From Methylomonas paludis (GTDB taxonomy: Bacteria; Pseudomonadota; Gammaproteobacteria; Methylococcales; Methylomonadaceae), in assembly GCF_018734325.1 (NCBI RefSeq), contig NZ_CP073754.1, positions 2,046,001-2,110,000 of the forward strand: 64,000 nucleotides of DNA, read 5' to 3'. The position numbers and the translations under genes are program-made. Each line of letters opens with the position of its first letter. Positions within the stretch are counted from its first letter, which is position 1. Below are positions 1 through 64,000 of the stretch, piece by piece. Below the pieces are notes generated by a model that saw only the letters and a program-made list of their open reading frames with translations, searched no databases and was not told the origin of the DNA.

Positions 1-1
1 G

Positions 2-745
2 GCCGCCGGACTTAGTGAAGAACAGGCCCTGATGAGAATATATGTGGTTGATGAGCACGGCCTTGTAGTTACCGAGCACACCCATGATGTATATAAACTA
101 CCTTTGGCACACTCGGTGGAAAGTTATAGTGACTGGAGTATAGCCGAGGGTAGGGTGCCAAGCTTAATGGAAGTTATGAATCATTGCCGACCGAGTATCT
201 TACTGGGCTTGACTGGCGTGGCAGGCTTATTTACGGAAGCAATGATCAGATCAATGGCAAAAAACCATTCCCAACCCATTATTTTCCCCTTATCGAATCC
301 GACCGCTAATTGCGAAGCTACTCCCCAAGATATTTTGAATTGGACTGAGGGCAGGGCGATCATCGCCACGGGTAGTCCGTTTGCCGATCAGGAATACCAG
401 GGCAAAACCTATCCAATCGGCCAAGGCAATAACGCTTTTATCTTTCCCGGGTTGGGTTTTGCTGCGGTACTGGGTGAATGTAGCCGTATCAGCGATGCCA
501 TGGTGCTGGAATCTGCTTATGCGCTGACGGATTATGTTAGCGAAAACTGCTTGGCACATGGTCTGATATTTCCACCTGTAGCGAAACTTAAAGATGTCAG
601 TTTGCAAGTGACCACCCGAGTGCTGGCCAAGGCACTGGAAGATGGTTCTGCCACTCGTCAGGATTTAAACGGCATTGATCTGGAAAGTTATGTCAAAGCC
701 CATTCCTGGCAAGCTAAACATTTGCCGTTCAAATATATGGCTTAG
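2..745 (+). CDS. maeA: NAD(P)-dependent malic enzyme, C-terminal part (5' end outside window)
   Basis: Malic enzyme oxidatively decarboxylates malate to pyruvate in the cytoplasm. The reading frame is open from base 2 and has no start in the window, so about 247 C-terminal residues of a protein usually 540-570 long are present. An internal ATG at base 32 is not the real start because the family sequence GLSEEQA precedes it. Visible family motifs are the NAD-domain stretch SILLGLTGVAGLFTEAMI, then PIIFPLSNPT, the EATPQDILNWTEGRA segment, IATGSPF, and GQGNNAFIFPGLGFA near the end. The order and spacing match the large-subunit bacterial malic enzymes (MaeA/SfcA type). Choosing NAD over NADP is not possible from this part. 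A strong terminator follows directly. Confidence 0.9.
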   Translation, partial: AAGLSEEQALMRIYVVDEHGLVVTEHTHDVYKLPLAHSVESYSDWSIAEGRVPSLMEVMNHCRPSILLGLTGVAGLFTEAMIRSMAKNHSQPIIFPLSNPTANCEATPQDILNWTEGRAIIATGSPFADQEYQGKTYPIGQGNNAFIFPGLGFAAVLGECSRISDAMVLESAYALTDYVSENCLAHGLIFPPVAKLKDVSLQVTTRVLAKALEDGSATRQDLNGIDLESYVKAHSWQAKHLPFKYMA

Positions 746-766
746 CCAAATTGGCTGATTGCAGAA

Positions 767-798
767 AAAAACAGCATTGCTGCGCCAATGCTGTTTTT
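767..798 (+). terminator. Rho-independent terminator of the malic enzyme gene
   Basis: A perfect 13-bp inverted repeat (aaaaacagcattg / caatgctgttttt) with a 6-base loop lies 21 bases after the malic enzyme stop and ends in five T. The A-run on the left arm would also let it work for minus-strand transcripts coming from the gene at 909-1352. Confidence 0.85.
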
Positions 799-908
799 GA
801 TTAAGCTATCGATTATTTAACATAATATACATTATGCGAAGTCATTGATACATTCCAAACCGACACCATGCCTTTGCCGCATGCATCCACTCGCCATAAA
901 TCTCCAAA

Positions 909-1352
909 TCAAACCACAGTTTGATGACCGGAATCAAGCTGTTCACGCCGACAATCATCGGCCAGTTTCCATTCATGATCGACAGGTCTTTTGATCCACA
1001 AGTCTCGCCAAGCATTGCGATTGCTTTGAGTAATTGTGTTTGCCAACTGCCCAGGAGAAATTGATTTACCCTGGTAAATAATTGCATCACTTTCCACTTT
1101 GGCATAAAAATAAGTGCCTCTGTACTGCATGCGAATTTGGGTTTTCTCTGGTAGGAACAAACTCTTCCATTGATAGCCACGGCCATCTGTCGCCATTAAA
1201 AGTTCCGGCTTCCAACTGGCATTATCCATCCAGTAGTCAATAGCCAAAGCCACCATATCCACTGGATCGCGTGGGTCTTGGTTATTTTGAAGAAAATCAG
1301 CCAAATCAAGAAATTGATGAGTGGGAATTGGTACTGAAATATAGGTTTTCAT
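909..1352 (-). CDS. Conserved hypothetical protein, possible RAMA-like domain; may be truncated by a nonsense codon
   Basis: The 147-residue product (MKTYISVPIPTHQF...) is soluble, with no signal or membrane segment. Residues about 75-125 contain YRGTYFYAKVESDAIIYQGK, SISPGQLANTIT and NAWRDLWIK. This resembles the RAMA fold found on restriction and methylase proteins (a glycine-containing strand, 'SP' helix, N-x-W-x-x-W ending), but I call that only as a possibility. The ATG at 1352 is preceded by an AT-rich promoter-like region. The in-frame TGA at 909-911 is followed by 31 more codons (FGDLWRVDACGKG...) to a TAA at 813-815, and these look protein-like, so the annotated C-terminus may be the result of a Trp-to-stop mutation. 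It is transcribed toward the malic enzyme gene. Confidence 0.6.
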   Translation of the reverse strand: MKTYISVPIPTHQFLDLADFLQNNQDPRDPVDMVALAIDYWMDNASWKPELLMATDGRGYQWKSLFLPEKTQIRMQYRGTYFYAKVESDAIIYQGKSISPGQLANTITQSNRNAWRDLWIKRPVDHEWKLADDCRREQLDSGHQTVV

Positions 1353-1640
1353 GCTTATAAACTCTCTAGTGCTTTAAATAAAGTATATTTCAGCTAACAC
1401 GAAACATCAAGCTTTAAATAGTATAAAAAAGTAAATTTAAGCACATAAAAGTAGTGCGTCAGGAATAGCCATAACCTAAGGCGGATCTGGCTTTCGCCTG
1501 CCATGATGTTCCTAAGACGAAGCTATTGCTGCGAATGATTGAGGCTTGCGTAAAATTCAAACTGCCGCTTAACCTGCCAAGAAGATCGAAGCTGATTGTG
1601 ATGGGGTAAATGTATTCCGATAGCCGAACTTAATAAATAA
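1353..1640. other. Intergenic region without a recognisable gene
   Basis: This is AT-rich sequence upstream of two divergently transcribed genes. A short open plus-strand stretch at about 1500-1610 reads CHDVPKTKLLLRMIEACV, but I recognise no family and see no start. It could be a gene remnant. Confidence 0.4.
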
Positions 1641-1658
1641 AATAATAATATTATTATT
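1641..1658. promoter_or_regulatory. 18-bp AT-only palindrome, candidate operator for the KfrA-like gene
   Basis: The sequence aataataatattattatt is a perfect palindrome 77 bases before the KfrA-like start codon. KfrA of IncP plasmids represses its own promoter by binding an inverted repeat, so an autoregulatory operator is a reasonable inference. AT-rich palindromes also arise by chance. Confidence 0.4.
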
Positions 1659-1734
1659 TAAAATAATGTCAATAATACGTTATCATATTATTAAATCTTA
1701 TAGGGCGTCTATCAAGAAATACGGAGTTAACACC

Positions 1735-2712
1735 ATGATTGACCATGACATTGCCAGCGAAGCCCGAACACGGGTTTTTGAAACAGCAACTGCAATTTAT
1801 GAGGGGAACGGAAAATCAAAGCTTCCTACGGTTGACCAGGTGCGCCGATCTGCGCGAGTGGATATGAATGCGGCAAGTGCGTTAATGAGGGAATGGCGCC
1901 GCAATCTGCTTGGCGAGGTGAAAACAGTGACAGTATCAATTCCGGAAGGATTGAATAGTGCGTCTACAAATTTGATTAGTGAGCTATGGTGTAAAGCCCA
2001 GGCGCTAGCCAACGAGGCTATAAGAGCGGCAGAAAGCGCTTGGCATGTTGAAAGAGCTGAAATGGAATTCATGCGCGAGGAACTAGCGACCGCCTATGAG
2101 CTGCAGGAAACCGAAGTTGAACGATTGGTAACCGCTAATCATGATTTAGAAAACCAAATTCAGCTGCTACTCGAAAAACATGAACATTTTGCAGATGCTG
2201 AAAAAATAGCACAAGAAAGTCTGATTTTGGAAATTGAGAACTTAAAGAATGATCGAAAGGATTTATTGAGCATGTTATCGAATTCAAAAGATGAGGCAGC
2301 CAATAGAACTAAAATAATTGCCGATATCGAACAGGAATTAAAACAATGCCGGGAAGATGGAGATCAGGCGAGACTAGAAACCGCTAAGCTAAGCGGAAAA
2401 ATTGAGGGAATGAAGCAATCTATTGCGAATTTAAACGATGAATTACAAAATAAAAATAAAATCAATGAGGATATTGAGCTGGAACTGAAACAATGCCGGG
2501 CAGAAAGAGATCAGACCAGACTAGAAACCGCTAATCTAGCCGGGAAAATCGAGGGCATGCAGCAAGCTATGGAACAACTAGATGTTAAGATGCTGGCAAA
2601 TACTATAAACGCCCTACCCTTACATAATGTTAACGATGAACCGAAGGCCAAAAAAAGCCCGAAAAAACTAATAGTGAAACAGACGAAGGACGTGGGCGAA
2701 AGACCGGGATGA
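1735..2712 (+). CDS. KfrA-type DNA-binding protein with long coiled coil
   Basis: The start chosen is the ATG at 1735 because cggag lies nine bases upstream; an in-frame ATG at 1666 has no such site. The 325-residue product begins with a KfrA_N-like helix-turn-helix region (residues about 1-115: ARTRVFETATAIYEG, LPTVDQVRRSARVDMN, SALMREWRR), followed by a continuous alpha-helical coiled coil (about 115-305) rich in E, K, Q and L, and a basic tail (KKSPKKLIVK). KfrA proteins are plasmid-encoded repressors or nucleoid-like proteins that multimerise through the coiled coil and help plasmid maintenance. Here it stands alone on what seems to be chromosome, so it may be a plasmid or island relic. 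The coiled coil contains an internal duplication. Confidence 0.75.
   Translation: MIDHDIASEARTRVFETATAIYEGNGKSKLPTVDQVRRSARVDMNAASALMREWRRNLLGEVKTVTVSIPEGLNSASTNLISELWCKAQALANEAIRAAESAWHVERAEMEFMREELATAYELQETEVERLVTANHDLENQIQLLLEKHEHFADAEKIAQESLILEIENLKNDRKDLLSMLSNSKDEAANRTKIIADIEQELKQCREDGDQARLETAKLSGKIEGMKQSIANLNDELQNKNKINEDIELELKQCRAERDQTRLETANLAGKIEGMQQAMEQLDVKMLANTINALPLHNVNDEPKAKKSPKKLIVKQTKDVGERPG
2323..2565 (+). repeat. Internal 147-nt duplication in the KfrA-like coiled coil
   Basis: Bases 2323-2418 and 2470-2565 are near-copies exactly 147 nt (49 codons, seven heptads) apart. Both encode an ELKQCR...ARLETA-like segment then GKIEGM. The multiple of seven codons keeps the coiled-coil register. 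Confidence 0.85.
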
Positions 2713-2744
2713 TAAATTTTCCGTAGATAATCCAAGTAATTTTT

Positions 2745-2774
2745 ATTCGTATGGAGTGAGTACTCCATACGAAT
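2745..2774. terminator. Hairpin between convergent genes
   Basis: A perfect 13-bp inverted repeat (attcgtatggagt / actccatacgaat) with loop gagt lies between the ends of the convergent KfrA-like gene and TPS transporter gene. It lacks a good T-tract on either strand, so it is a likely but imperfect shared transcription end. Confidence 0.55.
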
Positions 2775-2783
2775 GCTTATCCA

Positions 2784-4415
2784 TTAGAACTCATACACTA
2801 CACGGAAATCCACCCGTTGCTGGCCAACCAATACATGGCCCGATGATGTTGGGCTGCCTTGCTGGTAAATAGGATAACTCCAATCAAACTCGCCCAGCAG
2901 ATGTTTAAACCACTGGGTACGCAAACCTACCCCGGTAGATGCCAGATGGGTGGTGGATGATGTGGGGGCAATCGGGGCCATGGTCCACAAATTTGCCCAG
3001 TCAAAGAATGTCAGCACACGTAAGTTCTGAGCAGACTCCCAGTCTTTGGCCAACAGCTTGGGACTATGCAGTTCGATCGACAGATTGACACCCTGATCAG
3101 CCAACACCTGAGTTTGATGATAACCACGTACACTCAACGGACCACCAGCCGAGAACTGTTCATTACTGATCAGACGCGACATACTACCCTGGCCCTGAGC
3201 GCGGGTCTGCAGCCGGAAATCCAGCGGCAACACATGTTGATGGCGAAAATCACCGGTCAGATAGAAAAAGTCAGGTGTAGCGCCGGTACGCTTTATATTG
3301 AATTCATTGGGATCGTTACCCAATATCCGCAAGCCATAATTAGCGGTCAGATTCAATGTCGTTGTGGAAACCTCGTCTCGCCAACTGCCGTCAAATCCGG
3401 TGACAAAACGGGTATATTGAATTTTGGTCTTACCGGTATCCTGACCCAATAAATTCACAGCCTGATCGAAATCCTTATAATCAAGACCCGCTGTCAAAGA
3501 ATGAGTAACACCACCTTCACTAAACAATGGCTTAACCAGTCTGGCGCCGATAATCGAACCAGTACCAACCACAGTGGTGCCGCCAACACTGGCACCTAAC
3601 TGGGTATTGGAACTAATGTTAATGCCGTATAAAGCCAATCGGGTGTCAAAAAAACCGGTGGGCAAAACATAAGTACCAGACCAGACATCTAATTGATTGC
3701 TGACCTCGGGTGCGAGCTGATATTGCACTGAGGCGCTATGATATTTTTGCCAAAGATTATCATAACGTAACGAACCTATTAAGCGGGTGTAAGAAGTATT
3801 GCTGGTATTGCGGCTGTTCATCTCCACACTACCATGTAAAGGCACAGCATCCTTAACTTTGAGTTCTACCTCCATCTGGCCCGGCGTAGATCCGGCCCGG
3901 AATACCGGAGTGACAGTGCGATCAGGAGCCTGCTGAGCTAAAGTGGTCATTTGATTTTGTACGGTCGGCATATGCGGCACCACACCTTCAGCCAAAGCCG
4001 GCACCGACTCACGGATTTTACCCAGTGCATAATAGCGGGCACCGGTAATATGCTGAGTCTCAATGCGGCCTTCCAGCACATTGATCTGTACCCTGCCCTC
4101 AGCATTGATATCCTGCTCTGGAATCGCTACCACTACTGTAGGATAACCGGCTTTACGATAGGCTTCTTCCAACGCCACCCGTGCTTTCTCGACATCATCA
4201 ACGGTTTTTTCCGGACCTAAAAATGGATATACCGTACGTTCCAGGGTTTCATCATCCAGTACGGTATTACCGTCTATCTGAAAATCCAGCACATCAAACA
4301 CCGGGTTTGCGGCAGCGGCCGGTGCAGCAGGTGGTACCGCATTATCAGCAGCCATAGCCGGGGTATGATTCAAGCAGAGTAATGCCAAGGCAGCCGGCAA
4401 ACACTTCAACTTCAT
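2784..4415 (-). CDS. Two-partner secretion transporter, ShlB/FhaC/HecB family (TpsB)
   Basis: This outer-membrane Omp85-superfamily protein should carry the large haemagglutinin-like exoprotein (10678-21402) from periplasm to surface. The 543 residues show a signal peptide (cleavage near AMA|ADN, residue 22), an Ala/Pro linker (about 24-36), a POTRA region starting VLDFQIDGNTVLDDETLE (about 40-115) with a second POTRA-like segment including INVLEGRIE, and a C-terminal beta barrel. The family's L6-loop motif is present as GGPLSVRGYHQ at about residue 430, and the chain ends in aromatic F (VVYEF), as outer-membrane proteins do. Its start overlaps the stop of the coiled-coil gene by ATGA, indicating coupling. 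It is the last gene of the minus-strand cluster; length and architecture are normal for the family. Confidence 0.9.
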   Translation of the reverse strand: MKLKCLPAALALLCLNHTPAMAADNAVPPAAPAAAANPVFDVLDFQIDGNTVLDDETLERTVYPFLGPEKTVDDVEKARVALEEAYRKAGYPTVVVAIPEQDINAEGRVQINVLEGRIETQHITGARYYALGKIRESVPALAEGVVPHMPTVQNQMTTLAQQAPDRTVTPVFRAGSTPGQMEVELKVKDAVPLHGSVEMNSRNTSNTSYTRLIGSLRYDNLWQKYHSASVQYQLAPEVSNQLDVWSGTYVLPTGFFDTRLALYGINISSNTQLGASVGGTTVVGTGSIIGARLVKPLFSEGGVTHSLTAGLDYKDFDQAVNLLGQDTGKTKIQYTRFVTGFDGSWRDEVSTTTLNLTANYGLRILGNDPNEFNIKRTGATPDFFYLTGDFRHQHVLPLDFRLQTRAQGQGSMSRLISNEQFSAGGPLSVRGYHQTQVLADQGVNLSIELHSPKLLAKDWESAQNLRVLTFFDWANLWTMAPIAPTSSTTHLASTGVGLRTQWFKHLLGEFDWSYPIYQQGSPTSSGHVLVGQQRVDFRVVYEF

Positions 4416-5128
4416 GGATTAGCCTCCGCAGCCGCTGGCGTCTCAACCGGCTGCTCCGCAGGGGCATCTGCAGCACTCTTGTCTTCGGCTGCTTTGAATG
4501 GAGTAATCTTCAATTGCTGCAATTTATAACGGTATTCCTCAGCCACAGACTCTGCTTCAATTTTGCCGATACCGGTCACTGAATCCAGTTCAAGCACATG
4601 CTGCCACAGACCTTTATCTTTATAACGAGCCAGTAAATCCTGATTCAGCTGACGTAATTCCTGATTACGGCTGGAACATTGATTAATCCAGGCCTCGCGC
4701 TCTTTAACAGCCTGTACCAGCAACTGATTATCAGCAAAAATTGAATTTGCCTTGCCAACCACATCATTATGCTTCTGTAACAAGGCCTGCTGGCGCTGGC
4801 GCTCCTGACCAAGTTGTGATTCCAGACTGGTTTTTACCGACTCCAGACCTGATTTATAGCGTTCTACTTCGCCCTGCAAAGGCTCGAGTTTTTTTACTGT
4901 GCTTTCCAAGGCTTTGAGCTTATCTTCCAACTGATTTTTATCGGCCAGCAAGGCGGTTTTTTCGGCTTCCAGAGCCGTTTTTTCCTGACTTAACTGGCGA
5001 ATCAGCCCCTGGGCTTTCTTAATTGCCGCGCCACCATCACCGGATTTGGGTTCACCGGCAAAAGCAGTGGTATTTGCCAGCAGTAACAGCCAGATAACTG
5101 GTCTCAAACAAACATGATTAAATATCAT
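4412..5128 (-). CDS. Exported coiled-coil protein of the TPS locus
   Basis: The 238-residue product has a signal peptide (hydrophobic VIWLLLLANTTAFA, cleavage near residue 24). A long coiled coil at about 35-125 holds repeated EKTALEAEKTALLADKNQ-type heptads. A Cys-containing region follows (INQCSSRNQELRQLNQDLL, about 145-165), and the tail is rich in Ala, Glu and Pro. I do not recognise a named family. It lies 8 bases after the porin gene and overlaps the transporter start, so it is almost certainly co-expressed and periplasmic. A role as a periplasmic spacer or chaperone for the exoprotein or porin is inference from position only. Confidence 0.7.
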   Translation of the reverse strand: MIFNHVCLRPVIWLLLLANTTAFAGEPKSGDGGAAIKKAQGLIRQLSQEKTALEAEKTALLADKNQLEDKLKALESTVKKLEPLQGEVERYKSGLESVKTSLESQLGQERQRQQALLQKHNDVVGKANSIFADNQLLVQAVKEREAWINQCSSRNQELRQLNQDLLARYKDKGLWQHVLELDSVTGIGKIEAESVAEEYRYKLQQLKITPFKAAEDKSAADAPAEQPVETPAAAEANP

Positions 5129-5136
5129 ACCTGGCC

Positions 5137-6954
5137 TCAGAAACGCGCATTCACATCGAGATTCAAGGTATCAACCGTATACTTTGGCCCATCAATAGCC
5201 TCAGTGCTATACCATTGCATATTCACCCAAGTATTCTTGGCCAAGCCATATTGAGTACCCACAACCCAACCTTTGGCATCAGTACCGCCATTATGGAACT
5301 GCGAATCAGTAAAGGCATCCAGCACTGCATCGCGCTGAATATACCGGTAAGCAAAATTCATATTCCAGTCGCCAAAGCGCATAATCTGCTGACGACCTAC
5401 ATCCAGCCGTACCTGAAACGCTGAGGTTCTAGGCGCAATATTTTTATGGAATTGTGCATAAATCTGCTGCTGATTAAAGCCCAGGTTGTTGGCATAATCT
5501 GCGGTGAGCAGTACATGGGTTTGACCACTATAGGTATAATCGTAAACAGCCGTGGCATTAAAAATCTTGAAGCCGGAAGCCAGACCAAACAAACAGCCTA
5601 CCGAATCGGTACAAACCGTACCATGTGCCGAGTTGATATCGGTAATCGCCACCATAGAGTTACCGCGTTGCATAAACTGTGGTGCCGTCCAGTCAAACTC
5701 ATGGCCAGTCCCGGTTGCCGAATTGTAACGACCGCTAATATTTTCAAAATCGTAATAGGAACCGGCAATATTGAAACGCGAACCACCAAACACCAACCAA
5801 TCCGCACCCAGCTGACCTGCGTACAACCATTTGGAGGTACTGGCAAAATTCACGCTTTGAATCGGGAATACACCCAAAGTCAAAAATACGCTGTCCGGGG
5901 TTTGCTGACCCTGATTAATCCCTACCCTACCTGTTGGATTGGCAGCTTTATAGCCACGCACCACCGGATCGTTTTCGTTCATATGGAAACGGAAACTGCC
6001 TGCCACCCCTTCAAAACTCAAATCGGGGTCAAACACCACATCAGTGGATAAAAATGGGTTAATAATCCGGCCACCGTACAAACTGAACCAGCTGGTTTTA
6101 TTGCTATCCAGATAATCGTATTGTAAATAGGAACGGTCAATTGCAAACTGATAAGACTGACCGGTATTACCCAAAGTCTGGTCGTTAGATACCGGGTTAT
6201 AAATATTACTGGTGGCAAACCGTACTCCAGCTTTCAGACCATCCGCGATATTGGCCTCAAAACCCAGCCGTAAGCGTTCCCGAATCAGTAACTGATTTTT
6301 AGTATTGTTCAGATAACCGTAATTAGGCCCATTAGGCGAACGACTGATAGCCGTAGTCAAACCCTGACCATTATTGCTATTCAAGCCAAATGCATTAATA
6401 TTCAGATAGTTATAGGCCGGAGCATTATTGTTGTCAAAAAAATTGTTTTGGAAACGCACTCTGGCATCAAAGGTGGGATGAATTGCAGACACCCATTCCG
6501 GTAATGCGCCCGGTACGCCCCAACCTTCAGATTTGGCGTCCTGTTTAACCTCCTGCACAACTTCACTTTTCAGCTCGGCTCGAACCTGATCGCGAATCTC
6601 TTTTTTTACAAACTCAGGTATATAACTGACGTGCTTGCTTTTTAGAGCATTTTTAGGCTGCCCAGCCGCGTCAACTCCTTCAACACCAGCAGCCTCAGGC
6701 GCCAAACCCGGTTTAGCATTGGCTGCTTGCGGCGACTGGCTGGCGTCCTCCGTGCTGGCCGCCTCCTGTTGAGCCGCAGTCACCAAGCCGGAAGCTTCTT
6801 GTTGATTAATCACGCCGCGCTGCACCAGCAGATCAACCAGATTAACAAAAGTCGATTTTTTGACTTTGAGAATTTCCTCGGCCTGCTCAGCGTTAGCATT
6901 TGCCAACCAGGTGCCGGCGGCCAGCAACAGCAGAGTTTTACTTACAGTTTTCAT
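5137..6954 (-). CDS. Putative outer-membrane porin
   Basis: The 605-residue product has a signal peptide (MKTVSKTLLLLAAGTWLANANA, cut near residue 22) and a helical segment (EEILKVKKSTFVNLVDLLV, QRGVINQQEA) before a 'VKKEIRDQV' linker. From about residue 150 it is a beta-rich, aromatic-rich barrel that ends LNLDVNARF with a terminal Phe. This layout fits the family annotated as 'putative porin' (Porin_5-like). It would sit in the outer membrane. Being placed between the TonB-like protein and the transporter suggests it serves the same secretion or uptake module, for example as the TonB-linked outer-membrane partner, although no TonB-box or plug domain is visible. A terminator-like hairpin upstream may separate it from tonB. 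Confidence 0.75.
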   Translation of the reverse strand: MKTVSKTLLLLAAGTWLANANAEQAEEILKVKKSTFVNLVDLLVQRGVINQQEASGLVTAAQQEAASTEDASQSPQAANAKPGLAPEAAGVEGVDAAGQPKNALKSKHVSYIPEFVKKEIRDQVRAELKSEVVQEVKQDAKSEGWGVPGALPEWVSAIHPTFDARVRFQNNFFDNNNAPAYNYLNINAFGLNSNNGQGLTTAISRSPNGPNYGYLNNTKNQLLIRERLRLGFEANIADGLKAGVRFATSNIYNPVSNDQTLGNTGQSYQFAIDRSYLQYDYLDSNKTSWFSLYGGRIINPFLSTDVVFDPDLSFEGVAGSFRFHMNENDPVVRGYKAANPTGRVGINQGQQTPDSVFLTLGVFPIQSVNFASTSKWLYAGQLGADWLVFGGSRFNIAGSYYDFENISGRYNSATGTGHEFDWTAPQFMQRGNSMVAITDINSAHGTVCTDSVGCLFGLASGFKIFNATAVYDYTYSGQTHVLLTADYANNLGFNQQQIYAQFHKNIAPRTSAFQVRLDVGRQQIMRFGDWNMNFAYRYIQRDAVLDAFTDSQFHNGGTDAKGWVVGTQYGLAKNTWVNMQWYSTEAIDGPKYTVDTLNLDVNARF

Positions 6955-6997
6955 GTATTTACTTAAAAAACGAAAAAAATGGGATAACTATTAACCT

Positions 6998-7027
6998 AAA
7001 AAGCATGATAGCCAGACTGACATGCTT
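6998..7027 (-). terminator. Terminator or attenuator between the tonB-like and porin genes
   Basis: On the minus strand aagcatg pairs with catgctt over a 13-base loop and is followed by a short T-run (complement of aaaaa at 6998-7002). The stem is only 7 bp, so partial termination is more likely than a full stop. Confidence 0.45.
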
Positions 7028-7028
7028 G

Positions 7029-7059
7029 ATTCCGTGTGCAACCCGGCAGCCAACGGAAT
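7029..7059. repeat. 7-bp inverted repeat upstream of the hairpin
   Basis: attccgt (7029-7035) and acggaat (7053-7059) flank a GC-rich 17-base stretch just after the tonB-like stop. It could be an alternative hairpin to the terminator at 6998-7027. Confidence 0.4.
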
Positions 7060-7078
7060 GGGTATTTTTGGGTAGCAA

Positions 7079-7750
7079 TTAAATCCGCGCCGTTAAACGT
7101 ATCCTGATCGGCTGCGGCATATTTTCAGGCGGCAGCTTACCGATACTGGCCTTGATCCTGGGTAATGCCGCACGGATAGCCTGATCGACATCGGCCTTAC
7201 CGCTACCGGACGATAACTCACTGCGTTGAAAATGCCCTTCTGCATCCACCCAGACATCAATTTCCACGGTATAACTGGATTTGGCTGCCGGCGTATCGGC
7301 TAGCAAATCCTGCAAACTGTCTTCAAGCTGCCGCTTAACCTGACCGCCGTACCAAATGATTGAATTACCGCCGCCGCCACCTAAAATGGAACGGCCACCC
7401 TTGTGCGCAGCCAAACCAAAAGCATCGGAACCGGCGGCACCTTCGGCATCCAGCCCCAGTTCGGCCGCCGGCGGCTCATCCGCTTGTTCCGGGGTGGGCT
7501 CCGGTTCCTGCTCAGGCTGAGGTTCTTCTATCTTTTCTTCCTTCACTTCCGGCTCAGGCGGCTTCTGTTCAGGCGGCGGCGGTGGCGGAGGCGGCGGCTG
7601 GATCATGGTAATCTGCTGCACCACTTTTTTGGTTTGCGGCCCTTTATGAAAAAAATCTTTCAATAAATACACTGCCACAAACACCAACAATGCAGCCGCA
7701 ATTCCCAGCAGCACCGGCAACCGGCGCAACCACGCATACTTATTTCTCAT
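7079..7750 (-). CDS. TonB-like energy transducer
   Basis: TonB proteins span the inner membrane and periplasm and pass energy from ExbB/ExbD to outer-membrane partners. The 223 residues show one N-terminal membrane segment (PVLLGIAAALLVFVAVYLL, about 12-30), a proline stretch (PPPPPPPPP, about 52-60) and a Pro/Glu-rich extended spacer to about residue 92. A Gly-rich stretch (SILGGGGGNSIIWYGG) comes next, then a TonB C-terminal domain (about 150-223) including DVWVDAEGHFQRSEL and IRAALPRI. The gene starts 10 bases after exbD in the same operon. Together with the ExbB fusion and ExbD it forms a complete, dedicated Ton motor for this locus. Confidence 0.85.
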   Translation of the reverse strand: MRNKYAWLRRLPVLLGIAAALLVFVAVYLLKDFFHKGPQTKKVVQQITMIQPPPPPPPPPEQKPPEPEVKEEKIEEPQPEQEPEPTPEQADEPPAAELGLDAEGAAGSDAFGLAAHKGGRSILGGGGGNSIIWYGGQVKRQLEDSLQDLLADTPAAKSSYTVEIDVWVDAEGHFQRSELSSGSGKADVDQAIRAALPRIKASIGKLPPENMPQPIRIRLTARI

Positions 7751-7760
7751 AAAATACCGG

Positions 7761-8165
7761 CTACTTCACCAATTTCTGGGTAACCAGACCCAACTGACTG
7801 ATCTGTAAACGCGTTACCACATCCAACACATCTATCACTTTCTGATATTGGACACTGGCATCCGCCTTGACCACCACCGGCAAATCCGGAACTGCCGCCT
7901 TAAACTGCGCCAACCGGGTTTCCAACTCCTGAACCGAAACCGGATAGGTATCCAGATAAATGGTGCCATCCGGTGTGATTGAAATCGCTTTGGTTTTAGG
8001 CTTGGATAAAGATGGCGTACTGCTGGCCTTAGGTAAATTAACGGTAATACCCTGTACTGTGGCAGTGGTCATAATGATAAAAATCAGCAGCAGTACATAG
8101 GCCACATCCAGCATTGGGGTGATATTGATATCATCGTAAACCTTCTCTTCCGACTCGACTTTCAT
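7761..8165 (-). CDS. exbD: Biopolymer transport protein ExbD/TolR family
   Basis: The 134-residue inner-membrane protein has the family signature INITPMLDVAYVLLLIFII at about 13-31, with the membrane Asp20 needed for proton use. A periplasmic domain follows (PKASSTPSLSKPKTKAISIT..., VVVKADASVQYQKVIDVLD). It starts 3 bases after the ExbB-fusion stop and is followed by the TonB-like gene, so stoichiometric co-expression is expected. Length is normal for ExbD. Confidence 0.93.
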   Translation of the reverse strand: MKVESEEKVYDDINITPMLDVAYVLLLIFIIMTTATVQGITVNLPKASSTPSLSKPKTKAISITPDGTIYLDTYPVSVQELETRLAQFKAAVPDLPVVVKADASVQYQKVIDVLDVVTRLQISQLGLVTQKLVK

Positions 8166-8168
8166 GGT

Positions 8169-9944
8169 CTAATTTCCACGTGAGCGCGATGCCGTGCGCA
8201 TCGACAGTAAAGCCAGAAATTCATCGGAAAATACCCGCATACTGGCGGTAATATCTTTGATTTGGGTCAACAGATAGTTATAGGCAAACAGTGCCGGAAT
8301 CGCTACGGCCAGACCCGCCACTGTCGCCAGCAAAGCCGCAGCAATACCCGGCGCAATCGAGTTGATATTGACGTCGCCGGTTGCGGCAATCGCGGCAAAG
8401 GTAATCATAACCCCTACTACCGTACCCAGCAGGCCAAGAAACGGCCCCCCGGCAATGGCAATAGTCAACAGCACCATATTTTTATTCAGACGCTGACTTT
8501 CCAGCACAATTTGGGAATCGAGTTTGACATGCAGATAATTCCAGGCTTCGGCAGACACCGCACTATCGGCATCGCCCTGCAGGTTTTTCAGCTCATGGAT
8601 AACCGTATGATAAATATGATACAGAGTAGAACTTTGGAAATGGTCATGCTTGCCCACCAGAGCCGTCAGCAAATCAGAGTCTGCCAGTTCCTGCTCATCA
8701 GGGGTCTCATCCTGATCCAGCTCACCCAGCTTACTGGGATCCAGTTGCCGGTATTTTTCCAGAAACAGCTTGTTATCCTTGGTAATCCGGTTAATGACCA
8801 GGGTTTTGGTCACCATGACGATAATCGCCACCACCAGCATCAGCAGAGTCAAACCGATGACCACCCAGCCGTCGATTGTCACGTTTTGGACTATCACCAG
8901 GAAATGGCTATCGCTGCTGGCGTTAGACTCATCTTCACCAAAATTCAGCACCGAAAAATCCGGGCTTTGACTGCGAAACGCTAGCTTGATCCAATCGTTG
9001 CTGCGCACCGTGGCAGCAATCTGCACCTCATCCAGCAAACCGGTGAAATTATCACCAATATGGATCAGCGGATTCAAGGCCGGCAAACTCAGCGGCGCAC
9101 TGCCTACCGATAGGCCATCAACAAACAACTCTAATTTGTCCGCCCGCGCGGTTAAGGCCACATATTGCCAGCGTCCTGGGGTCAGGTTGGCCGCCGGAGT
9201 GACGGTTGCGCCCAAACCGGCACTCAGTGCAGTGCCCTGCAGCGTTAAGGTCAAACGGTTTTCACCATCCACTGCAGACAGTACATTGGCAGCAGTTTGG
9301 GGTTGATCAATCTTGATCCAGGTGGAAAAGGTCCAGCCTTTTTCCGGGGTAATCGCCAATTGTGGAGCAGGATTGACGGTAATTGCGCCACTGCCATTAA
9401 ACTGAGCCGCCGCCCCTATCCAGCCGGCCGGCAAAATCTGCGCTTTGGAATCCACCGCATGGCTTAAATAAGCCGTGGTGTCTAAAGGCAGAGACTCGCC
9501 TTCCTTAAAGTGAAACACCAGACTTTGAGCGGTATCGTATAAATTTTTACCGTCTGAACCATCCGGCGCATTATTATTGCCGTAATATAACCAGAAATTA
9601 TCGGTATCCACCCCACCCCGCACCTGTGGTAAGCGTACCCAGACCAAACCGATTTCACTCAGCGCATCCACCTGCTCGACCTGATAATGCAAGGGGGTTT
9701 TATCGTCCTGCAAAAACCGCACATCACGGCCATTCTCGGCCAGTTCGGCAAAATACCCAAAATTACCAGCATGCAATCTGATCAACACCGGAAAATCAGT
9801 TAAGGTCTCCTGAATGTCGGCGCCAGTGGCAGCTGCATCCACACTGATCTGCCGCCGGGAACTCCATTCATCATTCCACCAGGCCAGCGCTATTAAAGGA
9901 AACAACAACGCCACCAACCCGGTCAGGTAATATCTTTTTTTCAT
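8169..9944 (-). CDS. DUF2341-LamG-MotA/TolQ/ExbB fusion protein
   Basis: This is an ExbB-type proton channel subunit with a large extra periplasmic part. I chose the ATG at 9944 (591 residues) because KKRYYLTGLVALLFPLIALA then forms a clean signal; a TTG at 9959 is possible. In order: signal (about 1-21), DUF2341-like region (about 22-125: WWNDEWSSRRQISV, DFPVLIRL, NFWLYYGN), LamG/ConA-like lectin fold (about 170-315: WTFSTWIKID, ELFVDGLSVG, GLLDEVQIA), membrane helix (about 359-385), cytoplasmic segment, then the ExbB core (LTIAIAGGPFLGLLGTVVG, and a long helix with GIAAALLATVAGLAVAIPA). Plain ExbB proteins are about 220-245 residues. The lectin-like part may sense glycan or the exoprotein in the periplasm; that is inference. 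Confidence 0.88.
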   Translation of the reverse strand: MKKRYYLTGLVALLFPLIALAWWNDEWSSRRQISVDAAATGADIQETLTDFPVLIRLHAGNFGYFAELAENGRDVRFLQDDKTPLHYQVEQVDALSEIGLVWVRLPQVRGGVDTDNFWLYYGNNNAPDGSDGKNLYDTAQSLVFHFKEGESLPLDTTAYLSHAVDSKAQILPAGWIGAAAQFNGSGAITVNPAPQLAITPEKGWTFSTWIKIDQPQTAANVLSAVDGENRLTLTLQGTALSAGLGATVTPAANLTPGRWQYVALTARADKLELFVDGLSVGSAPLSLPALNPLIHIGDNFTGLLDEVQIAATVRSNDWIKLAFRSQSPDFSVLNFGEDESNASSDSHFLVIVQNVTIDGWVVIGLTLLMLVVAIIVMVTKTLVINRITKDNKLFLEKYRQLDPSKLGELDQDETPDEQELADSDLLTALVGKHDHFQSSTLYHIYHTVIHELKNLQGDADSAVSAEAWNYLHVKLDSQIVLESQRLNKNMVLLTIAIAGGPFLGLLGTVVGVMITFAAIAATGDVNINSIAPGIAAALLATVAGLAVAIPALFAYNYLLTQIKDITASMRVFSDEFLALLSMRTASRSRGN

Positions 9945-10040
9945 GGATAATTTAAGCAAAGGAAAATTAATAAACCGTTATACACAGTCAAAACTGCACA
10001 AAAATCTCGTTAGTCGTGCCTGCAAAGCAACTAAAAAACA

Positions 10041-10163
10041 TAGGATGCCTGAACACAGCAGCTTGAAAATCGCATCAGTGGAACGCGTCCATCGCGATTG
10101 ATGCGCGTCCTTACCTCGGCACATCCTATTTAGCCTGTATGTCAAAATACACTGGATCAACTA
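10041..10163. repeat. MITE-like element, diverged copy
   Basis: The sequence holds the element's landmarks in order (aggatg, tcgcgattgatgcg, gcacatccta, gtcaaaataca, gatcaactac) but with many changes. It abuts the next copy and looks like the oldest of three head-to-tail copies. Confidence 0.6.
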
Positions 10164-10305
10164 CTGCTGGTTGACCAACATTACTTTGTCGGAAACGCCA
10201 GAGGATGTGCCGACTCTTGAGGCATATCGTTCGCGATTGATATGCATCACTGCGTTCAGCGCATCCTACTCTGTATCCGTCAAAATAAGATTGGTCGAGT
10301 TCTAG
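10164..10305. repeat. MITE-like element, copy in tandem
   Basis: Begins ctgctggttgaccaac and ends aagattggtcgagttctag. Ends are imperfect inverted repeats and the centre carries tcgcgattgatatgcatc. It shares its last bases with the start of the next copy. No coding capacity. Confidence 0.75.
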
Positions 10306-10436
10306 TGGTTGCCCAACATTACTTTGACGGAAAAGCCAGAGGATGTGCCGATTCTTGAGGGGTATCGTTCGCGATTGGTGCGCATCACTGCGTTCAGCGC
10401 ATCCTACGCCCTATCCGTCAAAATAAGATTGGCACA
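10302..10436. repeat. MITE-like element, copy in tandem
   Basis: Begins ctagtggttgcccaac and runs to gtcaaaataagattgg. It is nearly the same as the preceding copy and lies in the same orientation. The right end is slightly truncated. Confidence 0.75.
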
Positions 10437-10475
10437 TCACAGGTGAAATAATCACACATCGTTAATTCAAAGTAA

Positions 10476-10491
10476 AGCAAGAAATAGGCCA
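10476..10491 (-). promoter_or_regulatory. Candidate sigma-54 (-24/-12) promoter for the ExbB-fusion operon
   Basis: On the minus strand the site reads tggcctatttcttgct: GG, ten bases, GC, with TTGCT at -12 as in the consensus. It points toward the ExbB-fusion start 530 bases away, with three MITE copies in between. A shared upstream element lies 82 bp away. Confidence 0.65.
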
Positions 10492-10561
10492 CAAATAAAG
10501 CCACCAAATATCATAAGCTTATCTGTGAACCTAATAATAAATGCTGCTATTTCAGCAGAAA

Positions 10562-10588
10562 CTGCTGATCTACTGTTGATATATCAAC
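10562..10588. promoter_or_regulatory. Candidate enhancer-binding site (ctgttgatatatcaac type)
   Basis: Contains the perfect palindrome gttgatatatcaac. Bases 10562-10584 match 21 of 23 positions at 25305-25327, and ctgttgatatatcaac is identical at 40447-40462. All three lie upstream of GG-N10-GC sites on the minus strand. An RpoN activator (PrsR-like, as known for PEP-CTERM genes) is the inferred ligand. Confidence 0.6.
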
Positions 10589-10677
10589 AAATATACCTAC
10601 AAAATCAACAGCGATGCGCACGCCTAAATATTAACTTGTTCCAAAACAAGCAATCTTTCATTAAAAACAGTCCTTAG

Positions 10678-13600
10678 CTAAGCACCACAACCACTCTTAC
10701 CTTCCCGGACATCGGCAATACTACATTTACCGTAACCAATCACATCAGAACTGAACAGACTGCTGGCTGTTTTGCGCTTGGTGGATTCATCATTATTGTT
10801 ATTATTGTCGGCCATAGTACTTTGGGTGGCGGTTTTGCTGGCGGAAGCTGCGGCACTATCTGCCCCGCCCACTACAGGCACCACCACTGCAGTCGGCACC
10901 CCGATGGTGGCGACCGTTGAGCTGATATTTTGCGCCCCTACCACTGCATTAGCCGCAAGTACTACCTGTCCGCCGGTAATCCCGGCTTCGCCTGCATCTA
11001 TAATACCAAACGGTGCAGCCAGATAGACATTGCCGCCACCGATAGCCTGAATACCACTACCGGATATCACCGGTGGGAAGGTTGTGGTTACAGTACCGGT
11101 TAACGGATCTACGGTTGTAACCGGCGCTGGGGCAGAAATCGCGGCTTTAGCACCTTTACCCGCATCTATGTTACCGGTGGTGCTCCAGGCGGTAATATCG
11201 CCGCCCCCCAGGCTGAATACCCGCGACTGATTGACATTGACGTTACCGTTGGACAGAATATTCAAGCCACCCTGATCCGCCACCACAATACCCAATTGAT
11301 CGGCAGTTTTGCTAATACCGGAAAAAGTTCCGGCCAAGCCGACATCGACTTTGCCACCAGGGGTAAGAATATTAATATCTCCCCCTGCTGCTGTTTCGAT
11401 TTGACTAAACACCAGACTCACATCACCGGCATATTTACTACCCGGAAACAGAGTGTCAATCGCATCGGTGCCAAATTTATACAAGGCGGCGCGCTTGTTG
11501 GGTTCTATGGCGGCGGCAAAGGTGGAAACTTTAAACTCCTCAAACAAAGTGGCTAAAATCTGATTGGTGCTAGCCTCGGGAAGTTGCATTTGCACAATAT
11601 CATCCAGCAAACTGGTCAACAATTGATTAACACTGGTTTTTTGGCTAGCCGTCATGTTTGCCGCGACTTCCAGTTTATTTACGGTTTGCGCCAATTGCAC
11701 CAATAAACCGCTTAACTCTTGCTGCTGGGCATTATCCAGACTGGTCAGAGATTTTAACTGGATAATTCTTTGAAAACTATTGGTCAGTGCGGTATTCTGC
11801 TGTTTCTGTTGATCGGCGGTTAAACCGGCCAAATTTTGTAATTGACCCAGATAAGCCCCCACCGCCTGATACTTGGTGACAAAACCGGCATAATCGATAG
11901 TGCTGGATAAACCGGCCAGCACTTCGATACTGGCGCCGTTGCTGGGTAAAGCCGAATTGGACACATTGCCCACAGTCTGGATACCGGTTGCGGCACCCAG
12001 ATTAATATTACCACCGGCAATTACCTGCAATTGGCCAGGACCTGCCACCTGAATCACCTGGGTATTCGACATGACGCTGCCATTGCTATCATAACTAGTA
12101 TCGAAACTGATATTTTTACCAGCCTGCACCAAAGTCACATCGTTGGTAGTCAGATTTTGGGTGTAGACACTGGTGTCGCTGATATTACCTCCGGCAATTA
12201 TATTTGCCGCTTCCGGCAAATTAAAACTGGCGTTAGCCAAGGTTGGAAAACTGATGTCGCCCAGTCTGGCCATAATCAGGGGTTTGTTAGGGTTGTTCAA
12301 ATACTGAAGCGTACTGGCATGGCTTGTATTGATCAATTTTTGATACGCAGTGGCATGAGTTTGTAAATCTGTTACCGGATTTAAAATGCTGGGTAACAAG
12401 GCAGGATCTTCATCCGACATAATAACCGCCACAGTTTGACTGGTTAACAAGCCGGTATCCATACCAATATTACGGTTTGCCAGTAATTCCAGCGTACCGT
12501 TTACCGACGGATATAAAGTCATTGCATTATCAATTTGGATATCCCCGGATAAAGCCGTAGCTTTCAAAGTGGATGGATATACAAAGTATTCAAAACCGGC
12601 GCTACTTGCACTTCCGAGTTTCTTCAGCGCCGCAATGCTGCTGTTGGAATTTAAAAACGCCACATTGCCGGCCACTGCCTGTATATTCAGGCTGCTATTG
12701 TCACCATAGGAAAAAAATTCAGGTTCTAAAGATTTGCTACCCTTAAGCACTGTTGGATTCATGGCCGTGGCCACATCCACATCCTGACGTGCCTGTAAAT
12801 TAAAATTGCTGGTGCCCAAATCCAGAATAACACCAATAGTATTGGTGCTGCCAGCTATCGGGCTTTGCGAAATACTGTCTCCCGCTGTCAAACTGCCGCT
12901 GCCGTTTGCCACATAATATTCGCCACTAACAATATTATGTCCGGCTGTGACCTGCAAATTGCCACCGCCATTCACATAGGTAGAGGTCTGCGTCCAAGTA
13001 TTAACATCACTAATCACACCCAGCGGCTTACCGGTAGTTGGTATCATCACCGATAAATTATTCACATCGCCACCAGCAGTCACTGTGACATTACCACCAC
13101 CCAAGGCCCCCACATTCTGATTAAAGTTGCGTGATCCTTGTGGATAAATATTAGTAATATTGGATGGAGTTCCAAGGTTACCGCTGATATTGATACCCCA
13201 AGCCGTGGATTGCAGACCAGAGGCAGAGCCAGAACTAGCACTGCGAACCAACCAGTCAGTGATTTGTTGACCTGTCTGTTGACCCTGGATGTTGCCGCCG
13301 GCAGTTAAACTGATATTACCGCCATTGCTGGGATATTCGGCATAAGGATAGCTGCTTAAACCCAAAGTACCCTGACTAAACAAACCATAACGCAATACCT
13401 GATTAAGCTGGGTTTGGCTTAAAGAACTGATATAGCTTTCCAGACTTTGGCCGGCTTGTTGCGCCGGCAAACCTGGAATCGTACCGGCCAGCAAATCAGT
13501 CAGGGTGTAAAGCTCTGTAGTACCAAAGGTATAAATAGCTGAAGCGTTATTCGAAGAAGTCAACTTTTTAGAAGAATCCTTATTCAACACAATATCCTGA

Positions 13601-16600
13601 CCAGCCTGAACATCTATGCTGCCGGTGCCGGTTCTCACTACCACTTGAGTAAGTGTTGTATTGCCGTGAAGATGTCCAGACGGATCAGGCCCCAAATAAT
13701 CAGCAGCCAAATTCACTGTACCGCCAGCCACTAGATGATAACTCCAGGACAAACCCGGCTGTATCACATTTTGAGCCAGAGAACCAGTGTCCTGACCAAG
13801 AATCTGCGTGGTCGCCACACCATCTGAAATACTGGCGTTAATATTCAGATTATCGGCAGCCCGTAGGGTTAGAAAGCCGGGCAGACTCAAAGCACCTGTG
13901 CTGTCGGCATAACGCCAGTTGCCGTTCATGAAATCCCAGACACTGGACAAAGTTAAATCGCTGCTGCTGCGGATCTCAATACCCGGCAAAATCTGCAAGT
14001 TGGCACCGGAATTATCCGTCAATACCGGTTTGGCATTCATAAAACTGCTGGTGTCCTGTAACCAGGTATTGATATTGTCACTGCTAATATTGGTAACATT
14101 ATCATAAATCCGGGTAGCTTCCAGGGCAGTATGACTGGCATTGGCACCGATGATTTTGGCATAAATGGCTGTAACCGCCACGCTGTCGGTGCTGTCATCC
14201 CGGCCTGTGCGTAAATGTACGCTGCCGCCGCTGCCGCCACTGACATTAATCACACCGACCTTGCTACCGTCCTTAGCGGACAAATCCAGCAGCCCTGTGC
14301 CGTTATCGTCTCTATGTACGGTGTCCAGCGTCACACTGCCGCCGGTATTGCCGGCCGTAGTGGAACTGGCATCTATTTTACCGGAACTGCCGAGAGTAAT
14401 GCCGTTGCGGCCATAAACCGTTACACTGCCGCCACTGGCGGCAGTGGCATTAATGGTACCGTTAATAGTGACAATACCCTGATCTACATTTAATACATAC
14501 TGCTGGGCGTTAATCACTGCACCGCTATCAATGCTGATATCGCCATTGGCAATTTCCAGGCTTTGCCCGGCGGAAAATCCGGCACTATTTAAGACGACAT
14601 TCAGGGTTGTATAACTCGTGTTATTGAGATCATGCACATCCAGGGTAAAACTACCGTGACTGACACCTGAGGCGGTCGTAGTGCTGCCGCCCAGCGTATC
14701 AATACTGCCATCCCAGCCAAACTGGCCGTTGGGCGTATTGACATTCAGCGTACCGCCATTGCTTAACAACTGCTTGGCACCACTAACCGTTTTTACCACA
14801 CCGGCCAGGTTTACGGTCGCATTCTTGGCGATTTCAACATTGCCTTGGGCTGCACTCAGCGTCAAACTGCCGGCAGGTGAATATTTACTGGTAGTGCTGT
14901 ACACCACTTCCCGGCCACTTAAATCGATATTACTGCCGCTGTTGATATTAATATCGCCCTGGCCGGCATTCAGGCTTAAACGCCCGGAGGGTAAATCAAA
15001 CAGGGCATTGCTGGTAATGCTCCCGGCGTTAATAGTCCAACTGACACCCAGACCTACCGGCAGGTCTTTTACAGTCTTATTATTGTAGTTAATCGTAAGC
15101 AGATGATCGCCGGCATTAATGGTGGTCGTAGCACCGTTACCGCCGCTTAAAAGCTGCGCGGACAAATTAACATCGCCAGCCACAGTCAACACGCCCGGTG
15201 AGGCCAGCGAACTAACACCAGTGGTGGCGTCTATGATTTGCCCCTGACCATTAATAGCCTGATCTGCATTGATATCAACTGTATTAAAACCGGTAATACC
15301 ATATTGACCACTGCCCAGCACGATATTTTGCCCACTCAGTTGCAAAGTACCGGTGCCGGTACCGGTCTGCTGGGAAGTGCTATTGGTGTTAGTGAAGGTC
15401 AGGGTGCCGCTGGCGGTAATTTTGGCCGTCTCACCCGCATTAAAGCCATTGATCGCGGCAGCATCCACAGTCAGATCTTTACCGCTTAAATTCGCTCCTG
15501 CGTAGATATTTAGATCGCTGGCGCTATGCAAACTCAAAACGCTGGGATTAAAGCCGCTGGAAGTTAATAATGCATCGGACAATACCAGACCAGGGGTATT
15601 GTCCGGAGCTGCACCGATACTAATGCTGCTGGAATTCAAAGCCAGCGCCCCGCCATTAATGTTAATACTGCCTTTAAACACCGTATCCTGGCTGGAGTCC
15701 AGCAACATGGAACCATTGGCAGATAATACCGCAGCATCCTCCACCGTTAATACCCCGCCGCTGCCGGCCAGCGGCAGATCCCGGTTAACGCTTAGCTGCC
15801 CAGCTGTGGAGACCCGCAATAAAGCACCGTCACTACTGGTACCATTGTTGTCTTCCAACTTCACTGTGCCGGTGCTGGTATCGCTGGCTGTACCCGTGGC
15901 TGTGATTTCAGCACCACTGGCAATATGCAGAGTGTTGCTGGCGGCCAGTAAAATTTCCTGCCCACTTAGTGCATTGGCTTTACCAGCCACATCACTCGCC
16001 ACTGTCAAATCGCTGGTTTCGATAATCAAATGTTGACCGCTGGAGTCTTTATAACGCTTACCACCCAATAACAGGCTAGGTGCTTTCAGCGCCGTCAACT
16101 GACTGGACAGCAAACCCACAGTATTACTACCCAGACTGGCTAAATCTTTACTGTTACCAACTACCGTCAAGGAAGTACCGCCGATATCCACCTGACCACC
16201 CAGACCATTTACCCCAGGCATCGCCAACAAGGTGGCGGCCAAAGTCAAATTGGCATTGGCAATAATACCCAGGGTTCCGGCATCTTCAGGTAATTGTGGC
16301 ACCACTGTGCCATTTTGACTGGCCTGGGCGCTAAAAAAACTGTCAGCCAGATAGGCGGTAAATTGGGATGGGCTTTTAGTATTGCTGTTAACCACCAGAT
16401 TACCCGACTTGTTATACGACAGGGAACCGGTAAACAGGGAGCCGGATTGCACGGCAAAACCCTGGGTACGATTGTCGGCAATACTGGTACCGGCGACACC
16501 GTAATAGCCGGACACCACTTTGATACCAGCACTATTGGTAATGGTTTGAAACTGATCCTGGGTACCGGCTTGCGGGGTAATCAGATAAGCGCCCGGCAAT

Positions 16601-19600
16601 AAGGCATAATGAGCGGGTAACAAGGTATACCAGCCGGCCGCCAGACCGGAGCCGCCATTCAGATAAACGCTTTCACCAACCGTCAGACCGGATGTAGGCG
16701 ATTGCGCCGGGTCGTAAGCGCCCAAGGCATTATAATAGCCAGGGATCACGGCAAATTTTTGGCTATAACCGGTGGAGGTTGGATCCAGCACGTCATTACT
16801 ACCGCCTACCCCGGTAACAAACTCATAGGCATACAGATTACCGCCGCCGGACAAATCTATGTTGGCACCTTTTTGTAAGTCTATGGTTTTAGCCTGCAAT
16901 TGCAGGCTTTTTTGCGGCAAGTTATCGGCATTCACTACTATATTGCCACCGGATACCGGATATAACCATTCGGTGCCGCCGGAACCAAGGCCAAACGGAA
17001 TAATAGCGCCAGCCCCCGAGACGCTGGTCAAGCTGCCGTCAGCCAGCCTGAGTGTATCAGCCGCAGTTAAGATCAGTTCGCCAAACGGTGCCGCCAGCTT
17101 ACCGGACTGGTAAATATTATTGGCATTAATAGTCAGCACCCCGCCAGCCGAATAGATGGTGCTGGGTGCACCGGGGTTACGCTCTATGCTGACATCACCG
17201 CCGGCATAAATGGTGTAATTGCTCAAAGTGGCGGGATAAACCTGCTGGGCTTTAATATCCAGATTACCGGCCAGATTCAGTTCACCCAGAAAATCTTTAT
17301 TGTTGGGTGAACCGATGCCACGCAAGCGAACATCACCGCTACTATTCAGATTAACCTGATTAAAACCGTTAAAACCCAGGCCGCCGATTAAATCAATACC
17401 CTGAGCGGTTACGTTTAGCGTCGCAGCACCGGCAACCGCATCAGGTGCCAGCAAAGCGGAACCATTGGTTCTGGTTAAACTGGAGCCCAAACCCACATAA
17501 GCCGCGTTCAGCGTCACGGTATTCGCGTTGCTGGCCTGCAGATTGGGACTATCCAAAATTATTTGCCTGCCGGCTGTTAAAGCCACATCACCATCAAACA
17601 CAATGGCACTATTTAAGCCGCCATTTGTCACTTGGGCATCGGTTTTTAAACTAATTGAATCAAAACCGGCGGTATTGATTTGGCTGGCGTTGACATAGGC
17701 TTTTTGAGCATATTGATTAGCAATTTCATTGCTCTCGGTCAAACCGCTCGGCAGGTACGTCTTATCAGTGGCACTGATATAGAGGGTGCTGGTTAAGCTA
17801 GGGTCAATGGTGTCAGGGAATGGATTGATATACCCAACAGGTGACGAGTTGTCCCGCGTGGTTTTATCCAGAGTAAGTTGCAGACTACCGCCAGCTGCCC
17901 CATTGCCACCACTTTTTGCAGCAAAACCGCCATCAGCCAGTATGCCTTCTGCGGCAGCAAGCGAAATACTGCCACCTGATGAAGCAATATTCCTGCTGAT
18001 GACATGAGTACCATGTTTACCGGTTTCCAGGAAATCCAAGGTCTTGGAAGTGCCCGAGACATCAATCAACGAACCTTTATTAGTGACAATATAGCCGCGA
18101 TTGGCGGTTAGACTGACACTACCGCCAGCTTTCACATCACCAGTGGTTAGACCATTGCTGGTGTATTGGGGCACAAACACGCCTCCGGCCAGTAGCTGAC
18201 TGTTGGCCCCCAGCCAGATGTATTGTGAAGCCAGGTAGCCAGCATCGGTAGAGCCAGTAGGGGTAGTGATATTCAGATTAATATTACCTGCCGGCGCAAT
18301 AACACTGCCATCGACCCAAATGGCAATATCCGAGTTCAGGGTGATATTGCCGCCGGCGGCCAATTCATTGAGCTTGGCCCCTTCACCTATCTTGAGGGCT
18401 TCCTGGGCTTTTTGATCGGCAGTTTCTGCATACGTTAAAGTAAAATTGACCGGTTTATAAATATAATTGCTTAAATCCGGCGTACTGGTCAGATCAGTCA
18501 AATGGCTGCCGGTGGCGGTTTGACTGGCTGTCGGACTTAATTGGCGCAGCACCTGACCCAAATCAAGTTCAGTATTTTTTAATACTTGTGGCGCATATTG
18601 ATTAGCGGTGATGTTATAGCTGGAAAAACCGCCTTTTTGAAAACCGCCCTGCGCTAATATACCAGGATCCAGCACCAAAGCCTGTGGGTTACTGGCCGCT
18701 TTGGCGGCATCACTACTATTGCCTATCAACACCTCGCTGCTGGCCAGGGTTAAACTACCGTTCTGGGCTAACCCCCAGGCATCCAGCTCACCGTTTAGCA
18801 GCAAATTAGCGGCTATATTAGTAACGTGGCTATTGGCAATCAGGGAAATAGATCCGGCGCTGCCTTGCGTGAGATTACCATTGGTTTGCAACCAGCCGCC
18901 GCCGCTGACATCAATTTTGCTGCCTGTTTTCAAATTCAGATTGGCCTGCTCGCTAACCAGATTAACACTGCCGCCTGTAATGGCCACCGGGCTCAAAGCG
19001 TTACCACTTTGGATGTCCTGCGCATCATTCACCCACCAACCGCTGACATCAATCAGTGCCGAACTACCCAGGGTAATCGCGCTGGCTGTATCGTTGGTCA
19101 AGGGCTTGATGCTCACGGTGCCGGAGGGAATCACAATACTGCCCAGGATATTGCTGGTTTCGGCATTGATATTCAGTTTGCCGCCGGGTGCCAGTTGCAG
19201 CTTGGTATCTTGGAACAGGGTTAATGAGCCACCGGTTTTAATGCTGGTATTCAGCAATCCGGCGTTATGCAAATTGTTGACGTTGAGATTTAAGGCGACG
19301 GGGTTGCCGTTCGCATCGGTTGGCAGCGCATCGGCTGCCCCCAAAGTTCGACCACTATCGCTAGTGCTGAACACCACATTCTGCTGACCGTGACTTCCGT
19401 CCGGGACCAGATTAATATTCAAACTGCTGCCGGCCGCCCAGTCTGCACTTTGGCGCTGTAAATCCCCGGCGATGACTTGGCCTTTCAAGGTGCCGTCCAG
19501 TAGGGCAGCATAGCCGGTAATATTGACGGTACCACCGGCTTTACCTTCCACATAGCCGGCCTGATAAGTATTTAAAGTGATGATGCTGCTATAGCTGCGA

Positions 19601-21402
19601 TTGGCGGGGGCGGTACCGATATCAAAAATTGAGCCGTTGGAAACCAGCCCGGTAGTCTGAATATAGCCGGCTTGATAAGCCAGAGAGCCACCCGACACAT
19701 CCAGGGTGCTGCCGCTCTTGACGATGACATCACCGGTTGAAGTCAGATTGATGGTGCCGGCAGTGGTGCTGCGTTCGTCTATATTTTCGGCAATGCGCTG
19801 CACGGCGCCGGTAATATCGGCAATTGGCACACTGGCGCTGAGCAGATTGCCGCTGCTGTCATAACTCAGGGTGGCGTCACGTACATCCACTTGCACTGTC
19901 TTGCCGAATAAAATGCCTTTGCGTTGCAGGGGCGCATCGCGCAATTCATTAGATTGCAGTTTCAGGCTGACGATATTGCGGCTCATGGCCTCAGCCACAT
20001 TCTTGATACCGGAAACATCAACTGTGCTACCAGTTTCCAGATAAACTCGGCCAGTGCCTTGTGTGGTCGGAGCCTGCGGGTCCTCAAAAGCATTAATAGC
20101 AACATTGCCACTGTGGGCCTGTACCAGTGAACCTGATAATAAATTTACCTCATGACCACTGATTTCTATTGAGGATTGGGGCTGGCTTTGGGCCGCCAGC
20201 GCAGTGGTGGTTTTATCGCTGACCAAATCCACACTGGTGGTACTGTGGGTACCTAGAATGACTTTGGCGCTGGTGGCCACTTGAGAGGGGTCAATACCTT
20301 CAATAGCCGCAATACCACTAACATCGCTACGCACTGTGGTTTTGCCCGTCAATAGAGGTGTGGCAGAATTAAAACTATTCACGCCCTCCCTGGCCAATAA
20401 GCGCACCGAACCATTCAACAGCACCGAAGTGGTTGCCGAAGCAATACCGTCCTGATTGACGGCAAAACCCATGATGCTGACATTGCCGGTTTCGGCCAGT
20501 ATTTTACCAATGCTGTCGTTAGTAACCGTCCCGCCGGTGCCGACTTCAACCAGGAAACCACGGATATCCGAACTACTGCCGGCCTGCTGTAAATAGACTT
20601 TGTCGGTTGCCGCCGCCAATATGGTTTGGCCGTTGGGTGATTCTATGTCGCCTTTATTGATAATAGTGGGCGCTGCCAGTAAGACCAAGCCGCCGGAAGC
20701 GGTGGTGATTTTGGCACGATGACTACTGCTATCACCATCCAGAGTAATCTTAATTGATACCGGCTTGTTATCGCTGCCCAACACCACGTTACCGTTGGCG
20801 TCATGCAGATAAATCTGCCCGTTGCCGCTAAGAGATGCTGCGCCATTGCCTGAGTTATAGGCGCCGGCGATACCATATTGCAAGCTTTCGGCCGTTAGAC
20901 CCAGGGTACTGGCCACCAGGGAATTGACATTGACTTGCGAGTCTTTGCCGAATAAAAAGCCGTTTTCATTGATTAAATAAACCTGACCGTTGGCGGTCAA
21001 TGAGCCAAGAATATTACTGGCGTTGCTGTCGTGAATATTATTGATCAGTATTGCCGAATTGCCGGCTTCCTGATTAATAGCCACCTTATCGCCGGCGCTG
21101 ATGTTAAAACTGCTCCAGTCTACCGTCGCTGATTTATAGTCCTTAGCTTCGTCAATATTCAAGGTATGTTGATTAGCGCTCTCCCAGGCGGTGACACCCG
21201 TGCCGATATGGGCAGGATTACTGGCTGTGGCATGATCCAGGGTCACTCCAACCTGACTCTCGGGTATGGGTAATTCTGCCCGCGCTGCCGTGATCCCTGC
21301 TCCGGCCATCACTCCGCTGGCAATTAAGGCCCGAATGGCTAATACCAGGGGTTTGGGTTGAGAAATGGGCGATGGGAACATAGTAAAACGACTGGATGAC
21401 AT
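10678..21402 (-). CDS. Giant filamentous-haemagglutinin-like TPS exoprotein (TpsA)
   Basis: The 3574-residue product should be exported across the inner membrane and then secreted by the transporter at 2784-4415 to act as a surface adhesin. It has a long N-terminal signal (hydrophobic LVLAIRALIASGVMAGAGIT, cut near ARA|E, residue 42) and a TPS domain (about 45-320) with VDWSSFNISAGDKVAI, NASNILGSLTANGQVYLIN and NENGFLFG...VNSLVAST, the NPNG-type signature. Thousands of beta-helix residues follow, full of GGxIxLxAxxxI-like repeats. A helical insertion sits near the C-terminus (about 3190-3330: ADQQKQQNTALTNSFQRI), and I relate this C-terminal part to the DUF3739-type haemagglutinins. The chain ends KCSIADVREGKSGCGA; this Cys pair recalls the C-terminal anchoring loop of Haemophilus HMW1. 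I noticed no other cysteine. Confidence 0.93.
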   Translation of the reverse strand: MSSSRFTMFPSPISQPKPLVLAIRALIASGVMAGAGITAARAELPIPESQVGVTLDHATASNPAHIGTGVTAWESANQHTLNIDEAKDYKSATVDWSSFNISAGDKVAINQEAGNSAILINNIHDSNASNILGSLTANGQVYLINENGFLFGKDSQVNVNSLVASTLGLTAESLQYGIAGAYNSGNGAASLSGNGQIYLHDANGNVVLGSDNKPVSIKITLDGDSSSHRAKITTASGGLVLLAAPTIINKGDIESPNGQTILAAATDKVYLQQAGSSSDIRGFLVEVGTGGTVTNDSIGKILAETGNVSIMGFAVNQDGIASATTSVLLNGSVRLLAREGVNSFNSATPLLTGKTTVRSDVSGIAAIEGIDPSQVATSAKVILGTHSTTSVDLVSDKTTTALAAQSQPQSSIEISGHEVNLLSGSLVQAHSGNVAINAFEDPQAPTTQGTGRVYLETGSTVDVSGIKNVAEAMSRNIVSLKLQSNELRDAPLQRKGILFGKTVQVDVRDATLSYDSSGNLLSASVPIADITGAVQRIAENIDERSTTAGTINLTSTGDVIVKSGSTLDVSGGSLAYQAGYIQTTGLVSNGSIFDIGTAPANRSYSSIITLNTYQAGYVEGKAGGTVNITGYAALLDGTLKGQVIAGDLQRQSADWAAGSSLNINLVPDGSHGQQNVVFSTSDSGRTLGAADALPTDANGNPVALNLNVNNLHNAGLLNTSIKTGGSLTLFQDTKLQLAPGGKLNINAETSNILGSIVIPSGTVSIKPLTNDTASAITLGSSALIDVSGWWVNDAQDIQSGNALSPVAITGGSVNLVSEQANLNLKTGSKIDVSGGGWLQTNGNLTQGSAGSISLIANSHVTNIAANLLLNGELDAWGLAQNGSLTLASSEVLIGNSSDAAKAASNPQALVLDPGILAQGGFQKGGFSSYNITANQYAPQVLKNTELDLGQVLRQLSPTASQTATGSHLTDLTSTPDLSNYIYKPVNFTLTYAETADQKAQEALKIGEGAKLNELAAGGNITLNSDIAIWVDGSVIAPAGNINLNITTPTGSTDAGYLASQYIWLGANSQLLAGGVFVPQYTSNGLTTGDVKAGGSVSLTANRGYIVTNKGSLIDVSGTSKTLDFLETGKHGTHVISRNIASSGGSISLAAAEGILADGGFAAKSGGNGAAGGSLQLTLDKTTRDNSSPVGYINPFPDTIDPSLTSTLYISATDKTYLPSGLTESNEIANQYAQKAYVNASQINTAGFDSISLKTDAQVTNGGLNSAIVFDGDVALTAGRQIILDSPNLQASNANTVTLNAAYVGLGSSLTRTNGSALLAPDAVAGAATLNVTAQGIDLIGGLGFNGFNQVNLNSSGDVRLRGIGSPNNKDFLGELNLAGNLDIKAQQVYPATLSNYTIYAGGDVSIERNPGAPSTIYSAGGVLTINANNIYQSGKLAAPFGELILTAADTLRLADGSLTSVSGAGAIIPFGLGSGGTEWLYPVSGGNIVVNADNLPQKSLQLQAKTIDLQKGANIDLSGGGNLYAYEFVTGVGGSNDVLDPTSTGYSQKFAVIPGYYNALGAYDPAQSPTSGLTVGESVYLNGGSGLAAGWYTLLPAHYALLPGAYLITPQAGTQDQFQTITNSAGIKVVSGYYGVAGTSIADNRTQGFAVQSGSLFTGSLSYNKSGNLVVNSNTKSPSQFTAYLADSFFSAQASQNGTVVPQLPEDAGTLGIIANANLTLAATLLAMPGVNGLGGQVDIGGTSLTVVGNSKDLASLGSNTVGLLSSQLTALKAPSLLLGGKRYKDSSGQHLIIETSDLTVASDVAGKANALSGQEILLAASNTLHIASGAEITATGTASDTSTGTVKLEDNNGTSSDGALLRVSTAGQLSVNRDLPLAGSGGVLTVEDAAVLSANGSMLLDSSQDTVFKGSININGGALALNSSSISIGAAPDNTPGLVLSDALLTSSGFNPSVLSLHSASDLNIYAGANLSGKDLTVDAAAINGFNAGETAKITASGTLTFTNTNSTSQQTGTGTGTLQLSGQNIVLGSGQYGITGFNTVDINADQAINGQGQIIDATTGVSSLASPGVLTVAGDVNLSAQLLSGGNGATTTINAGDHLLTINYNNKTVKDLPVGLGVSWTINAGSITSNALFDLPSGRLSLNAGQGDININSGSNIDLSGREVVYSTTSKYSPAGSLTLSAAQGNVEIAKNATVNLAGVVKTVSGAKQLLSNGGTLNVNTPNGQFGWDGSIDTLGGSTTTASGVSHGSFTLDVHDLNNTSYTTLNVVLNSAGFSAGQSLEIANGDISIDSGAVINAQQYVLNVDQGIVTINGTINATAASGGSVTVYGRNGITLGSSGKIDASSTTAGNTGGSVTLDTVHRDDNGTGLLDLSAKDGSKVGVINVSGGSGGSVHLRTGRDDSTDSVAVTAIYAKIIGANASHTALEATRIYDNVTNISSDNINTWLQDTSSFMNAKPVLTDNSGANLQILPGIEIRSSSDLTLSSVWDFMNGNWRYADSTGALSLPGFLTLRAADNLNINASISDGVATTQILGQDTGSLAQNVIQPGLSWSYHLVAGGTVNLAADYLGPDPSGHLHGNTTLTQVVVRTGTGSIDVQAGQDIVLNKDSSKKLTSSNNASAIYTFGTTELYTLTDLLAGTIPGLPAQQAGQSLESYISSLSQTQLNQVLRYGLFSQGTLGLSSYPYAEYPSNGGNISLTAGGNIQGQQTGQQITDWLVRSASSGSASGLQSTAWGINISGNLGTPSNITNIYPQGSRNFNQNVGALGGGNVTVTAGGDVNNLSVMIPTTGKPLGVISDVNTWTQTSTYVNGGGNLQVTAGHNIVSGEYYVANGSGSLTAGDSISQSPIAGSTNTIGVILDLGTSNFNLQARQDVDVATAMNPTVLKGSKSLEPEFFSYGDNSSLNIQAVAGNVAFLNSNSSIAALKKLGSASSAGFEYFVYPSTLKATALSGDIQIDNAMTLYPSVNGTLELLANRNIGMDTGLLTSQTVAVIMSDEDPALLPSILNPVTDLQTHATAYQKLINTSHASTLQYLNNPNKPLIMARLGDISFPTLANASFNLPEAANIIAGGNISDTSVYTQNLTTNDVTLVQAGKNISFDTSYDSNGSVMSNTQVIQVAGPGQLQVIAGGNINLGAATGIQTVGNVSNSALPSNGASIEVLAGLSSTIDYAGFVTKYQAVGAYLGQLQNLAGLTADQQKQQNTALTNSFQRIIQLKSLTSLDNAQQQELSGLLVQLAQTVNKLEVAANMTASQKTSVNQLLTSLLDDIVQMQLPEASTNQILATLFEEFKVSTFAAAIEPNKRAALYKFGTDAIDTLFPGSKYAGDVSLVFSQIETAAGGDINILTPGGKVDVGLAGTFSGISKTADQLGIVVADQGGLNILSNGNVNVNQSRVFSLGGGDITAWSTTGNIDAGKGAKAAISAPAPVTTVDPLTGTVTTTFPPVISGSGIQAIGGGNVYLAAPFGIIDAGEAGITGGQVVLAANAVVGAQNISSTVATIGVPTAVVVPVVGGADSAAASASKTATQSTMADNNNNNDESTKRKTASSLFSSDVIGYGKCSIADVREGKSGCGA

Positions 21403-21578
21403 GTAGCAAAGTACCTATAGATTTATAGATGATATTTTAACTTATTAGCATTTGAGCGGCTGACTCAAATGGCCCGCACTACTTAAGTAAAGGTTATACC
21501 ACTGGTAACTGGTTTTAAAACCAGCTTATCTTTCCCGCCTGAGCGGGTATGAAAATTAAGGCCAAGTTGCGAATCCAT

Positions 21579-21720
21579 CGATTCCACTACGTTGCATCGA
21601 GGCTAAGGGCCGCGATGACACAGACTATCGTAGCTCATTGCGCAGGGTGTTTTCGCGATAGCTAAACTCCAAACACCTGCGAAGTTTTGGTGGCTTGCCT
21701 GGCGGCTAAGCCACCCTACA
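21579..21720. repeat. Dispersed repeat family 2, copy A
   Basis: From the cgattccactacgttgcatc hairpin through gcgcagggtgtttt to ggtggcttgcctggcggcta, this stretch matches 26490-26625 base for base over most of its length. It ends in a small hairpin (ggtggctt / aagccacc, 21689-21715). Noncoding. Confidence 0.75.
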
Positions 21721-21784
21721 TGACTGTTAAGAGAGTTGACCCAAGGTCTACACAACATCCAAGCGTGATTTTCGGGCCATCAGC

Positions 21785-21825
21785 TTCGATGATCCTCGAT
21801 TCCACTGCGTTTCATCGAGGCTACG
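21785..21825. repeat. Partial copy of the cctcgat...atcgagg hairpin
   Basis: gatcctcgattccactgcg...atcgaggctacgc repeats the hairpin core of family 2 (cctcgat and atcgagg arms) without the rest of the unit. Confidence 0.6.
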
Positions 21826-21892
21826 CAAAATCGCCGGGATTTTTAATCTGTCGCCGGTTAAATCCCAATTAAGTCCATATCTGGCCTGAGTG

Positions 21893-21938
21893 TAAAAAAA
21901 GAAAACCCGACTCAGGTATACACCCAAGCCGAGTTTTT
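21893..21938 (-). terminator. Imperfect bidirectional terminator-like hairpin
   Basis: aaaacccgactcagg can pair, with G-U steps, with ccaagccgagtttt. A T-rich tract lies on both sides (seven A at 21894-21900 on the left, ttttt on the right). It could end minus-strand readthrough from the operon at 22488-25137. Confidence 0.45.
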
Positions 21939-21958
21939 AAGCCCATGTCAGGAGTCCC

Positions 21959-21999
21959 AGCTTAGCTAAAAACTTTGCGGTAAAGTTTTTAGCTAAGCT
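21959..21999. repeat. Long perfect hairpin, 18-bp stem
   Basis: agcttagctaaaaacttt pairs perfectly with aaagtttttagctaagct around the loop gcggt. No T-tract follows on either strand. Its function is unknown; a transcription end, an RNA processing site or an element terminus are options. Confidence 0.6.
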
Positions 22000-22359
22000 A
22001 CTACTCAAAATGGAAAGCAGACTCTGAAAAAGCCGGTCAAGATTTCTTTTCGAAACCCAGCCTGCGGCTGAAACAACTTAATCAGAGCCCCCATCCTCCT
22101 TATCCTTTGCGATCGCTCCTTAACTCCCTTCGATCATTCCCAAAATCCGTTTTCCCACTCCAGTGGGTAGTTACATCCTGTTTGAACCATCCAGTCCAGG
22201 CTGATGCGCTTGCATCAGCATCCGTTTCCCTAATCCGTCGCGACCGCTCCATCAATTCCTGCCGGTCTTTCCTGTATCCTTGTCACCTATTCCGTCAGGT
22301 GGAGTTCCTTACTTGCCATCTGTTCAGGCCAATGTTTTTAAACCCAGCAAAGCTGTTTT
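22000..22359. other. Intergenic region without a recognisable gene
   Basis: Low-complexity, pyrimidine-rich sequence with many tcc runs. No start with a ribosome site and no family sequence is visible; open frames here have no protein-like character. Confidence 0.5.
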
Positions 22360-22389
22360 AAAAAAGGCGGTAGCAGTTGCGCTACCGCC
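22360..22389 (-). terminator. Rho-independent terminator of the PEP-CTERM operon
   Basis: On the minus strand ggcggtagc pairs with gctaccgcc over a 6-base loop and is followed directly by six T (aaaaaa at 22360-22365 on the plus strand). It lies about 100 bases after the stop of the gene at 22488-24185. Confidence 0.85.
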
Positions 22390-22487
22390 TGCCGAATCCA
22401 TTTACTGTACTTTATCCTTGTCCCATCCTCATCCTTGGATGGTGCCGTCCCTGGCTCCAAATTGCCTGCCAGACAATTCTTTAGCGC

Positions 22488-24185
22488 TTATTGCAACTCA
22501 ATGGTGTTGCCATTGCCGTTGTCGTAAGCATAAGGCACGATACCCAGGTGGGTATAACCGTCAGAACCTAAGTGAGTCAGACCCACGATAGGGTGAGTGG
22601 TGACATAAGGTACATCAATAGCGCCGGAATCAGTTGCTGTGGTAGCGAAGATACCGGTGCTACCCCAAGGTTGAATCACCGCAGCGTTAACTACGCTGGC
22701 AACTGCAACACTACCCAGATGGTTACCAAAATCAGTGAACAGAGATTGTTCATGTGAGGTACCAACGCTAGGATCAACAATAATCTCGCCTTCTGCCCAA
22801 TAAGGGTAATTGCCGGCTGCTACGTTTTCGATAGTCGGCGCATAGCCGTCAATTTTGACATAACGCCAGTTTTTACCGCCGGTGCCAGCTGTAGTAACAG
22901 TGTTGTTACGGTCAGCACTGTTAACAGCGATACCCCAGTATTTGGCGCCGCTAACATTGTTCAAACCGCTGTTGTTGGTACCACCTTGCCAGTCCAGCAG
23001 CAAATCCTGAGTTGCAGAAGCACCAGTCGGACCCTTAACCAAAGGAGCCGCAGAACTTTCTGCTGCGCTTGTATTAGGAACAAGTGCGGCAGGAGTTGCT
23101 GCTTGGTCAACGTATGGATAGTTCAAGATTTTGGCGTATGCCACTGCGCCGATAGCAGCACCGGTATTACGCAAACCAACTGCCACTTTAGTGCTGGTTG
23201 GCGCGCTAACGCCGGCAGCAGTACGGATAGAAGCATCAGTCAACGATTTTGTAGTACCGCCAACGTTCAATTTAACGTTAGACCAGTCGGTGATATTACC
23301 CGACAGAATTGAAGCCAGGAAGTTGCGGCTGATGGATGGCAGGCTGGCTTGATCATAAGCACCAACTGTGACAGTGGCCGGCAAGTCGCCAGTGGCGATT
23401 TGGGCAGCTTGTAACACTTTATAGAAATCCAGGGTTACACCGATACCGTATACCAGACCACCAGTTGAAATCCGGTTAACAGCACTCAGGTTGTCTGGAG
23501 TTAAAGCATAAGTCCAGCCGGCAGTAGTAGCGTTGGTAGACACTTCTTTAACTGGATCTGGGTAGTTGCTTGAACCTTGAGCCAACAATGCCGCAGTATC
23601 AACACCGGCAAAACCACCGTGTGACTGGGTAGAAGTCAGGAAGGTACTGGCATTGGCTGTGGTGATAGAAGCCGCATGGAACGGTACTGAAACACCGGAT
23701 ACGCCATTAACCACCAAGCTTTGAGTGGTGTTAGTCCAGGTCGCTTGCAGTTTGCTGGTTGCTGTATGGAAAATATCCAGATGATCCAGCGGCAAGTGCG
23801 CCAGAATAGGCACTACACCGTAACCAGCCGCACCCAGTGAGCGTTTTTCCAGCAGGATTTTTTTACCGCGCAAGGCTGCATCAGTCAGCGTGCTGGCACC
23901 GATAAAGTAAAATGAGGTAAAGCGTGAACCGTTAGAGGTGGAAGTAGCGGAAATATCTTGGAAGATATCCACACTGCCTGGCACAGACAAAGCGTCCAGC
24001 ACCACTTGTTGATAAGCCAGATCCTGAGCAGCACCACCAGAAGTGTAGATGACATAATCAGGAGTACCGTAGTTGCTGGCATTTGCGTCATTGGCTTGCC
24101 ATGGGGTGATCGCGTGAGCGGCTTGTGAGCCGGCCAGTAATGCAACTGCACTTGCCAGTGTTTTGAGTTGGTTAGAAAAATTCAT
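22488..24185 (-). CDS. Large exported protein, possibly PstS-like substrate-binding fold
   Basis: The 565-residue product has a clear signal peptide (MNFSNQLKTLASAVALLAGS, cut at AHA|ITP, residue 25). The mature part contains YVIYTSGGAAQD, FYFIGAST and RNFLASILSGNITDWSNVKL; the last resembles the 'SGxIxxWxD' stretch of PstS-type phosphate-binding proteins. Length is much above PstS (about 330), and the rest is Ser/Thr/Ala/Gly-rich. I therefore give a substrate-binding fold as a possibility only. A ggag site eight bases before the ATG supports the start. It lies 52 bases after the PEP-CTERM gene on the same strand and is followed by a strong terminator, so the two form an operon. Confidence 0.6.
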   Translation of the reverse strand: MNFSNQLKTLASAVALLAGSQAAHAITPWQANDANASNYGTPDYVIYTSGGAAQDLAYQQVVLDALSVPGSVDIFQDISATSTSNGSRFTSFYFIGASTLTDAALRGKKILLEKRSLGAAGYGVVPILAHLPLDHLDIFHTATSKLQATWTNTTQSLVVNGVSGVSVPFHAASITTANASTFLTSTQSHGGFAGVDTAALLAQGSSNYPDPVKEVSTNATTAGWTYALTPDNLSAVNRISTGGLVYGIGVTLDFYKVLQAAQIATGDLPATVTVGAYDQASLPSISRNFLASILSGNITDWSNVKLNVGGTTKSLTDASIRTAAGVSAPTSTKVAVGLRNTGAAIGAVAYAKILNYPYVDQAATPAALVPNTSAAESSAAPLVKGPTGASATQDLLLDWQGGTNNSGLNNVSGAKYWGIAVNSADRNNTVTTAGTGGKNWRYVKIDGYAPTIENVAAGNYPYWAEGEIIVDPSVGTSHEQSLFTDFGNHLGSVAVASVVNAAVIQPWGSTGIFATTATDSGAIDVPYVTTHPIVGLTHLGSDGYTHLGIVPYAYDNGNGNTIELQ

Positions 24186-24208
24186 TTTTTATCTCCAAAT
24201 TTAGGAAA

Positions 24209-24230
24209 GGCAATTCATACCTGAATTGCC
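24209..24230 (-). promoter_or_regulatory. Intercistronic hairpin in the PEP-CTERM operon
   Basis: ggcaattca / tgaattgcc form a perfect 9-bp stem with loop tacc (plus-strand reading), between the PEP-CTERM stop and the next start. No strong T-run follows on the minus strand. It may weaken readthrough or protect the upstream message. Confidence 0.5.
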
Positions 24231-24237
24231 CAATAGA

Positions 24238-25137
24238 TTAGATAGCCGCTTTTTGTGAACGACGTTTCAGACCCAGTGCGCCGAACAGACCAGATGCAAA
24301 CAGCCATACAGATGCTGGTACTGGCACTGCGCTGGCAGTAGGTGTATAAGTCAGTACGCCGGCTGAACTTAATGTGAACGAACCCAATTCAGTGGTGGTA
24401 TTAGGTGATGATGTTGTCAGACTTGGGTTGGTAGCCCAGAAGAAACCTTCTGTAGTCGCACCTGTACCAAATGCGCCTTTGCCGCTGGCACCACCGCTAA
24501 CAGGGGCTGCATCCTGCCCCAGACCGCTATAAAATTTATCAAGAGTACTTTGGGTTGCACTGTATGGTGCGTCGTCTACAACATTGCTGGCTTGTCCAGC
24601 CAAGCTGAAATTGTTGAGATGATTTAGCCAAGCACCAATTGAACCTGTTGCGCTCAAAGTGTTGCTAATGTTCAACGCACCATTGGCCTTGAAGTCTCCG
24701 GCGATAGTCGCGGTTGACAACAAACCCCATTGAGCGGACGCTGTATAGGTAGCTTGTGAACCAGTGCTGTCCAAGTTGGTGAAAGCGGCGCCATCTTTTT
24801 GATAACCACCGATGACAGACCATTTAAAACTGCTCAGGTCGCTCAGAAAAGGGGCGAACTGGCTGACAGCGCTTAAATTCCAGCTCAAGCCAGATGAAGT
24901 ACCTTGGGTACCATTGACAAAGCTGCCGTAGTTCAGACCGGTATCACCCAGGGCCAAATCATAGATAAAAGTATGTTTGTACTCTGCGCTGTTGACGTTA
25001 TTGTCCACACCAGATAATACGATCGAGGAAAAGTTTTGAACGTTGGCCGTATCACCTGGGGTCACTACAGCCGCCGATGCGGTACCTGCAGCCAAAGCCA
25101 GCGTAATTGCTGCTGCTAGTTTGTTTACGTTTCTCAT
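24238..25137 (-). CDS. PEP-CTERM-type sorted surface protein
   Basis: The 299-residue protein has an N-terminal signal (MRNVNKLAAAITLALAAGTA, cut at ASA|AVV) and, at the very end, the tripartite sorting tail: VPVPASVWLFASG, a hydrophobic helix, then basic KRRSQK. This is the VPxPAxVWLF variant of the PEP-CTERM signal processed by exosortase (EpsH) in Gram-negative bacteria that make exopolysaccharide. The middle is beta-rich, Ser/Thr/Asn-rich and without cysteine, as is usual for these variable secreted proteins. No exosortase gene is in this window. A sigma-54-type promoter lies 81-96 bases upstream, matching the known RpoN/PrsK-PrsR control of this class. Confidence 0.85.
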   Translation of the reverse strand: MRNVNKLAAAITLALAAGTASAAVVTPGDTANVQNFSSIVLSGVDNNVNSAEYKHTFIYDLALGDTGLNYGSFVNGTQGTSSGLSWNLSAVSQFAPFLSDLSSFKWSVIGGYQKDGAAFTNLDSTGSQATYTASAQWGLLSTATIAGDFKANGALNISNTLSATGSIGAWLNHLNNFSLAGQASNVVDDAPYSATQSTLDKFYSGLGQDAAPVSGGASGKGAFGTGATTEGFFWATNPSLTTSSPNTTTELGSFTLSSAGVLTYTPTASAVPVPASVWLFASGLFGALGLKRRSQKAAI

Positions 25138-25217
25138 AATTGATAACTCTCAGTAAGTGTGATTAAAAAACAACTCTGTGAGGCGGTATGCTTCCGAACC
25201 TTCACGCTTACATATAA

Positions 25218-25233
25218 AGCAGTTACCATGCCA
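25218..25233 (-). promoter_or_regulatory. Candidate sigma-54 (-24/-12) promoter of the PEP-CTERM operon
   Basis: The minus strand reads tggcatggtaactgct: TGGCA at -24 and a GC at -12 with exactly ten bases between GG and GC. The predicted start would leave a leader of about 70 bases before the ATG at 25137. Confidence 0.75.
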
Positions 25234-25304
25234 ACTTATACGATATTGTTTTACAAGGGAATTTAATCTATTGCTATTAATACATGCTGGTTAATAAGCA
25301 ACGT

Positions 25305-25330
25305 CTGCTGATTTGCTGTTGATATATGAG
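25305..25330. promoter_or_regulatory. Candidate enhancer-binding site of the PEP-CTERM operon
   Basis: Starts ctgctgatttgctgttgata and matches the element at 10562-10584 at 21 of 23 positions. It lies 83 bp upstream of the -24 box (82 bp in the other case), a normal place for an RpoN activator. Confidence 0.6.
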
Positions 25331-25403
25331 CAGTTTTGACTTTCTATAATCTGTACTGAGTGGCATTAATAGATTTGACGTCTGCTGCGCGAGACAATTT
25401 CAG

Positions 25404-25949
25404 TCATGGCGAAACAGGGTCGTGCCGGTGTTGCATGTGTTGGTGATGCATGGCATGGTGGCCATGATCGTGTAACTGGGCAGTAAACCAGTCATGTACG
25501 GCGGCTATTATCTGCTGATTACGACTGAGGTAACTGAGACTGGCCCCAGCAGGTTCATCGGCATAGATTATGGACAATTGTTCTGGCCCGGCATGCTGCA
25601 ATACCGCCAGACCCGGCATATCGGCACCATGAATAAAAGCCGGCCCTGAGAAATCACCGTTTTGAAATTTTTGCGCCATGTCCTGCAAATGCCGGCGGAT
25701 CAAAGCAATCTGCTGCTGGTCAGCAGGATCTTTGGCTATCACGCGCTGCACGCCGCCATCGGGGTTGGCGGTAAACTGATGTTGGGTTTTTTCCAAGTCA
25801 AACGGCATGATGTGGCTGCCGCGTTGCACGACCTCGGCTTGCCGGGTGGTAGTTGCGTCTTGGGCTGTGACCAAGCCGATTGGGGGAAATACCAGCGCAA
25901 TTACACTGCTAATCCGTATGAGCCAGTTGCCGACTTTCATTGTAGCCAT
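25404..25949 (-). CDS. Small exported protein with His-rich tail
   Basis: The 181-residue product starts at an ATG with aagg eight bases upstream. It has a signal or anchor (WLIRISSVIALVFPPIGLVTA, about 8-29), then a soluble domain with RGSHIMPFDLEKTQHQF, IALIRRHLQDMAQKFQNGDF, FIHGADMPGLAVLQ and VHDWFTAQLHDHGHHAM. A His/Met-rich end (HHQHMQHRHDP) follows. I know similar proteins only as poorly described exported proteins, some mislabelled 'aspartate carbamoyltransferase'; no catalytic motif of that enzyme is present. The tail could bind copper or another metal. It stands alone between repeats. Confidence 0.65.
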   Translation of the reverse strand: MATMKVGNWLIRISSVIALVFPPIGLVTAQDATTTRQAEVVQRGSHIMPFDLEKTQHQFTANPDGGVQRVIAKDPADQQQIALIRRHLQDMAQKFQNGDFSGPAFIHGADMPGLAVLQHAGPEQLSIIYADEPAGASLSYLSRNQQIIAAVHDWFTAQLHDHGHHAMHHQHMQHRHDPVSP

Positions 25950-26046
25950 GAGATATACCTTAAATTAATTACATGAATTAAGGGTATTGAACCATAACTC
26001 GCTTAATTTTGGCTATGTTTGCGTTAATAATCGATTTGGTTCAAGT

Positions 26047-26527
26047 GGTACAGGATAGTGTTGAATCCCGCTGACCCTGGTTTGATTAAGGCTACGCTGC
26101 GAATTCCTCGATTCCACTGCGTTGCATCGAGGCTACGGGTCGCTTTGATTGAGGCTGTGTTTGGGTTGATAGCGGGTACAGGATAGTGTTGAATCCCACT
26201 GACGCTGGTTTGATTTAGGCTGCGCGGTGAATTCCTCGATTCCACTGCGTTGCATCGAGGCTACGGGTCGCTTTGATTGAGGCTGTGTTTGTGTTGATAG
26301 CGGGTACAGGATAGTGTTGAATACCGCTGACGCTGGTTTGATTTAGGCTGCGCGGTGAATTCCTCGATTCCACTGCGTTGCATCGAGGCTAAGGGTCGCT
26401 TTGATTGAGGCTGTGTTTGTGTTGATAGCGGGTACAGGATAGTGTTGAATACCGCTGACGCTGGTTTGATTAAGACTACGCTGCGAATTCCTCGATTCCA
26501 CTGCGTTGCATCGAGGCTACGGGTCGC
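26047..26527. repeat. 128-bp tandem repeat array, nearly four units
   Basis: ggtacaggatagtgttgaat begins units at 26047, 26175, 26303 and 26431, exactly 128 bp apart; the last unit is cut short. Each unit contains a cctcgat / atcgagg hairpin (first at 26106-26132). Units differ by a few substitutions. No coding capacity is credible. Confidence 0.92.
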
Positions 26528-26625
26528 GATGATGCAGGGTATGGTAGCCTGTTGCGCTGGGTGTTTTTGGGATAGCTAACACCCACGAAGTTTTGGTGGC
26601 TTGTCTGGCGGCGAAGCCAGCCTAC
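26490..26625. repeat. Dispersed repeat family 2, copy B
   Basis: Continues from the last tandem unit through gttgcgctgggtgtttttgg and ttttggtggcttgtctggcg. It matches copy A at 21579-21720 in the same orientation, so the two copies bracket the PEP-CTERM region. Confidence 0.75.
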
Positions 26626-26716
26626 GGGTTAACCCGGCAAACCGGATCAACAAATTGATTTGTCAGTATATGGTATTAAGCAAGTGCCATTCAAACTGTG
26701 ACTTTAATGGCAGAAA

Positions 26717-27421
26717 TCACAAATATTTCCGCATTTTGGCCAGCACTTCCCGACTGTGTAGAGACTGGCCCTGTAAATACGCATCCAGGATGGTTCTTAA
26801 TAGTCGTTTGGACTCTGCCAGGGCCAGACTATCCAGCTCCTGGTGCTGGGATAATTTTAATAAGGTATGGCCGGAAACCATGCCTTCTGCCGCTGCCATC
26901 ATGCCCACTCCGGCGATAAAATCATAGCGTAACTGGGTTTGTACGGAATGCTGGTGGTGATTGTCCCAATCGAGTTCTAGTTGATATCCGGTTTGCAACA
27001 ATAGATTCAACTCAAAATAACGTAGACTGGCTTCAACAGACTGGTTTACGGCTAAAGCCTGTAAACAGTGTTGATAATCTGCAAACAGTTCTGGATATGG
27101 ATCGTGTTTGTGCAGGAGTTTTTGCAGTAATTCGTTGACATAAAAACCGCAATACAGGCCAAGCTGCTGCAATGAATAGGTTTGCTGCAGTTCGGCTCCA
27201 GTCAGTAGTTTTAATTCTTTGTTATCCAGATAGGATAATTGCAAAAGCAAAAACGGCTGTAAAACGCCGGCCAGTTTGGATTTGGGTTGGCGTACAGCCT
27301 TGGCCAGCATGGGAACAATGCCGAAGTCGCGGGTAAATACATCCAGCAGTAAGCTGGTTTCCCGGTAGGGCTTTAGTTGCAGGATGATGGCCGGCTGTAG
27401 ATAAACTGGCGCGGCCATCAT
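26717..27421 (-). CDS. recO: DNA repair protein RecO
   Basis: RecO works with RecR to load RecA at gaps and to anneal single strands. The 234 residues show the N-terminal OB-fold (about 1-80: AIILQLKPYRETSLLLDVFT, GIVPMLAKAVRQ) and the helical C-terminal part (ELKLLTGAEL, LGLYCGFYVNELLQKLL). It lacks the four-Cys zinc site of some RecO proteins, as is common in Gammaproteobacteria. Two ATG codons sit together at the start. It lies 3 bases after era, the usual rnc-era-recO operon. Confidence 0.95.
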   Translation of the reverse strand: MMAAPVYLQPAIILQLKPYRETSLLLDVFTRDFGIVPMLAKAVRQPKSKLAGVLQPFLLLQLSYLDNKELKLLTGAELQQTYSLQQLGLYCGFYVNELLQKLLHKHDPYPELFADYQHCLQALAVNQSVEASLRYFELNLLLQTGYQLELDWDNHHQHSVQTQLRYDFIAGVGMMAAAEGMVSGHTLLKLSQHQELDSLALAESKRLLRTILDAYLQGQSLHSREVLAKMRKYL

Positions 27422-27424
27422 TGT

Positions 27425-28315
27425 TTAGTCACAGTTGTCGACAAAGCCCAGGCTTTGTAAGGCCCGCTCACTATCCGACCAGCCTTTTTTGACTTTCACC
27501 CAGAGTTGCAGATAAACTTTTTGGCCTATGAGTTTTTCGATATCCAGGCGGGCTTCGGTGCCGATGTTTTTCAGCATCTCACCCTGCTTGCCGATGACGA
27601 TACTTTTTTGACTGCTGCGTTCAACCCAGATGGCCGCATAAATTTTGCTGAGCTCTGAATGTTCTTCATAACGCTCTATTTCCACCGTCAGGGCATAAGG
27701 CAGCTCATCGCCCAGGCGCCTAGTCAGTTTTTCCCGGACAATTTCAGCGGCAAAAAACCGCTCTGGACGGTCGGTGATTTGATCTTCCGGATAAATGGCT
27801 GCGGCTTCCGGCAGTAACGCCATGATCTCCTGTTCCAGGATATCCAGATTGGTGCTTTTTAAGGCGGAAACCGGGACGATGGCGGCAAACGGATATTTTT
27901 GTCTGGCCTCGGCAAAAAACGCCAGCATGGCTTGCTTATCCTTGATCTTGTCGCATTTATTCACCACCAGTATCACCGGCAGTCCGGCATAGTCCAGTTT
28001 TTTGAAAATTTGTTCGTCATAGACGTGCCAGTACAATCCATCCAGCAACCACACCACGACATTGACGCCCAATAATGTGCTGTCGGCGGTTTTGTTCAGA
28101 TAGCGGTTCAGGACTTTCTTTTCATCCTGATGCATACCGGGGGTATCCATAAAAATGGCCTGGCCCACCGGCGTGGTTTTAATGCCCTGGATGCGATGCC
28201 GGGTAGTTTGGGGTTTACGGCAGGTGATGCTGAGTTTTTGGCCCAGGATATGATTCATCAGCGTGGATTTGCCGACATTGGGTCTACCGATTAAGGCCAC
28301 ATATCCGCACTTCAT
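27425..28315 (-). CDS. era: GTPase Era
   Basis: Era is a GTPase that binds the 3' end of 16S rRNA and helps mature the 30S subunit. The 296 residues contain G1 GRPNVGKS (about 10-17), the switch region ITCRKPQTTRHRIQGI, G3 DTPG, G4 NKCDK and a C-terminal KH domain with KSIVIGKQGEMLKNIGTEAR. The start overlaps the rnc stop (ATGA). Length is normal. Confidence 0.97.
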   Translation of the reverse strand: MKCGYVALIGRPNVGKSTLMNHILGQKLSITCRKPQTTRHRIQGIKTTPVGQAIFMDTPGMHQDEKKVLNRYLNKTADSTLLGVNVVVWLLDGLYWHVYDEQIFKKLDYAGLPVILVVNKCDKIKDKQAMLAFFAEARQKYPFAAIVPVSALKSTNLDILEQEIMALLPEAAAIYPEDQITDRPERFFAAEIVREKLTRRLGDELPYALTVEIERYEEHSELSKIYAAIWVERSSQKSIVIGKQGEMLKNIGTEARLDIEKLIGQKVYLQLWVKVKKGWSDSERALQSLGFVDNCD

Positions 28316-28995
28316 TGACTATTATTTTCCAAAATTTTTAACATATTTTCTGCTGCTGCCTGTTCGGCTTTTTTACGGGAAATCCCCATACCGATACTGT
28401 GTTCCTGACTGAGTGCGACGATGCATTTAACCTGAAAGGTTTGGGCATGATCGACACCGGACATGCTGACCAGTTCATAAACCGGCAGCTCTTTGCGTTT
28501 GGCCTGCATTAATTCCTGCAAACGGGTTTTTGGATCTTTATGCCAGTTGTCGGCTTGCAATGCGGCCAGTTTTTCCGCGAACAGGGTTAAAACCCAGCCC
28601 TGGCAGACATCAAAGCCTTGATCCAGTAATAATGCCCCAATGATGGCTTCCATGGCATCGGAGAGGATGGATTCGCGGCGGAATCCGCCGCTTTTCAATT
28701 CGCCGGAACCCAGGATCAGATAATCGCCGATATGGTGGATTTTGGCCAAATCCGCCAGCGAACTTTGATTGACCAGACTGGCGCGTAATCGACTTAATGC
28801 GCCTTCACCGGCACTGGGAAATAATTCGTATAAATGCCGGGCGATGACAAAGCCAAGAATGGCATCACCCAGATATTCCAGACGCTCGTTGTTACCGGCC
28901 CCCATGCTGCGATGGGTTAAAGCCAGGATAAAAAGCTGGGGTTGTTTGAAACTCAGTCCCAGCTTTTTAGCCAGAATTTCCGGTTGTCTATTCAC
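28312..28995 (-). CDS. rnc: Ribonuclease III
   Basis: RNase III cuts double-stranded RNA, including the rRNA precursor. The 227 residues carry the signature NERLEYLGDAILG (about 37-49) with acidic metal ligands, the second acidic cluster SDAMEAIIGALLLD, and a C-terminal dsRNA-binding domain (PKTRLQELMQAKRKELPVYE ... SRKKAEQAAAENML). The start is GTG at 28995; no nearer ATG keeps the N-terminus. It lies 21 bases after lepB. Confidence 0.96.
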   Translation of the reverse strand: MNRQPEILAKKLGLSFKQPQLFILALTHRSMGAGNNERLEYLGDAILGFVIARHLYELFPSAGEGALSRLRASLVNQSSLADLAKIHHIGDYLILGSGELKSGGFRRESILSDAMEAIIGALLLDQGFDVCQGWVLTLFAEKLAALQADNWHKDPKTRLQELMQAKRKELPVYELVSMSGVDHAQTFQVKCIVALSQEHSIGMGISRKKAEQAAAENMLKILENNSQ

Positions 28996-29016
28996 CTGTT
29001 ACCCATCGTCAACACC

Positions 29017-29793
29017 TTATTTGAGCAGAGTGCCAATCCGGTTAAAAGCAATCCCATGATTTTGCCAGTCCCAGTTCATCCAGATAAAAAATGCCTTACC
29101 CACCAGATTTGCTTCCGGCACAGTACCCCAATAACGGCTGTCATTGCTGTTATCGCGATTATCGCCCATCACAAAATACTGGCCTTCCGGCACCACAAAC
29201 ACATCTTCCACTGATGAGACCTTGGCATTTACCAGAATGCTATGTTCTATGCCGAGCAAGTCTTCAGTCAAATGCTCTGCCCCCGTCATATTAGTACCCT
29301 GCCCTACTCCCTGATAGCGCCCCAGACTGACTTGAGGGGCAGGCTGGCCGTTGATATACAGTTTGCGGTTAAAATAGGCGATACGGTCGCCGGGCAAGCC
29401 GATGACCCGTTTGATATAGTCTACTTCAGGTTGTTTGGGAAATCTGAACACCACGATATCGCCACGTTTTGGCTCTTCCAGTTCGACAATTTTGGTGTTA
29501 AGCACCGGTAAGCGCACACCGTAGCTGAATTTGTTGACCAGTATAAAGTCCCCTACCAGCAAGGTCGGCATCATGGAGCCTGATGGAATGCGAAACGGCT
29601 CGAACAGAAAGGAGCGCAATATCAGCACAATGAATACCACCGGAAAAAATGACCGGGCGTATTCCACCAATATCGGTTCTTTTTCTGTCGGATACGGTAA
29701 GTTACTGGATTTTAAATACAGGTAGTAACTACCCCATATCACACCGGTAACAAAGGTGGCGGCTACCAAAAAAAATGAAAAATCGTAATCCAT
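29017..29793 (-). CDS. lepB: Signal peptidase I
   Basis: LepB cuts signal peptides from exported proteins at the periplasmic face of the inner membrane. The 258 residues show two membrane helices (about 5-26 and 49-64), the catalytic Ser73 in PSGSMMPTLLVGD, the catalytic Lys128 in DYIKRVIGLPGD, and the box GDNRDNSNDSRYWG. It starts 24 bases after lepA, the normal pair. It would process the many exported proteins of the window. Confidence 0.97.
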   Translation of the reverse strand: MDYDFSFFLVAATFVTGVIWGSYYLYLKSSNLPYPTEKEPILVEYARSFFPVVFIVLILRSFLFEPFRIPSGSMMPTLLVGDFILVNKFSYGVRLPVLNTKIVELEEPKRGDIVVFRFPKQPEVDYIKRVIGLPGDRIAYFNRKLYINGQPAPQVSLGRYQGVGQGTNMTGAEHLTEDLLGIEHSILVNAKVSSVEDVFVVPEGQYFVMGDNRDNSNDSRYWGTVPEANLVGKAFFIWMNWDWQNHGIAFNRIGTLLK

Positions 29794-29817
29794 AAATATT
29801 ATCTTATTGTAATTGGC

Positions 29818-31617
29818 TTAGTCTTTATTAACCTGCAACACCGCCAGAAATGCTTCCTGCGGAATTTCGATGCTGCCTACCTGTTTCATGCGCTTTTTAC
29901 CGGCTTTCTGTTTTTCCAGCAATTTTTTCTTACGGGTAATATCGCCACCATAACATTTGGCGGTGACATTTTTGCGCATGGCTTTGACGGTGGAACGGGC
30001 GATCACTTTAGCGCCAATGGCTGCCTGTATCGCTACTTCGTACATTTGGCGCGGAATCAGTTCCTGCATTTTTTCCACCAGATCCCGGCCACGGTTCTGG
30101 CTTAAGTCGCGATGCACGATAATTGATAAGGCATCCACTTTATCGCCATTGATCAGTACATCCAGTTTTACCAGCGGAGCCGGTTCAAAACGTAAAAATT
30201 CATAATCAAACGAGGCATAGCCCCGGCTCACCGATTTCAGGCGGTCAAAGAAATCCAGTACCACTTCGCTCATTGGCAGTTCGTAACTCAGCGATACCTG
30301 ACTGCCGGCGTATTGCATATTTTTCTGCACGCCGCGTTTTTCGATACATAAGTTGATGACATTACCCAGATAGGCTTGCGGCACCAGTATATTGGCCAGA
30401 ATAATGGGTTCGCGTATTTCCAGGATGGTGCCCACATCCGGCAGCTTGGCCGGGTTATCCACCAGCACCACTGTGCCGCCATGAGTTTCAACCTCATAAA
30501 CCACGGTCGGCGCCGTGGTGATCAGGTCTATATTATATTCGCGTTCCAGGCGTTCCTGGACTATCTCCATATGCAACATGCCCAGAAAGCCGCAGCGGAA
30601 ACCAAAGCCCAGGGCCTGGGAGGTTTCCGGCTCGTAATTCAGCGCTGAATCGTTTAAGCGCAATTTATCCAAGGCCTCGCGCATCGTGCCGAAATCATCG
30701 GAACTGACCGGGTATAAACCGGCAAATACCCTGGGCTGAACTTTTTCAAAGCCGGGCAAAACTTCTGTGGCCGGATTATCGGTGGAAGTAATGGTATCCC
30801 CCACCGGCGCACCAAAAATATCTTTGATACCGGCGACGATAAAGCCGACTTCGCCGGTCTGCAATTCCTGTTTTTCCAACTGTTTGGGAGTATAAACCCC
30901 CAGTTTGTCCACCGGAAACGATTTGCCGGTGGACATCACGGTAATTTTTTGTTTGCGGCGCAGGCTACCGTTGACTATGCGTACCAGAGAGACCACGCCC
31001 AGATAATTGTCAAACCAGGAGTCGATGATCAAGGCCTGCAATGGGCCATCTTCCTTACCGCTGGGCGGCGGGATTTTTTGAATCAGTTGATCCAGTACCG
31101 CTTCTACACCCAAACCGGTTTTGGCGCTGATTTTCAGTGCTTCATCGGCGGGAATGCCGATTACATCCTCAATTTCGCTCATGACCCGTTCCGGCTCGGC
31201 GGAAGGCAGATCAACCTTGTTCAAGACCGGCACCACTTCCAGGCCTTGTTCCAGAGCGGTATAGCAATTGGCAACACTTTGCGCTTCTACGCCCTGGGCG
31301 GCATCCACTACCAGCAGGGCACCTTCACAGGCCGCCAGCGAACGTGACACTTCATAGGAAAAGTCTACATGGCCGGGGGTGTCGATAAAATTAAGCTGAT
31401 AGGTTTCGCCATCACTCGCCTTGTACTCCAGCGTCACACTTTGCGCCTTGATGGTAATGCCGCGTTCCCGTTCCAAATCCATGGAATCCAGCACCTGCGA
31501 TTCCATTTCCCGAGCCGTGAGGCCTCCACAAATTTGAATAAAACGATCCGCTAATGTCGATTTTCCATGATCGATATGGGCGATGATGGAAAAATTTCTT
31601 ATATGTTTTTGATCCAC
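29818..31617 (-). CDS. lepA: Elongation factor 4 (LepA)
   Basis: LepA is a ribosome-bound GTPase related to EF-G. The 599 residues begin [20 protein letters not shown] with G1 AHIDHGKST, then G2 RGITI, G3 DTPGHVDF, G4 NKVDLP, and end with the LepA-specific basic C-terminus ([18 protein letters not shown]). The start is GTG at 31617; no ATG fits the family N-terminus. It heads the lepA-lepB-rnc-era-recO run. Confidence 0.97.
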
Positions 31618-31684
31618 TTAAATTGTTTATGTTGTTTAACAAGGCGGATGTAGCCGGACATCCGCAAAAATAGCAGGCAAGGGC

Positions 31685-32335
31685 TTAGTGCAATAACTGT
31701 CTAAGCTCGGCTATGGTTTCGGCTGTCAAAGCCTGGCGCAGATTATCCCACACTTCGCCATCCAACTCTTCGGCCAGAATATCGATGGTTTCGATCAGAT
31801 CGTCGAACACCGCAACCGGGTTTTCCAGCTCACGCGGCTCCATGTAAAACGCGATGCCGGGGCAATAGAATTCATCCAGATGTTTATCCGGAAAAGTACC
31901 GGGCTGACTAAGTGAAGCCACTGTAAAATGGACGACGCGGTTTTTATCCAGCCGCTCAAACACCTGAACGCTGCCGTATTGCAATCCGGCCCGTTCGAAG
32001 GCGGCAAACAGGGTCTCACCATTAAAACCCTCATCTGCCCGGGCAATAATGCTGAATTTAAGTAATTTCGGCAATTCAGAGCGCTGTTTGAGGCTGGGGG
32101 GCCTTATGGCATTATCATCCAGTAGGGCATCGCCATCAATCAGGTGATCTACTGAAACCGATTCAGCCGGCTCATCATAGCCGCTGTCATCATCCGGGTT
32201 GTCGAGATCAGCTTCATCATAATCATCCACCTCGCCGCGATCGCGCAGGGTTTTAAAAAAATGCAAAATCAGGATGCCGAGTATTACCAGCACACCGATT
32301 AAAATTATCACGACTCTTAATAATTCTTTATCCAT
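31685..32335 (-). CDS. zipA: Cell division protein ZipA
   Basis: ZipA anchors FtsZ to the inner membrane and is limited to Gammaproteobacteria. The 216 residues show an N-terminal membrane helix (VVIILIGVLVILGILILHFF, about 8-27), a short acidic linker (DDYDEADLDNPDDDS) and the C-terminal FtsZ-binding domain (FSIIARADEGFNGETLFAAF to the end). Its ATG overlaps the smc stop (TAATG). The linker is shorter than in Escherichia coli, so the protein is compact. Confidence 0.92.
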   Translation of the reverse strand: MDKELLRVVIILIGVLVILGILILHFFKTLRDRGEVDDYDEADLDNPDDDSGYDEPAESVSVDHLIDGDALLDDNAIRPPSLKQRSELPKLLKFSIIARADEGFNGETLFAAFERAGLQYGSVQVFERLDKNRVVHFTVASLSQPGTFPDKHLDEFYCPGIAFYMEPRELENPVAVFDDLIETIDILAEELDGEVWDNLRQALTAETIAELRQLLH

Positions 32336-35300
32336 TAGTTTTCTGCCATGCTAACCGCTTCTTCAATATCAACTGCTACCATTCTGGACACGCCAGGCTC
32401 CTTCATGGTAACACCTGCCAAATGTTTTGCAATTTCCATTGTGACTTTATTGTGTGAAATATATAAAAACTGTACTGTGGCTGCCATGTCTTCCACCATC
32501 TTTGAGAAGCGTACCACATTGGCATCATCCAGCGGCGCATCGACCTCGTCCAGCAGGCAAAACGGAGCGGGATTAAGTTCAAAGATGGAAAACACCAGTG
32601 CCACTGCTGTGAGGGCCTTCTCGCCACCGGATAATAAATGGATGGAGCTGTTGCGTTTGCCGGGTGGCCGGGCAATGATGTTGACACCGGCTTCCAACAC
32701 ATCCGGTTCGCTTAATTCCAGATAAGCCTGACCGCCACCAAACAAACGCGGAAACTTTTCTTTGAGGCCGCTATTAATTTTATCGAAGGTTTCCTGGAAA
32801 CGTTGGCGGCTTTCTTTATCAATTTTACTAATGGCCTGATCCAGGGTAAGCAAGGCTTGGGTTAAATCCAGATGCTGCTCATTCAAAAACGCCATGCGTT
32901 CCGATTGAGTCTGGTATTCCTCAATGGCGGTTAAATTGATAGAGCCGAGTTTTTCGATCTCTGTGCTTAATTCATCCAGCGCACGTTTCCAACTGGGTTC
33001 TGCGGCATCGTCCGGCAGATTGGCGAGAATGGCGGCGACATCGGCATTGACTTCTTTGAGCTGTTCTTCCACGGTTTGCTGACGCACCCGGCTATCCTGC
33101 TGTTCAAAACGCAAGCTATCCAGCGCTGCTTTCTGTTTTTCCAGATCGGTTTGGGCTTGGGCATATTGCCGGCTTAATTCGTCGACATTATTTTCATTCA
33201 GGGTTTGGGATTGGCGGCTGGCTTGCAATCGGGTCTCGAACTGCTGTTTTTGCTCCAGTAAAGCTGCCAGTTCCTGTTTTTCCTCATCCAGCGGCGCGAC
33301 ATGCACCTGAAGTTTTTGCTGGAGCTCGCTGATACGATCAGCCGCCTGCTGATTTTGCAATTGCAGGCGCTCAAGCTGTTTGACCGTGAGAATTTCAGAT
33401 GATTTAAGTGATTCGATTTGGGCGTGTAATCGATGCAGATGGCGGCGGGCTTCATCCAGACCGGCATTGCTGTCCTGCTGGCGATTCTGCAGTTGCTGGT
33501 TAAGTTGTTCCAGTGCGGATTTTTCCGCCACCATTTCGGCCAAAGCCTGTTCTGCATCCTGTTTCTGCAGTTCTGCGGCGGCGCTTAGTTCAGCATTTTC
33601 TTGGGCTTCGGCGCTGATTTCAGCTATTTCATGCGCAAGTTGGTTTAAGCGTTGCTGCTGCTGTTCCAGACGTGCCGATTGGGCGCTATGTTCGGCTGTT
33701 TTGGCGGCATACTCGCCACTCAAAAGCTTTTCCTGGCGCTGGTATTGCTCCCGACCCGCTTCTGCGGCGTGCAAAGCCTGTTCAGCAACAGCCAATTGTT
33801 CTTCGTCAGCCTCTATCGCCAGTTGCAGGGTCTGCTGAGCCTGTTTTAAGTCTCTTAATTCTTTTTCGCGATGCAATACCCCGGCTTTACTGTCACTGCC
33901 ACGGCTGATTCTGATCCAATGCCGGCCCAGCCAGGTACCATCGGCCACTATCACGGATTCATGTCCGGCCAGTTGCATGGCTCTGGCTTGGGGAATGGTT
34001 TCGGCACAATAAATGCCGTTTAACAGGCCGGACAAATCCCAGCGACACCGGACTTTGCTGAGCAGATCGCTACCGCCGGACTGGGACTGTGGGGCTGCGG
34101 CAGTTTCAAAAACGGTCAGGGACTGGCGGCTGAGTTTGTGCAATTCATGCAGAATGTCATCGGCGCTATCCAGACAAATGGCTTCCAGATAACTGCCTAA
34201 TACTGTTTCCAACGCCGTTTCCCAACCGGTTTCCACTTCCAGAAATTCGGCCAATCGGGGTTGTTGTAATATGCCGACCTGTTCCAGCCAGACCGTTAAA
34301 TCTTTTTTATCCTTGCCCATGGCATGTTGCTGCAATAATTCCAGTGCGGCGATTTTGCCGTTGATGCCCTGCAATTCGGCGCGACGCTGATGCAGGGTAT
34401 CCTGGGTTTGTTTAATGGTCGGTCTGAGCAGGCTGATCTGTTGCAGTTCGGCCTGTAATTGCTGCTGCAGGGCGCTGCGTTCGGTTTCCAGCATTTCCAG
34501 GGTGCTGTCCAAGGTTTCCAGTTCAAACTGTAACTGGCTGTCCTGCAACTGGCTGCGCTCGCTGTGTAATTTTTCCAGACGCTGCTGGTACTGGCGTTGC
34601 TGACTATCCATCTGTAGCAATCTGACGCGTTGTACTTCGGCTTGTTCGCGGTATTTGGCATTTTCTGCCAGAAAGGTTTCCCATTGTTGCTGCCAGCGCT
34701 GCTTCTGGGTTTGGGTATCTTCTTGCTGGATCAGGGCATCTTCTTCGCGTTCCTTGGCAATCAGCATGGTTTCTTCCGCTTCCAACAAGGTTTGGCGAAT
34801 TTCTTCGAGCTGCTGACTATCCTCCTGACATTGTAGCTTGGCTAGTTGAGCCTGTTCCTGTAAGCGGCTGATTTCGGTGAGGGTTTCGGCGTGGGAGTTT
34901 TGATGATGCTGGATGGATTGTTCCAGACGACCGGCAGCCGAGACCACGCTGTAATATTCTGCCTGCAGGCTGTCCAGATGCTGTTGCTGGTGTTTCTGGG
35001 CATCGCGCTTGCTGTTAATGCCGGCGTCCAGCTCACGCAGTAACACGAACAGTCGATTATGTTCTGCGGCTACTTGTTGCAATTTGGCTTCCAAACCGCT
35101 GGCAGCAGCCTGGAAGCTCTGCCAGCGCATAGCCAGTAATTGCTGTTTTAACAGACGTTCGCGTTTTTTGAGTTCGGTATACTTTTCGGCTTTTTGGGCT
35201 TGCTTGGCCAGATTTTTAATCTGTTTGTCCACTTCTTCGCGCAGATCGTCGAGACGTTCCAGGTTTTCGCGGGTATGACGCATCCGGGTTTCGGTTTCCG

Positions 35301-35832
35301 AGCGGCGTTCTTTGTATTTGGATATGCCGGCGGCTTCTTCGATATGTACCCGCAGCTCTTCGGGTTTGGCTTCCACCATCCGTGAGATGGTGCCTTGTTC
35401 GATGATGGCATAACTGCGCGAACCCAGGCCAGTGCCCAGAAACAAATCGGTAATATCTTTGCGTCGGCAGCGGGCGCCATTCAGCATGAATAGCGACTGA
35501 CCATCGCGGCTGACTTGGCGTTTGATGGAGATGCTCTGGTATTTGGCGTATTCACCGGCGGCCTTGCCTTCGCTATTATCGAACACCAGTTCCACAGAAG
35601 CCACGCTGACTGGTTTGCGCCCGGATGAGCCGTTGAATATCACATCTGCCATATTGCCGCCGCGCAAATGTTTGGCAGAGCTCTCGCCCATTACCCAGCG
35701 CACCGCATCAATAATGTTCGACTTACCGCAACCGTTGGGGCCAACTATTGCAGTCAGGTTGCCGTTTATCGGTATGGTGGTGGGATCGACGAAGGATTTA
35801 AAACCCGCAAGTTTGATTTTTTCCAGCTTCAT
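32335..35832 (-). CDS. smc: Chromosome segregation ATPase SMC
   Basis: SMC forms a condensin ring with ScpAB. I start it at the ATG at 35832 (1165 residues), because MKLEKIKLAGFKSF is the family N-terminus; the frame stays open 34 codons further up without family sequence. Domains: Walker A GPNGCGKS (about 31-38), two long coiled coils with a hinge near the middle (about 510-640), the signature LLSGGEKALTAVALVF and Walker B PFCLLDEVDAPLDD near the end. Overlap with zipA is the smc-zipA arrangement of Gammaproteobacteria without mukBEF. Confidence 0.96.
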   Translation of the reverse strand: MKLEKIKLAGFKSFVDPTTIPINGNLTAIVGPNGCGKSNIIDAVRWVMGESSAKHLRGGNMADVIFNGSSGRKPVSVASVELVFDNSEGKAAGEYAKYQSISIKRQVSRDGQSLFMLNGARCRRKDITDLFLGTGLGSRSYAIIEQGTISRMVEAKPEELRVHIEEAAGISKYKERRSETETRMRHTRENLERLDDLREEVDKQIKNLAKQAQKAEKYTELKKRERLLKQQLLAMRWQSFQAAASGLEAKLQQVAAEHNRLFVLLRELDAGINSKRDAQKHQQQHLDSLQAEYYSVVSAAGRLEQSIQHHQNSHAETLTEISRLQEQAQLAKLQCQEDSQQLEEIRQTLLEAEETMLIAKEREEDALIQQEDTQTQKQRWQQQWETFLAENAKYREQAEVQRVRLLQMDSQQRQYQQRLEKLHSERSQLQDSQLQFELETLDSTLEMLETERSALQQQLQAELQQISLLRPTIKQTQDTLHQRRAELQGINGKIAALELLQQHAMGKDKKDLTVWLEQVGILQQPRLAEFLEVETGWETALETVLGSYLEAICLDSADDILHELHKLSRQSLTVFETAAAPQSQSGGSDLLSKVRCRWDLSGLLNGIYCAETIPQARAMQLAGHESVIVADGTWLGRHWIRISRGSDSKAGVLHREKELRDLKQAQQTLQLAIEADEEQLAVAEQALHAAEAGREQYQRQEKLLSGEYAAKTAEHSAQSARLEQQQQRLNQLAHEIAEISAEAQENAELSAAAELQKQDAEQALAEMVAEKSALEQLNQQLQNRQQDSNAGLDEARRHLHRLHAQIESLKSSEILTVKQLERLQLQNQQAADRISELQQKLQVHVAPLDEEKQELAALLEQKQQFETRLQASRQSQTLNENNVDELSRQYAQAQTDLEKQKAALDSLRFEQQDSRVRQQTVEEQLKEVNADVAAILANLPDDAAEPSWKRALDELSTEIEKLGSINLTAIEEYQTQSERMAFLNEQHLDLTQALLTLDQAISKIDKESRQRFQETFDKINSGLKEKFPRLFGGGQAYLELSEPDVLEAGVNIIARPPGKRNSSIHLLSGGEKALTAVALVFSIFELNPAPFCLLDEVDAPLDDANVVRFSKMVEDMAATVQFLYISHNKVTMEIAKHLAGVTMKEPGVSRMVAVDIEEAVSMAEN

Positions 35833-36097
35833 GACTGGCTGAACAGGCCCGGAATTGATAAATAATAAGTTATTATCGACGATATGTTGCTTAGATTCGA
35901 CTGGAATTTTAAACAGGCGCGACAATCCCAGCAATAGACCTATAAAATCAATCGCTTATTCAGCTTAGACACCAAGATCAGGATTGTCAAAAATTTAGTC
36001 GGGAACTGACTACCTGCCGGACAATAGCCGATTTTATGATAAGGGGGCAAAAAACTTACCCCCAGACACTAACAATACGCCTGAACCAAATAAAAAA

Positions 36098-36514
36098 TTA
36101 TTTGGCCTCAGCAAGCTGAGCCGGATCCTTGATTTTTAACAACCAGCCATCCTGACCTAAGCAACCGCCATCCGCCGCTTTGGCTGTGACGTGTACCCGG
36201 GCAAAACCATCGCGTAAGGTGGCCGGCAGCTTGGCGTTGACCAGCAGAAAGGTGACTTTGTTGGTGACGGTTACCGTGAGTTTTTCACCTTTGGCTTCTG
36301 CGGTAACACTGCCTGGATCGGTGCCACGGCTGGCATGAAAGGAAATTTGCGATTCCGGTGCTACCTCAGCCAGATGGCCTGGATTGGCATCGCGAAACTT
36401 GGGCTTTTTACAAACTTTCTCATCTTCTTCGTCGGGTGTTACTGCCCATGCGGTACTGCTGAATATGAGGGTGCTGATCAGAATAATACGCTTCCAGTTG
36501 ATAGGTGTTTTCAT
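36098..36514 (-). CDS. Small exported protein of unknown function
   Basis: The ATG at 36514 is chosen because gagg lies six bases before it and a signal peptide then follows (IILISTLIFSSTAWA). The mature part of about 115 residues holds two Cys (KVCKKPKF and GGCLGQDGW) that could form a disulfide. It is beta-rich with KLTVTVTNKVTFLLVNAKLP and RVHVTAKAADGG, suggesting an Ig-like sandwich. I do not recognise the family. An AT-rich hairpin spans its stop codon. Confidence 0.6.
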   Translation of the reverse strand: MKTPINWKRIILISTLIFSSTAWAVTPDEEDEKVCKKPKFRDANPGHLAEVAPESQISFHASRGTDPGSVTAEAKGEKLTVTVTNKVTFLLVNAKLPATLRDGFARVHVTAKAADGGCLGQDGWLLKIKDPAQLAEAK

Positions 36515-36643
36515 AGTCGGCCTCTTGATTATTATTGTAATTATTGCAAACTGGCTGGTCACTTTAATCAGTTTTCTCAAACATTTCAATGCCTAAATCA
36601 GCTATTATTTTTGGCTTGATGGAAGCATGTGAACCTTAAACTC

Positions 36644-36765
36644 CTAGTGGTTGACCAATATTATAGTTGTGCCGACTCTGGAGGCGCATGGTTCGCAATT
36701 GATGCGCATCACTGCGTTCAGCGCATCCTACGTCGTATCCGGCAAAATAAGATTGGTTGAGTACT
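36644..36765. repeat. MITE-like element, internally deleted copy
   Basis: Starts ctagtggttgaccaat and ends aagattggttgagtactca. The centre keeps ggttcgcaattgatgcgcat and gttcagcgcatcctacg. About 20 bases after the left end are missing compared with the full copy at 62783-62925. Confidence 0.75.
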
Positions 36766-37025
36766 CATTAAATCAGTAAATGTTACGGCAAAGCCAGCAA
36801 GCGGACTGATCTGGAAACTTTAGGCAACATTTAGTAACTATTAGCTATCCTGATTGCAGATTCAGCACTGCTTTGACAGTTTATTGCGTTAAAAATACCA
36901 GCCCAATGCCATAAGTCAAGTACCGATGACGCTTACTAAGCCAGAACAAGACAATAGCTGCAGGGTTTTTTAGTGTTTTTATGAGATAATAACGAGTTTT
37001 ATTTTAGCCGTAATGGAGATTTTGG
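36766..37025. other. purE upstream region
   Basis: No gene is visible. A tggag site lies just before the purE ATG. I see no convincing PurR box and no clear sigma-70 pair that I would assign. Confidence 0.4.
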
Positions 37026-37517
37026 ATGACCGCATTGATAGGCATTATCATGGGTTCCTCAAGCGACTGGGAAACAATGCAGCATGCTGCGCAAACCCTG
37101 GAACATCTTGGTATACCGCATGAGGTCGAGGTCATATCCGCTCACCGGACTCCGGACAAATTATTTCAGTATGCCGAAAATGCCGCAGACCTAGGTCTGG
37201 AGGTGATTATTGCCGGTGCCGGTGGTGCCGCGCATTTGCCGGGCATGACTGCCGCAAAAACTGTTTTGCCGGTACTGGGTGTGCCAGTACAATCCAAGGC
37301 GTTAAACGGCATGGATTCTTTATTATCCATTGTACAAATGCCGGCCGGAATCCCGGTGGGTACTTTGGCAATCGGCAAGCCGGGCGCGATTAACGCGGCT
37401 TTGTTGGCTGCCGCCATTGTCAGTAATAAACACCCGCAGTTCCGGGCCGCACTGGATAATTATCGCCGCCAGCAAACTGAAACCGTTTTGGCTAGCCCAG
37501 ATCCCAGACAGGTGTAA
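37026..37517 (+). CDS. purE: N5-carboxyaminoimidazole ribonucleotide mutase (PurE)
   Basis: PurE converts N5-CAIR to CAIR in purine synthesis. The 163 residues show GSSSDW (10-15), ISAHRTP with His40, [11 protein letters not shown] and VLGVPV, as in class I PurE octamers. It lies two bases before purK, so the two are translated together and act in sequence. Confidence 0.97.
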
Positions 37518-37519
37518 TT

Positions 37520-38614
37520 ATGAAAATAGGTATTTTAGGTGGCGGTCAGCTCGCCAGAATGATCGCTTTGGCCGGCTATCCGCTAGGATTGAAATTCATA
37601 GTGCTGGATCCCGATCCAAATGCAGGAGCCGGTGGCTTGAGTGAACACTTGCACGGTGCATATGACGATCCGCAGCTATTGGCTGAGCTCGCCGAGAAAG
37701 CCGATATTGTTACTTATGAGTTTGAAAATGTGCCAGCTGATGTTGCGGCCTTTTTAAGCAGTCATACCACTGTTTATCCACCAGCCAATGCTTTGGCTGT
37801 TGCTCAGGACAGGTTGTTGGAGAAGAATTTCTTTCGGGAATTGGGCATAGGCACTGCGCCTTACCGTGCTATCGATAGCCTTGCAGATTTAGAGCAAGCC
37901 ATGCCTGAGATTGGTTATCCAGCCATTTTAAAAAGCCGGCGCATGGGTTATGACGGTAAAGGCCAGGCTTTATTGCATTCGGCGCAAGATCTTGCTGCTG
38001 CCTGGGAAAGTGTGGCTGGAGTGCCCTGTATTGTGGAAGGTTTTGTCGGTTTCAGCCGCGAAGTTTCGATTATTGCCGCCCGCAGCCCTTCCGGACATAT
38101 TGTGTTTTATCCGCTCTCTGAGAATCGTCACAAAGGCGGCATTTTGCGGATTGCTGAATGCCGCAACAATGATGCGCTGCAGGCCCAGGCTGAGAATCAT
38201 GTCCGGCTGTTGCTGGAAAGGCTGGGCTATGTTGGCGTTGTCGCGCTGGAATTGTTTGATGTAGATGGAGAGCTGCTGGCCAACGAGTTTGCTCCCAGAG
38301 TCCATAATTCCGGACATTGGACGATAGAAGGCGCTGAAACCAGTCAGTTTGAAAATCATTTACGGGCCATTCTGGATTTGCCGCTAGGCTCTACCAAACC
38401 ACGCGGATTGGCGGCTATGGTTAATTTTATTGGTGGTTTGGCTCCAGACCCGGCTGTGCTGGCTCTGGCGGATAGCCATTTACATCTTTACGATAAAGAA
38501 CCACGTAAAGGCCGTAAAGTGGCGCATGCCACAGTGCGCAGCGATGATGGGATTATTTATGCGGAAACTCTGGAAAAGCTGCGCTTACTGGCTGAAGCTG
38601 TAGACGATTCTTAA
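37520..38614 (+). CDS. purK: N5-carboxyaminoimidazole ribonucleotide synthase (PurK)
   Basis: PurK uses ATP and bicarbonate to make N5-CAIR from AIR, the substrate of PurE. The 364 residues begin MKIGILGGGQLARMIALAGY, then carry the ATP-grasp fold (ILKSRRMGYDGKGQALL, FVGFSREVSII, and the metal site GELLANEFAPRVHNSGHWTI). Length is normal. No clear terminator follows. Confidence 0.97.
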   Translation: MKIGILGGGQLARMIALAGYPLGLKFIVLDPDPNAGAGGLSEHLHGAYDDPQLLAELAEKADIVTYEFENVPADVAAFLSSHTTVYPPANALAVAQDRLLEKNFFRELGIGTAPYRAIDSLADLEQAMPEIGYPAILKSRRMGYDGKGQALLHSAQDLAAAWESVAGVPCIVEGFVGFSREVSIIAARSPSGHIVFYPLSENRHKGGILRIAECRNNDALQAQAENHVRLLLERLGYVGVVALELFDVDGELLANEFAPRVHNSGHWTIEGAETSQFENHLRAILDLPLGSTKPRGLAAMVNFIGGLAPDPAVLALADSHLHLYDKEPRKGRKVAHATVRSDDGIIYAETLEKLRLLAEAVDDS

Positions 38615-38938
38615 GCTATCTGGATTGGGTGCCCGGCCAAAATTTGGAGCATCCGAACAGATTTAAGAATATGTTTGCGCTAAGCAAAACGGCTGATGCG
38701 CAAAATGGAATGTAATTATTCTGCGTAAGTTTTAAATAATCCTTTTTAACAAGCAATTAGCCTCGAATAATGGGCTGCACTGCATTTAGCACATCCTACA
38801 ACTGCCTGTTTTTTAAAGTGATAATTGGACGCTTAATAGTTACAATGGAATAAATATTGGCGATCTGGTGGTGTAATACGCCTTACCATTGCAGACAATA
38901 ATGCCGAACCAAAGCGGATTACAAACTCCATCTGGTAA
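38615..38938. other. Intergenic region with a weak MITE trace
   Basis: Between the convergent purK and the glycosyltransferase. Bases about 38771-38801 (gctgcactgcatttagcaca...) resemble the 3' part of the MITE-like element. An 8-bp inverted repeat ccttacca / tggtaagg lies at 38881-38888 and 38933-38940. No gene is seen. Confidence 0.4.
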
Positions 38939-38963
38939 GGTAGCGAGCTTAAGCTAAGCTACC
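38939..38963. terminator. Near-perfect palindrome after the glycosyltransferase gene
   Basis: Starts ggtagcgagcttaagctaag and is self-complementary over 25 bases except two positions. It lies 35 bases after the minus-strand stop. No T-tract follows, so termination is uncertain. Confidence 0.4.
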
Positions 38964-38997
38964 GATGCGTCCTGCTCAGCAGATCTACGGCAGAGTT

Positions 38998-39963
38998 TTA
39001 AGCACGCGTCGATCTTGATCTAAACAATCTTTTCAGCAGAAGATCTCTGGCAAACAATAATAAGAATGTTGGATTGGTACTCAGATACCGTTTGACCAAG
39101 CGTCTTTCTTTGAACATGCGATACAACCATTCCAGACCGTATTTTTGCATCCAATCGGGGGCACGCACTACATGGCCGGAATGAAAGGCAAAAGCTGCGC
39201 CTACGCCTATCTGTACCGGTACATTAATCCGATCCAGATGCTCGGCTATCCATTTTTCCTGTTTTGGGGCACCCAGACCCACCCATAAGAAATCCGGTTT
39301 AGCTGCGTTGATTTGATCGACCAGTTGCTGATCTTCTTCGGCAGTTAAGGCCCGGAACGGTGGTGAATTCCAGCCTACTATATCAACACCGGGAAAACGT
39401 TGCCGGGTGGCTTCAAGCAAATCGTTAAGCACATAATCCTTACCCCCCAAGAAGAAATGCTTCCAGTTTTGCTGGCGACCTTCATCCAGGCATTTTTCCA
39501 TCAGGTCGGGCCCACATACCCGGCCTTCTACTGCAGATTTATTGATGAGGTTGGCATACCAAACCAAGGGCTGACCATCCATGGTAGTTAAGGCATTATT
39601 GCAGATGCTGCGCAGGTTTTTATCGGTCAGGCAGGTTACTACTGTATGGACATTGGCTATGCAAACTTGATGGGAGCCGGCAGCATTGATCCAACCTTGG
39701 AAAATGGTTAATAATTTTTCATAACTCATTATCGGGAACTTGGTACCCAGAATATCTTGAATTTCTGGTGTGGCCTTACCGGTTTTGGTGGTGCGCAAGC
39801 TCACAGCCGGCTTTTCAAAGGCGATATTGTCTGCATAACGGAGTACCAGACTGTCATTAAAGGACTTTCCTTCCATTACCTTGCTGGCCTGAACCAATGA
39901 TGGATAGACCCAAAAGCTTGGTAGCATCCAAAATGCTGATACGAGTTTTTTGTGGGTATTCAT
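38998..39963 (-). CDS. WecG/TagA/CpsF-family glycosyltransferase with N-terminal extension
   Basis: These enzymes add N-acetylmannosamine-type sugars to lipid-linked intermediates of polysaccharides. The ATG at 39963 is chosen since agga lies nine bases upstream (321 residues). Residues 1-70 are an unusual extension with a hydrophobic start (LVSAFWMLPSFWVYPSLVQA). The family domain then covers CIANVHTVV (as in the usual 'xTxNxH'), NNALTTMDGQPLVW, VCGPDLMEKCL, FFLGGKDYVLNDL, DFLWVGLGAPKQEKWIAEH, VPVQIGVGAAFAFHSGHVVR and APDWMQKYGLEWLYRM. No other polysaccharide gene is adjacent. Two sigma-54-type sites and a ctgttgatatatcaac element lie upstream, linking it to the PEP-CTERM operon. Confidence 0.88.
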   Translation of the reverse strand: MNTHKKLVSAFWMLPSFWVYPSLVQASKVMEGKSFNDSLVLRYADNIAFEKPAVSLRTTKTGKATPEIQDILGTKFPIMSYEKLLTIFQGWINAAGSHQVCIANVHTVVTCLTDKNLRSICNNALTTMDGQPLVWYANLINKSAVEGRVCGPDLMEKCLDEGRQQNWKHFFLGGKDYVLNDLLEATRQRFPGVDIVGWNSPPFRALTAEEDQQLVDQINAAKPDFLWVGLGAPKQEKWIAEHLDRINVPVQIGVGAAFAFHSGHVVRAPDWMQKYGLEWLYRMFKERRLVKRYLSTNPTFLLLFARDLLLKRLFRSRSTRA

Positions 39964-40245
39964 TTCGTATATTCCTGAGATAATTTCATAGGTTGAATAC
40001 TCCGCAACTGCCTGCGGTTTAACCAATCAAACTACATGTACAAGTTTTATGCCATTTGCCAATTTACGCCGGTAAGTGGCGTAATACCTAATACACGTCC
40101 GTGTTATCAATCAGAAAGCCTGACTGGATTAAATAAACTGAGTTATTTAACACAGTGCTGCCAAAAAATTGCGTCTATTGCCGATTTTCATTTCACTCAA
40201 ATCAAAACTGCTTACCGCAAAAAACTTATGCAGAATAAGAATATT

Positions 40246-40261
40246 AGCAGTACTAATGCCA
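40246..40261 (-). promoter_or_regulatory. Candidate sigma-54 promoter of the glycosyltransferase gene (near)
   Basis: Minus strand tggcattagtactgct, GG-N10-GC, very like the PEP-CTERM promoter (tggcatggtaactgct). It lies 283 bases before the start codon. Confidence 0.55.
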
Positions 40262-40381
40262 TCGGAAATGCAGCTATCTGCACATAGCATAACGACTAAA
40301 TATTTCAGTTTGATTAAATAGCACGTATAGTGCGAATTGAGTTGGCGGCGCAATGGCTTCCCTAACACTCACAATATAGTC

Positions 40382-40397
40382 AGCACATATCGTGCCA
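40382..40397 (-). promoter_or_regulatory. Candidate sigma-54 promoter of the glycosyltransferase gene (far)
   Basis: Minus strand tggcacgatatgtgct with the full TGGCAC at -24 and GC at -12. It lies 50 bp from the ctgttgatatatcaac element. A related site at about 40320-40335 lacks the GG. Confidence 0.55.
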
Positions 40398-40446
40398 TAA
40401 AAAAGATGAGCTAAAGCCATGATTTATAGCCATAGCCACTAATGAG

Positions 40447-40462
40447 CTGTTGATATATCAAC
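40447..40462. promoter_or_regulatory. Candidate enhancer-binding site (ctgttgatatatcaac)
   Basis: Identical over 16 bases to 10573-10588 and close to 25316-25330. It is followed by ctgctgcttagctgctg, a repeat of the ctgctg half found next to the other two copies. Confidence 0.6.
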
Positions 40463-40619
40463 ATAAGCTGCTGCTTAGCTGCTGAAATAAGCAACACTGA
40501 GAGACTTAGCTTTGTGAGGACACTAGTGCCGGTGAAACGGTGCGGCGGCCTATATGGAGGATATTTGAAGAGCTGTGTTGCTTGATCGGACACTTATCAA
40601 ACCCCAATCCGACTGGCAA

Positions 40620-40757
40620 CCAGTGGTTGAGCAACATTACTTTGACGGTAGCACGAGGATGCGCCTACTCTGGAGGCGTACGTTTGCCATTGATGCGCAC
40701 ACTGGGTTCAGCGCATCCTACGCCGTATCCGTAAAAATAAGCTTGGTCGACTACTGG
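40620..40757. repeat. MITE-like element overlapping the 3' end of tsaB
   Basis: Left end ccagtggttgagcaac, right end ttggtcgactactgg, with gttcagcgcatcctacg near the right. About 138 bp. Its right end covers the last codons and stop of tsaB. Confidence 0.8.
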
Positions 40758-41458
40758 GGTTTTGCTGCCAGACTTCTCTCGGCCTGGGTACTGGCCACTT
40801 TGTCGCGCAAGTATACCGGCATGGCCTGTTCAACATTCACGGCCTGACCTTGGGCATAACCATAAGCGCCTAATTGAGCTACGGCGGCGGCTCTTGGATA
40901 AACTTCTGCCTCCACAGCCAGAATACGCTGCCCCAGATTGTCCGTCAAGGCCGATCTATGTGCCAGCCAGCCTGAGCCTACCCCATAACCGGGAGCATCC
41001 GGGAAAATCAGTGCAGTGACTGGGGTAACTGCTTCCAGTCCGGTTAATTCTGCCATACCCAGACTGTTACGTGAATAGACCCCCCAAAAAATTTCATCCA
41101 TACGCGCATCCAGAGCGGTGTAAGCCATCTGCACGAGAGGATGTCTGTTAAAGCAGTCCTGGGCCATTGCTGCCAGGGTGGATACCGGGACTACCGGCAA
41201 GTCTGCGCCATAAGCTATGCCCTGCACGACACCTGCGGCAATGCGTACTCCGGTAAATGAGCCGGGGCCGCGACTTAAGGCCAGTGCATCCAGTTGCTGG
41301 GGGTTAATTTGGGCATCAGCCAGTAATTGATCTATCATCGCCAATATCAGTTTGGTATGGGCTCTGGGTTGAACAGTAAATTTTTCCTGGATGCTGCCAT
41401 CCACAAATAAGGCTGCCGAACAGGCGTCTGTGGAGGTTTCTACTGCTAATATTTTCAA
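40751..41458 (-). CDS. tsaB: tRNA threonylcarbamoyladenosine synthesis protein TsaB
   Basis: TsaB is the non-catalytic partner of TsaD in making t6A on tRNAs. The 235 residues start MKILAVETSTDACSAALF (ASKHA fold) and contain LALSRGPGSFTGVRIAAGV. The start is TTG at 41458, overlapping the yoaA stop (TTGA), so translation is coupled. The stop codon and last bases fall inside a MITE-like element; the tail after 'KVASTQAERSLAAKPQ' may therefore be altered. Next to yoaA as in Escherichia coli. Confidence 0.94.
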   Translation of the reverse strand: MKILAVETSTDACSAALFVDGSIQEKFTVQPRAHTKLILAMIDQLLADAQINPQQLDALALSRGPGSFTGVRIAAGVVQGIAYGADLPVVPVSTLAAMAQDCFNRHPLVQMAYTALDARMDEIFWGVYSRNSLGMAELTGLEAVTPVTALIFPDAPGYGVGSGWLAHRSALTDNLGQRILAVEAEVYPRAAAVAQLGAYGYAQGQAVNVEQAMPVYLRDKVASTQAERSLAAKPQ

Positions 41459-43377
41459 GATTGATTCTCTACGGCAAAAAAACGTCTGACGTCTTCAATA
41501 TCGCGACTACGTTGCATGGCGGGTACGCTATCCAGAAACATCTGCCCATAACTGCGTTTGAGCAGCCGTGGGTCACAGACCATTAATACGCCGCGATCGT
41601 TGACGTCGCGTATCAATCTGCCGACGCCTTGACGCAACATGATGATGGCATTGGGTAGTTGATATTCAAAAAACGGATTGCGGCCCTGTTGTTCCATAGC
41701 CTGCATGCGTGCTTTGAGTACCGGGTCGCCGGGCGAGGCAAACGGCAATTTATCGATTATGACGCAGGATAAGGCATCACCGCGTACATCCACACCCTCC
41801 CAGAAACTGGCGGTTGCCAGTAATACTGCGTGCCCCATTTCTTTGAATTGTTCCAGCAACAAGCCTTTGGAACGAGTGCCTTGCACCAGCAGAGGATAGC
41901 TGATTTTACCTTCCAGCAATTTGGCGGTGCGTTGCAGGGCTTTATGGCTGGTAAATAGAAAAAAGGCCCGGCCACGGCTGGCCTCCAGTACCGGTATGAC
42001 AAACTGAATGATCTTATCGGTAAATTCGGGATCACTGGGTGACGGTAAGCCTTTGGGATGATAAAACAGGCTTTGCTGTGGATAGTCAAACGGGCTGTCC
42101 CAGCTTTGACACTCTGCGCCATTCAAGCCTAAGTTGCTGGAAAAATGCCGAAAATTGTTGGCGACGCTTAAGGTGGCTGAGGTAAATATCCAGGTGGCTT
42201 TGTGTAGTTGCATAAAGCTGCGAAAGGCTTTAGCTATATCCAACGGGGTACGGCTTAGGGTAAACGACTTACTGAAGGTTTCGTACCATTTGATCCACTG
42301 TCCATCCTGATCGTGAATCAGGGTATAGAGCTGTTCGTCCAGAGCTGCAGCGCGGTCATAGCAGGATTCCAGACCTTTGCTGCGCACTGCTGCCGGCGCC
42401 AGCGCTGCCGTCAGGCGCTTGAGCTGGGTTTGCAGGTCGATCAAGGCTCCAGTGATTTTGGGATTGCCGACTATATCCTGCCAGTCGCCTCGGCGTATTT
42501 CCAGATCAAACGCCAGGCGCAATTCTTTGATTTGATGTTGCAGGTCTTCGCTGGCCTGACGCAGATCCGGCATATCTTTGGCATCGGTGAGAAATTCGGC
42601 CAGGGTATCACTGGCCAGATCGGCCAGTTGCTTGCCGCTGAGATTTACGCCTAAAAAATTGGATGCCACATCGGAGAGTTGGTGGGCTTCATCTATCACT
42701 ACTACTTCGGCGTTGGGTAATAGTTCGCCAAACCCGGTTTCGCGGATAGACCAGTCGGCACATAATAGGTGGTGGTTGACCACGATGATGTCGGATTCTT
42801 GAGCCTGTTTGCGGGCTTTAGTCAAAAAGCAGTCGGCATACACAGGGCATTCCTGACCCAGGCAGTTATCGGTAGTCGAGGTAGCGTGATACCAGACAGG
42901 ATCGTTATCCTGTACATCGGCGGCTTCGGAAATATCGCCGTTTACTGTGCGTTGCGACCAGGCTTTGATTTGGGCCAGCGCAGCGGCTTCTTCTTGTGCG
43001 TAGCCGAATGCGGTGTTCAGAGCCTGATCCAGCCGGTAAATACACAGATAATTGGCGCGGCCTTTCAGTAAACTGGCTTTGAATGGCCGATTTGGCAGGG
43101 CTTTGCGAATAATGGGAATATCTTTGTTAAATAATTGATCCTGCAGGTTTTTGGTGCCGGTAGAGACGATGACTTTTTTAAGCGATAAGATTGCCGGAAT
43201 CAGATAGGCAAAGGTTTTACCGGTGCCGGTGCCGGCTTCGGCAATCAGGTGCTGCTGATTACCGATGGCGGCGGCAATTTTTTCTGCCATTTCCTGCTGA
43301 CCGGCGCGGGGAATATAGCCGTTGACTACCTTGGCCAATGCGCCGTCACTATTAAAGACATCGGCAAGCTGACTCAC
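41455..43377 (-). CDS. yoaA: DinG/YoaA-family ATP-dependent DNA helicase
   Basis: XPD-like iron-sulfur helicase; in Escherichia coli YoaA acts in replication repair with the clamp-loader subunit chi. The 640 residues show Walker A EAGTGTGKT (about 47-55), the four-Cys iron-sulfur region (Cys in ANYLCIYRL, then CLGQECPVYADC), DEAH as VVVIDEAHQL, and the C-terminal helicase motifs (FWEGVDVRGDALSCVIIDKL, LRQGVGRLIRD). The start is GTG at 43377. Length and the tsaB neighbour favour YoaA over DinG. Confidence 0.93.
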   Translation of the reverse strand: MSQLADVFNSDGALAKVVNGYIPRAGQQEMAEKIAAAIGNQQHLIAEAGTGTGKTFAYLIPAILSLKKVIVSTGTKNLQDQLFNKDIPIIRKALPNRPFKASLLKGRANYLCIYRLDQALNTAFGYAQEEAAALAQIKAWSQRTVNGDISEAADVQDNDPVWYHATSTTDNCLGQECPVYADCFLTKARKQAQESDIIVVNHHLLCADWSIRETGFGELLPNAEVVVIDEAHQLSDVASNFLGVNLSGKQLADLASDTLAEFLTDAKDMPDLRQASEDLQHQIKELRLAFDLEIRRGDWQDIVGNPKITGALIDLQTQLKRLTAALAPAAVRSKGLESCYDRAAALDEQLYTLIHDQDGQWIKWYETFSKSFTLSRTPLDIAKAFRSFMQLHKATWIFTSATLSVANNFRHFSSNLGLNGAECQSWDSPFDYPQQSLFYHPKGLPSPSDPEFTDKIIQFVIPVLEASRGRAFFLFTSHKALQRTAKLLEGKISYPLLVQGTRSKGLLLEQFKEMGHAVLLATASFWEGVDVRGDALSCVIIDKLPFASPGDPVLKARMQAMEQQGRNPFFEYQLPNAIIMLRQGVGRLIRDVNDRGVLMVCDPRLLKRSYGQMFLDSVPAMQRSRDIEDVRRFFAVENQS

Positions 43378-43401
43378 ATTATCTACCCGGCGGCGATAGG
43401 C

Positions 43402-44169
43402 TTAATGGCCGAAAAAGCTGTCTGCTTTGAGCTTGGCTGCTTTAGCTCCGGGATAATCGTGTTGCATTTGTCTGGATTCGGCAATTAATAACCAGCTTTT
43501 ACGTTTTAAATCAAGGTTATTGCCGGCCAGTAAGGCCGCTTTTCCAGCCAGTTCTTCCGCCAGTTGGGGTTTGGCCTGCTTGATACGCAATTGGGCGAGT
43601 TTGTAGGTTAACGTGGGATTGCGGGAATCAATGCGTAAAGCCCGCTCCATGACGACTACGGCGCCATCCAAATCACCTTTGTTGCTCTCACGATCGGATT
43701 GAGTAATTAACGCCACCACAGCTGGTGATGTTCCGGCCGGTATGGCAGCATCTTCCAGTGCTATCTGTAAAGGCGGCGGTGCGCTGGGGCTGGGGTTTGC
43801 TGCGGCTATTAACCCGGATGTTGCTGCAGTTGCTGCAACCGCTCCAGCTTGGCCGGCTACCGGCGGCGTTATTGCCGGGGTGACCGGCACAGTGGGCGTT
43901 TCAACCGGTGTGGGCAAAGTCATGGGTTCTGCATGAAAACTCGACGTGCTGGACTCGACTTTAAAACTGTTGTGCGGTGGCTCTATCGCATAGGTGGCGG
44001 TGCCTGGCGTGGTTTTGCTGATATTGGGTTTGCTGGGCAGTATCGGTTTTTTTGCACTGGTGACTTTGGGTGCCACCTTGACCGGAGCCGGGGGTTCGGA
44101 ACCGAAAAAACTGCACGCACTGGTAAGAAATAAAACGGGCAATACCGCCAATAAGATTTTATGGTTCAT
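43402..44169 (-). CDS. TPR-like lipoprotein
   Basis: The ATG at 44169 gives 255 residues with a lipoprotein signal (LLAVLPVLFLTSACSF, lipobox LTSAC), so it should be lipid-anchored. A Pro/Ala/Thr-rich linker covers about 25-140. A short TPR-like helical end follows (ALITQSDRESNKGDLDGAVV, ALRIDSRNPTLTYKLAQLR). I know it only as a tetratricopeptide-type envelope protein. It precedes yoaA by 24 bases on the same strand; a TTG six bases earlier is another possible start. Confidence 0.7.
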   Translation of the reverse strand: MNHKILLAVLPVLFLTSACSFFGSEPPAPVKVAPKVTSAKKPILPSKPNISKTTPGTATYAIEPPHNSFKVESSTSSFHAEPMTLPTPVETPTVPVTPAITPPVAGQAGAVAATAATSGLIAAANPSPSAPPPLQIALEDAAIPAGTSPAVVALITQSDRESNKGDLDGAVVVMERALRIDSRNPTLTYKLAQLRIKQAKPQLAEELAGKAALLAGNNLDLKRKSWLLIAESRQMQHDYPGAKAAKLKADSFFGH

Positions 44170-44309
44170 CAACAACTTCTTGTAATAACTGAGTAAATGC
44201 TGGCCATGCTGATGGATTAAGGATTGACGACATCAATAATTATCTCCACTACAGGCCTTAAAATTTTAACACTGATGGCATTAAAACCCTATCGGATTCT
44301 CGCCCTTAG

Positions 44310-44807
44310 TCAATAGCGTTGCAGAAAGTCGGCAAAATTCTGCTGCATTTCCGGCAAGATGCTCAATAAACGATGATCGGCATCACGCATATTTAACCGG
44401 GCATGATGGGTCTGGCAAAATCGCCAGACATTTTCCGGCGGCACTACATTATCCTGCCAGCCGTGAAATACTTCTATATCGGCTGCTGCGGGATTAAATG
44501 TGGTTCTGGCATAGCCCGGCAGATAAAAAGCCGGGGCAATCAAAAACAGGCCTTGGGGCTGAATATTTTCTGCAGCCACGGTGGCGACATATCCGCCCAT
44601 ACTGGAACCAGCCAGCACCACTGTTTGATAGGCCGACACATCTATTGCCAATAGTTGCCGAACTCGGATATCCGGCTCATTGCCGGGCCGGTAATCCGGG
44701 CTGATAAATTCAAAACCCTGCTGTTTGGCGGCCTGGGCCAGCGCCAGGGGTTTCTCTCCCCAGGGTATGCTGTCTTTACCGTGATTATAAATTACTAATT
44801 TTGCCAT
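44310..44807 (-). CDS. YqiA-like alpha/beta-hydrolase (esterase)
   Basis: The 165-residue cytoplasmic protein has the nucleophile elbow GSSMGGY, the acidic residue in FHGWQDNVVPPE and the His in DADHRLLS, in the order of a Ser-Asp-His triad. It begins MAKLVIYNHGKDS with the oxyanion-side HG. It matches the short YqiA/UPF0227 group. It starts 7 bases after putA on the same strand, so it may be co-transcribed; a link to proline use is not evident. Confidence 0.8.
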   Translation of the reverse strand: MAKLVIYNHGKDSIPWGEKPLALAQAAKQQGFEFISPDYRPGNEPDIRVRQLLAIDVSAYQTVVLAGSSMGGYVATVAAENIQPQGLFLIAPAFYLPGYARTTFNPAAADIEVFHGWQDNVVPPENVWRFCQTHHARLNMRDADHRLLSILPEMQQNFADFLQRY

Positions 44808-44814
44808 AATACCT

Positions 44815-47800
44815 TTATGTCACTTGAAAATTATCAAACAGGCCGGGGTTGGCACCAATTGCTGCAATATTGGTGCTAACGGTCTGTTCTACGGCAAAAC
44901 GCCGCAAATAGTCTGGCCCGCCGGCTTTGGGCCCGGTTCCGGACAGCCCCATGCCGCCGAAGGGCTGCACGCCCACTACTGCCCCTATCATATTACGGTT
45001 TATATATACATTGCCCACTTGGGCATGTTGCTGAACGTAACGGCTAACCGTCTGCAAGCGGGTATGCACGCCTAAAGTCAATCCGTAAGCACTGGCGTTG
45101 ATGGTGGCTATCACTTGCGGTAATTGTCCACTGCCGTAGGTAATTACATGCAGCACCGGGCCAAATACTTCGCTGTTCAGCAAGGCTAAATTGTCTATTT
45201 GCAACAGGGTCGGGGCAAAGAAACAGCCTTGCTGCAATTCATCGGCTAAATCTATCTGAAAAATTTGCTTGGCACGACTACACAGTTGCTCTACATGCTT
45301 GTGCAATTTGGCTACGGCCTGCCGGTCTATGAGCGGGCCGATATCCACGCCGATATCTGTCGGCGCACCTACTCGCAATAATTGCATGGCGGCTATCAGC
45401 CTGGCAATTATTGGCTCCGCGCTCTGCTCCGGCAGAAACAGTACCCGCAAGGCCGAACAGCGCTGACCGGCACTATTGAAAGCGGATTGCAGGACATCAG
45501 CGATTAGTTGTTCTTGATGAGCGCTGGTGTCGGCTATCAGCACATTCTGGCCACCGGTTTCGGCAATTAAAACACCGATAGCTGATTCCCGCGCTGCCAA
45601 TTGTTGATTGATTACGTGTGCCGTGGTGGTGGACCCTGTAAAAGCGACGCCAGCTATTCGCACATCATTTAATAAAATCCGGCCCAGACTCGGGCCGTCT
45701 CCGGGCAATAAATGCAAGACTTGTACCGGCACTCCGGCTTCATGTAGCAATTGAACACAAAACATGGCAGTCAAAGCTGTCTGTGCCGCCGGTTTGGCGA
45801 TTACGGTATTGCCGGCTACCAGTGCGGCGACTATCTGGCCGATAAAAATAGCTGCCGGAAAATTCCATGGACTGATGCAGACGAACACACCACGACCAAA
45901 GTAGCCTAATTGATTGGTTTCGCCAACCGGCCCAGGTAATATTTGGGGTTCGCTAAACAGTTGCATGGCATTGACAGCATAGTAGCGACAATAATCGACC
46001 GCTTCCCTGACTTCCGCCAGTGCATCTGGCAATGTCCGGCCACCTTCTCGGATACACAAGGCTATCAGTTCCAGGTGTCTGGCCTCCAGCATGTCTGCCG
46101 CCCGCTGCAAATACCCGGCCCGTGCAGCCACCGCAGTTAATCGCCAGTTGGGATAAGCCTGCCAGGCGGCAGACAGGGCTTGTTCTGCATCAACAGCCTT
46201 ACTGTTGATGACACTGCCGACTATTTGGTTTTGCTGATAGGGGCAATAAACCGGCTGGGCGACTCCTGCGGGTTGCCTGCCACTCAGCAAGGGGGCTGCG
46301 CTCCAGTGCCGGAATGCCAGGTTATCCAGCATTTGTTGCAATTGACTTATTAATTCTGGATCAGTCAGATTCAGACCGTGAGAGTTACGGCGCTGCTTTC
46401 CAAATAATTGCGGTGGAGCGGCAATGGCTCTCTTCTGATTAGCCGGCAGCTCAGCCAGTGGATCGCGGCATAATACTTCAGCGGCCAGTGCCGGATTTTC
46501 CAATTGGTTGATAAATGAATTATTGCTGCCGTTTTCCAGCAAACGCCTGACCAGATAAGGTAATAACTCGCGGTGACCGCCGACCGGTGCATATACTCTG
46601 CAGGGTATTGCTCCGGATAACTGCTGGTATAAAGCTTCGCCCATGCCGTACAGCCTTTGGAATTCAAAACCCGGGTGATCTCGGCCAAATTCACAGATAG
46701 CGGCAACGGTATGGGCGTTGTGGGTGGCAAATTGCGGATAAAACACCTGAGGATCAGCCAGGATTGTTCTGGCGCAAGCCAGATAACTGACATCAGTGGC
46801 GGCTTTGCTGGTAAAAACCGGATAGTCATTCCAGCCATTTTCTTGGGCACGTTTAATCTCGGTGTCCCAATAGGCACCTTTCACCAGCCGTAACGGAATA
46901 CGCCGACCTTGAGCTGCCGCTAAAGCGGCCAACCAGCGAATTACCGCCAGAGCTGATTTGTGATAGGCCTGTACTGCCAAACCCAAGCCCGGCCAGCCCG
47001 CCAATTCCGGCGATGAACTAACTTGGGCGAATATATCCAAACTAAGTTGCAAGCGCCCGGCTTCTTCGGCATCTACCGTCAGGCTGATATTGGCGGCTTT
47101 GGCTTGTAGTGCCAGACTGCTGAGTTTGGCACAGAGTTCCGGGCCGGCAGTACGGTATTGTAATGCCTCATAGCGTGGGTAAAGTGCCGATAATTTGATG
47201 GAGATGCCGGGGTTAGACATTAGATCGGCATCGGTTGCCACTTTAGCCAGGGTCTGGATAGCCTGGGCATAAGCCTGATAGTAATGATCGGCATCTGCGC
47301 TGGTGATGGCGGCTTCGCCCAGCATGTCAAAGGAATATCGGTAGCCGGATGAAGCCGTTAAGCTGCGCTGTACGGCAGTGCCGATATTTTCGGCAATCAC
47401 AAAACCGGTAGCCAATTGCTGCAGTATTTGTTCCATCACGATGCCCAGCAGCGGCTCAGTCAACTGGCTCAGCAGGCGTGGAGTCAGGGCTGAACCGCCC
47501 TGGAGAATCTGTGCTGACATTTTGCCGGCAAGTGTCAGACCCAATGTGGTGAGATTGATCAACAGCCTTGGACTGTGCTGATGATGACTATACCAACCCG
47601 CGTCTGCCAATTGTTCACGCAGAAATTCTTGCCGGGTGCGGCGGTCGGGAATCCGCAGCAAGGCTTCGGCTATATTCAGCACGGCAATGCCTTCGGCACT
47701 GTGCAAACCATATTCATGTAAAAATGCCAGTATCGGGGCAGTGCCGATGTTACTGCCCCGCACTTTTGCTACCAGTTGTTGGGCAGACTGGGTTATTTGC

Positions 47801-47916
47801 CGGGCATCATAATCCAGCAGCAGATTGCGCAACTCCGCCAAGCTATCTGCTTCTGCACTCAGAAAGGTCAGATTTATATCCGCGCGTAATTCAGCTAAAC
47901 ACTGTGCAGTACCCAT
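44815..47916 (-). CDS. putA: Bifunctional proline dehydrogenase / P5C dehydrogenase
   Basis: PutA oxidises proline to glutamate in two steps at the inner membrane. The 1033 residues begin with a helical arm, then the FAD barrel ([70 protein letters not shown]). The aldehyde dehydrogenase half has [30 protein letters not shown] and the catalytic Cys in [10 protein letters not shown]. It ends near [19 protein letters not shown]. No ribbon-helix-helix DNA-binding domain precedes it, so this is a 'minimalist' type without self-repression. An aggtg site six bases before the ATG supports the start. Confidence 0.96.
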
Positions 47917-48175
47917 AACACACCTATTTTTATGCAGGTGAACGAGGATAATCTTGCCTGAAAATAATTTAATTTTCCATCATAAGGTTTTTTGACTGGT
48001 AAGCTGTTGATCAGGCAATTTTGCCAAAAACTGCAGACGGCACTGTTTACTATTACTGCTTTCCAAGCCGGTTAGCAAGTTGCCTGAGGCTAGTTGATGT
48101 TATATATGCATCTATAATTTTTTGTTTTCTGAAACTATTGTAGAATTCGCGCCTTTCCCTATAGATTAGAAGTCC

Positions 48176-48730
48176 ATGAGCATACAACTTGAAGGCACGA
48201 CCATTCTTTCCGTCCGACGCGGAAACAAGGTGGTGATAGGTGGTGACGGTCAGGTCACGTTAGGCAATACGGTGATGAAAAGCAATGCCCGTAAAGTCAG
48301 ACGGCTGTATCACGACAAGGTTATCGCCGGTTTCGCCGGGGCTACCGCTGATGCTTTTACCTTGTTTGAACATTTTGAAGGTAAGCTGGAAAAGCATCGG
48401 GGTAATTTGACCCGAGCTGCCGTGGAAATGGCTAAAGACTGGCGTACCGATCGGGCTTTACGCAAATTGGAGGCCTTACTGATTATTGCCGATGCCAAAA
48501 CTTCGCTGATTATTTCCGGCACTGGTGATGTTATTGAGCCGGAATATGATTTTATGGCCATCGGCTCTGGTGGCGCTTATGCGCAAAGTGCCGCGCGCGC
48601 CTTACTGGAAAATACTGAATTAACTGCGCGGGATATTGTCGAAAAATCTTTACATATCGCCGCTGATATTTGCATTTATACCAACCATAATCTCCGTATC
48701 GAAGAATTGGATACCGAGTCAGCAGAGTAA
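48176..48730 (+). CDS. hslV: ATP-dependent protease peptidase subunit HslV
   Basis: HslV is the proteasome-like peptidase of the HslVU (ClpQY) protease. The 184 residues start [16 protein letters not shown]; the first seven residues are removed so that Thr8 becomes the N-terminal nucleophile. GGDGQVTLG and [16 protein letters not shown] are typical. It lies three bases before hslU. I looked for a sigma-32 promoter and did not find a convincing one. Confidence 0.97.
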
Positions 48731-48733
48731 CAC

Positions 48734-50053
48734 ATGAGTCAAATGACCCCACGAGAAATCGTCAGCGAACTGGATAAACATATTATCGGCCAATCAGCCG
48801 CCAAACGCTCAGTAGCCATTGCGCTACGTAACCGCTGGCGACGCAGTCAGGTTGCCGCGGAGTTACGTGATGAAATCACACCCAAAAACATTTTGATGAT
48901 AGGGCCCACCGGGGTAGGTAAAACCGAAATCGCCCGGCGTTTGGCACGCTTGGCCAATGCTCCCTTTATAAAGATAGAAGCCACCAAATTTACCGAAGTG
49001 GGTTATGTCGGGCGCGATGTGGAATCGATTATTCGCGACCTGGTGGAAACCGCAGTCAAAATGACCAGGGTATCGGCCATGGAAAAGGTGCAGCATCTTG
49101 CGGCTGATGCCGGTGAAGAACGTATCCTGGATTTATTGCTGCCCAGAGCAGAAGGCGGGATGTTATCGGAAAGTGAAGCTGCCACTCGACAAAAAATGCG
49201 TAAAAAATTGCGTGAAGGCGATTTGAACGAACGGGAGATTCAACTGGATTTGTCGGCTCCGGCTGTTGGCGTGGAAATCATGGCTCCGCCCGGCATGGAA
49301 GAAATGACCAATCAGTTGCAAAGTATGTTTCAAAACCTGAACAGCAACCGCACCAAATCCCGCAAACTGAAAATCAAGGACGCGCTGAAACTTTTGCAGG
49401 AAGAAGAAGCCGCCAAACTAATTAATGAAGATGAAATCAAACAATCTGCGCTATTTGCTGTAGAACAACACGGCATTGTGTTTCTGGATGAAATTGACAA
49501 AATTTGTAAACGTTCGGAAATGGGCGGCGGTGAAGTGTCACGGGAAGGTGTACAACGCGATTTGTTGCCACTGGTGGAAGGCAGTACCGTCAGTACCAAA
49601 TACGGCATGATCAAAACTGATCACATCCTGTTTATCGCTTCCGGGGCTTTTCATTTAACCAAGCCATCTGATCTCATTCCGGAATTACAAGGCCGTTTCC
49701 CGATTCGGGTGGAACTTAATGCGCTGAGTGCAGAAGATTTTGTGCGTATTCTCACCGAGCCAAATGCGTCCCTGACTGAGCAATATCAGGCTTTGTTGGC
49801 TACTGAAGGCGTCAGTCTGCAATTTACCGCTGACGGTATCAAACGCATCGCCGAACTGGGCTGGCAGGTCAATGAAAAAACTGAAAACATAGGTGCGCGG
49901 CGCCTGCACACTATCCTGGAAAAACTGTTGGAGGACATTTCCTATAGCGCCAGTGATCTGGGTGATAAATCGGTGAGCATAGATGCGGCTTATGTAGATG
50001 CGCATCTGCTGGAATTGGCTTATGATGAAGACTTAAGCCGTTACATTCTATAA
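48734..50053 (+). CDS. hslU: ATP-dependent protease ATPase subunit HslU
   Basis: HslU is the AAA+ unfoldase of HslVU. The 439 residues carry Walker A GPTGVGKT (57-64), [16 protein letters not shown], Walker [12 protein letters not shown], the I-domain between them, and the C-terminal DEDLSRYIL, which inserts into HslV to activate it. Length is normal. Confidence 0.98.
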
Positions 50054-50055
50054 TT

Positions 50056-50454
50056 ATGCGCCTGAACTTTACCCCTTATTTTTGTACCCCAACCGAAATA
50101 AAGTTGCACAAAATTTCGGCCATACTGGAAATACATTTTGACGATGGCAGTATTTTTGAATTGCCTAGTGAATATTTGCGGGTTTATACCCAGTCCGCTG
50201 AAGCCGTGGGCCATGGCCCCGGCCAGGAAATTCTGCAAACCGGTAAGGAAGATGTCACTATCACCGACATCCGGCCAGTCGGCAATTATGCCATTGCTCT
50301 GACTTTTAGCGATGGCCACAATTCCGGCATTTATTCCTGGGATTTGCTGTATAAGCTGGGCACGGATTTTCCATTGTTATGGTCGGCCTATCTTGAAGAA
50401 TTAACGGCTGCCGGCATTAACCGAAAATCACCTTTACAAAATTTTAAGCATTGA
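50056..50454 (+). CDS. DUF971 (gamma-butyrobetaine hydroxylase-like N-terminal) protein
   Basis: The 132 residues contain [20 protein letters not shown], the DI-P-VGNYAI stretch and [15 protein letters not shown], as in the small stand-alone DUF971 proteins found near hslVU and ubiE in Gammaproteobacteria. The fold is known; the function is not settled, although iron-sulfur or metal roles have been proposed. It lies two bases after hslU and touches ubiE. Confidence 0.9.
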
Positions 50455-50456
50455 AT

Positions 50457-51206
50457 ATGACTAACGACAATACCACCCATTTTGGTTTTAAACAGGTTCC
50501 CAAGCAGGAAAAAGTGGCACTGGTGCGCGGAGTTTTCAACTCGGTTGCCAGCCAATATGATGTGATGAACGACCTGATGTCGCTGGGCATACACCGCATC
50601 TGGAAACGCATCGCCGTGCAGTTGGCCAATATCCGCGAAGGCTATCATGTGCTGGATCTGGCCGGCGGCACCGGTGACCTGACCATTCTGTTTGAAAAAC
50701 GGGTGGGCAAACACGGTGAAGTGGTGTTGGCGGATATTAATTCGGAAATGCTGCGTACCGGCAGGGACCGCTTAATCAACAAAGGCCTGAGCGGCAATAT
50801 CCGCTACGCGCAAGTTAACGCCGAATGTTTGCCGTTTGCCGACAATACATTTGACTGCGTGTGCATAGGTTTTGGTTTACGCAATGTTACCGACAAAGAT
50901 GCTGCTTTGCGTTCTATTTACCGGGTATTAAAGCCGGGCGGCTGTGCGATAGTGCTGGAGTTTTCCCATCCTATCGATCCGATTACTGAGAAAGTGTATG
51001 ATTTTTATTCATTTAATCTGCTGCCGAAAATCGGTGCGGTAGTGGCCAAGGATGAAGATAGCTATCGATATCTGGCCGAATCCATTCGTATGCATCCCAA
51101 ACAGGAAGAACTAAAAACCATGATGGAAGCCGCCGGTCTGGAGCGTTGTGAGTATTTCAATCTTACGCAAGGCATCGTGGCGATACACCGGGGCTATAAA
51201 TTCTGA
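50457..51206 (+). CDS. ubiE: Ubiquinone/menaquinone C-methyltransferase UbiE
   Basis: UbiE adds the C-methyl group in ubiquinone synthesis using SAM. The 249 residues have [20 protein letters not shown], the SAM loop [23 protein letters not shown] and [16 protein letters not shown] at the end. I start at ATG 50457; a TTG at 50451 overlaps the DUF971 stop and may be used. It is first of the ubiE-ubiJ-ubiB set. Confidence 0.97.
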
Positions 51207-51268
51207 AGGCTTAACCGGCCTACCCCTGTTGTCGCAGTACTGACCTGGCCATATCTCACCTATCTGAA

Positions 51269-51931
51269 ATGACTACGCACAACCCAATCAAACCCTTGTT
51301 AATTGGTGTTATTGAAACAGCACTAAACAGTTATTTGCGGCTGGATGACAATATCGAGCAATTGTTAACGCCAATGGCCGGTAAAGTGATCGCGGTACAT
51401 ATCAGCGGCTGGGATACTACACTTTATGTCTGCCCGAATCAGGATAATATTCAGATTCTGGAACAATTCAATGGCGAAGCAGATGCCAGTTTAACCGGGT
51501 CTTTAACGGCTTTAGGCTTGATGGGAATGAGCGCCACACCGATGCGCGCCTTCTTTAAAGGTGAAGTGCGCCTGGATGGCGATATGCAATTAGCCAGAAA
51601 ACTGCAAAGATTGTTTGAAAAACTGGATATTAACCTGGAAGCTAAATTGGCTCGCTATACCGGTAGCCACTTTGCCCGGCAAGTGGCTGGTTTTGTCGGC
51701 GGCAGTCGGCATTGGGCCTCTGCCAGCCTGACTACTCTGCGACTGAATCTGGAAGAATTTTTACAGGAAGAAACCCGGCAACTGCCAGCCAAACCGGAAG
51801 CCGAACTCCTGTTCCAAGATATTGATGCCTGTCAGAGCGATTATGACCGGCTTAACGCCCGCATCCAGCGCATAAGCGCCACTCTGGAACAAACCCACGC
51901 GCATCAACCTCAAACTGGATCCTCGCTGTGA
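51269..51931 (+). CDS. ubiJ: Ubiquinone biosynthesis accessory protein UbiJ (SCP2 fold)
   Basis: UbiJ binds lipid intermediates in the soluble Ubi complex through its SCP2 domain. The 220 residues show the family pattern: LLTPMAGKVIAVHISGWDTT, DASLTGSLTALGLM and a predicted helical end (AELLFQDIDACQSDYDRLNA). Position between ubiE and ubiB confirms the call. Confidence 0.92.
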   Translation: MTTHNPIKPLLIGVIETALNSYLRLDDNIEQLLTPMAGKVIAVHISGWDTTLYVCPNQDNIQILEQFNGEADASLTGSLTALGLMGMSATPMRAFFKGEVRLDGDMQLARKLQRLFEKLDINLEAKLARYTGSHFARQVAGFVGGSRHWASASLTTLRLNLEEFLQEETRQLPAKPEAELLFQDIDACQSDYDRLNARIQRISATLEQTHAHQPQTGSSL

Positions 51932-53496
51932 TACGCCCTAAAACTTTCTTGCGTCTTATTCATATCAATTGGGTCATGATCTTTCATGGCCTGGATGAAA
52001 TTGTGCTGAAAACGCCTTTATTCAGACCCATCCGTTATCTGGCCCTGCTATCGCCCAGTTACTGGCTGCGTAATAACCGTGATCCGCGCGGCGTGCGCAT
52101 CCGCCGCACCCTGGAAGATTTGGGCCCGATTTACGTTAAATTTGGTCAAACGCTGTCTACCCGTAAAGACTTGTTGCCGGATGACATCGCCGAAGAACTG
52201 GTGAAATTACAGGACAAAGTGCCGCCGTTTTCCGCTGAACTGGCCCGCAAAATAATAGAGCAGCAATTAGGCATGTCCATCAGCGAAGCTTTTGCCGAAT
52301 TCGGCAGCGAGCCGCTGGCTTCAGCTTCTATTGCTCAGGTTCACACTGCCACCTTGCATAGCGGCGAAGAAGTCATTGTCAAGGTGCTGCGGCCCGACAT
52401 AGAGTCCAAAATACATTCAGATGTGGCCCTGCTGCATGAACTGGCCAAACTGGGTGAAAAATTCTGGAGCGATGCCCGCCGCCTGCGGGCAATTGATATC
52501 GTCACCGAATTTGAAAAAACCATTCTGGATGAGCTGGATCTGGTCAGGGAAGCCGCCAATGCCAGCGCCATCCGCAGCAATTTCAAAAATTCCGATATGC
52601 TCTATATCCCGGAAATTCACTGGCCGCTGACCCGGCGTAAAGTGCTGGTGATGGAACGGGTGCGCGGTATCCCGGTGGGTGATATTCAGGCTTTGCGGGA
52701 AGGTAATGCCGATTTTAAGCTACTGGCTGAACGCGGCGTGGAAATCTTTTTTACCCAGGTATTCCGCGATAACTTTTTCCATGCCGACATGCATCCCGGC
52801 AATATTTTTGTCGAACTACCGGCCAAATATCTGGCTGTGGATTTTGGCATCGTCGGTAGCCTGTCTGACACCGATCAGCGCTATCTGGCGGAAAATTTCC
52901 TGGCGTTTTTTAACCACGATTACCGGCGCGTGGCAAAAATGCATATCGAATCCGGCTGGGTAGCCGAAAACACTCGCGTGGAAGAGTTTGAAGCCGCAAT
53001 CCGCAGTGTTTGCGAACCCATTTTTGAGAAGCCATTAAAAGATATTTCCTTTGGTTTACTGCTGCTAAGACTGTTTCAGACCGCTCGCCGCTTTGATATG
53101 GTAGTACAACCACAACTGGTGCTGCTGCAAAAAACCCTACTGAATATCGAAGGCCTGGGCCGCCAGCTTTACCCTGATCTGGACTTGTGGCAAACCGCCA
53201 AACCCTTTCTGGAAAACTGGTTCAAACAACGCATAGGCCCAACCGCCAAAATTAAAGAGTTTCTCGGCAAAATTCCGGAAATCACCGAACAACTGCCGGA
53301 ATTCCCCAATTTGATCCTACACGCCCTGCAAAGCACGGCTCAGGTTCAACAGCAATTACAGCTGCAAAACAAGGAAATCATTCTGCTGCGAAAACAGCTG
53401 AAGAAAAACAACTTCAATCATTTTTGGGCGGTGGTGTCTGGGTCATTGATTATTAGTGCGGCTTTGTTATTGCAGAATTGGTTGCATTTGCATTGA
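51928..53496 (+). CDS. ubiB: Ubiquinone biosynthesis kinase-like protein UbiB
   Basis: UbiB is an atypical membrane-bound ATPase of the protein-kinase-like group, needed for ubiquinone synthesis. The 522 residues start at GTG (GTGA overlap with ubiJ). They carry YVKFGQTLSTRKDLLP (KxGQ), the Ala-rich loop LASASIAQVHTA, the invariant Lys in EEVIVKVLRP, DMHPGNIFV and VDFGIVGSL. A membrane helix ends the chain (FWAVVSGSLIISAALLL). Confidence 0.97.
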   Translation: MIRPKTFLRLIHINWVMIFHGLDEIVLKTPLFRPIRYLALLSPSYWLRNNRDPRGVRIRRTLEDLGPIYVKFGQTLSTRKDLLPDDIAEELVKLQDKVPPFSAELARKIIEQQLGMSISEAFAEFGSEPLASASIAQVHTATLHSGEEVIVKVLRPDIESKIHSDVALLHELAKLGEKFWSDARRLRAIDIVTEFEKTILDELDLVREAANASAIRSNFKNSDMLYIPEIHWPLTRRKVLVMERVRGIPVGDIQALREGNADFKLLAERGVEIFFTQVFRDNFFHADMHPGNIFVELPAKYLAVDFGIVGSLSDTDQRYLAENFLAFFNHDYRRVAKMHIESGWVAENTRVEEFEAAIRSVCEPIFEKPLKDISFGLLLLRLFQTARRFDMVVQPQLVLLQKTLLNIEGLGRQLYPDLDLWQTAKPFLENWFKQRIGPTAKIKEFLGKIPEITEQLPEFPNLILHALQSTAQVQQQLQLQNKEIILLRKQLKKNNFNHFWAVVSGSLIISAALLLQNWLHLH

Positions 53497-53758
53497 GTAA
53501 TGCATACAAACTATTACTATAGACTTGCGATTAGTTTTTTAGCCTATAAATAAATGCTGCCTGAGCATAAATTGCAGACTCAATCTGATAATTAAGAAAA
53601 TCAGATTCAGTTTGATTTGGCAATTACGGACAACTTCGGCCACTTTGCGACATTCAAGATTTGAAATGTATGGCCGGTACATCACCGCTAGCCGCCATTC
53701 AACGTTTGCGTTACAGGCGCAATATAAGGAACATCCTGTTTGACGCATTTGTTACATT

Positions 53759-54007
53759 TTATCCTGATAGATATTCCAATAATTCTGCAGTAGCCGCATT
53801 CTTTATTATTCTTGCTCGTACTGGACCTACGTTATAGATAGATTCAATTAAATTCTCTTCTGATTTTGAGTGAAGATCTTCAATGGTATAAATACCAGCA
53901 TTTTTTAGTTTCCCTTTTTGCCACTCAGTAAGAAGGGAAAGCACATCAATAGGCTTTTCAAGCATTGACTTCAGCGATGCTTTATATTGTTCTTTATCGT
54001 CTTTAAT
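53759..54007 (-). pseudogene. 3' fragment of a gene cut by IS66 (helix-hairpin-helix domain)
   Basis: The frame runs from the IS66 edge (IKDDKEQYKASLKSM) through LTEWQKGKLKNAGIYTIEDL and YNVGPVRARIIKNAATAELL to the stop. This is a helix-hairpin-helix of the RNA polymerase alpha-tail type. No start precedes the IS edge except an internal ATG. I infer that it is the C-terminal end of the ATPase whose 5' part is at 57226-57831, because both are on the minus strand and flank the insertions. That join cannot be proven here. Confidence 0.55.
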
Positions 54008-54036
54008 GTAAGCGCTTAATAAAGCGCGTACTCCCC

Positions 54037-55692
54037 CTATCTAGCAAAATCAGTATTTTTTAAATTCCAAGGCAACAGGGCTTCAATTTTTTCAACGGTA
54101 TCGGCATAAGGCAATGCCTTGAGTACATGGGTTAAATAGGCGCAGGGTTCCAAGCCATTGGCTTTTGCTGTTTCAATTAGGCTGTAATGAATCGCGCTGG
54201 CCTGTGCGCCTTTTGGAGTATCAGAGAAGAGCCATGCTTTGCGACCCATTACAAAGGGGCGAATGGCGTTTTCAGCAAGAATATTGCTAATGTTCAGCTC
54301 CCCATTCGAGCAATACACCATCAGCTTATCCCATTGGTTGCTCATGTAAGTCATGGCCTTGCCCGTTAAACTATCCTTAGGCACTTTGTGTTGATTGTCG
54401 TCCAAGTACGCTCTCAGTTTCTTCAAAACCGGCAGGCTTCTTTTGCAGCGTTGCTGGAATCTTTCAGCGGCACTCAGAGTTTTGATTTGCCGCTCAATCA
54501 TATAGAGTGTATTGATTAAACTCAGCATGTGATCGGCTTTGCTGGCTTTATGCTGCTTGCCTTTCTTGGGTTTGGGCTGCGCATCTTGAGCTTCTTTAAA
54601 TTTACGGCGCGCATGATCCCAACAACCGAGCTGGATGATATGATTGATAATACAGGCGGCATTGTAAGCGGCATAACCATCGGTTTGCAGATAACCCGAA
54701 AAGCCCTCCAGCAAGCGCAACGGCACCTCCTGGCTGCGGGTCGGATCATATTCAAATAACACACTGGGTTGACCAGGCGTGCCGCCCAGCGTCACCCACA
54801 TGAATTTATCCGAGGTGGCCGGTCGCCCCGGTTCTTTAAGAACCTGCACTCGGGTTTCATCGGCCATGATGATGTTACCAGCCAGTTGATGATCCCGAAT
54901 AAGGTTAATCAAAGGTTGCAGCGTTCTAGCCAGTGCGATGACCCAGTTGGCCAGTGTGGCTCTTGAGAGTTCGCCGCCATAACGGGCTAAGATGTTTTCC
55001 AGCCGATACAGCGGCAAGCCATCGCAGTATTTGTAGATGATTACATTACACATTAAATCAATGCTGCCCATCGCGCCTGGAACAGGATGTTTGGGCAGAG
55101 CAGCGGCAATAATACGGCGTTGTGTTTCAGCTTGAGCAGGCTCCAGAAACACCGCTTTTTCCTGCATGTATTCTAAAACCCGCACTTGGGCAGGGATGAT
55201 GTCTAATTCTTCTTTAACTTTAGTAAAGAAGGTTGTAATTGCACCGGCTTTTTCTTCATCGCTCAGTGTGATAAAGATTTGCTTTCTCGGTAAGTGGCTG
55301 GCAAATGGTTTGCGACCAGGTTTTGGCTTAGGTGGATTGGGCTCAGAAGCTTCTGATTCAACGCTCGAATCAACAGCCTCTACTGTGTCAACGGCTGCAT
55401 CCGTTGCGGCTTCAAGCTCAACCGTGGCCTCGACTTCGGCTTCATCAAATAATGAAGTTTGCCCGGACTGCTCACTTGAGGGCGCAAAGCGTTTGATTTT
55501 GGATAAACGCAACGCTTCTTCTAACAACTGTATACGTTGATTGAGCGTAGCAATCACTTCTGATTTAAGCTCAACGGCCTGTGTTAATTCATCCACTCGT
55601 TGCGCTTTTTCAAGCAACTCGGCGAGCATCTCGGGCAACAAAATAGCCGAGTGTTCATCGTGTTCTATGCTAGAAAAGTGGGATAAAATCAT
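54037..55692 (-). CDS. tnpC: IS66 transposase (TnpC)
   Basis: DDE transposase of 551 residues. It has an N-terminal leucine-rich helix, a Pro-rich linker, GAMGSIDLMCNVIIYKYCDG, then the catalytic acids in NIIMADETRVQVL and YLQTDGYAAYNA, and the Glu in ISNILAENAIRPFVMGRKAW. No frameshift is visible, so it may be active. Confidence 0.95.
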   Translation of the reverse strand: MILSHFSSIEHDEHSAILLPEMLAELLEKAQRVDELTQAVELKSEVIATLNQRIQLLEEALRLSKIKRFAPSSEQSGQTSLFDEAEVEATVELEAATDAAVDTVEAVDSSVESEASEPNPPKPKPGRKPFASHLPRKQIFITLSDEEKAGAITTFFTKVKEELDIIPAQVRVLEYMQEKAVFLEPAQAETQRRIIAAALPKHPVPGAMGSIDLMCNVIIYKYCDGLPLYRLENILARYGGELSRATLANWVIALARTLQPLINLIRDHQLAGNIIMADETRVQVLKEPGRPATSDKFMWVTLGGTPGQPSVLFEYDPTRSQEVPLRLLEGFSGYLQTDGYAAYNAACIINHIIQLGCWDHARRKFKEAQDAQPKPKKGKQHKASKADHMLSLINTLYMIERQIKTLSAAERFQQRCKRSLPVLKKLRAYLDDNQHKVPKDSLTGKAMTYMSNQWDKLMVYCSNGELNISNILAENAIRPFVMGRKAWLFSDTPKGAQASAIHYSLIETAKANGLEPCAYLTHVLKALPYADTVEKIEALLPWNLKNTDFAR

Positions 55693-55737
55693 AGGCTTAT
55701 TATACCTGAATTCAAGCCAAAAAGCAGGCGTTTTTCC

Positions 55738-56103
55738 TTAAAAAACAGACTCATAATGCCGATTTTTATGGCCTTTCATCACGCTAATATCGTAGCCATC
55801 CAGCAGCCAATTCAATTGCTGTCCCGTTAACGTCAACAATGCCTCTTCACCCTTCGGCCACTTGAACTTATCCTCGACCAAGGTCTTGTAATAAAGCACA
55901 AAGCCCGTATTTTCCCAGAACAAGCATTTGATTTTAGTACGCTGCTTATTGGTGAACGCATACAGTCCGCCATCAAACGGATTATGGCCGAGTTCGCACT
56001 CAACAATTGCCGCCAACCCGCGATGGGATTTACGAAAATCAATGGCCTGTCGGTAAAGATAAACCTCTGTCAGCTCTAAAGAGGGGCGCATAATGCAAGT
56101 CAC
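55738..56103 (-). CDS. tnpB: IS66 Orf2 protein (TnpB)
   Basis: IS66-type accessory protein of 121 residues with VYLYRQAIDFRKSHRGLAAI, PFDGGLYAFTNKQRTKIKCL and WENTGFVLYYKTLVEDKFKW. The frame opens with GTG at 56103 overlapping the tnpA stop (GTGA); an ATG at 56091 is the other option. Required with TnpA for transposition in related elements. Confidence 0.93.
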   Translation of the reverse strand: MTCIMRPSLELTEVYLYRQAIDFRKSHRGLAAIVECELGHNPFDGGLYAFTNKQRTKIKCLFWENTGFVLYYKTLVEDKFKWPKGEEALLTLTGQQLNWLLDGYDISVMKGHKNRHYESVF

Positions 56104-56432
56104 CGTAACACCTCTATCAATTGCTGAATCAAAGCCATATTATTCTGAGAAATCCCAATCAATTGTGTACCATCCCGGAAGCACAATGACAAACTTGGCG
56201 ATGAGGGCATGGCGATAGGTGCAGCCACTTGGACACGGGTAAATCCAGTCGCTTTACGTTCAGTGTCAACCGGTTCGCAATCGATCAAAAATTTGCGCTT
56301 CCAATAACTCAACTGGTGGGTATGCAGCGCTTGCTGGCGGCAGTAGTTTACTTGGGACAAGCCAGACGCTTGCCATTGCGCGACGTGCCTTTGCCAAAAA
56401 TCGTGACCGGTCTTGTTTTCTATTGATGCCAT
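56100..56432 (-). CDS. tnpA: IS66 Orf1 protein (TnpA)
   Basis: The 110-residue protein begins with a helix-turn-helix-like region (WQRHVAQWQASGLSQVNYCR, HTHQLSYWKRKFL) as in IS66 TnpA. It is first in the element's operon and overlaps tnpB. Confidence 0.9.
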   Translation of the reverse strand: MASIENKTGHDFWQRHVAQWQASGLSQVNYCRQQALHTHQLSYWKRKFLIDCEPVDTERKATGFTRVQVAAPIAMPSSPSLSLCFRDGTQLIGISQNNMALIQQLIEVLR

Positions 56433-56516
56433 TGGTAATCCCCAAAATAATATCGATGGGAAATTCTGACATGGTAGGCTGGGGGGTGGGAATTACGCGG
56501 AAAATTGAGCGCTTAC

Positions 56517-57203
56517 TCTTTACAGGGTAATTGGCGTGAAGAACATTTGTTTGCGCTTAAACAAGCGGTTGACTTGTATGACAATTATACTGAAAAATTA
56601 GAGGAGTGCGACCTGAAATTGGAAGAAATGCTCCAAGAATTGGCTAAATATTCCCATGAGCCGCAAGCCATAACGCGTCGCAGTCGAAACAAAAATGCGC
56701 CGCAATTTGATTTGCGTCTTCACCTGTTTAGATTATGTGGCGTCGATCTAACACGGATTGATGGCATTGACGTCACTACCGCGTTTACGGTACTTTCCGA
56801 AGTCGGGGCTGACATGTCGCGATTTAAAAATGTTAAACATTTTACATCCTGGTTGGGTTTATGTCCGGGTACTAAAATATCAGGCGGCAAAGTATTGTCT
56901 GGCAAGTCCAAGCGCACGGCTAACCGTGCTGCTCAAGCCTTAAGGTTGGCGGCGGTTAACTTACGCGCCAGTCAATCTGCGTTGGGAGCCTATTACCGTA
57001 GACTCTGTGCTCGTATGGATAAACCACGCGCGATCACCGCCTGCGCCCATAAGTTGGCGCGCTTAATTTATGCGCTATTGACTAAGGGGGAAGAATTCGT
57101 GGACAAAGGTCAACAATATTATGAAGAACGCTATCGTCAACGGGTGGTGAATTCGCTGAATAAACGCGCCGAACAATTGGGCATGAAACTGGTTTCCGCA
57201 TAA
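56517..57203 (+). pseudogene. IS110-family transposase, C-terminal fragment
   Basis: From the IS66 edge the frame reads SLQGNWREEHLFALKQAVDL and then the Transposase_20 part (IDGIDVTTAFTVLSEVGADM, FTSWLGLCPGTKISGGKVLS, TANRAAQALRLAAVNL) to a normal end (AEQLGMKLVSA). The N-terminal catalytic DEDD half is missing and is not on the other side of IS66, so a deletion accompanied or followed the insertion. The ORF start TTG lies in the IS66 end and is not genuine. Confidence 0.85.
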
Positions 57204-57225
57204 TAAAAAAAATAACACAACATAA

Positions 57226-57831
57226 TCAATTGGTTGTGATTTGTTTCTTGAGAGGTTCTGGTCTAAATACGTGAGCTGCTTCGTCAAAGAAAAAATATAT
57301 CCTTTCAATTGAATTCTCATTACATATATTCTCGATTGCTTCTTTAACATCTTCTATGTCTGGTAGAGATGATATATCAACGCTTGATTGACCTTTATAT
57401 GATTCCTCGAATATCTTGACAATTTCTTTAAGGTTGCTTTCTATTAAATCAGGATTATCACTTTCGTCGTTACTAAGCAGCCCCGCAGAATAATCAGAAA
57501 CAGTTATACCCTTTTTGCGTAGTTTATTTGTCAGAGCCTTAAGGGTTTTTGCAAGCATCCAATGATAAAACTGGAGCCCATCATCAGTATTTATAAGTGA
57601 GCTTTTATTGAATGCGACGAAAACGGGGATGAAATTAGGGTTTTCCTCTTCAATTTCAATCTCTGAGACTTTCATCAGAAATGATTTTCCAGTTCCTCGT
57701 GATCCTTCAAGAAGACAGGGCTCAGATGACTTAAGTGCTTGTATAAGATTAATATCCTGCGAGTTTACAACAGACAATCTTTTTATATCTGATTGTTTTA
57801 TACTTTCTGTGCGCAAATAAAATTCAGCCAT
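57226..57831 (-). pseudogene. P-loop ATPase, 5' fragment interrupted by IS110
   Basis: The 201 codons carry Walker A LEGSRGTGKSFLMK (about 41-54) and, at the end, the Walker B-like stretch YFFFDEAAHVFRPE. Such proteins (ORC/CDC6-like or Sll1717-like ATPases) continue for a further 200-400 residues. Here the frame changes to ITTN and stops at the edge of the IS110 remnant. The gene starts two bases after the one at 57834-58358, so both formed an operon. Its lost end may be the fragment at 53759-54007. Confidence 0.7.
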
Positions 57832-57833
57832 AA

Positions 57834-58358
57834 CTACCCTTTAGGACCTCCAAAATAAACCCTTACATATTCTATATGTTTCATTTCCTCAGGAATAAAC
57901 TCTAATGTTTCCAATGTTGACTCAGGGAATGATTTTAAATAGCGACAACTTAAAACAAACAAAATAACTTCCGATACCTCGTTCACCCTGTCAAAATATG
58001 TTTTCAGTCTTTCTTTATTAAAAGACAATTCAATCTCTGAGCTTTTCCATGTTTCATGGTTTCCATGAACAAACTCTGATAGTTTTCTATAAGTCTGTTT
58101 AGCCTTTGTTCTGTAAGCAGCAACATCTTTTTGAAATTCTTCGAAAAATGCTTTTGCGAATCGGGAAGAAATAACTCCATTATCGTCATCTATAAGCAAG
58201 GACCACTTAATATCACTACGGCCATCTAGCCATTCATGCAATTCGAGTTTGTGAGCTGAGAAATAGGCTGCTGCTAAGCCCATTTCTAAAGCTAGTCTAA
58301 GTGATACAAATGCTTGTCTATACATTCCGCAACAGGCACTTAATGTAGCAGATTCCAA
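57834..58358 (-). pseudogene. HEPN-like protein fragment, 5' end lost at an IS edge
   Basis: The 174 codons (AFVSLRLALEMGLAAAYFSA, RKLSEFVHGNHETW, EVSEVILFVLSCRYL) are all-helical and resemble HEPN or Abi-type domains; that is a weak assignment. The frame opens only with TTG inside gcgcaattgg, next to gcgcttac, which looks like an IS66-type end (complement gtaagcgcgcaatt). The true N-terminus is therefore missing. Pairing with a P-loop ATPase recalls two-gene defence systems. Confidence 0.5.
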
Positions 58359-58377
58359 TTGCGCGCTTACTGTTTTG

Positions 58378-60065
58378 GGCTACCCACTTAAACCGGGACA
58401 AAATCAAGCGTTCGCCGCACAGTCCTGTATCATGAGTTAATGACTAAAAAAACAAAACGACACAAGGAATCCGTGCAACGAACCGCTCGATTATCAATGA
58501 ACTGGTAGCCCGTGGCAAGAAAAGTCTTAGACAATTGGCGGTGCTGGTCAATCGATCCAAAAGTAGCGTCCATCGGCACCAAAAAGCGCAAGCCCGACGC
58601 CATCAATATCCCGAATCTGCCCTATGGGAAACCGAAGCAGGCGAAGCCTGGTTGAAACTATTGATGGTTGCGGTTCTGTACAGTTTTGGCATGGAGTGCC
58701 ATGTTGGAGCCGACAAGTTGTCGCGATTTTTCAAGCTGATTCGCATTGACACGCATGTGGGCATATCTTCATCGGCATTGCGTCAGCAATTGAGCCGGAT
58801 GGAAAGCCTGTTACCCGTATTTCAGCAGCGTTGTGAAAGCGGCGTTTCAGCTCAAACACGTTCAGCCGTAGTCGCCATGGATGAAACATTTTTTGGTGAT
58901 TTTCTCATCCTGGTGCTGATGGACTTGTCGTCCGGTTATTTGATTCTGGAAGACATCAGCCATGACCGTCGCTTCGATACTTGGTTTGAGAAAGCGATAC
59001 CGCGCCTAAAAGAGTTGGGTATTGACGTCAACCACGCCGTCAGCGACCGAGCCAAAGCCTTGATCAAACTGGCTATTACCGGGTTTGACTGTCAATCAGG
59101 TGCCGATATTTTTCATGCACAGCAGGATGTCAGCAAATGGTTGGGTGCAACGCTGGGAAGGCGGCACGAACAAGCGAAAACTCAACTGGAAACGGCTGAG
59201 GCGCTATTGAAAAAGAAACCGGACAACAACCTCGCCGAATTGGTGCAGGTCGTTGATGCAGAACGAGCCTATAAACAGATACAGGAAACACGCGCCGATT
59301 ATCACGAAAATCTGGCCAGCATTGCCGAAGATGTTCATCCGTTTTCGTTAGAAACCCAGAAAATCAATCGGGCGGAACAGGTGACTTTCAGTCTGGAAAA
59401 ACGCGCTCAGGCGTTTGAAAAAATCGCGCAATCGCAATCTATTGCTGACATAAAACAGACCATAAATAAGTTTCGTAATCAATTGAATGACTTAGCGTCC
59501 AATGTAGAAACCTGGTGGCTATGGGTCATGGAAATTCTAGCCGGTCTTTCGGTGGATGAGGCAACGCACTACTGGCTGATTCATGCCCTGTTACCAACGG
59601 TGTACTGGCATCAGCAACTGCTCAAAACCCAAAACCCCAGGCAAAGGGAAAAATACCGTCAGGCTTGGCAGCAAGCCGCGCAGCATTTACAGACTGATGC
59701 TTTCACAGCAACCCTGTCGGAAAGCGAATTGCAACGCTGGTTGGAATGGGCAGAGTGGATGGCGCGGAACTTTCATCGCAGTTCTTCCGCCGTCGAGGGG
59801 CGTAATGGTTATCTGTCGCAGATGTATCACAATGGCCGTGGCTTGACCGAAAAACGCCTGAGGGCATTGACAGTGATTCATAACTACGGACTCAAACGGA
59901 CTGATGGAACAACAGCGGCAATGCGCTTGTTTGGTCAAACGTTTCCTGATTTGTTTTTATGGTTGGTTGCTGAAATGGGCGAGCTTCCGCTGCCAAGAAA
60001 GGGGCGGGAGCGGACTATTCATAACCCATTGTTTTTGAAAACTGTCCCGGCTTAAGTTGGAAGCC
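58378..60065 (+). mobile_element. Insertion sequence with DUF6399-type transposase
   Basis: The ends are imperfect inverted repeats: ggctacccacttaaaccggg at the left, and the complement of the right end reads ggcttccaacttaagccggg. Length is 1688 bp with one gene. No clear target duplication is visible. Confidence 0.8.
58535..60055 (+). CDS. Putative transposase, DUF6399 type
   Basis: The 506 residues from TTG 58535 include VAMDETFFGDFLILVLMDL (acidic pair near an early position), HAVSDRAKALIKLAI, and the family C-terminus NFHRSSSAVEGRNGYLSQMY and RALTVIHNYGLKRTDGTTAA, which fits a DDE-like nuclease. The N-terminus is unclear: the same frame is open back to 58448 without ATG (NRSIINELVARGKKSLRQL), while an ATG at 58440 lies in another frame. 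A -1 shift on the seven-A run at 58446-58452 would join them. It is the only gene of the element. Confidence 0.8.
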   Translation: MAVLVNRSKSSVHRHQKAQARRHQYPESALWETEAGEAWLKLLMVAVLYSFGMECHVGADKLSRFFKLIRIDTHVGISSSALRQQLSRMESLLPVFQQRCESGVSAQTRSAVVAMDETFFGDFLILVLMDLSSGYLILEDISHDRRFDTWFEKAIPRLKELGIDVNHAVSDRAKALIKLAITGFDCQSGADIFHAQQDVSKWLGATLGRRHEQAKTQLETAEALLKKKPDNNLAELVQVVDAERAYKQIQETRADYHENLASIAEDVHPFSLETQKINRAEQVTFSLEKRAQAFEKIAQSQSIADIKQTINKFRNQLNDLASNVETWWLWVMEILAGLSVDEATHYWLIHALLPTVYWHQQLLKTQNPRQREKYRQAWQQAAQHLQTDAFTATLSESELQRWLEWAEWMARNFHRSSSAVEGRNGYLSQMYHNGRGLTEKRLRALTVIHNYGLKRTDGTTAAMRLFGQTFPDLFLWLVAEMGELPLPRKGRERTIHNPLFLKTVPA

Positions 60066-60088
60066 GAGTTAGTAAAACATTCATCCAA

Positions 60089-60337
60089 TCAAGCAATAGG
60101 CTTACCGTTTTGCCATAATTCATATTCGCTAATATCAATATCTTCATTCCAAACAACAGCGTAACCAGTCGGGTCAATTTTACAGGTCTTAAAAAATACC
60201 GGATTTTGCAATGGTGCAAACATTTCATTTTTCAGTAACTTAGCTACGTCATATTCCCTTTTTTCCTGATTGTCGAATTCAACCAGTAACATGTAAGGGG
60301 GTTTGGTAGAAACTGTCGATATTTTTGGATATTTCAT
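60089..60337 (-). CDS. DUF2442-family protein
   Basis: The 82-residue protein has the family layout: a short strand pair (YMLLVEFDNQEKREYDVAKL), PLQNPVFFKTCKIDPTGYAV and VVWNEDIDISEYELW. DUF2442 proteins often sit with DUF4160 or toxin-like genes; function is unknown. It begins 6 bases after the stop of an Rpn pseudogene on the same strand. Confidence 0.85.
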   Translation of the reverse strand: MKYPKISTVSTKPPYMLLVEFDNQEKREYDVAKLLKNEMFAPLQNPVFFKTCKIDPTGYAVVWNEDIDISEYELWQNGKPIA

Positions 60338-60343
60338 TATCTT

Positions 60344-60770
60344 CTACTTTAAGGCTGGAAGTTTATTAAATTCCTGTTTTTCCCACATGGCTAACAGCTC
60401 AGTTTGGTATAAAGTCGCCCATTCCAAAACTAATTTTCTTGCCCTATCCGGCAAATCACCTTCGAACATTTCCAGACAGTTTATATCAAACAAACTATTG
60501 AATTCACCGTAAACAGCATGAAAATGCAGCAGATGCTACTTAGTCAGTTTTTCACTGCGAATCAAATCCTGATAAAGTAAAGCAAGATATCCCAGAATCC
60601 GCACAGCCATAAAATGATCAATACTGGATTGAAACTCCAGCAGCAGATAAACATACAGCTAGTCATCCCCACAGCGGATGCGCCAAATCAAATCATCTTC
60701 GCGATCACGTTAATCATCGGTAAGGCATGACAACAGGATATGCTCTGTTAAGCATCAATCAGGCAAATGT
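60344..60770 (-). pseudogene. Rpn-family (YhgA-like) recombination-promoting nuclease, decayed
   Basis: In one minus-strand frame the sequence reads RDREDDLIWRIRCGDD, stop, LYVYLLLEFQSSIDHFMAVR and ILGYLALLYQDLIRSEKLTK, stop, then VYGEFNSLFDINCLEMFEGD and a typical end LLAMWEKQEFNKLPALK. At least four in-frame stops lie in the stretch. LLEFQS is the family's PD-(D/E)XK motif region. The gene is dead, and its N-terminal third is not traceable. Confidence 0.8.
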
Positions 60771-60816
60771 CAGCGCCAGAAAACCATGCTTGGCGTTCTG
60801 GCCTGACGGCTTAACT

Positions 60817-61149
60817 TTACAGCGTTTTATACAAAGCAATCGCTTTGTTCAATTCTTCGGTCGATTTAGCCACATCGCCTCTTTTTGACAGAATTTGGCC
60901 TTGAATGATTTCGGCGTTGGCTTCTTTGAGTAATTTGGCGTCGCCTGTCAGTTGCTCGGACAAGGCCCGTGCTGCTTTCAAATGGATTTGAGCATTGTTA
61001 AAATCACTTTTGCTGATTTCGACTAAGGCTTTTTCAATATGACCGATGGTTTCGGTAACGTTAGCTTCTGCGGCGCCAGCAATAGTGCTGGTAAAAGCTA
61101 AAACGATAACCGCAATCATGCTTAAGGTAGTTTTTTTAATGGAATTCAT
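60817..61149 (-). CDS. Small exported helical protein
   Basis: Starting at ATG 61149 the 110 residues show a signal peptide (KKTTLSMIAVIVLAFTSTIA, cut near AGA|AEA), then two helical hairpins (IGHIEKALVEISKSDFNNAQ, AEIIQGQILSKRGDVAKSTE). The pattern resembles TPR-like or SmbP-like small periplasmic proteins, but the His residues of SmbP are few. The ribosome site is poor (aagg about 14 bases upstream). Confidence 0.6.
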   Translation of the reverse strand: MNSIKKTTLSMIAVIVLAFTSTIAGAAEANVTETIGHIEKALVEISKSDFNNAQIHLKAARALSEQLTGDAKLLKEANAEIIQGQILSKRGDVAKSTEELNKAIALYKTL

Positions 61150-61389
61150 GATGTTGAAACAATCCTTGGATTTAGTAGATATGAGTTGTGGAAACAAAAG
61201 CCTCCGCAGACATCATATACGCATTATCAAATCACCATCGGTATTTCGTACTTGGCTACTCAGGAATAGCTAAATTTTAATCGGTGTAGCGGCTGCAGAC
61301 TTTAAAATCAGCCTACCCAACACTATATTAAGCTTGCACTTTTCGCCCTTGCGATTAGGCATTACCGGGAATTTATTCTGACTATTTCT

Positions 61390-62755
61390 ATGCAAGCTTT
61401 GGCCTTTGTGGATTTGGAAACCACTGGGGCTTCCAGTACTAAAGTACCGTATCACGGAAATTGGCATCGTGCTGGTGGATGAGACCGGGGTGCGTGAATG
61501 GAGCCGGTTAGTCCAACCCCAAACCCGGATTCCACTGTTTATAGAACAACTCACCGGCATCAGTAATGAGATGGTCGCCGGTGCCCCACTGTTTGCCGAA
61601 ATTGCCGAAGAAGTGCAACAGTTACTGCAAGGCCGGCTGTTTATTGCCCATAACGCCCGGTTTGATTACAGTTTTCTGAAAAACGAATTCAAGCGCTTGG
61701 GTATGGCATTTCAGCCCACGGTTTTGTGTACGGTTAAATTGTCCAGAACCTTGTATCCGCACTATCGGCAACATAATCTGGATAGTTTGATCGAGCGGCA
61801 TCAGTTACAGACTAAGGAACGACACCGGGCTTTGGCCGATGCTCAATCCATTCATCAGTTCTGGATGCATATAAACCGGGATTTTCCGGCGCAGGGTTTG
61901 CTGGATACCGTACAGAAACTGATTAACCGTTCCAGTTTGCCGTCACAGTTAGACCCAATGCTGATTTATGATTTGCCCGAAGCACCTGGAGTGTATTTGT
62001 TTTTTGGCGAGAATGATTTACCGCTGTATATCGGCAAAAGCATCAATATCCGGCAACGAGTGCTGGCGCATTTTTCTGCCGATCACCGCCACAACAAGGA
62101 AATGAGTTTATCGCAGCAATTGCGCCGTATCGAATGGCAGGAAACCGCAGGCGAACTGGGCGCTTTATTAACTGAAGCTCGCTTGATCAAGACTATGCAG
62201 CCCACCCATAACCAGCGCTTACGCCGTAAAAATGCGCTATGTGCTTGGCAGTTGCAGCAAGAACAAACCCATGTATCCCCTACCCTGATCTGGGCTGATG
62301 ATTTGGATTTTGGTGCACAGCAGAATTTATACGGTTTGTATCACAGTGTGCGTGAGGCCCACAAAGCATTGCGGAGTCTGGCCGATCAACACCAACTGTG
62401 TTTAGCTGTCTTGGGTTTGGAAAAGGTGGTGCAAGGCCGGCCTTGTTTTGGCCATCAAATCAAAAAATGCCGGGGAGCTTGTATGGGTTTGGAACCCCCC
62501 TTACAACACGCTATGCGTTTGCAAATCGCTATGCAAAAATTAAAGCTGGCAGTCTGGCCGTATCCGGGCGCCATAGGCATCCCGGAAGCGGAAGAACTGC
62601 ATGTGTTTGATCACTGGTGTTATTTAGGTACGGCTCGTGATCAGACGGAAATTGATGAGCTATTAGCCACGGGCCGACCAGTATTTGATAAAGATACTTA
62701 TTTGATCGTCAGTAAGGCGTTGAAAAAAGCCCATGGTGTGATACTAATCAAGTAA
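61390..62755 (+). CDS. DEDDh exonuclease-GIY-YIG nuclease fusion, frameshifted near the start
   Basis: The protein joins a DnaQ-like 3'-5' exonuclease to a UvrC-like GIY-YIG domain. The ATG at 61390 gives MQALAFVDLETTGASSTK with the first exonuclease motif DLETTG. The other frame takes over at RITEIGIVLVDETG and runs to 62755. Removing the T at 61445 restores ...STKDRITEIGIV, the family sequence. Later motifs are intact: FIAHNARFDYSFLKNEF, HRALADAQ and PGVYLFFGENDLPLYIGKS. So the gene is either inactivated recently or contains a base-call error. Confidence 0.85.
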
Positions 62756-62782
62756 ACCGGAGCTATACTGTTAATCTAGCGA

Positions 62783-62925
62783 CTAGTGGTTGACCAACAG
62801 TACTTTGACGGCAGCGCTATGATGATATGACGACTGTGGATGCGCATGGTTCGCGATTGATGCGCATCACTGCGTTCAGCGCATCCTACGTCGGATCCGT
62901 CTAAATAAGATTGGTCGACTAATAG
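62783..62925. repeat. MITE-like element, full copy
   Basis: 143 bp from ctagtggttgaccaac to ggtcgactaatag. The outer ends (about 29 bp) are imperfect inverted repeats. Internally gatgcgcat and atgcgcatc form a hairpin around ggttcgcgattg. It is the best-kept copy of the family in the window and lies between two convergent genes. Confidence 0.85.
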
Positions 62926-62931
62926 TTATCG

Positions 62932-63573
62932 CTATATCACATCTCCACCCACATAAGGATTGCTACGCATTTCTGCACCAAAGGTGGACATAGGCCCATG
63001 ACCAGGTATAAACGCTACATCTTTGCCCAAAGGCCAAAGTTTTTCTCTGATTGAGTTCAGTAAAGTCTGATGATCGCCTTGGGGGAAATCTGTACGGCCA
63101 ATTGAGCCTTTGAATAACACATCCCCAACCAGCGCCAAACGCTGAGTTTCACTAAAAAACACCACATGGCCAGGGGTGTGGCCCGGACAATGGATTACCT
63201 GCAATACTTCTTCCCCAACCTGAACGGTATCACCATCATTGAGCCATCGATCCGGGGTAAACACAGCAGAATAAGGAAAACCAAAATACTCGCATTGTTC
63301 CGGCAAGGATTGTATCCAAAAATCATCGGCCTGATTTGGCCCGTAAATCGGCAATGCCAATAGTTCAGCCAGTTCGGCTACGCCCCCTACATGATCTAGA
63401 TGACCGTGAGTGATTAAAATAGACTCAAGCTCCACTCCTTCCTGTTTAACTTTGCTCAATAGTTTAGGAATATCCCCACCGGGATCGACTAATGCGGCTT
63501 TATTGGTCTGTTCGCAAATTAATAATGTACAATTTTGCTGGTACGAAGTAACGGTAATAATAGAAAAACGCAT
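62932..63573 (-). CDS. Metallo-beta-lactamase-fold hydrolase (YcbL / glyoxalase II-like)
   Basis: The 213 residues carry the metal motif THGHLDHVGG (His56, His58, Asp60, His61), CPGHTPGHVVF, GDVLFKGSIGRTDFPQGD and FIPGHGPMSTFG. Length and motif set match the short YcbL group, which acts on glutathione thioesters such as lactoylglutathione. No obvious operon partner. The start at 63573 follows an AT-rich promoter-like region. Confidence 0.9.
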   Translation of the reverse strand: MRFSIITVTSYQQNCTLLICEQTNKAALVDPGGDIPKLLSKVKQEGVELESILITHGHLDHVGGVAELAELLALPIYGPNQADDFWIQSLPEQCEYFGFPYSAVFTPDRWLNDGDTVQVGEEVLQVIHCPGHTPGHVVFFSETQRLALVGDVLFKGSIGRTDFPQGDHQTLLNSIREKLWPLGKDVAFIPGHGPMSTFGAEMRSNPYVGGDVI

Positions 63574-63802
63574 AAAATAATTTATCTGAAGTTTCCCAAA
63601 AATTTGTAGATTGTTAGAAGGCTTTGCGAGTGTTTATAAAGAATTGCTTTTGATGTTAGGCGCTTGTCGACTAATCATATACGTTAGACATTAATTGTTT
63701 ATTTTCCTTAAAAAACAATACTTTGATAGTGAATGAGATCAAGTTTTACTGTATAATGAAAGTTCCTAACGCTTTGATTAGACAAATAAAAAGACCTCAT
63801 TC

Positions 63803-63895
63803 ATGTTCATTTTACGCGATATAACACAACCCTTACAAGCCCAATTTAGCCACTCTGAACTAGGCAAAGAGCGGTCCTCATTATTCATCCGCTGA
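63803..63895 (+). pseudogene. Transposase N-terminal remnant
   Basis: The frame MFILRDITQPLQAQFSHSEL, then GKERSSLFIR, resembles the beginning of IS4-like transposases (LRDIT...QF.HS..G.ER). It stops after 30 codons where a different, structured sequence begins, so only a remnant is left. The family call is from memory and uncertain. Confidence 0.45.
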
Positions 63896-63991
63896 AAATC
63901 TTGGAAGCGGAACGTAAGTGGAGCGAAGATTTTTAGTCCCCGATAGGCGTAGCGCCGGGCGGGTTTTCGAAGCGAAGCGGAGAAAACCTGC
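63895..63991. repeat. Two nested hairpins at the window end
   Basis: aaaatctt / aagatttt (63895-63902 and 63926-63933), then gcgggttttc / gaaaacctgc (63959-63968 and 63982-63991, one G-T pair). The arms and aagcgaagcgg loops suggest the border of an IS200/IS605-like or other element continuing out of the window. Confidence 0.4.
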
Positions 63992-64000
63992 AAGGCATCG

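Follow-up and report, generated by a model that had tools for sequence, protein, structure and literature searches.

The sigma-54 activator SfnR of Pseudomonas, which serves the use of dimethyl sulfone in sulfate starvation and is itself under CysB, is made of AAA+ and HTH domains only. Another well-known sigma-54 system, NtrC at glnAp2, has two sites for dimers, spaced by about 32 bp. Sulfur-depleted versions of proteins are best known from cyanobacteria. There, in the passage of PMC5513900 that cites Mazel and Marliere 1989 on sulfur-depleted phycobiliproteins, abundant proteins exist in a normal version and, beside it, in a second one poor in Cys/Met. Genes for PEP-CTERM proteins, in turn, are preceded by sigma-54 promoters and an upstream motif (Haft 2006, PMC1569441), and the pepA gene of Aquincola is RpoN-dependent, with a mapped -24/-12 start site (PMC9850573).

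The locus described here resembles each of these systems in part. Paired sites three helical turns apart precede a -24/-12 promoter as at glnAp2, although the operator sequence differs and the candidate activator has no receiver domain. As under PrsK/PrsR-RpoN control, sigma-54 promoters lie before PEP-CTERM-type genes, and an enhancer is found upstream of them at a comparable distance; the difference lies in paired palindromes and a receiver-less activator candidate. As with SfnR, an activator of AAA+ and HTH domains only is encoded near sulfonate monooxygenases, cysB-like genes, and sulfur-type ABC transporters, whereas the targets are surface and secretion proteins instead of sulfur-scavenging enzymes; the likeness is one of domain make-up and gene neighbourhood. 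The parallel with the phycobiliproteins, as far as that passage describes them, is the pairing of normal and depleted versions; here it concerns the sequences of a methanotroph surface/secretion cluster with a sigma-54 activator candidate. In our literature search, with most subscription papers outside its scope, no paper linked sulfur-free surface proteins with SfnR or sigma-54.

The window is a stretch of 64,000 nucleotides from the Methylomonas paludis genome (Table 1). A first-pass annotation had reported GG-N10-GC sites at 10476, 25218, 40382, and 40246, and all four are present on the minus strand. They have a TGGC/TGC context and the genome carries an RpoN gene, by which we class them as sigma-54 promoters. 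The element reported upstream of three of them is found at 10574, 25317, and 40448, with gaps of 82, 83, and 50 bp when measured to the T of the -24 box; by eye, the copies at 10562 and 25305 do match at 21 of 23 positions and the third is indeed identical. That third copy had been described as three helical turns closer to its promoter. The 50-bp gap holds, but the copy is no shifted variant; it is the proximal member of a pair. The operator is a pair of TGYTGN6CARCA palindromes spaced by 32 bp, one some 50-54 bp and the other some 82-86 bp from -24, and each element described earlier is one half of it. The site at 40246 has no operator pair in register.

Table 1. Genes, promoters, and operators of the window (positions counted from its first nucleotide).
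Feature	Position	Strand	Remark
TpsB-type (ShlB/FhaC) outer-membrane secretion protein	2784..4415	-	
238-aa protein without confident family	4412..5128	-	
Porin_5 putative porin	5137..6954	-	
TonB-like protein	7079..7750	-	
ExbD/TolR	7761..8165	-	
ExbB/TolQ fusion with DUF2341 and LamG-type domain	8169..9944	-	
-24/-12 promoter of ExbB-fusion operon, TGGCCTATTTCTTGCT	10476..10491	-	GG-N10-GC match
ExbB proximal operator TGCTGCTATTTCAGCA	10542..10557	.	gap 50 bp to -24; overlooked earlier
ExbB distal operator TGTTGATATATCAACA	10574..10589	.	gap 82 bp; 32 bp from proximal operator
Filamentous-haemagglutinin (FHA)-type protein, 3574 aa, DUF3739	10678..21402	-	
g565, 565-aa protein, signal-peptide-like start, no known fold	22488..24185	-	
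Exported 299-aa protein with VPLPA-CTERM-like tail	24238..25137	-	
-24/-12 promoter of VPLPA-type operon, TGGCATGGTAACTGCT	25218..25233	-	
VPLPA proximal operator TGCTGGTTAATAAGCA	25285..25300	.	gap 51 bp to -24
VPLPA distal operator TGTTGATATATGAGCA	25317..25332	.	gap 83 bp to -24
WecG/TagA/CpsF glycosyltransferase	38998..40026	-	
Second -24/-12 site near WecG-type gene, TGGCATTAGTACTGCT	40246..40261	-	
-24/-12 promoter 5' of WecG-type gene, TGGCACGATATGTGCT	40382..40397	-	
WecG proximal operator TGTTGATATATCAACA	40448..40463	.	gap 50 bp to -24
WecG distal operator, imperfect, 17-bp form with 7-bp centre	40480..40496	.	

At up to three mismatches the element occurs four times in the window (0.34 expected; none of 100 shuffles as high), and in the 3.67-Mb genome the exact 16-mer TGTTGATATATCAACA has just two copies, which both lie inside the window. 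The loose motif alone is mildly enriched, since it matches 29 places genome-wide versus 13 for the reversed control. When 28 of the 29 places were scored (the window's own 3-mismatch match at 57367 being left out), a -24/-12 site of at least 10/12 at 50-52 or 82-83 bp was present at only five promoters, namely the three of the window and two at 2.833-2.835 Mb. By itself, as a 12-16-mer, the element is thus insufficient; register with -24/-12 and the pair are needed to separate places. The composite of pair and -24/-12 gave 60 matches in 1.47 Mb of redundant, related DNA and none for each of four control patterns, and 41 of 67 single-site gaps fell at 50-54 or 82-86 bp. The third pair of the window is imperfect, so that a scan with three mismatches allowed in all recovers no composites there beyond the first two. 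A match at 945861 in the same genome, with the pair 5' of two PEP-CTERM-type genes and no acceptable -12, was set aside, as was, by eye, an FNR box (TTGAT-N2-ATCAA instead of N4).

In five other genomes the ExbB and VPLPA promoters are again found 5' of these genes. The operator precedes the VPLPA-type gene and g565 in six of the seven closest loci (the seventh lies at a contig end) and in none of 23 others. It precedes the ExbB fusion in 6/16 close loci and 0/14 others, and the operator-bearing loci of both kinds fall in the same six genomes. These counts come from a locus set that lacks some second copies in the same genome (e.g., G002 at 4,690,114 and G057 at 4,436,530). The remaining 10 of the 16 close ExbB fusions have no composite within 1.5 kb, and their sulfur content is almost as low as that of the fusions which have it (1.74 versus 1.47%, P = 0.09); this counts against the regulon reading. 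So does the FHA-type gene, since the 1.09 kb upstream of it contain neither an operator nor a good -24/-12.

Two of the proposed targets had been labelled more firmly than the evidence allows. The "PEP-CTERM operon" has its promoter and operators, but the label is weak, with a VPLPA-CTERM match of 20.5 bits against a cut-off of 25.35. The glycosyltransferase has a promoter and elements at its own locus, but among 20 loci scanned the composite occurs only there, at 4 mismatches. A full-length WecG orthologue in one genome (G032) has the pair with no -24/-12 in register, and another (G019) has neither. Nor is the protein poor in sulfur: C+M make up 4.05% of its 321-aa frame. With a promoter that is not conserved, the gene is not upheld as a firm member; it is the weakest candidate for the regulon, and weakly supported.

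In contrast to the glycosyltransferase, the exported proteins behind the other two promoters are almost free of sulfur, which suggests that the surface may be rebuilt when sulfur is short. Both the 299-aa protein and g565 have no Cys and the start Met only; the ExbB fusion has no Cys and, from the start codon to residue 369, no Met. The 3574-aa FHA-type protein has 2 Cys and 19 Met. We find no Pfam family for g565 and no PDB relative with E below 1, and its predicted structure has a mean pLDDT of 46. Under the operator, six g565 proteins hold one sulfur residue in 3,416 aa, versus 334 in 11,098 aa for 21 full-length paralogues without it, each of which has 10-11 Cys and 1-12 Met. Homologues with the composite (13) have 0-3 sulfur residues and those without (23) have 0-22, with a median of 15 (Mann-Whitney P = 1.6e-6); 21 of the latter have 11-22. 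Left out of this test were L207 (contig end), L221 (fragment), L141 (wrong frame), and L156 (464 aa, 2 sulfur residues, no composite, frame apparently incomplete), while L122 and L208 were counted in the no-composite group. Two cases count against a sulfur-sparing reading: L208, which is sulfur-free with no composite found, and the M. paludis second-cluster g565, outside the test, which has only 8 sulfur residues.

In each of the four genomes compared, a second cluster is present that is richer in sulfur and lacks the operator (in M. paludis at 1.60-1.63 Mb), and the second-cluster stretches scanned in four genomes contain no composite. The operator cluster is sulfur-poorer in 25/25 within-genome gene pairs, in a hand count in which several FHA and porin frames are cut and neither gene pairs nor orthologues are independent samples. 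Thus, a paralogous Cys/Met-richer version exists in the same genome, as in a sulfur-depleted isoform set.

The best candidate for the activator, on sequence evidence, is a 357-aa protein (EBP) encoded at 2,833,347-2,834,420, about 0.77 Mb from the window, which fits better than PrsR. It has a Sigma54_activat domain (24-189) with a GAFTGA motif and an HTH_8 match (300-337) just under cut-off, and no receiver or sensor domain. Its own promoter carries the same operator pair. Of 26 EBP loci, 13 have the composite upstream of the EBP gene, namely L050 and every member of the series L034-L046 except L041, while L048 and L049 have the pair only. Across 61 genomes, the palindrome at up to one mismatch occurs in 13, all with a strong match to the EBP C-terminus (E <= 1e-39), and the reversed control occurs in none. 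Counting against a link between EBP and operator, 13 of 26 genomes with a strong EBP match (E < 1e-19) lack such a palindrome. Within 5 kb of 80 named EBP loci, genes of the TpsB/porin/ExbB operon occur at 10 and g565 at 10 (19 in total).

The M. paludis EBP adjoins an encapsulin-2A shell gene, a cysteine desulfurase gene, cysE, and cysK; the EBP of L145 adjoins cysT-cysA-cysB-like genes; and a second EBP of the same family in the genome (L294) lies by ssuD. Because the family adjoins sulfur genes in this way, we place it near SfnR. The placement is likely on domain make-up and gene neighbourhood, and no SfnR model was among the families listed (25 of 31).

Our preferred reading, which we hold to be probable, is a sigma-54 sulfur-sparing surface regulon under this SfnR-like EBP. 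The EBP would bind as two dimers to the paired palindromes and turn on its own locus together with genes for exported proteins nearly without Cys and Met. When sulfur is short, the presumed signal, cells would build a sulfur-free surface and secretion apparatus (VPLPA-type protein, g565, FHA/TpsB, and ExbB-ExbD-TonB-porin); in replete cells, the sulfur-richer paralogous cluster would serve, and the two versions would alternate in time. More tentatively, and with rather less confidence, the circuit could have two layers in methanotrophs: a so far undescribed leader RNA (GCUGACCGGANNNCCGGAAGCC plus terminator), common to the cysK, encapsulin-shell, and EBP transcripts, might tune the SfnR-like activator, which might then swap in the Cys/Met-purged apparatus so that little sulfur is exported. 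Since operator, activator candidate, and paired normal version occur in one genome, the elemental economy of the bacterial surface is directly testable in methane-oxidising bacteria.

The same operators and sigma-54 could instead answer to the ssuD-linked paralogue, alone or jointly, in a merged sulfonate/surface regulon. A pair of the same consensus (31 bp) lies upstream of ssuD, 51 bp from TGGCATGTTATTTGCG, and, in other genera, the EBPs divergent from g565 (the L151-L161 group) are about as close to this paralogue as to the 2.833-Mb EBP (61-64% and 58-61% to the two M. paludis EBPs). However, EBPs whose own gene has the operator 5' of it belong to the 2.833-Mb type, as do those beside the ExbB/TpsB operon in relatives, nine of which are 85-88% identical to the 2.833-Mb EBP and 53-59% to the paralogue. 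We therefore consider this reading unlikely, if worth keeping in view.

A general biofilm or attachment programme under another signal, with low Cys/Met merely reflecting abundant exported proteins, also seems unlikely. Exported proteins generally tend to be Cys-poor, most targets are surface-related, and second-cluster FHA and VPLPA-type proteins are Cys-poor even with no operator. The Cys and Met retained by the 21 g565 paralogues and the sulfur genes beside the EBP family argue against it and for sulfur sparing.

Control by the PrsK/PrsR two-component system, whose hallmark is the promoter arrangement of PEP-CTERM genes noted above, is very improbable. In a genome that is 99.98% complete, neither family reaches its cut-off: the best PrsR (TIGR02915) match scores 356.7 bits against 502.6, and the best PrsK (TIGR02916) match 98.4 against 300, a cut-off that 39 of 61 genomes do pass. 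Nor does TTTACA, the core at the end of the 17-nt motif 1 of PrsR and searched by itself, occur within 180 bp upstream of any of the four promoters, and the operator is a different one. Hence the earlier proposal of one sigma-54 regulon for surface functions keeps RpoN, the paired operators, and the recurrence in five genomes, but loses the regulator named for it. Under the 2.833-Mb EBP, PEP-CTERM-type genes would gain a second sigma-54 input besides PrsK/PrsR.

Finally, it is most improbable that the palindrome serves a sigma-70-type regulator or nucleoid protein beside chance -24/-12 matches: such sites abound, with 72 loose matches in the window where 55 are expected, but the 50-54 and 82-86 bp register to -24, the recurrence across genomes, and the empty control scans all point to sigma-54.

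The -24/-12 promoters reported by the first-pass annotation, three of them with an upstream element and a fourth without, are all confirmed on the minus strand, as is the element upstream of each of the three. This element is one half of an operator pair. A scan for the palindrome TGYTGN6CARCA places a second copy exactly 32 bp away at two of the promoters, and this spacing ranks first among all spacings of 17-399 bp in the window (two pairs at ≤2 mismatches versus a mean of 0.03 per spacing). Each pair has two gaps to the -24 box (table). Thus, the annotation's distances of 82/83 and 50 bp are correct as figures, but they are two slots of one pair rather than differing arrangements. Between exact sites and good -24/-12 promoters, 41 of 67 gaps fall at 50-54 or 82-86 bp, and the remaining 26 are spread over 18-203 bp. 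The whole composite (operator pair, gap in register, and -24/-12 promoter) gives 60 matches in 1.47 Mb, compared with 0 for each of four control patterns; because this DNA is redundant and was picked by relatedness, the count shows specificity, not frequency.

Coordinates of promoters, operators, and leader RNA copies (window positions unless a locus or Mb-scale genome position is given)
Feature	Position	Strand	Operators
ExbB-fusion operon promoter	10476	-	gaps to -24 of 50 and 82 bp; second palindrome at 10542
VPLPA-type operon promoter	25218	-	gaps to -24 of 51 and 83 bp; second palindrome at 25285
WecG-type glycosyltransferase promoter	40382	-	good copy at 40448, gap 50 bp; distal partner at 40480, a 17-bp form
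Fourth -24/-12 site	40246	-	
Promoter TGGCACGATTAATGCT	2,832,866		pair at 2,832,767 and 2,832,799
Promoter TGGCATATAAAGTGCT	near 2,835,019	opposite to the 2,832,866 promoter	second palindrome at two mismatches
Leader RNA copy	L026:8435-8500	+	
Leader RNA copy	L026:15392-15461	-	
Leader RNA copy	L134:1440-1509	-	
Leader RNA, 16 more copies			

Chance occurrence of the element across the genome depends on how strictly it is defined. The exact palindrome TGTTGATATATCAACA has two occurrences in the genome (3,673,651 bp), both of them inside the window, whereas at ≤3 mismatches there are 29 places versus 13 for a reversed control; a loose match alone therefore says little. Scoring covered 28 of these 29 and left five qualifying promoters, the three in the window plus two at 2.83 Mb, which is a minimum list. 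The TGGCATATAAAGTGCT promoter precedes a 113-aa protein that, by eye, starts like a signal peptide and ends in a tail resembling a sorting signal. A variant pattern finds 60 genome places versus 6 for its control; among the 50 of 60 matches listed is an operator pair with 31-bp spacing ahead of ssuD (1.73 Mb). At L032:11800-14007, two PEP-CTERM-type genes are preceded by an operator pair that has TGGC at the expected distance but, by eye, no -12 GC, which suggests a decayed or different promoter.

The likely activator is a 357-aa sigma-54 enhancer-binding protein (EBP), whose gene is flanked by the two 2.83-Mb promoters. It has an AAA+ domain, a GAFTGA motif, and a helix-turn-helix, without a receiver, and the genome also carries an RpoN gene. 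The regulators PrsR and PrsK, to which the annotation had appealed, are both absent from the genome by curated cut-offs, though PrsK is present in 39 of 61 genomes searched; three exosortase-type matches exceed the Pfam cut-off. The palindrome (≤1 mismatch) occurs in 13 of the 61 genomes. Each of these 13 also matches the EBP C-terminus strongly, and 11 carry a copy of the palindrome directly ahead of the EBP; strong EBP matches without the palindrome come from another 13 genomes. The whole composite precedes the EBP in 13 of 26 loci (12 of the 13 loci L034-L046, plus L050). The exception, L041, is placed inside the composite-bearing group in the EBP tree. L048 and L049 have the operator pair only, and L047 has too little DNA to score. 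At seven loci of relatives (L064, L066-L071), a pair near the EBP lies 97-98 bp from a -24/-12-like site, off the spacing rule; the gene behind it starts MWIVNIALRRPYTFIV and is RND-type by eye.

The EBP is also linked to its putative targets. Across 80 named EBP-family loci with flanks of up to 5 kb, TpsB/238-aa/Porin_5/TonB/ExbD/ExbB operon genes flank the EBP in 10, g565 (a 565-aa protein of the VPLPA-type operon) flanks it in 10, and 19 have either (L159 has both), counts that leave out two weak ExbD-only matches. Nine EBPs adjoining the ExbB/TpsB operon (L111, L112, L114, L116, L123, L135, L137, L138, and L143) share 85-88% identity with the M. paludis EBP and 53-59% with its ssuD-linked paralogue. 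EBPs divergent from g565 (L151, L152, L153, L155, L159, L160, and L161) show 61-64% and 58-61%, respectively, and so cannot discriminate between the two. In M. paludis itself, the EBP is ~0.77 Mb from the window cluster.

Counting one locus per genome, the composite precedes g565/VPLPA orthologues in six of the seven closest (the seventh is at a contig end) versus 0 of 23 others, and ExbB-fusion orthologues in 6 of 16 versus 0 of 14 others; the six genomes are the same. Outside Methylomonas, seven named loci have g565 and the EBP in divergent orientation, with the composite 52-54 bp from -24 at 0-3 mismatches. The glycosyltransferase is the weakest target: of 20 WecG loci, solely that of M. 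paludis has the composite.

Proteins encoded behind the operators contain remarkably little sulfur. g565 and the 299-aa VPLPA-type protein have no Cys and a sole Met, the start; the FHA protein has 21 Cys + Met in 3,574 aa; all four Met of the 113-aa protein are inside its first 27 residues; and the ExbB fusion has no Met from the start codon to residue 369. Six operator-bearing g565 proteins have one sulfur residue in 3,416 positions, compared with 334 in 11,098 for 21 paralogues without the operator. Adding seven homologues from outside Methylomonas gives 13 versus 23 proteins (p = 1.6e-6). In the four genomes compared for both the operator cluster and a second cluster (G000, G002, G016, and G032), the second one has the same gene types. 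No composite was found in the second-cluster stretches covered (L302-L304, L313-L315), in contrast to the operator cluster, and all 25 within-genome pairs, counted by hand, have less Cys + Met on the operator-cluster side. Against this contrast, same-type ExbB fusions without the operator are almost equally poor, the L208 g565 is sulfur-free with no composite found, the second-cluster g565 of M. paludis has just 8 Cys and the start Met only, and WecG is not sulfur-poor. The second cluster of M. paludis (L302/L303, 1.596-1.632 Mb), paralogous to the window cluster, is richer in sulfur and lacks the composite; G002 has the two kinds in tandem.

Sulfur genes adjoin members of the EBP family, which suggests that it is SfnR-like; the name follows gene context and the description of SfnR. 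Neighbors of the M. paludis EBP are an encapsulin-2A shell protein, its cysteine-desulfurase cargo, cysE, and cysK. Its paralogue, a second SfnR-like EBP (L294:2863-8769), adjoins ssuD and an SfnB/DszC-like gene and comes with the operator pair of 31-bp spacing. Elsewhere, the EBP comes after cysT, a sulfate-type ABC ATPase, and a cysB-like gene below cut-off (L145), or beside a DmoA/NtaA-type monooxygenase and an ABC transporter (L168, Acinetobacter). SfnR1, msu, and ssu proteins are described as raised in sulfur-starved P. aeruginosa (PMC12581299).

Between the EBP promoter and gene, GCTGACCGGANNNCCGGAAGCC, a conserved block with a terminator behind it, lies ~75 bp past -24 in 12 of 26 EBP loci (further in L043). 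The block also precedes cysK in M. paludis (L026:15392-15461) and in eight other loci, whose cysK starts were read by eye; in L134 it comes before an encapsulin shell gene, and in L143 before the EBP. This shared leader would link EBP expression to sulfur genes. Across 19 sequences, eight base pairs of the terminator stem show changes in both partners. None of 500 shuffles reaches the observed value for four of the five covariation measures, the exception being the number of pair types. No Rfam match reached gathering in the loci searched at that threshold, and at relaxed thresholds the sole overlapping match is a sub-threshold BcKCsr2 on one copy. The conserved leader GCUGACCGGANNNCCGGAAGCC with its covarying terminator is thus a candidate sulfur-linked attenuator or riboswitch.

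Sites, register, recurrence, linkage, and protein composition are read directly from sequence, and the following mechanism is proposed from them. Because the EBP has no sensor domain, its simplest control would be through its amount. Either CysB or the leader, or the two together, may raise its level when sulfur is short. Dimers bound at the paired palindromes would then form an AAA+ ring that opens the sigma-54 promoter, and autoactivation would lock this state. The sulfur-richer set would be replaced by sulfur-free exported proteins.

Repeat units ~140 bp apart (..aacattactttgacggaaa..agaggatgtgccgactcttgagg..gcatcctac..) are visible by eye at 10165-10440, between the exbB promoter and gene, and again at ~40600-40700, upstream of the WecG promoter. 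They extend the exbB leader to ~500 bp.
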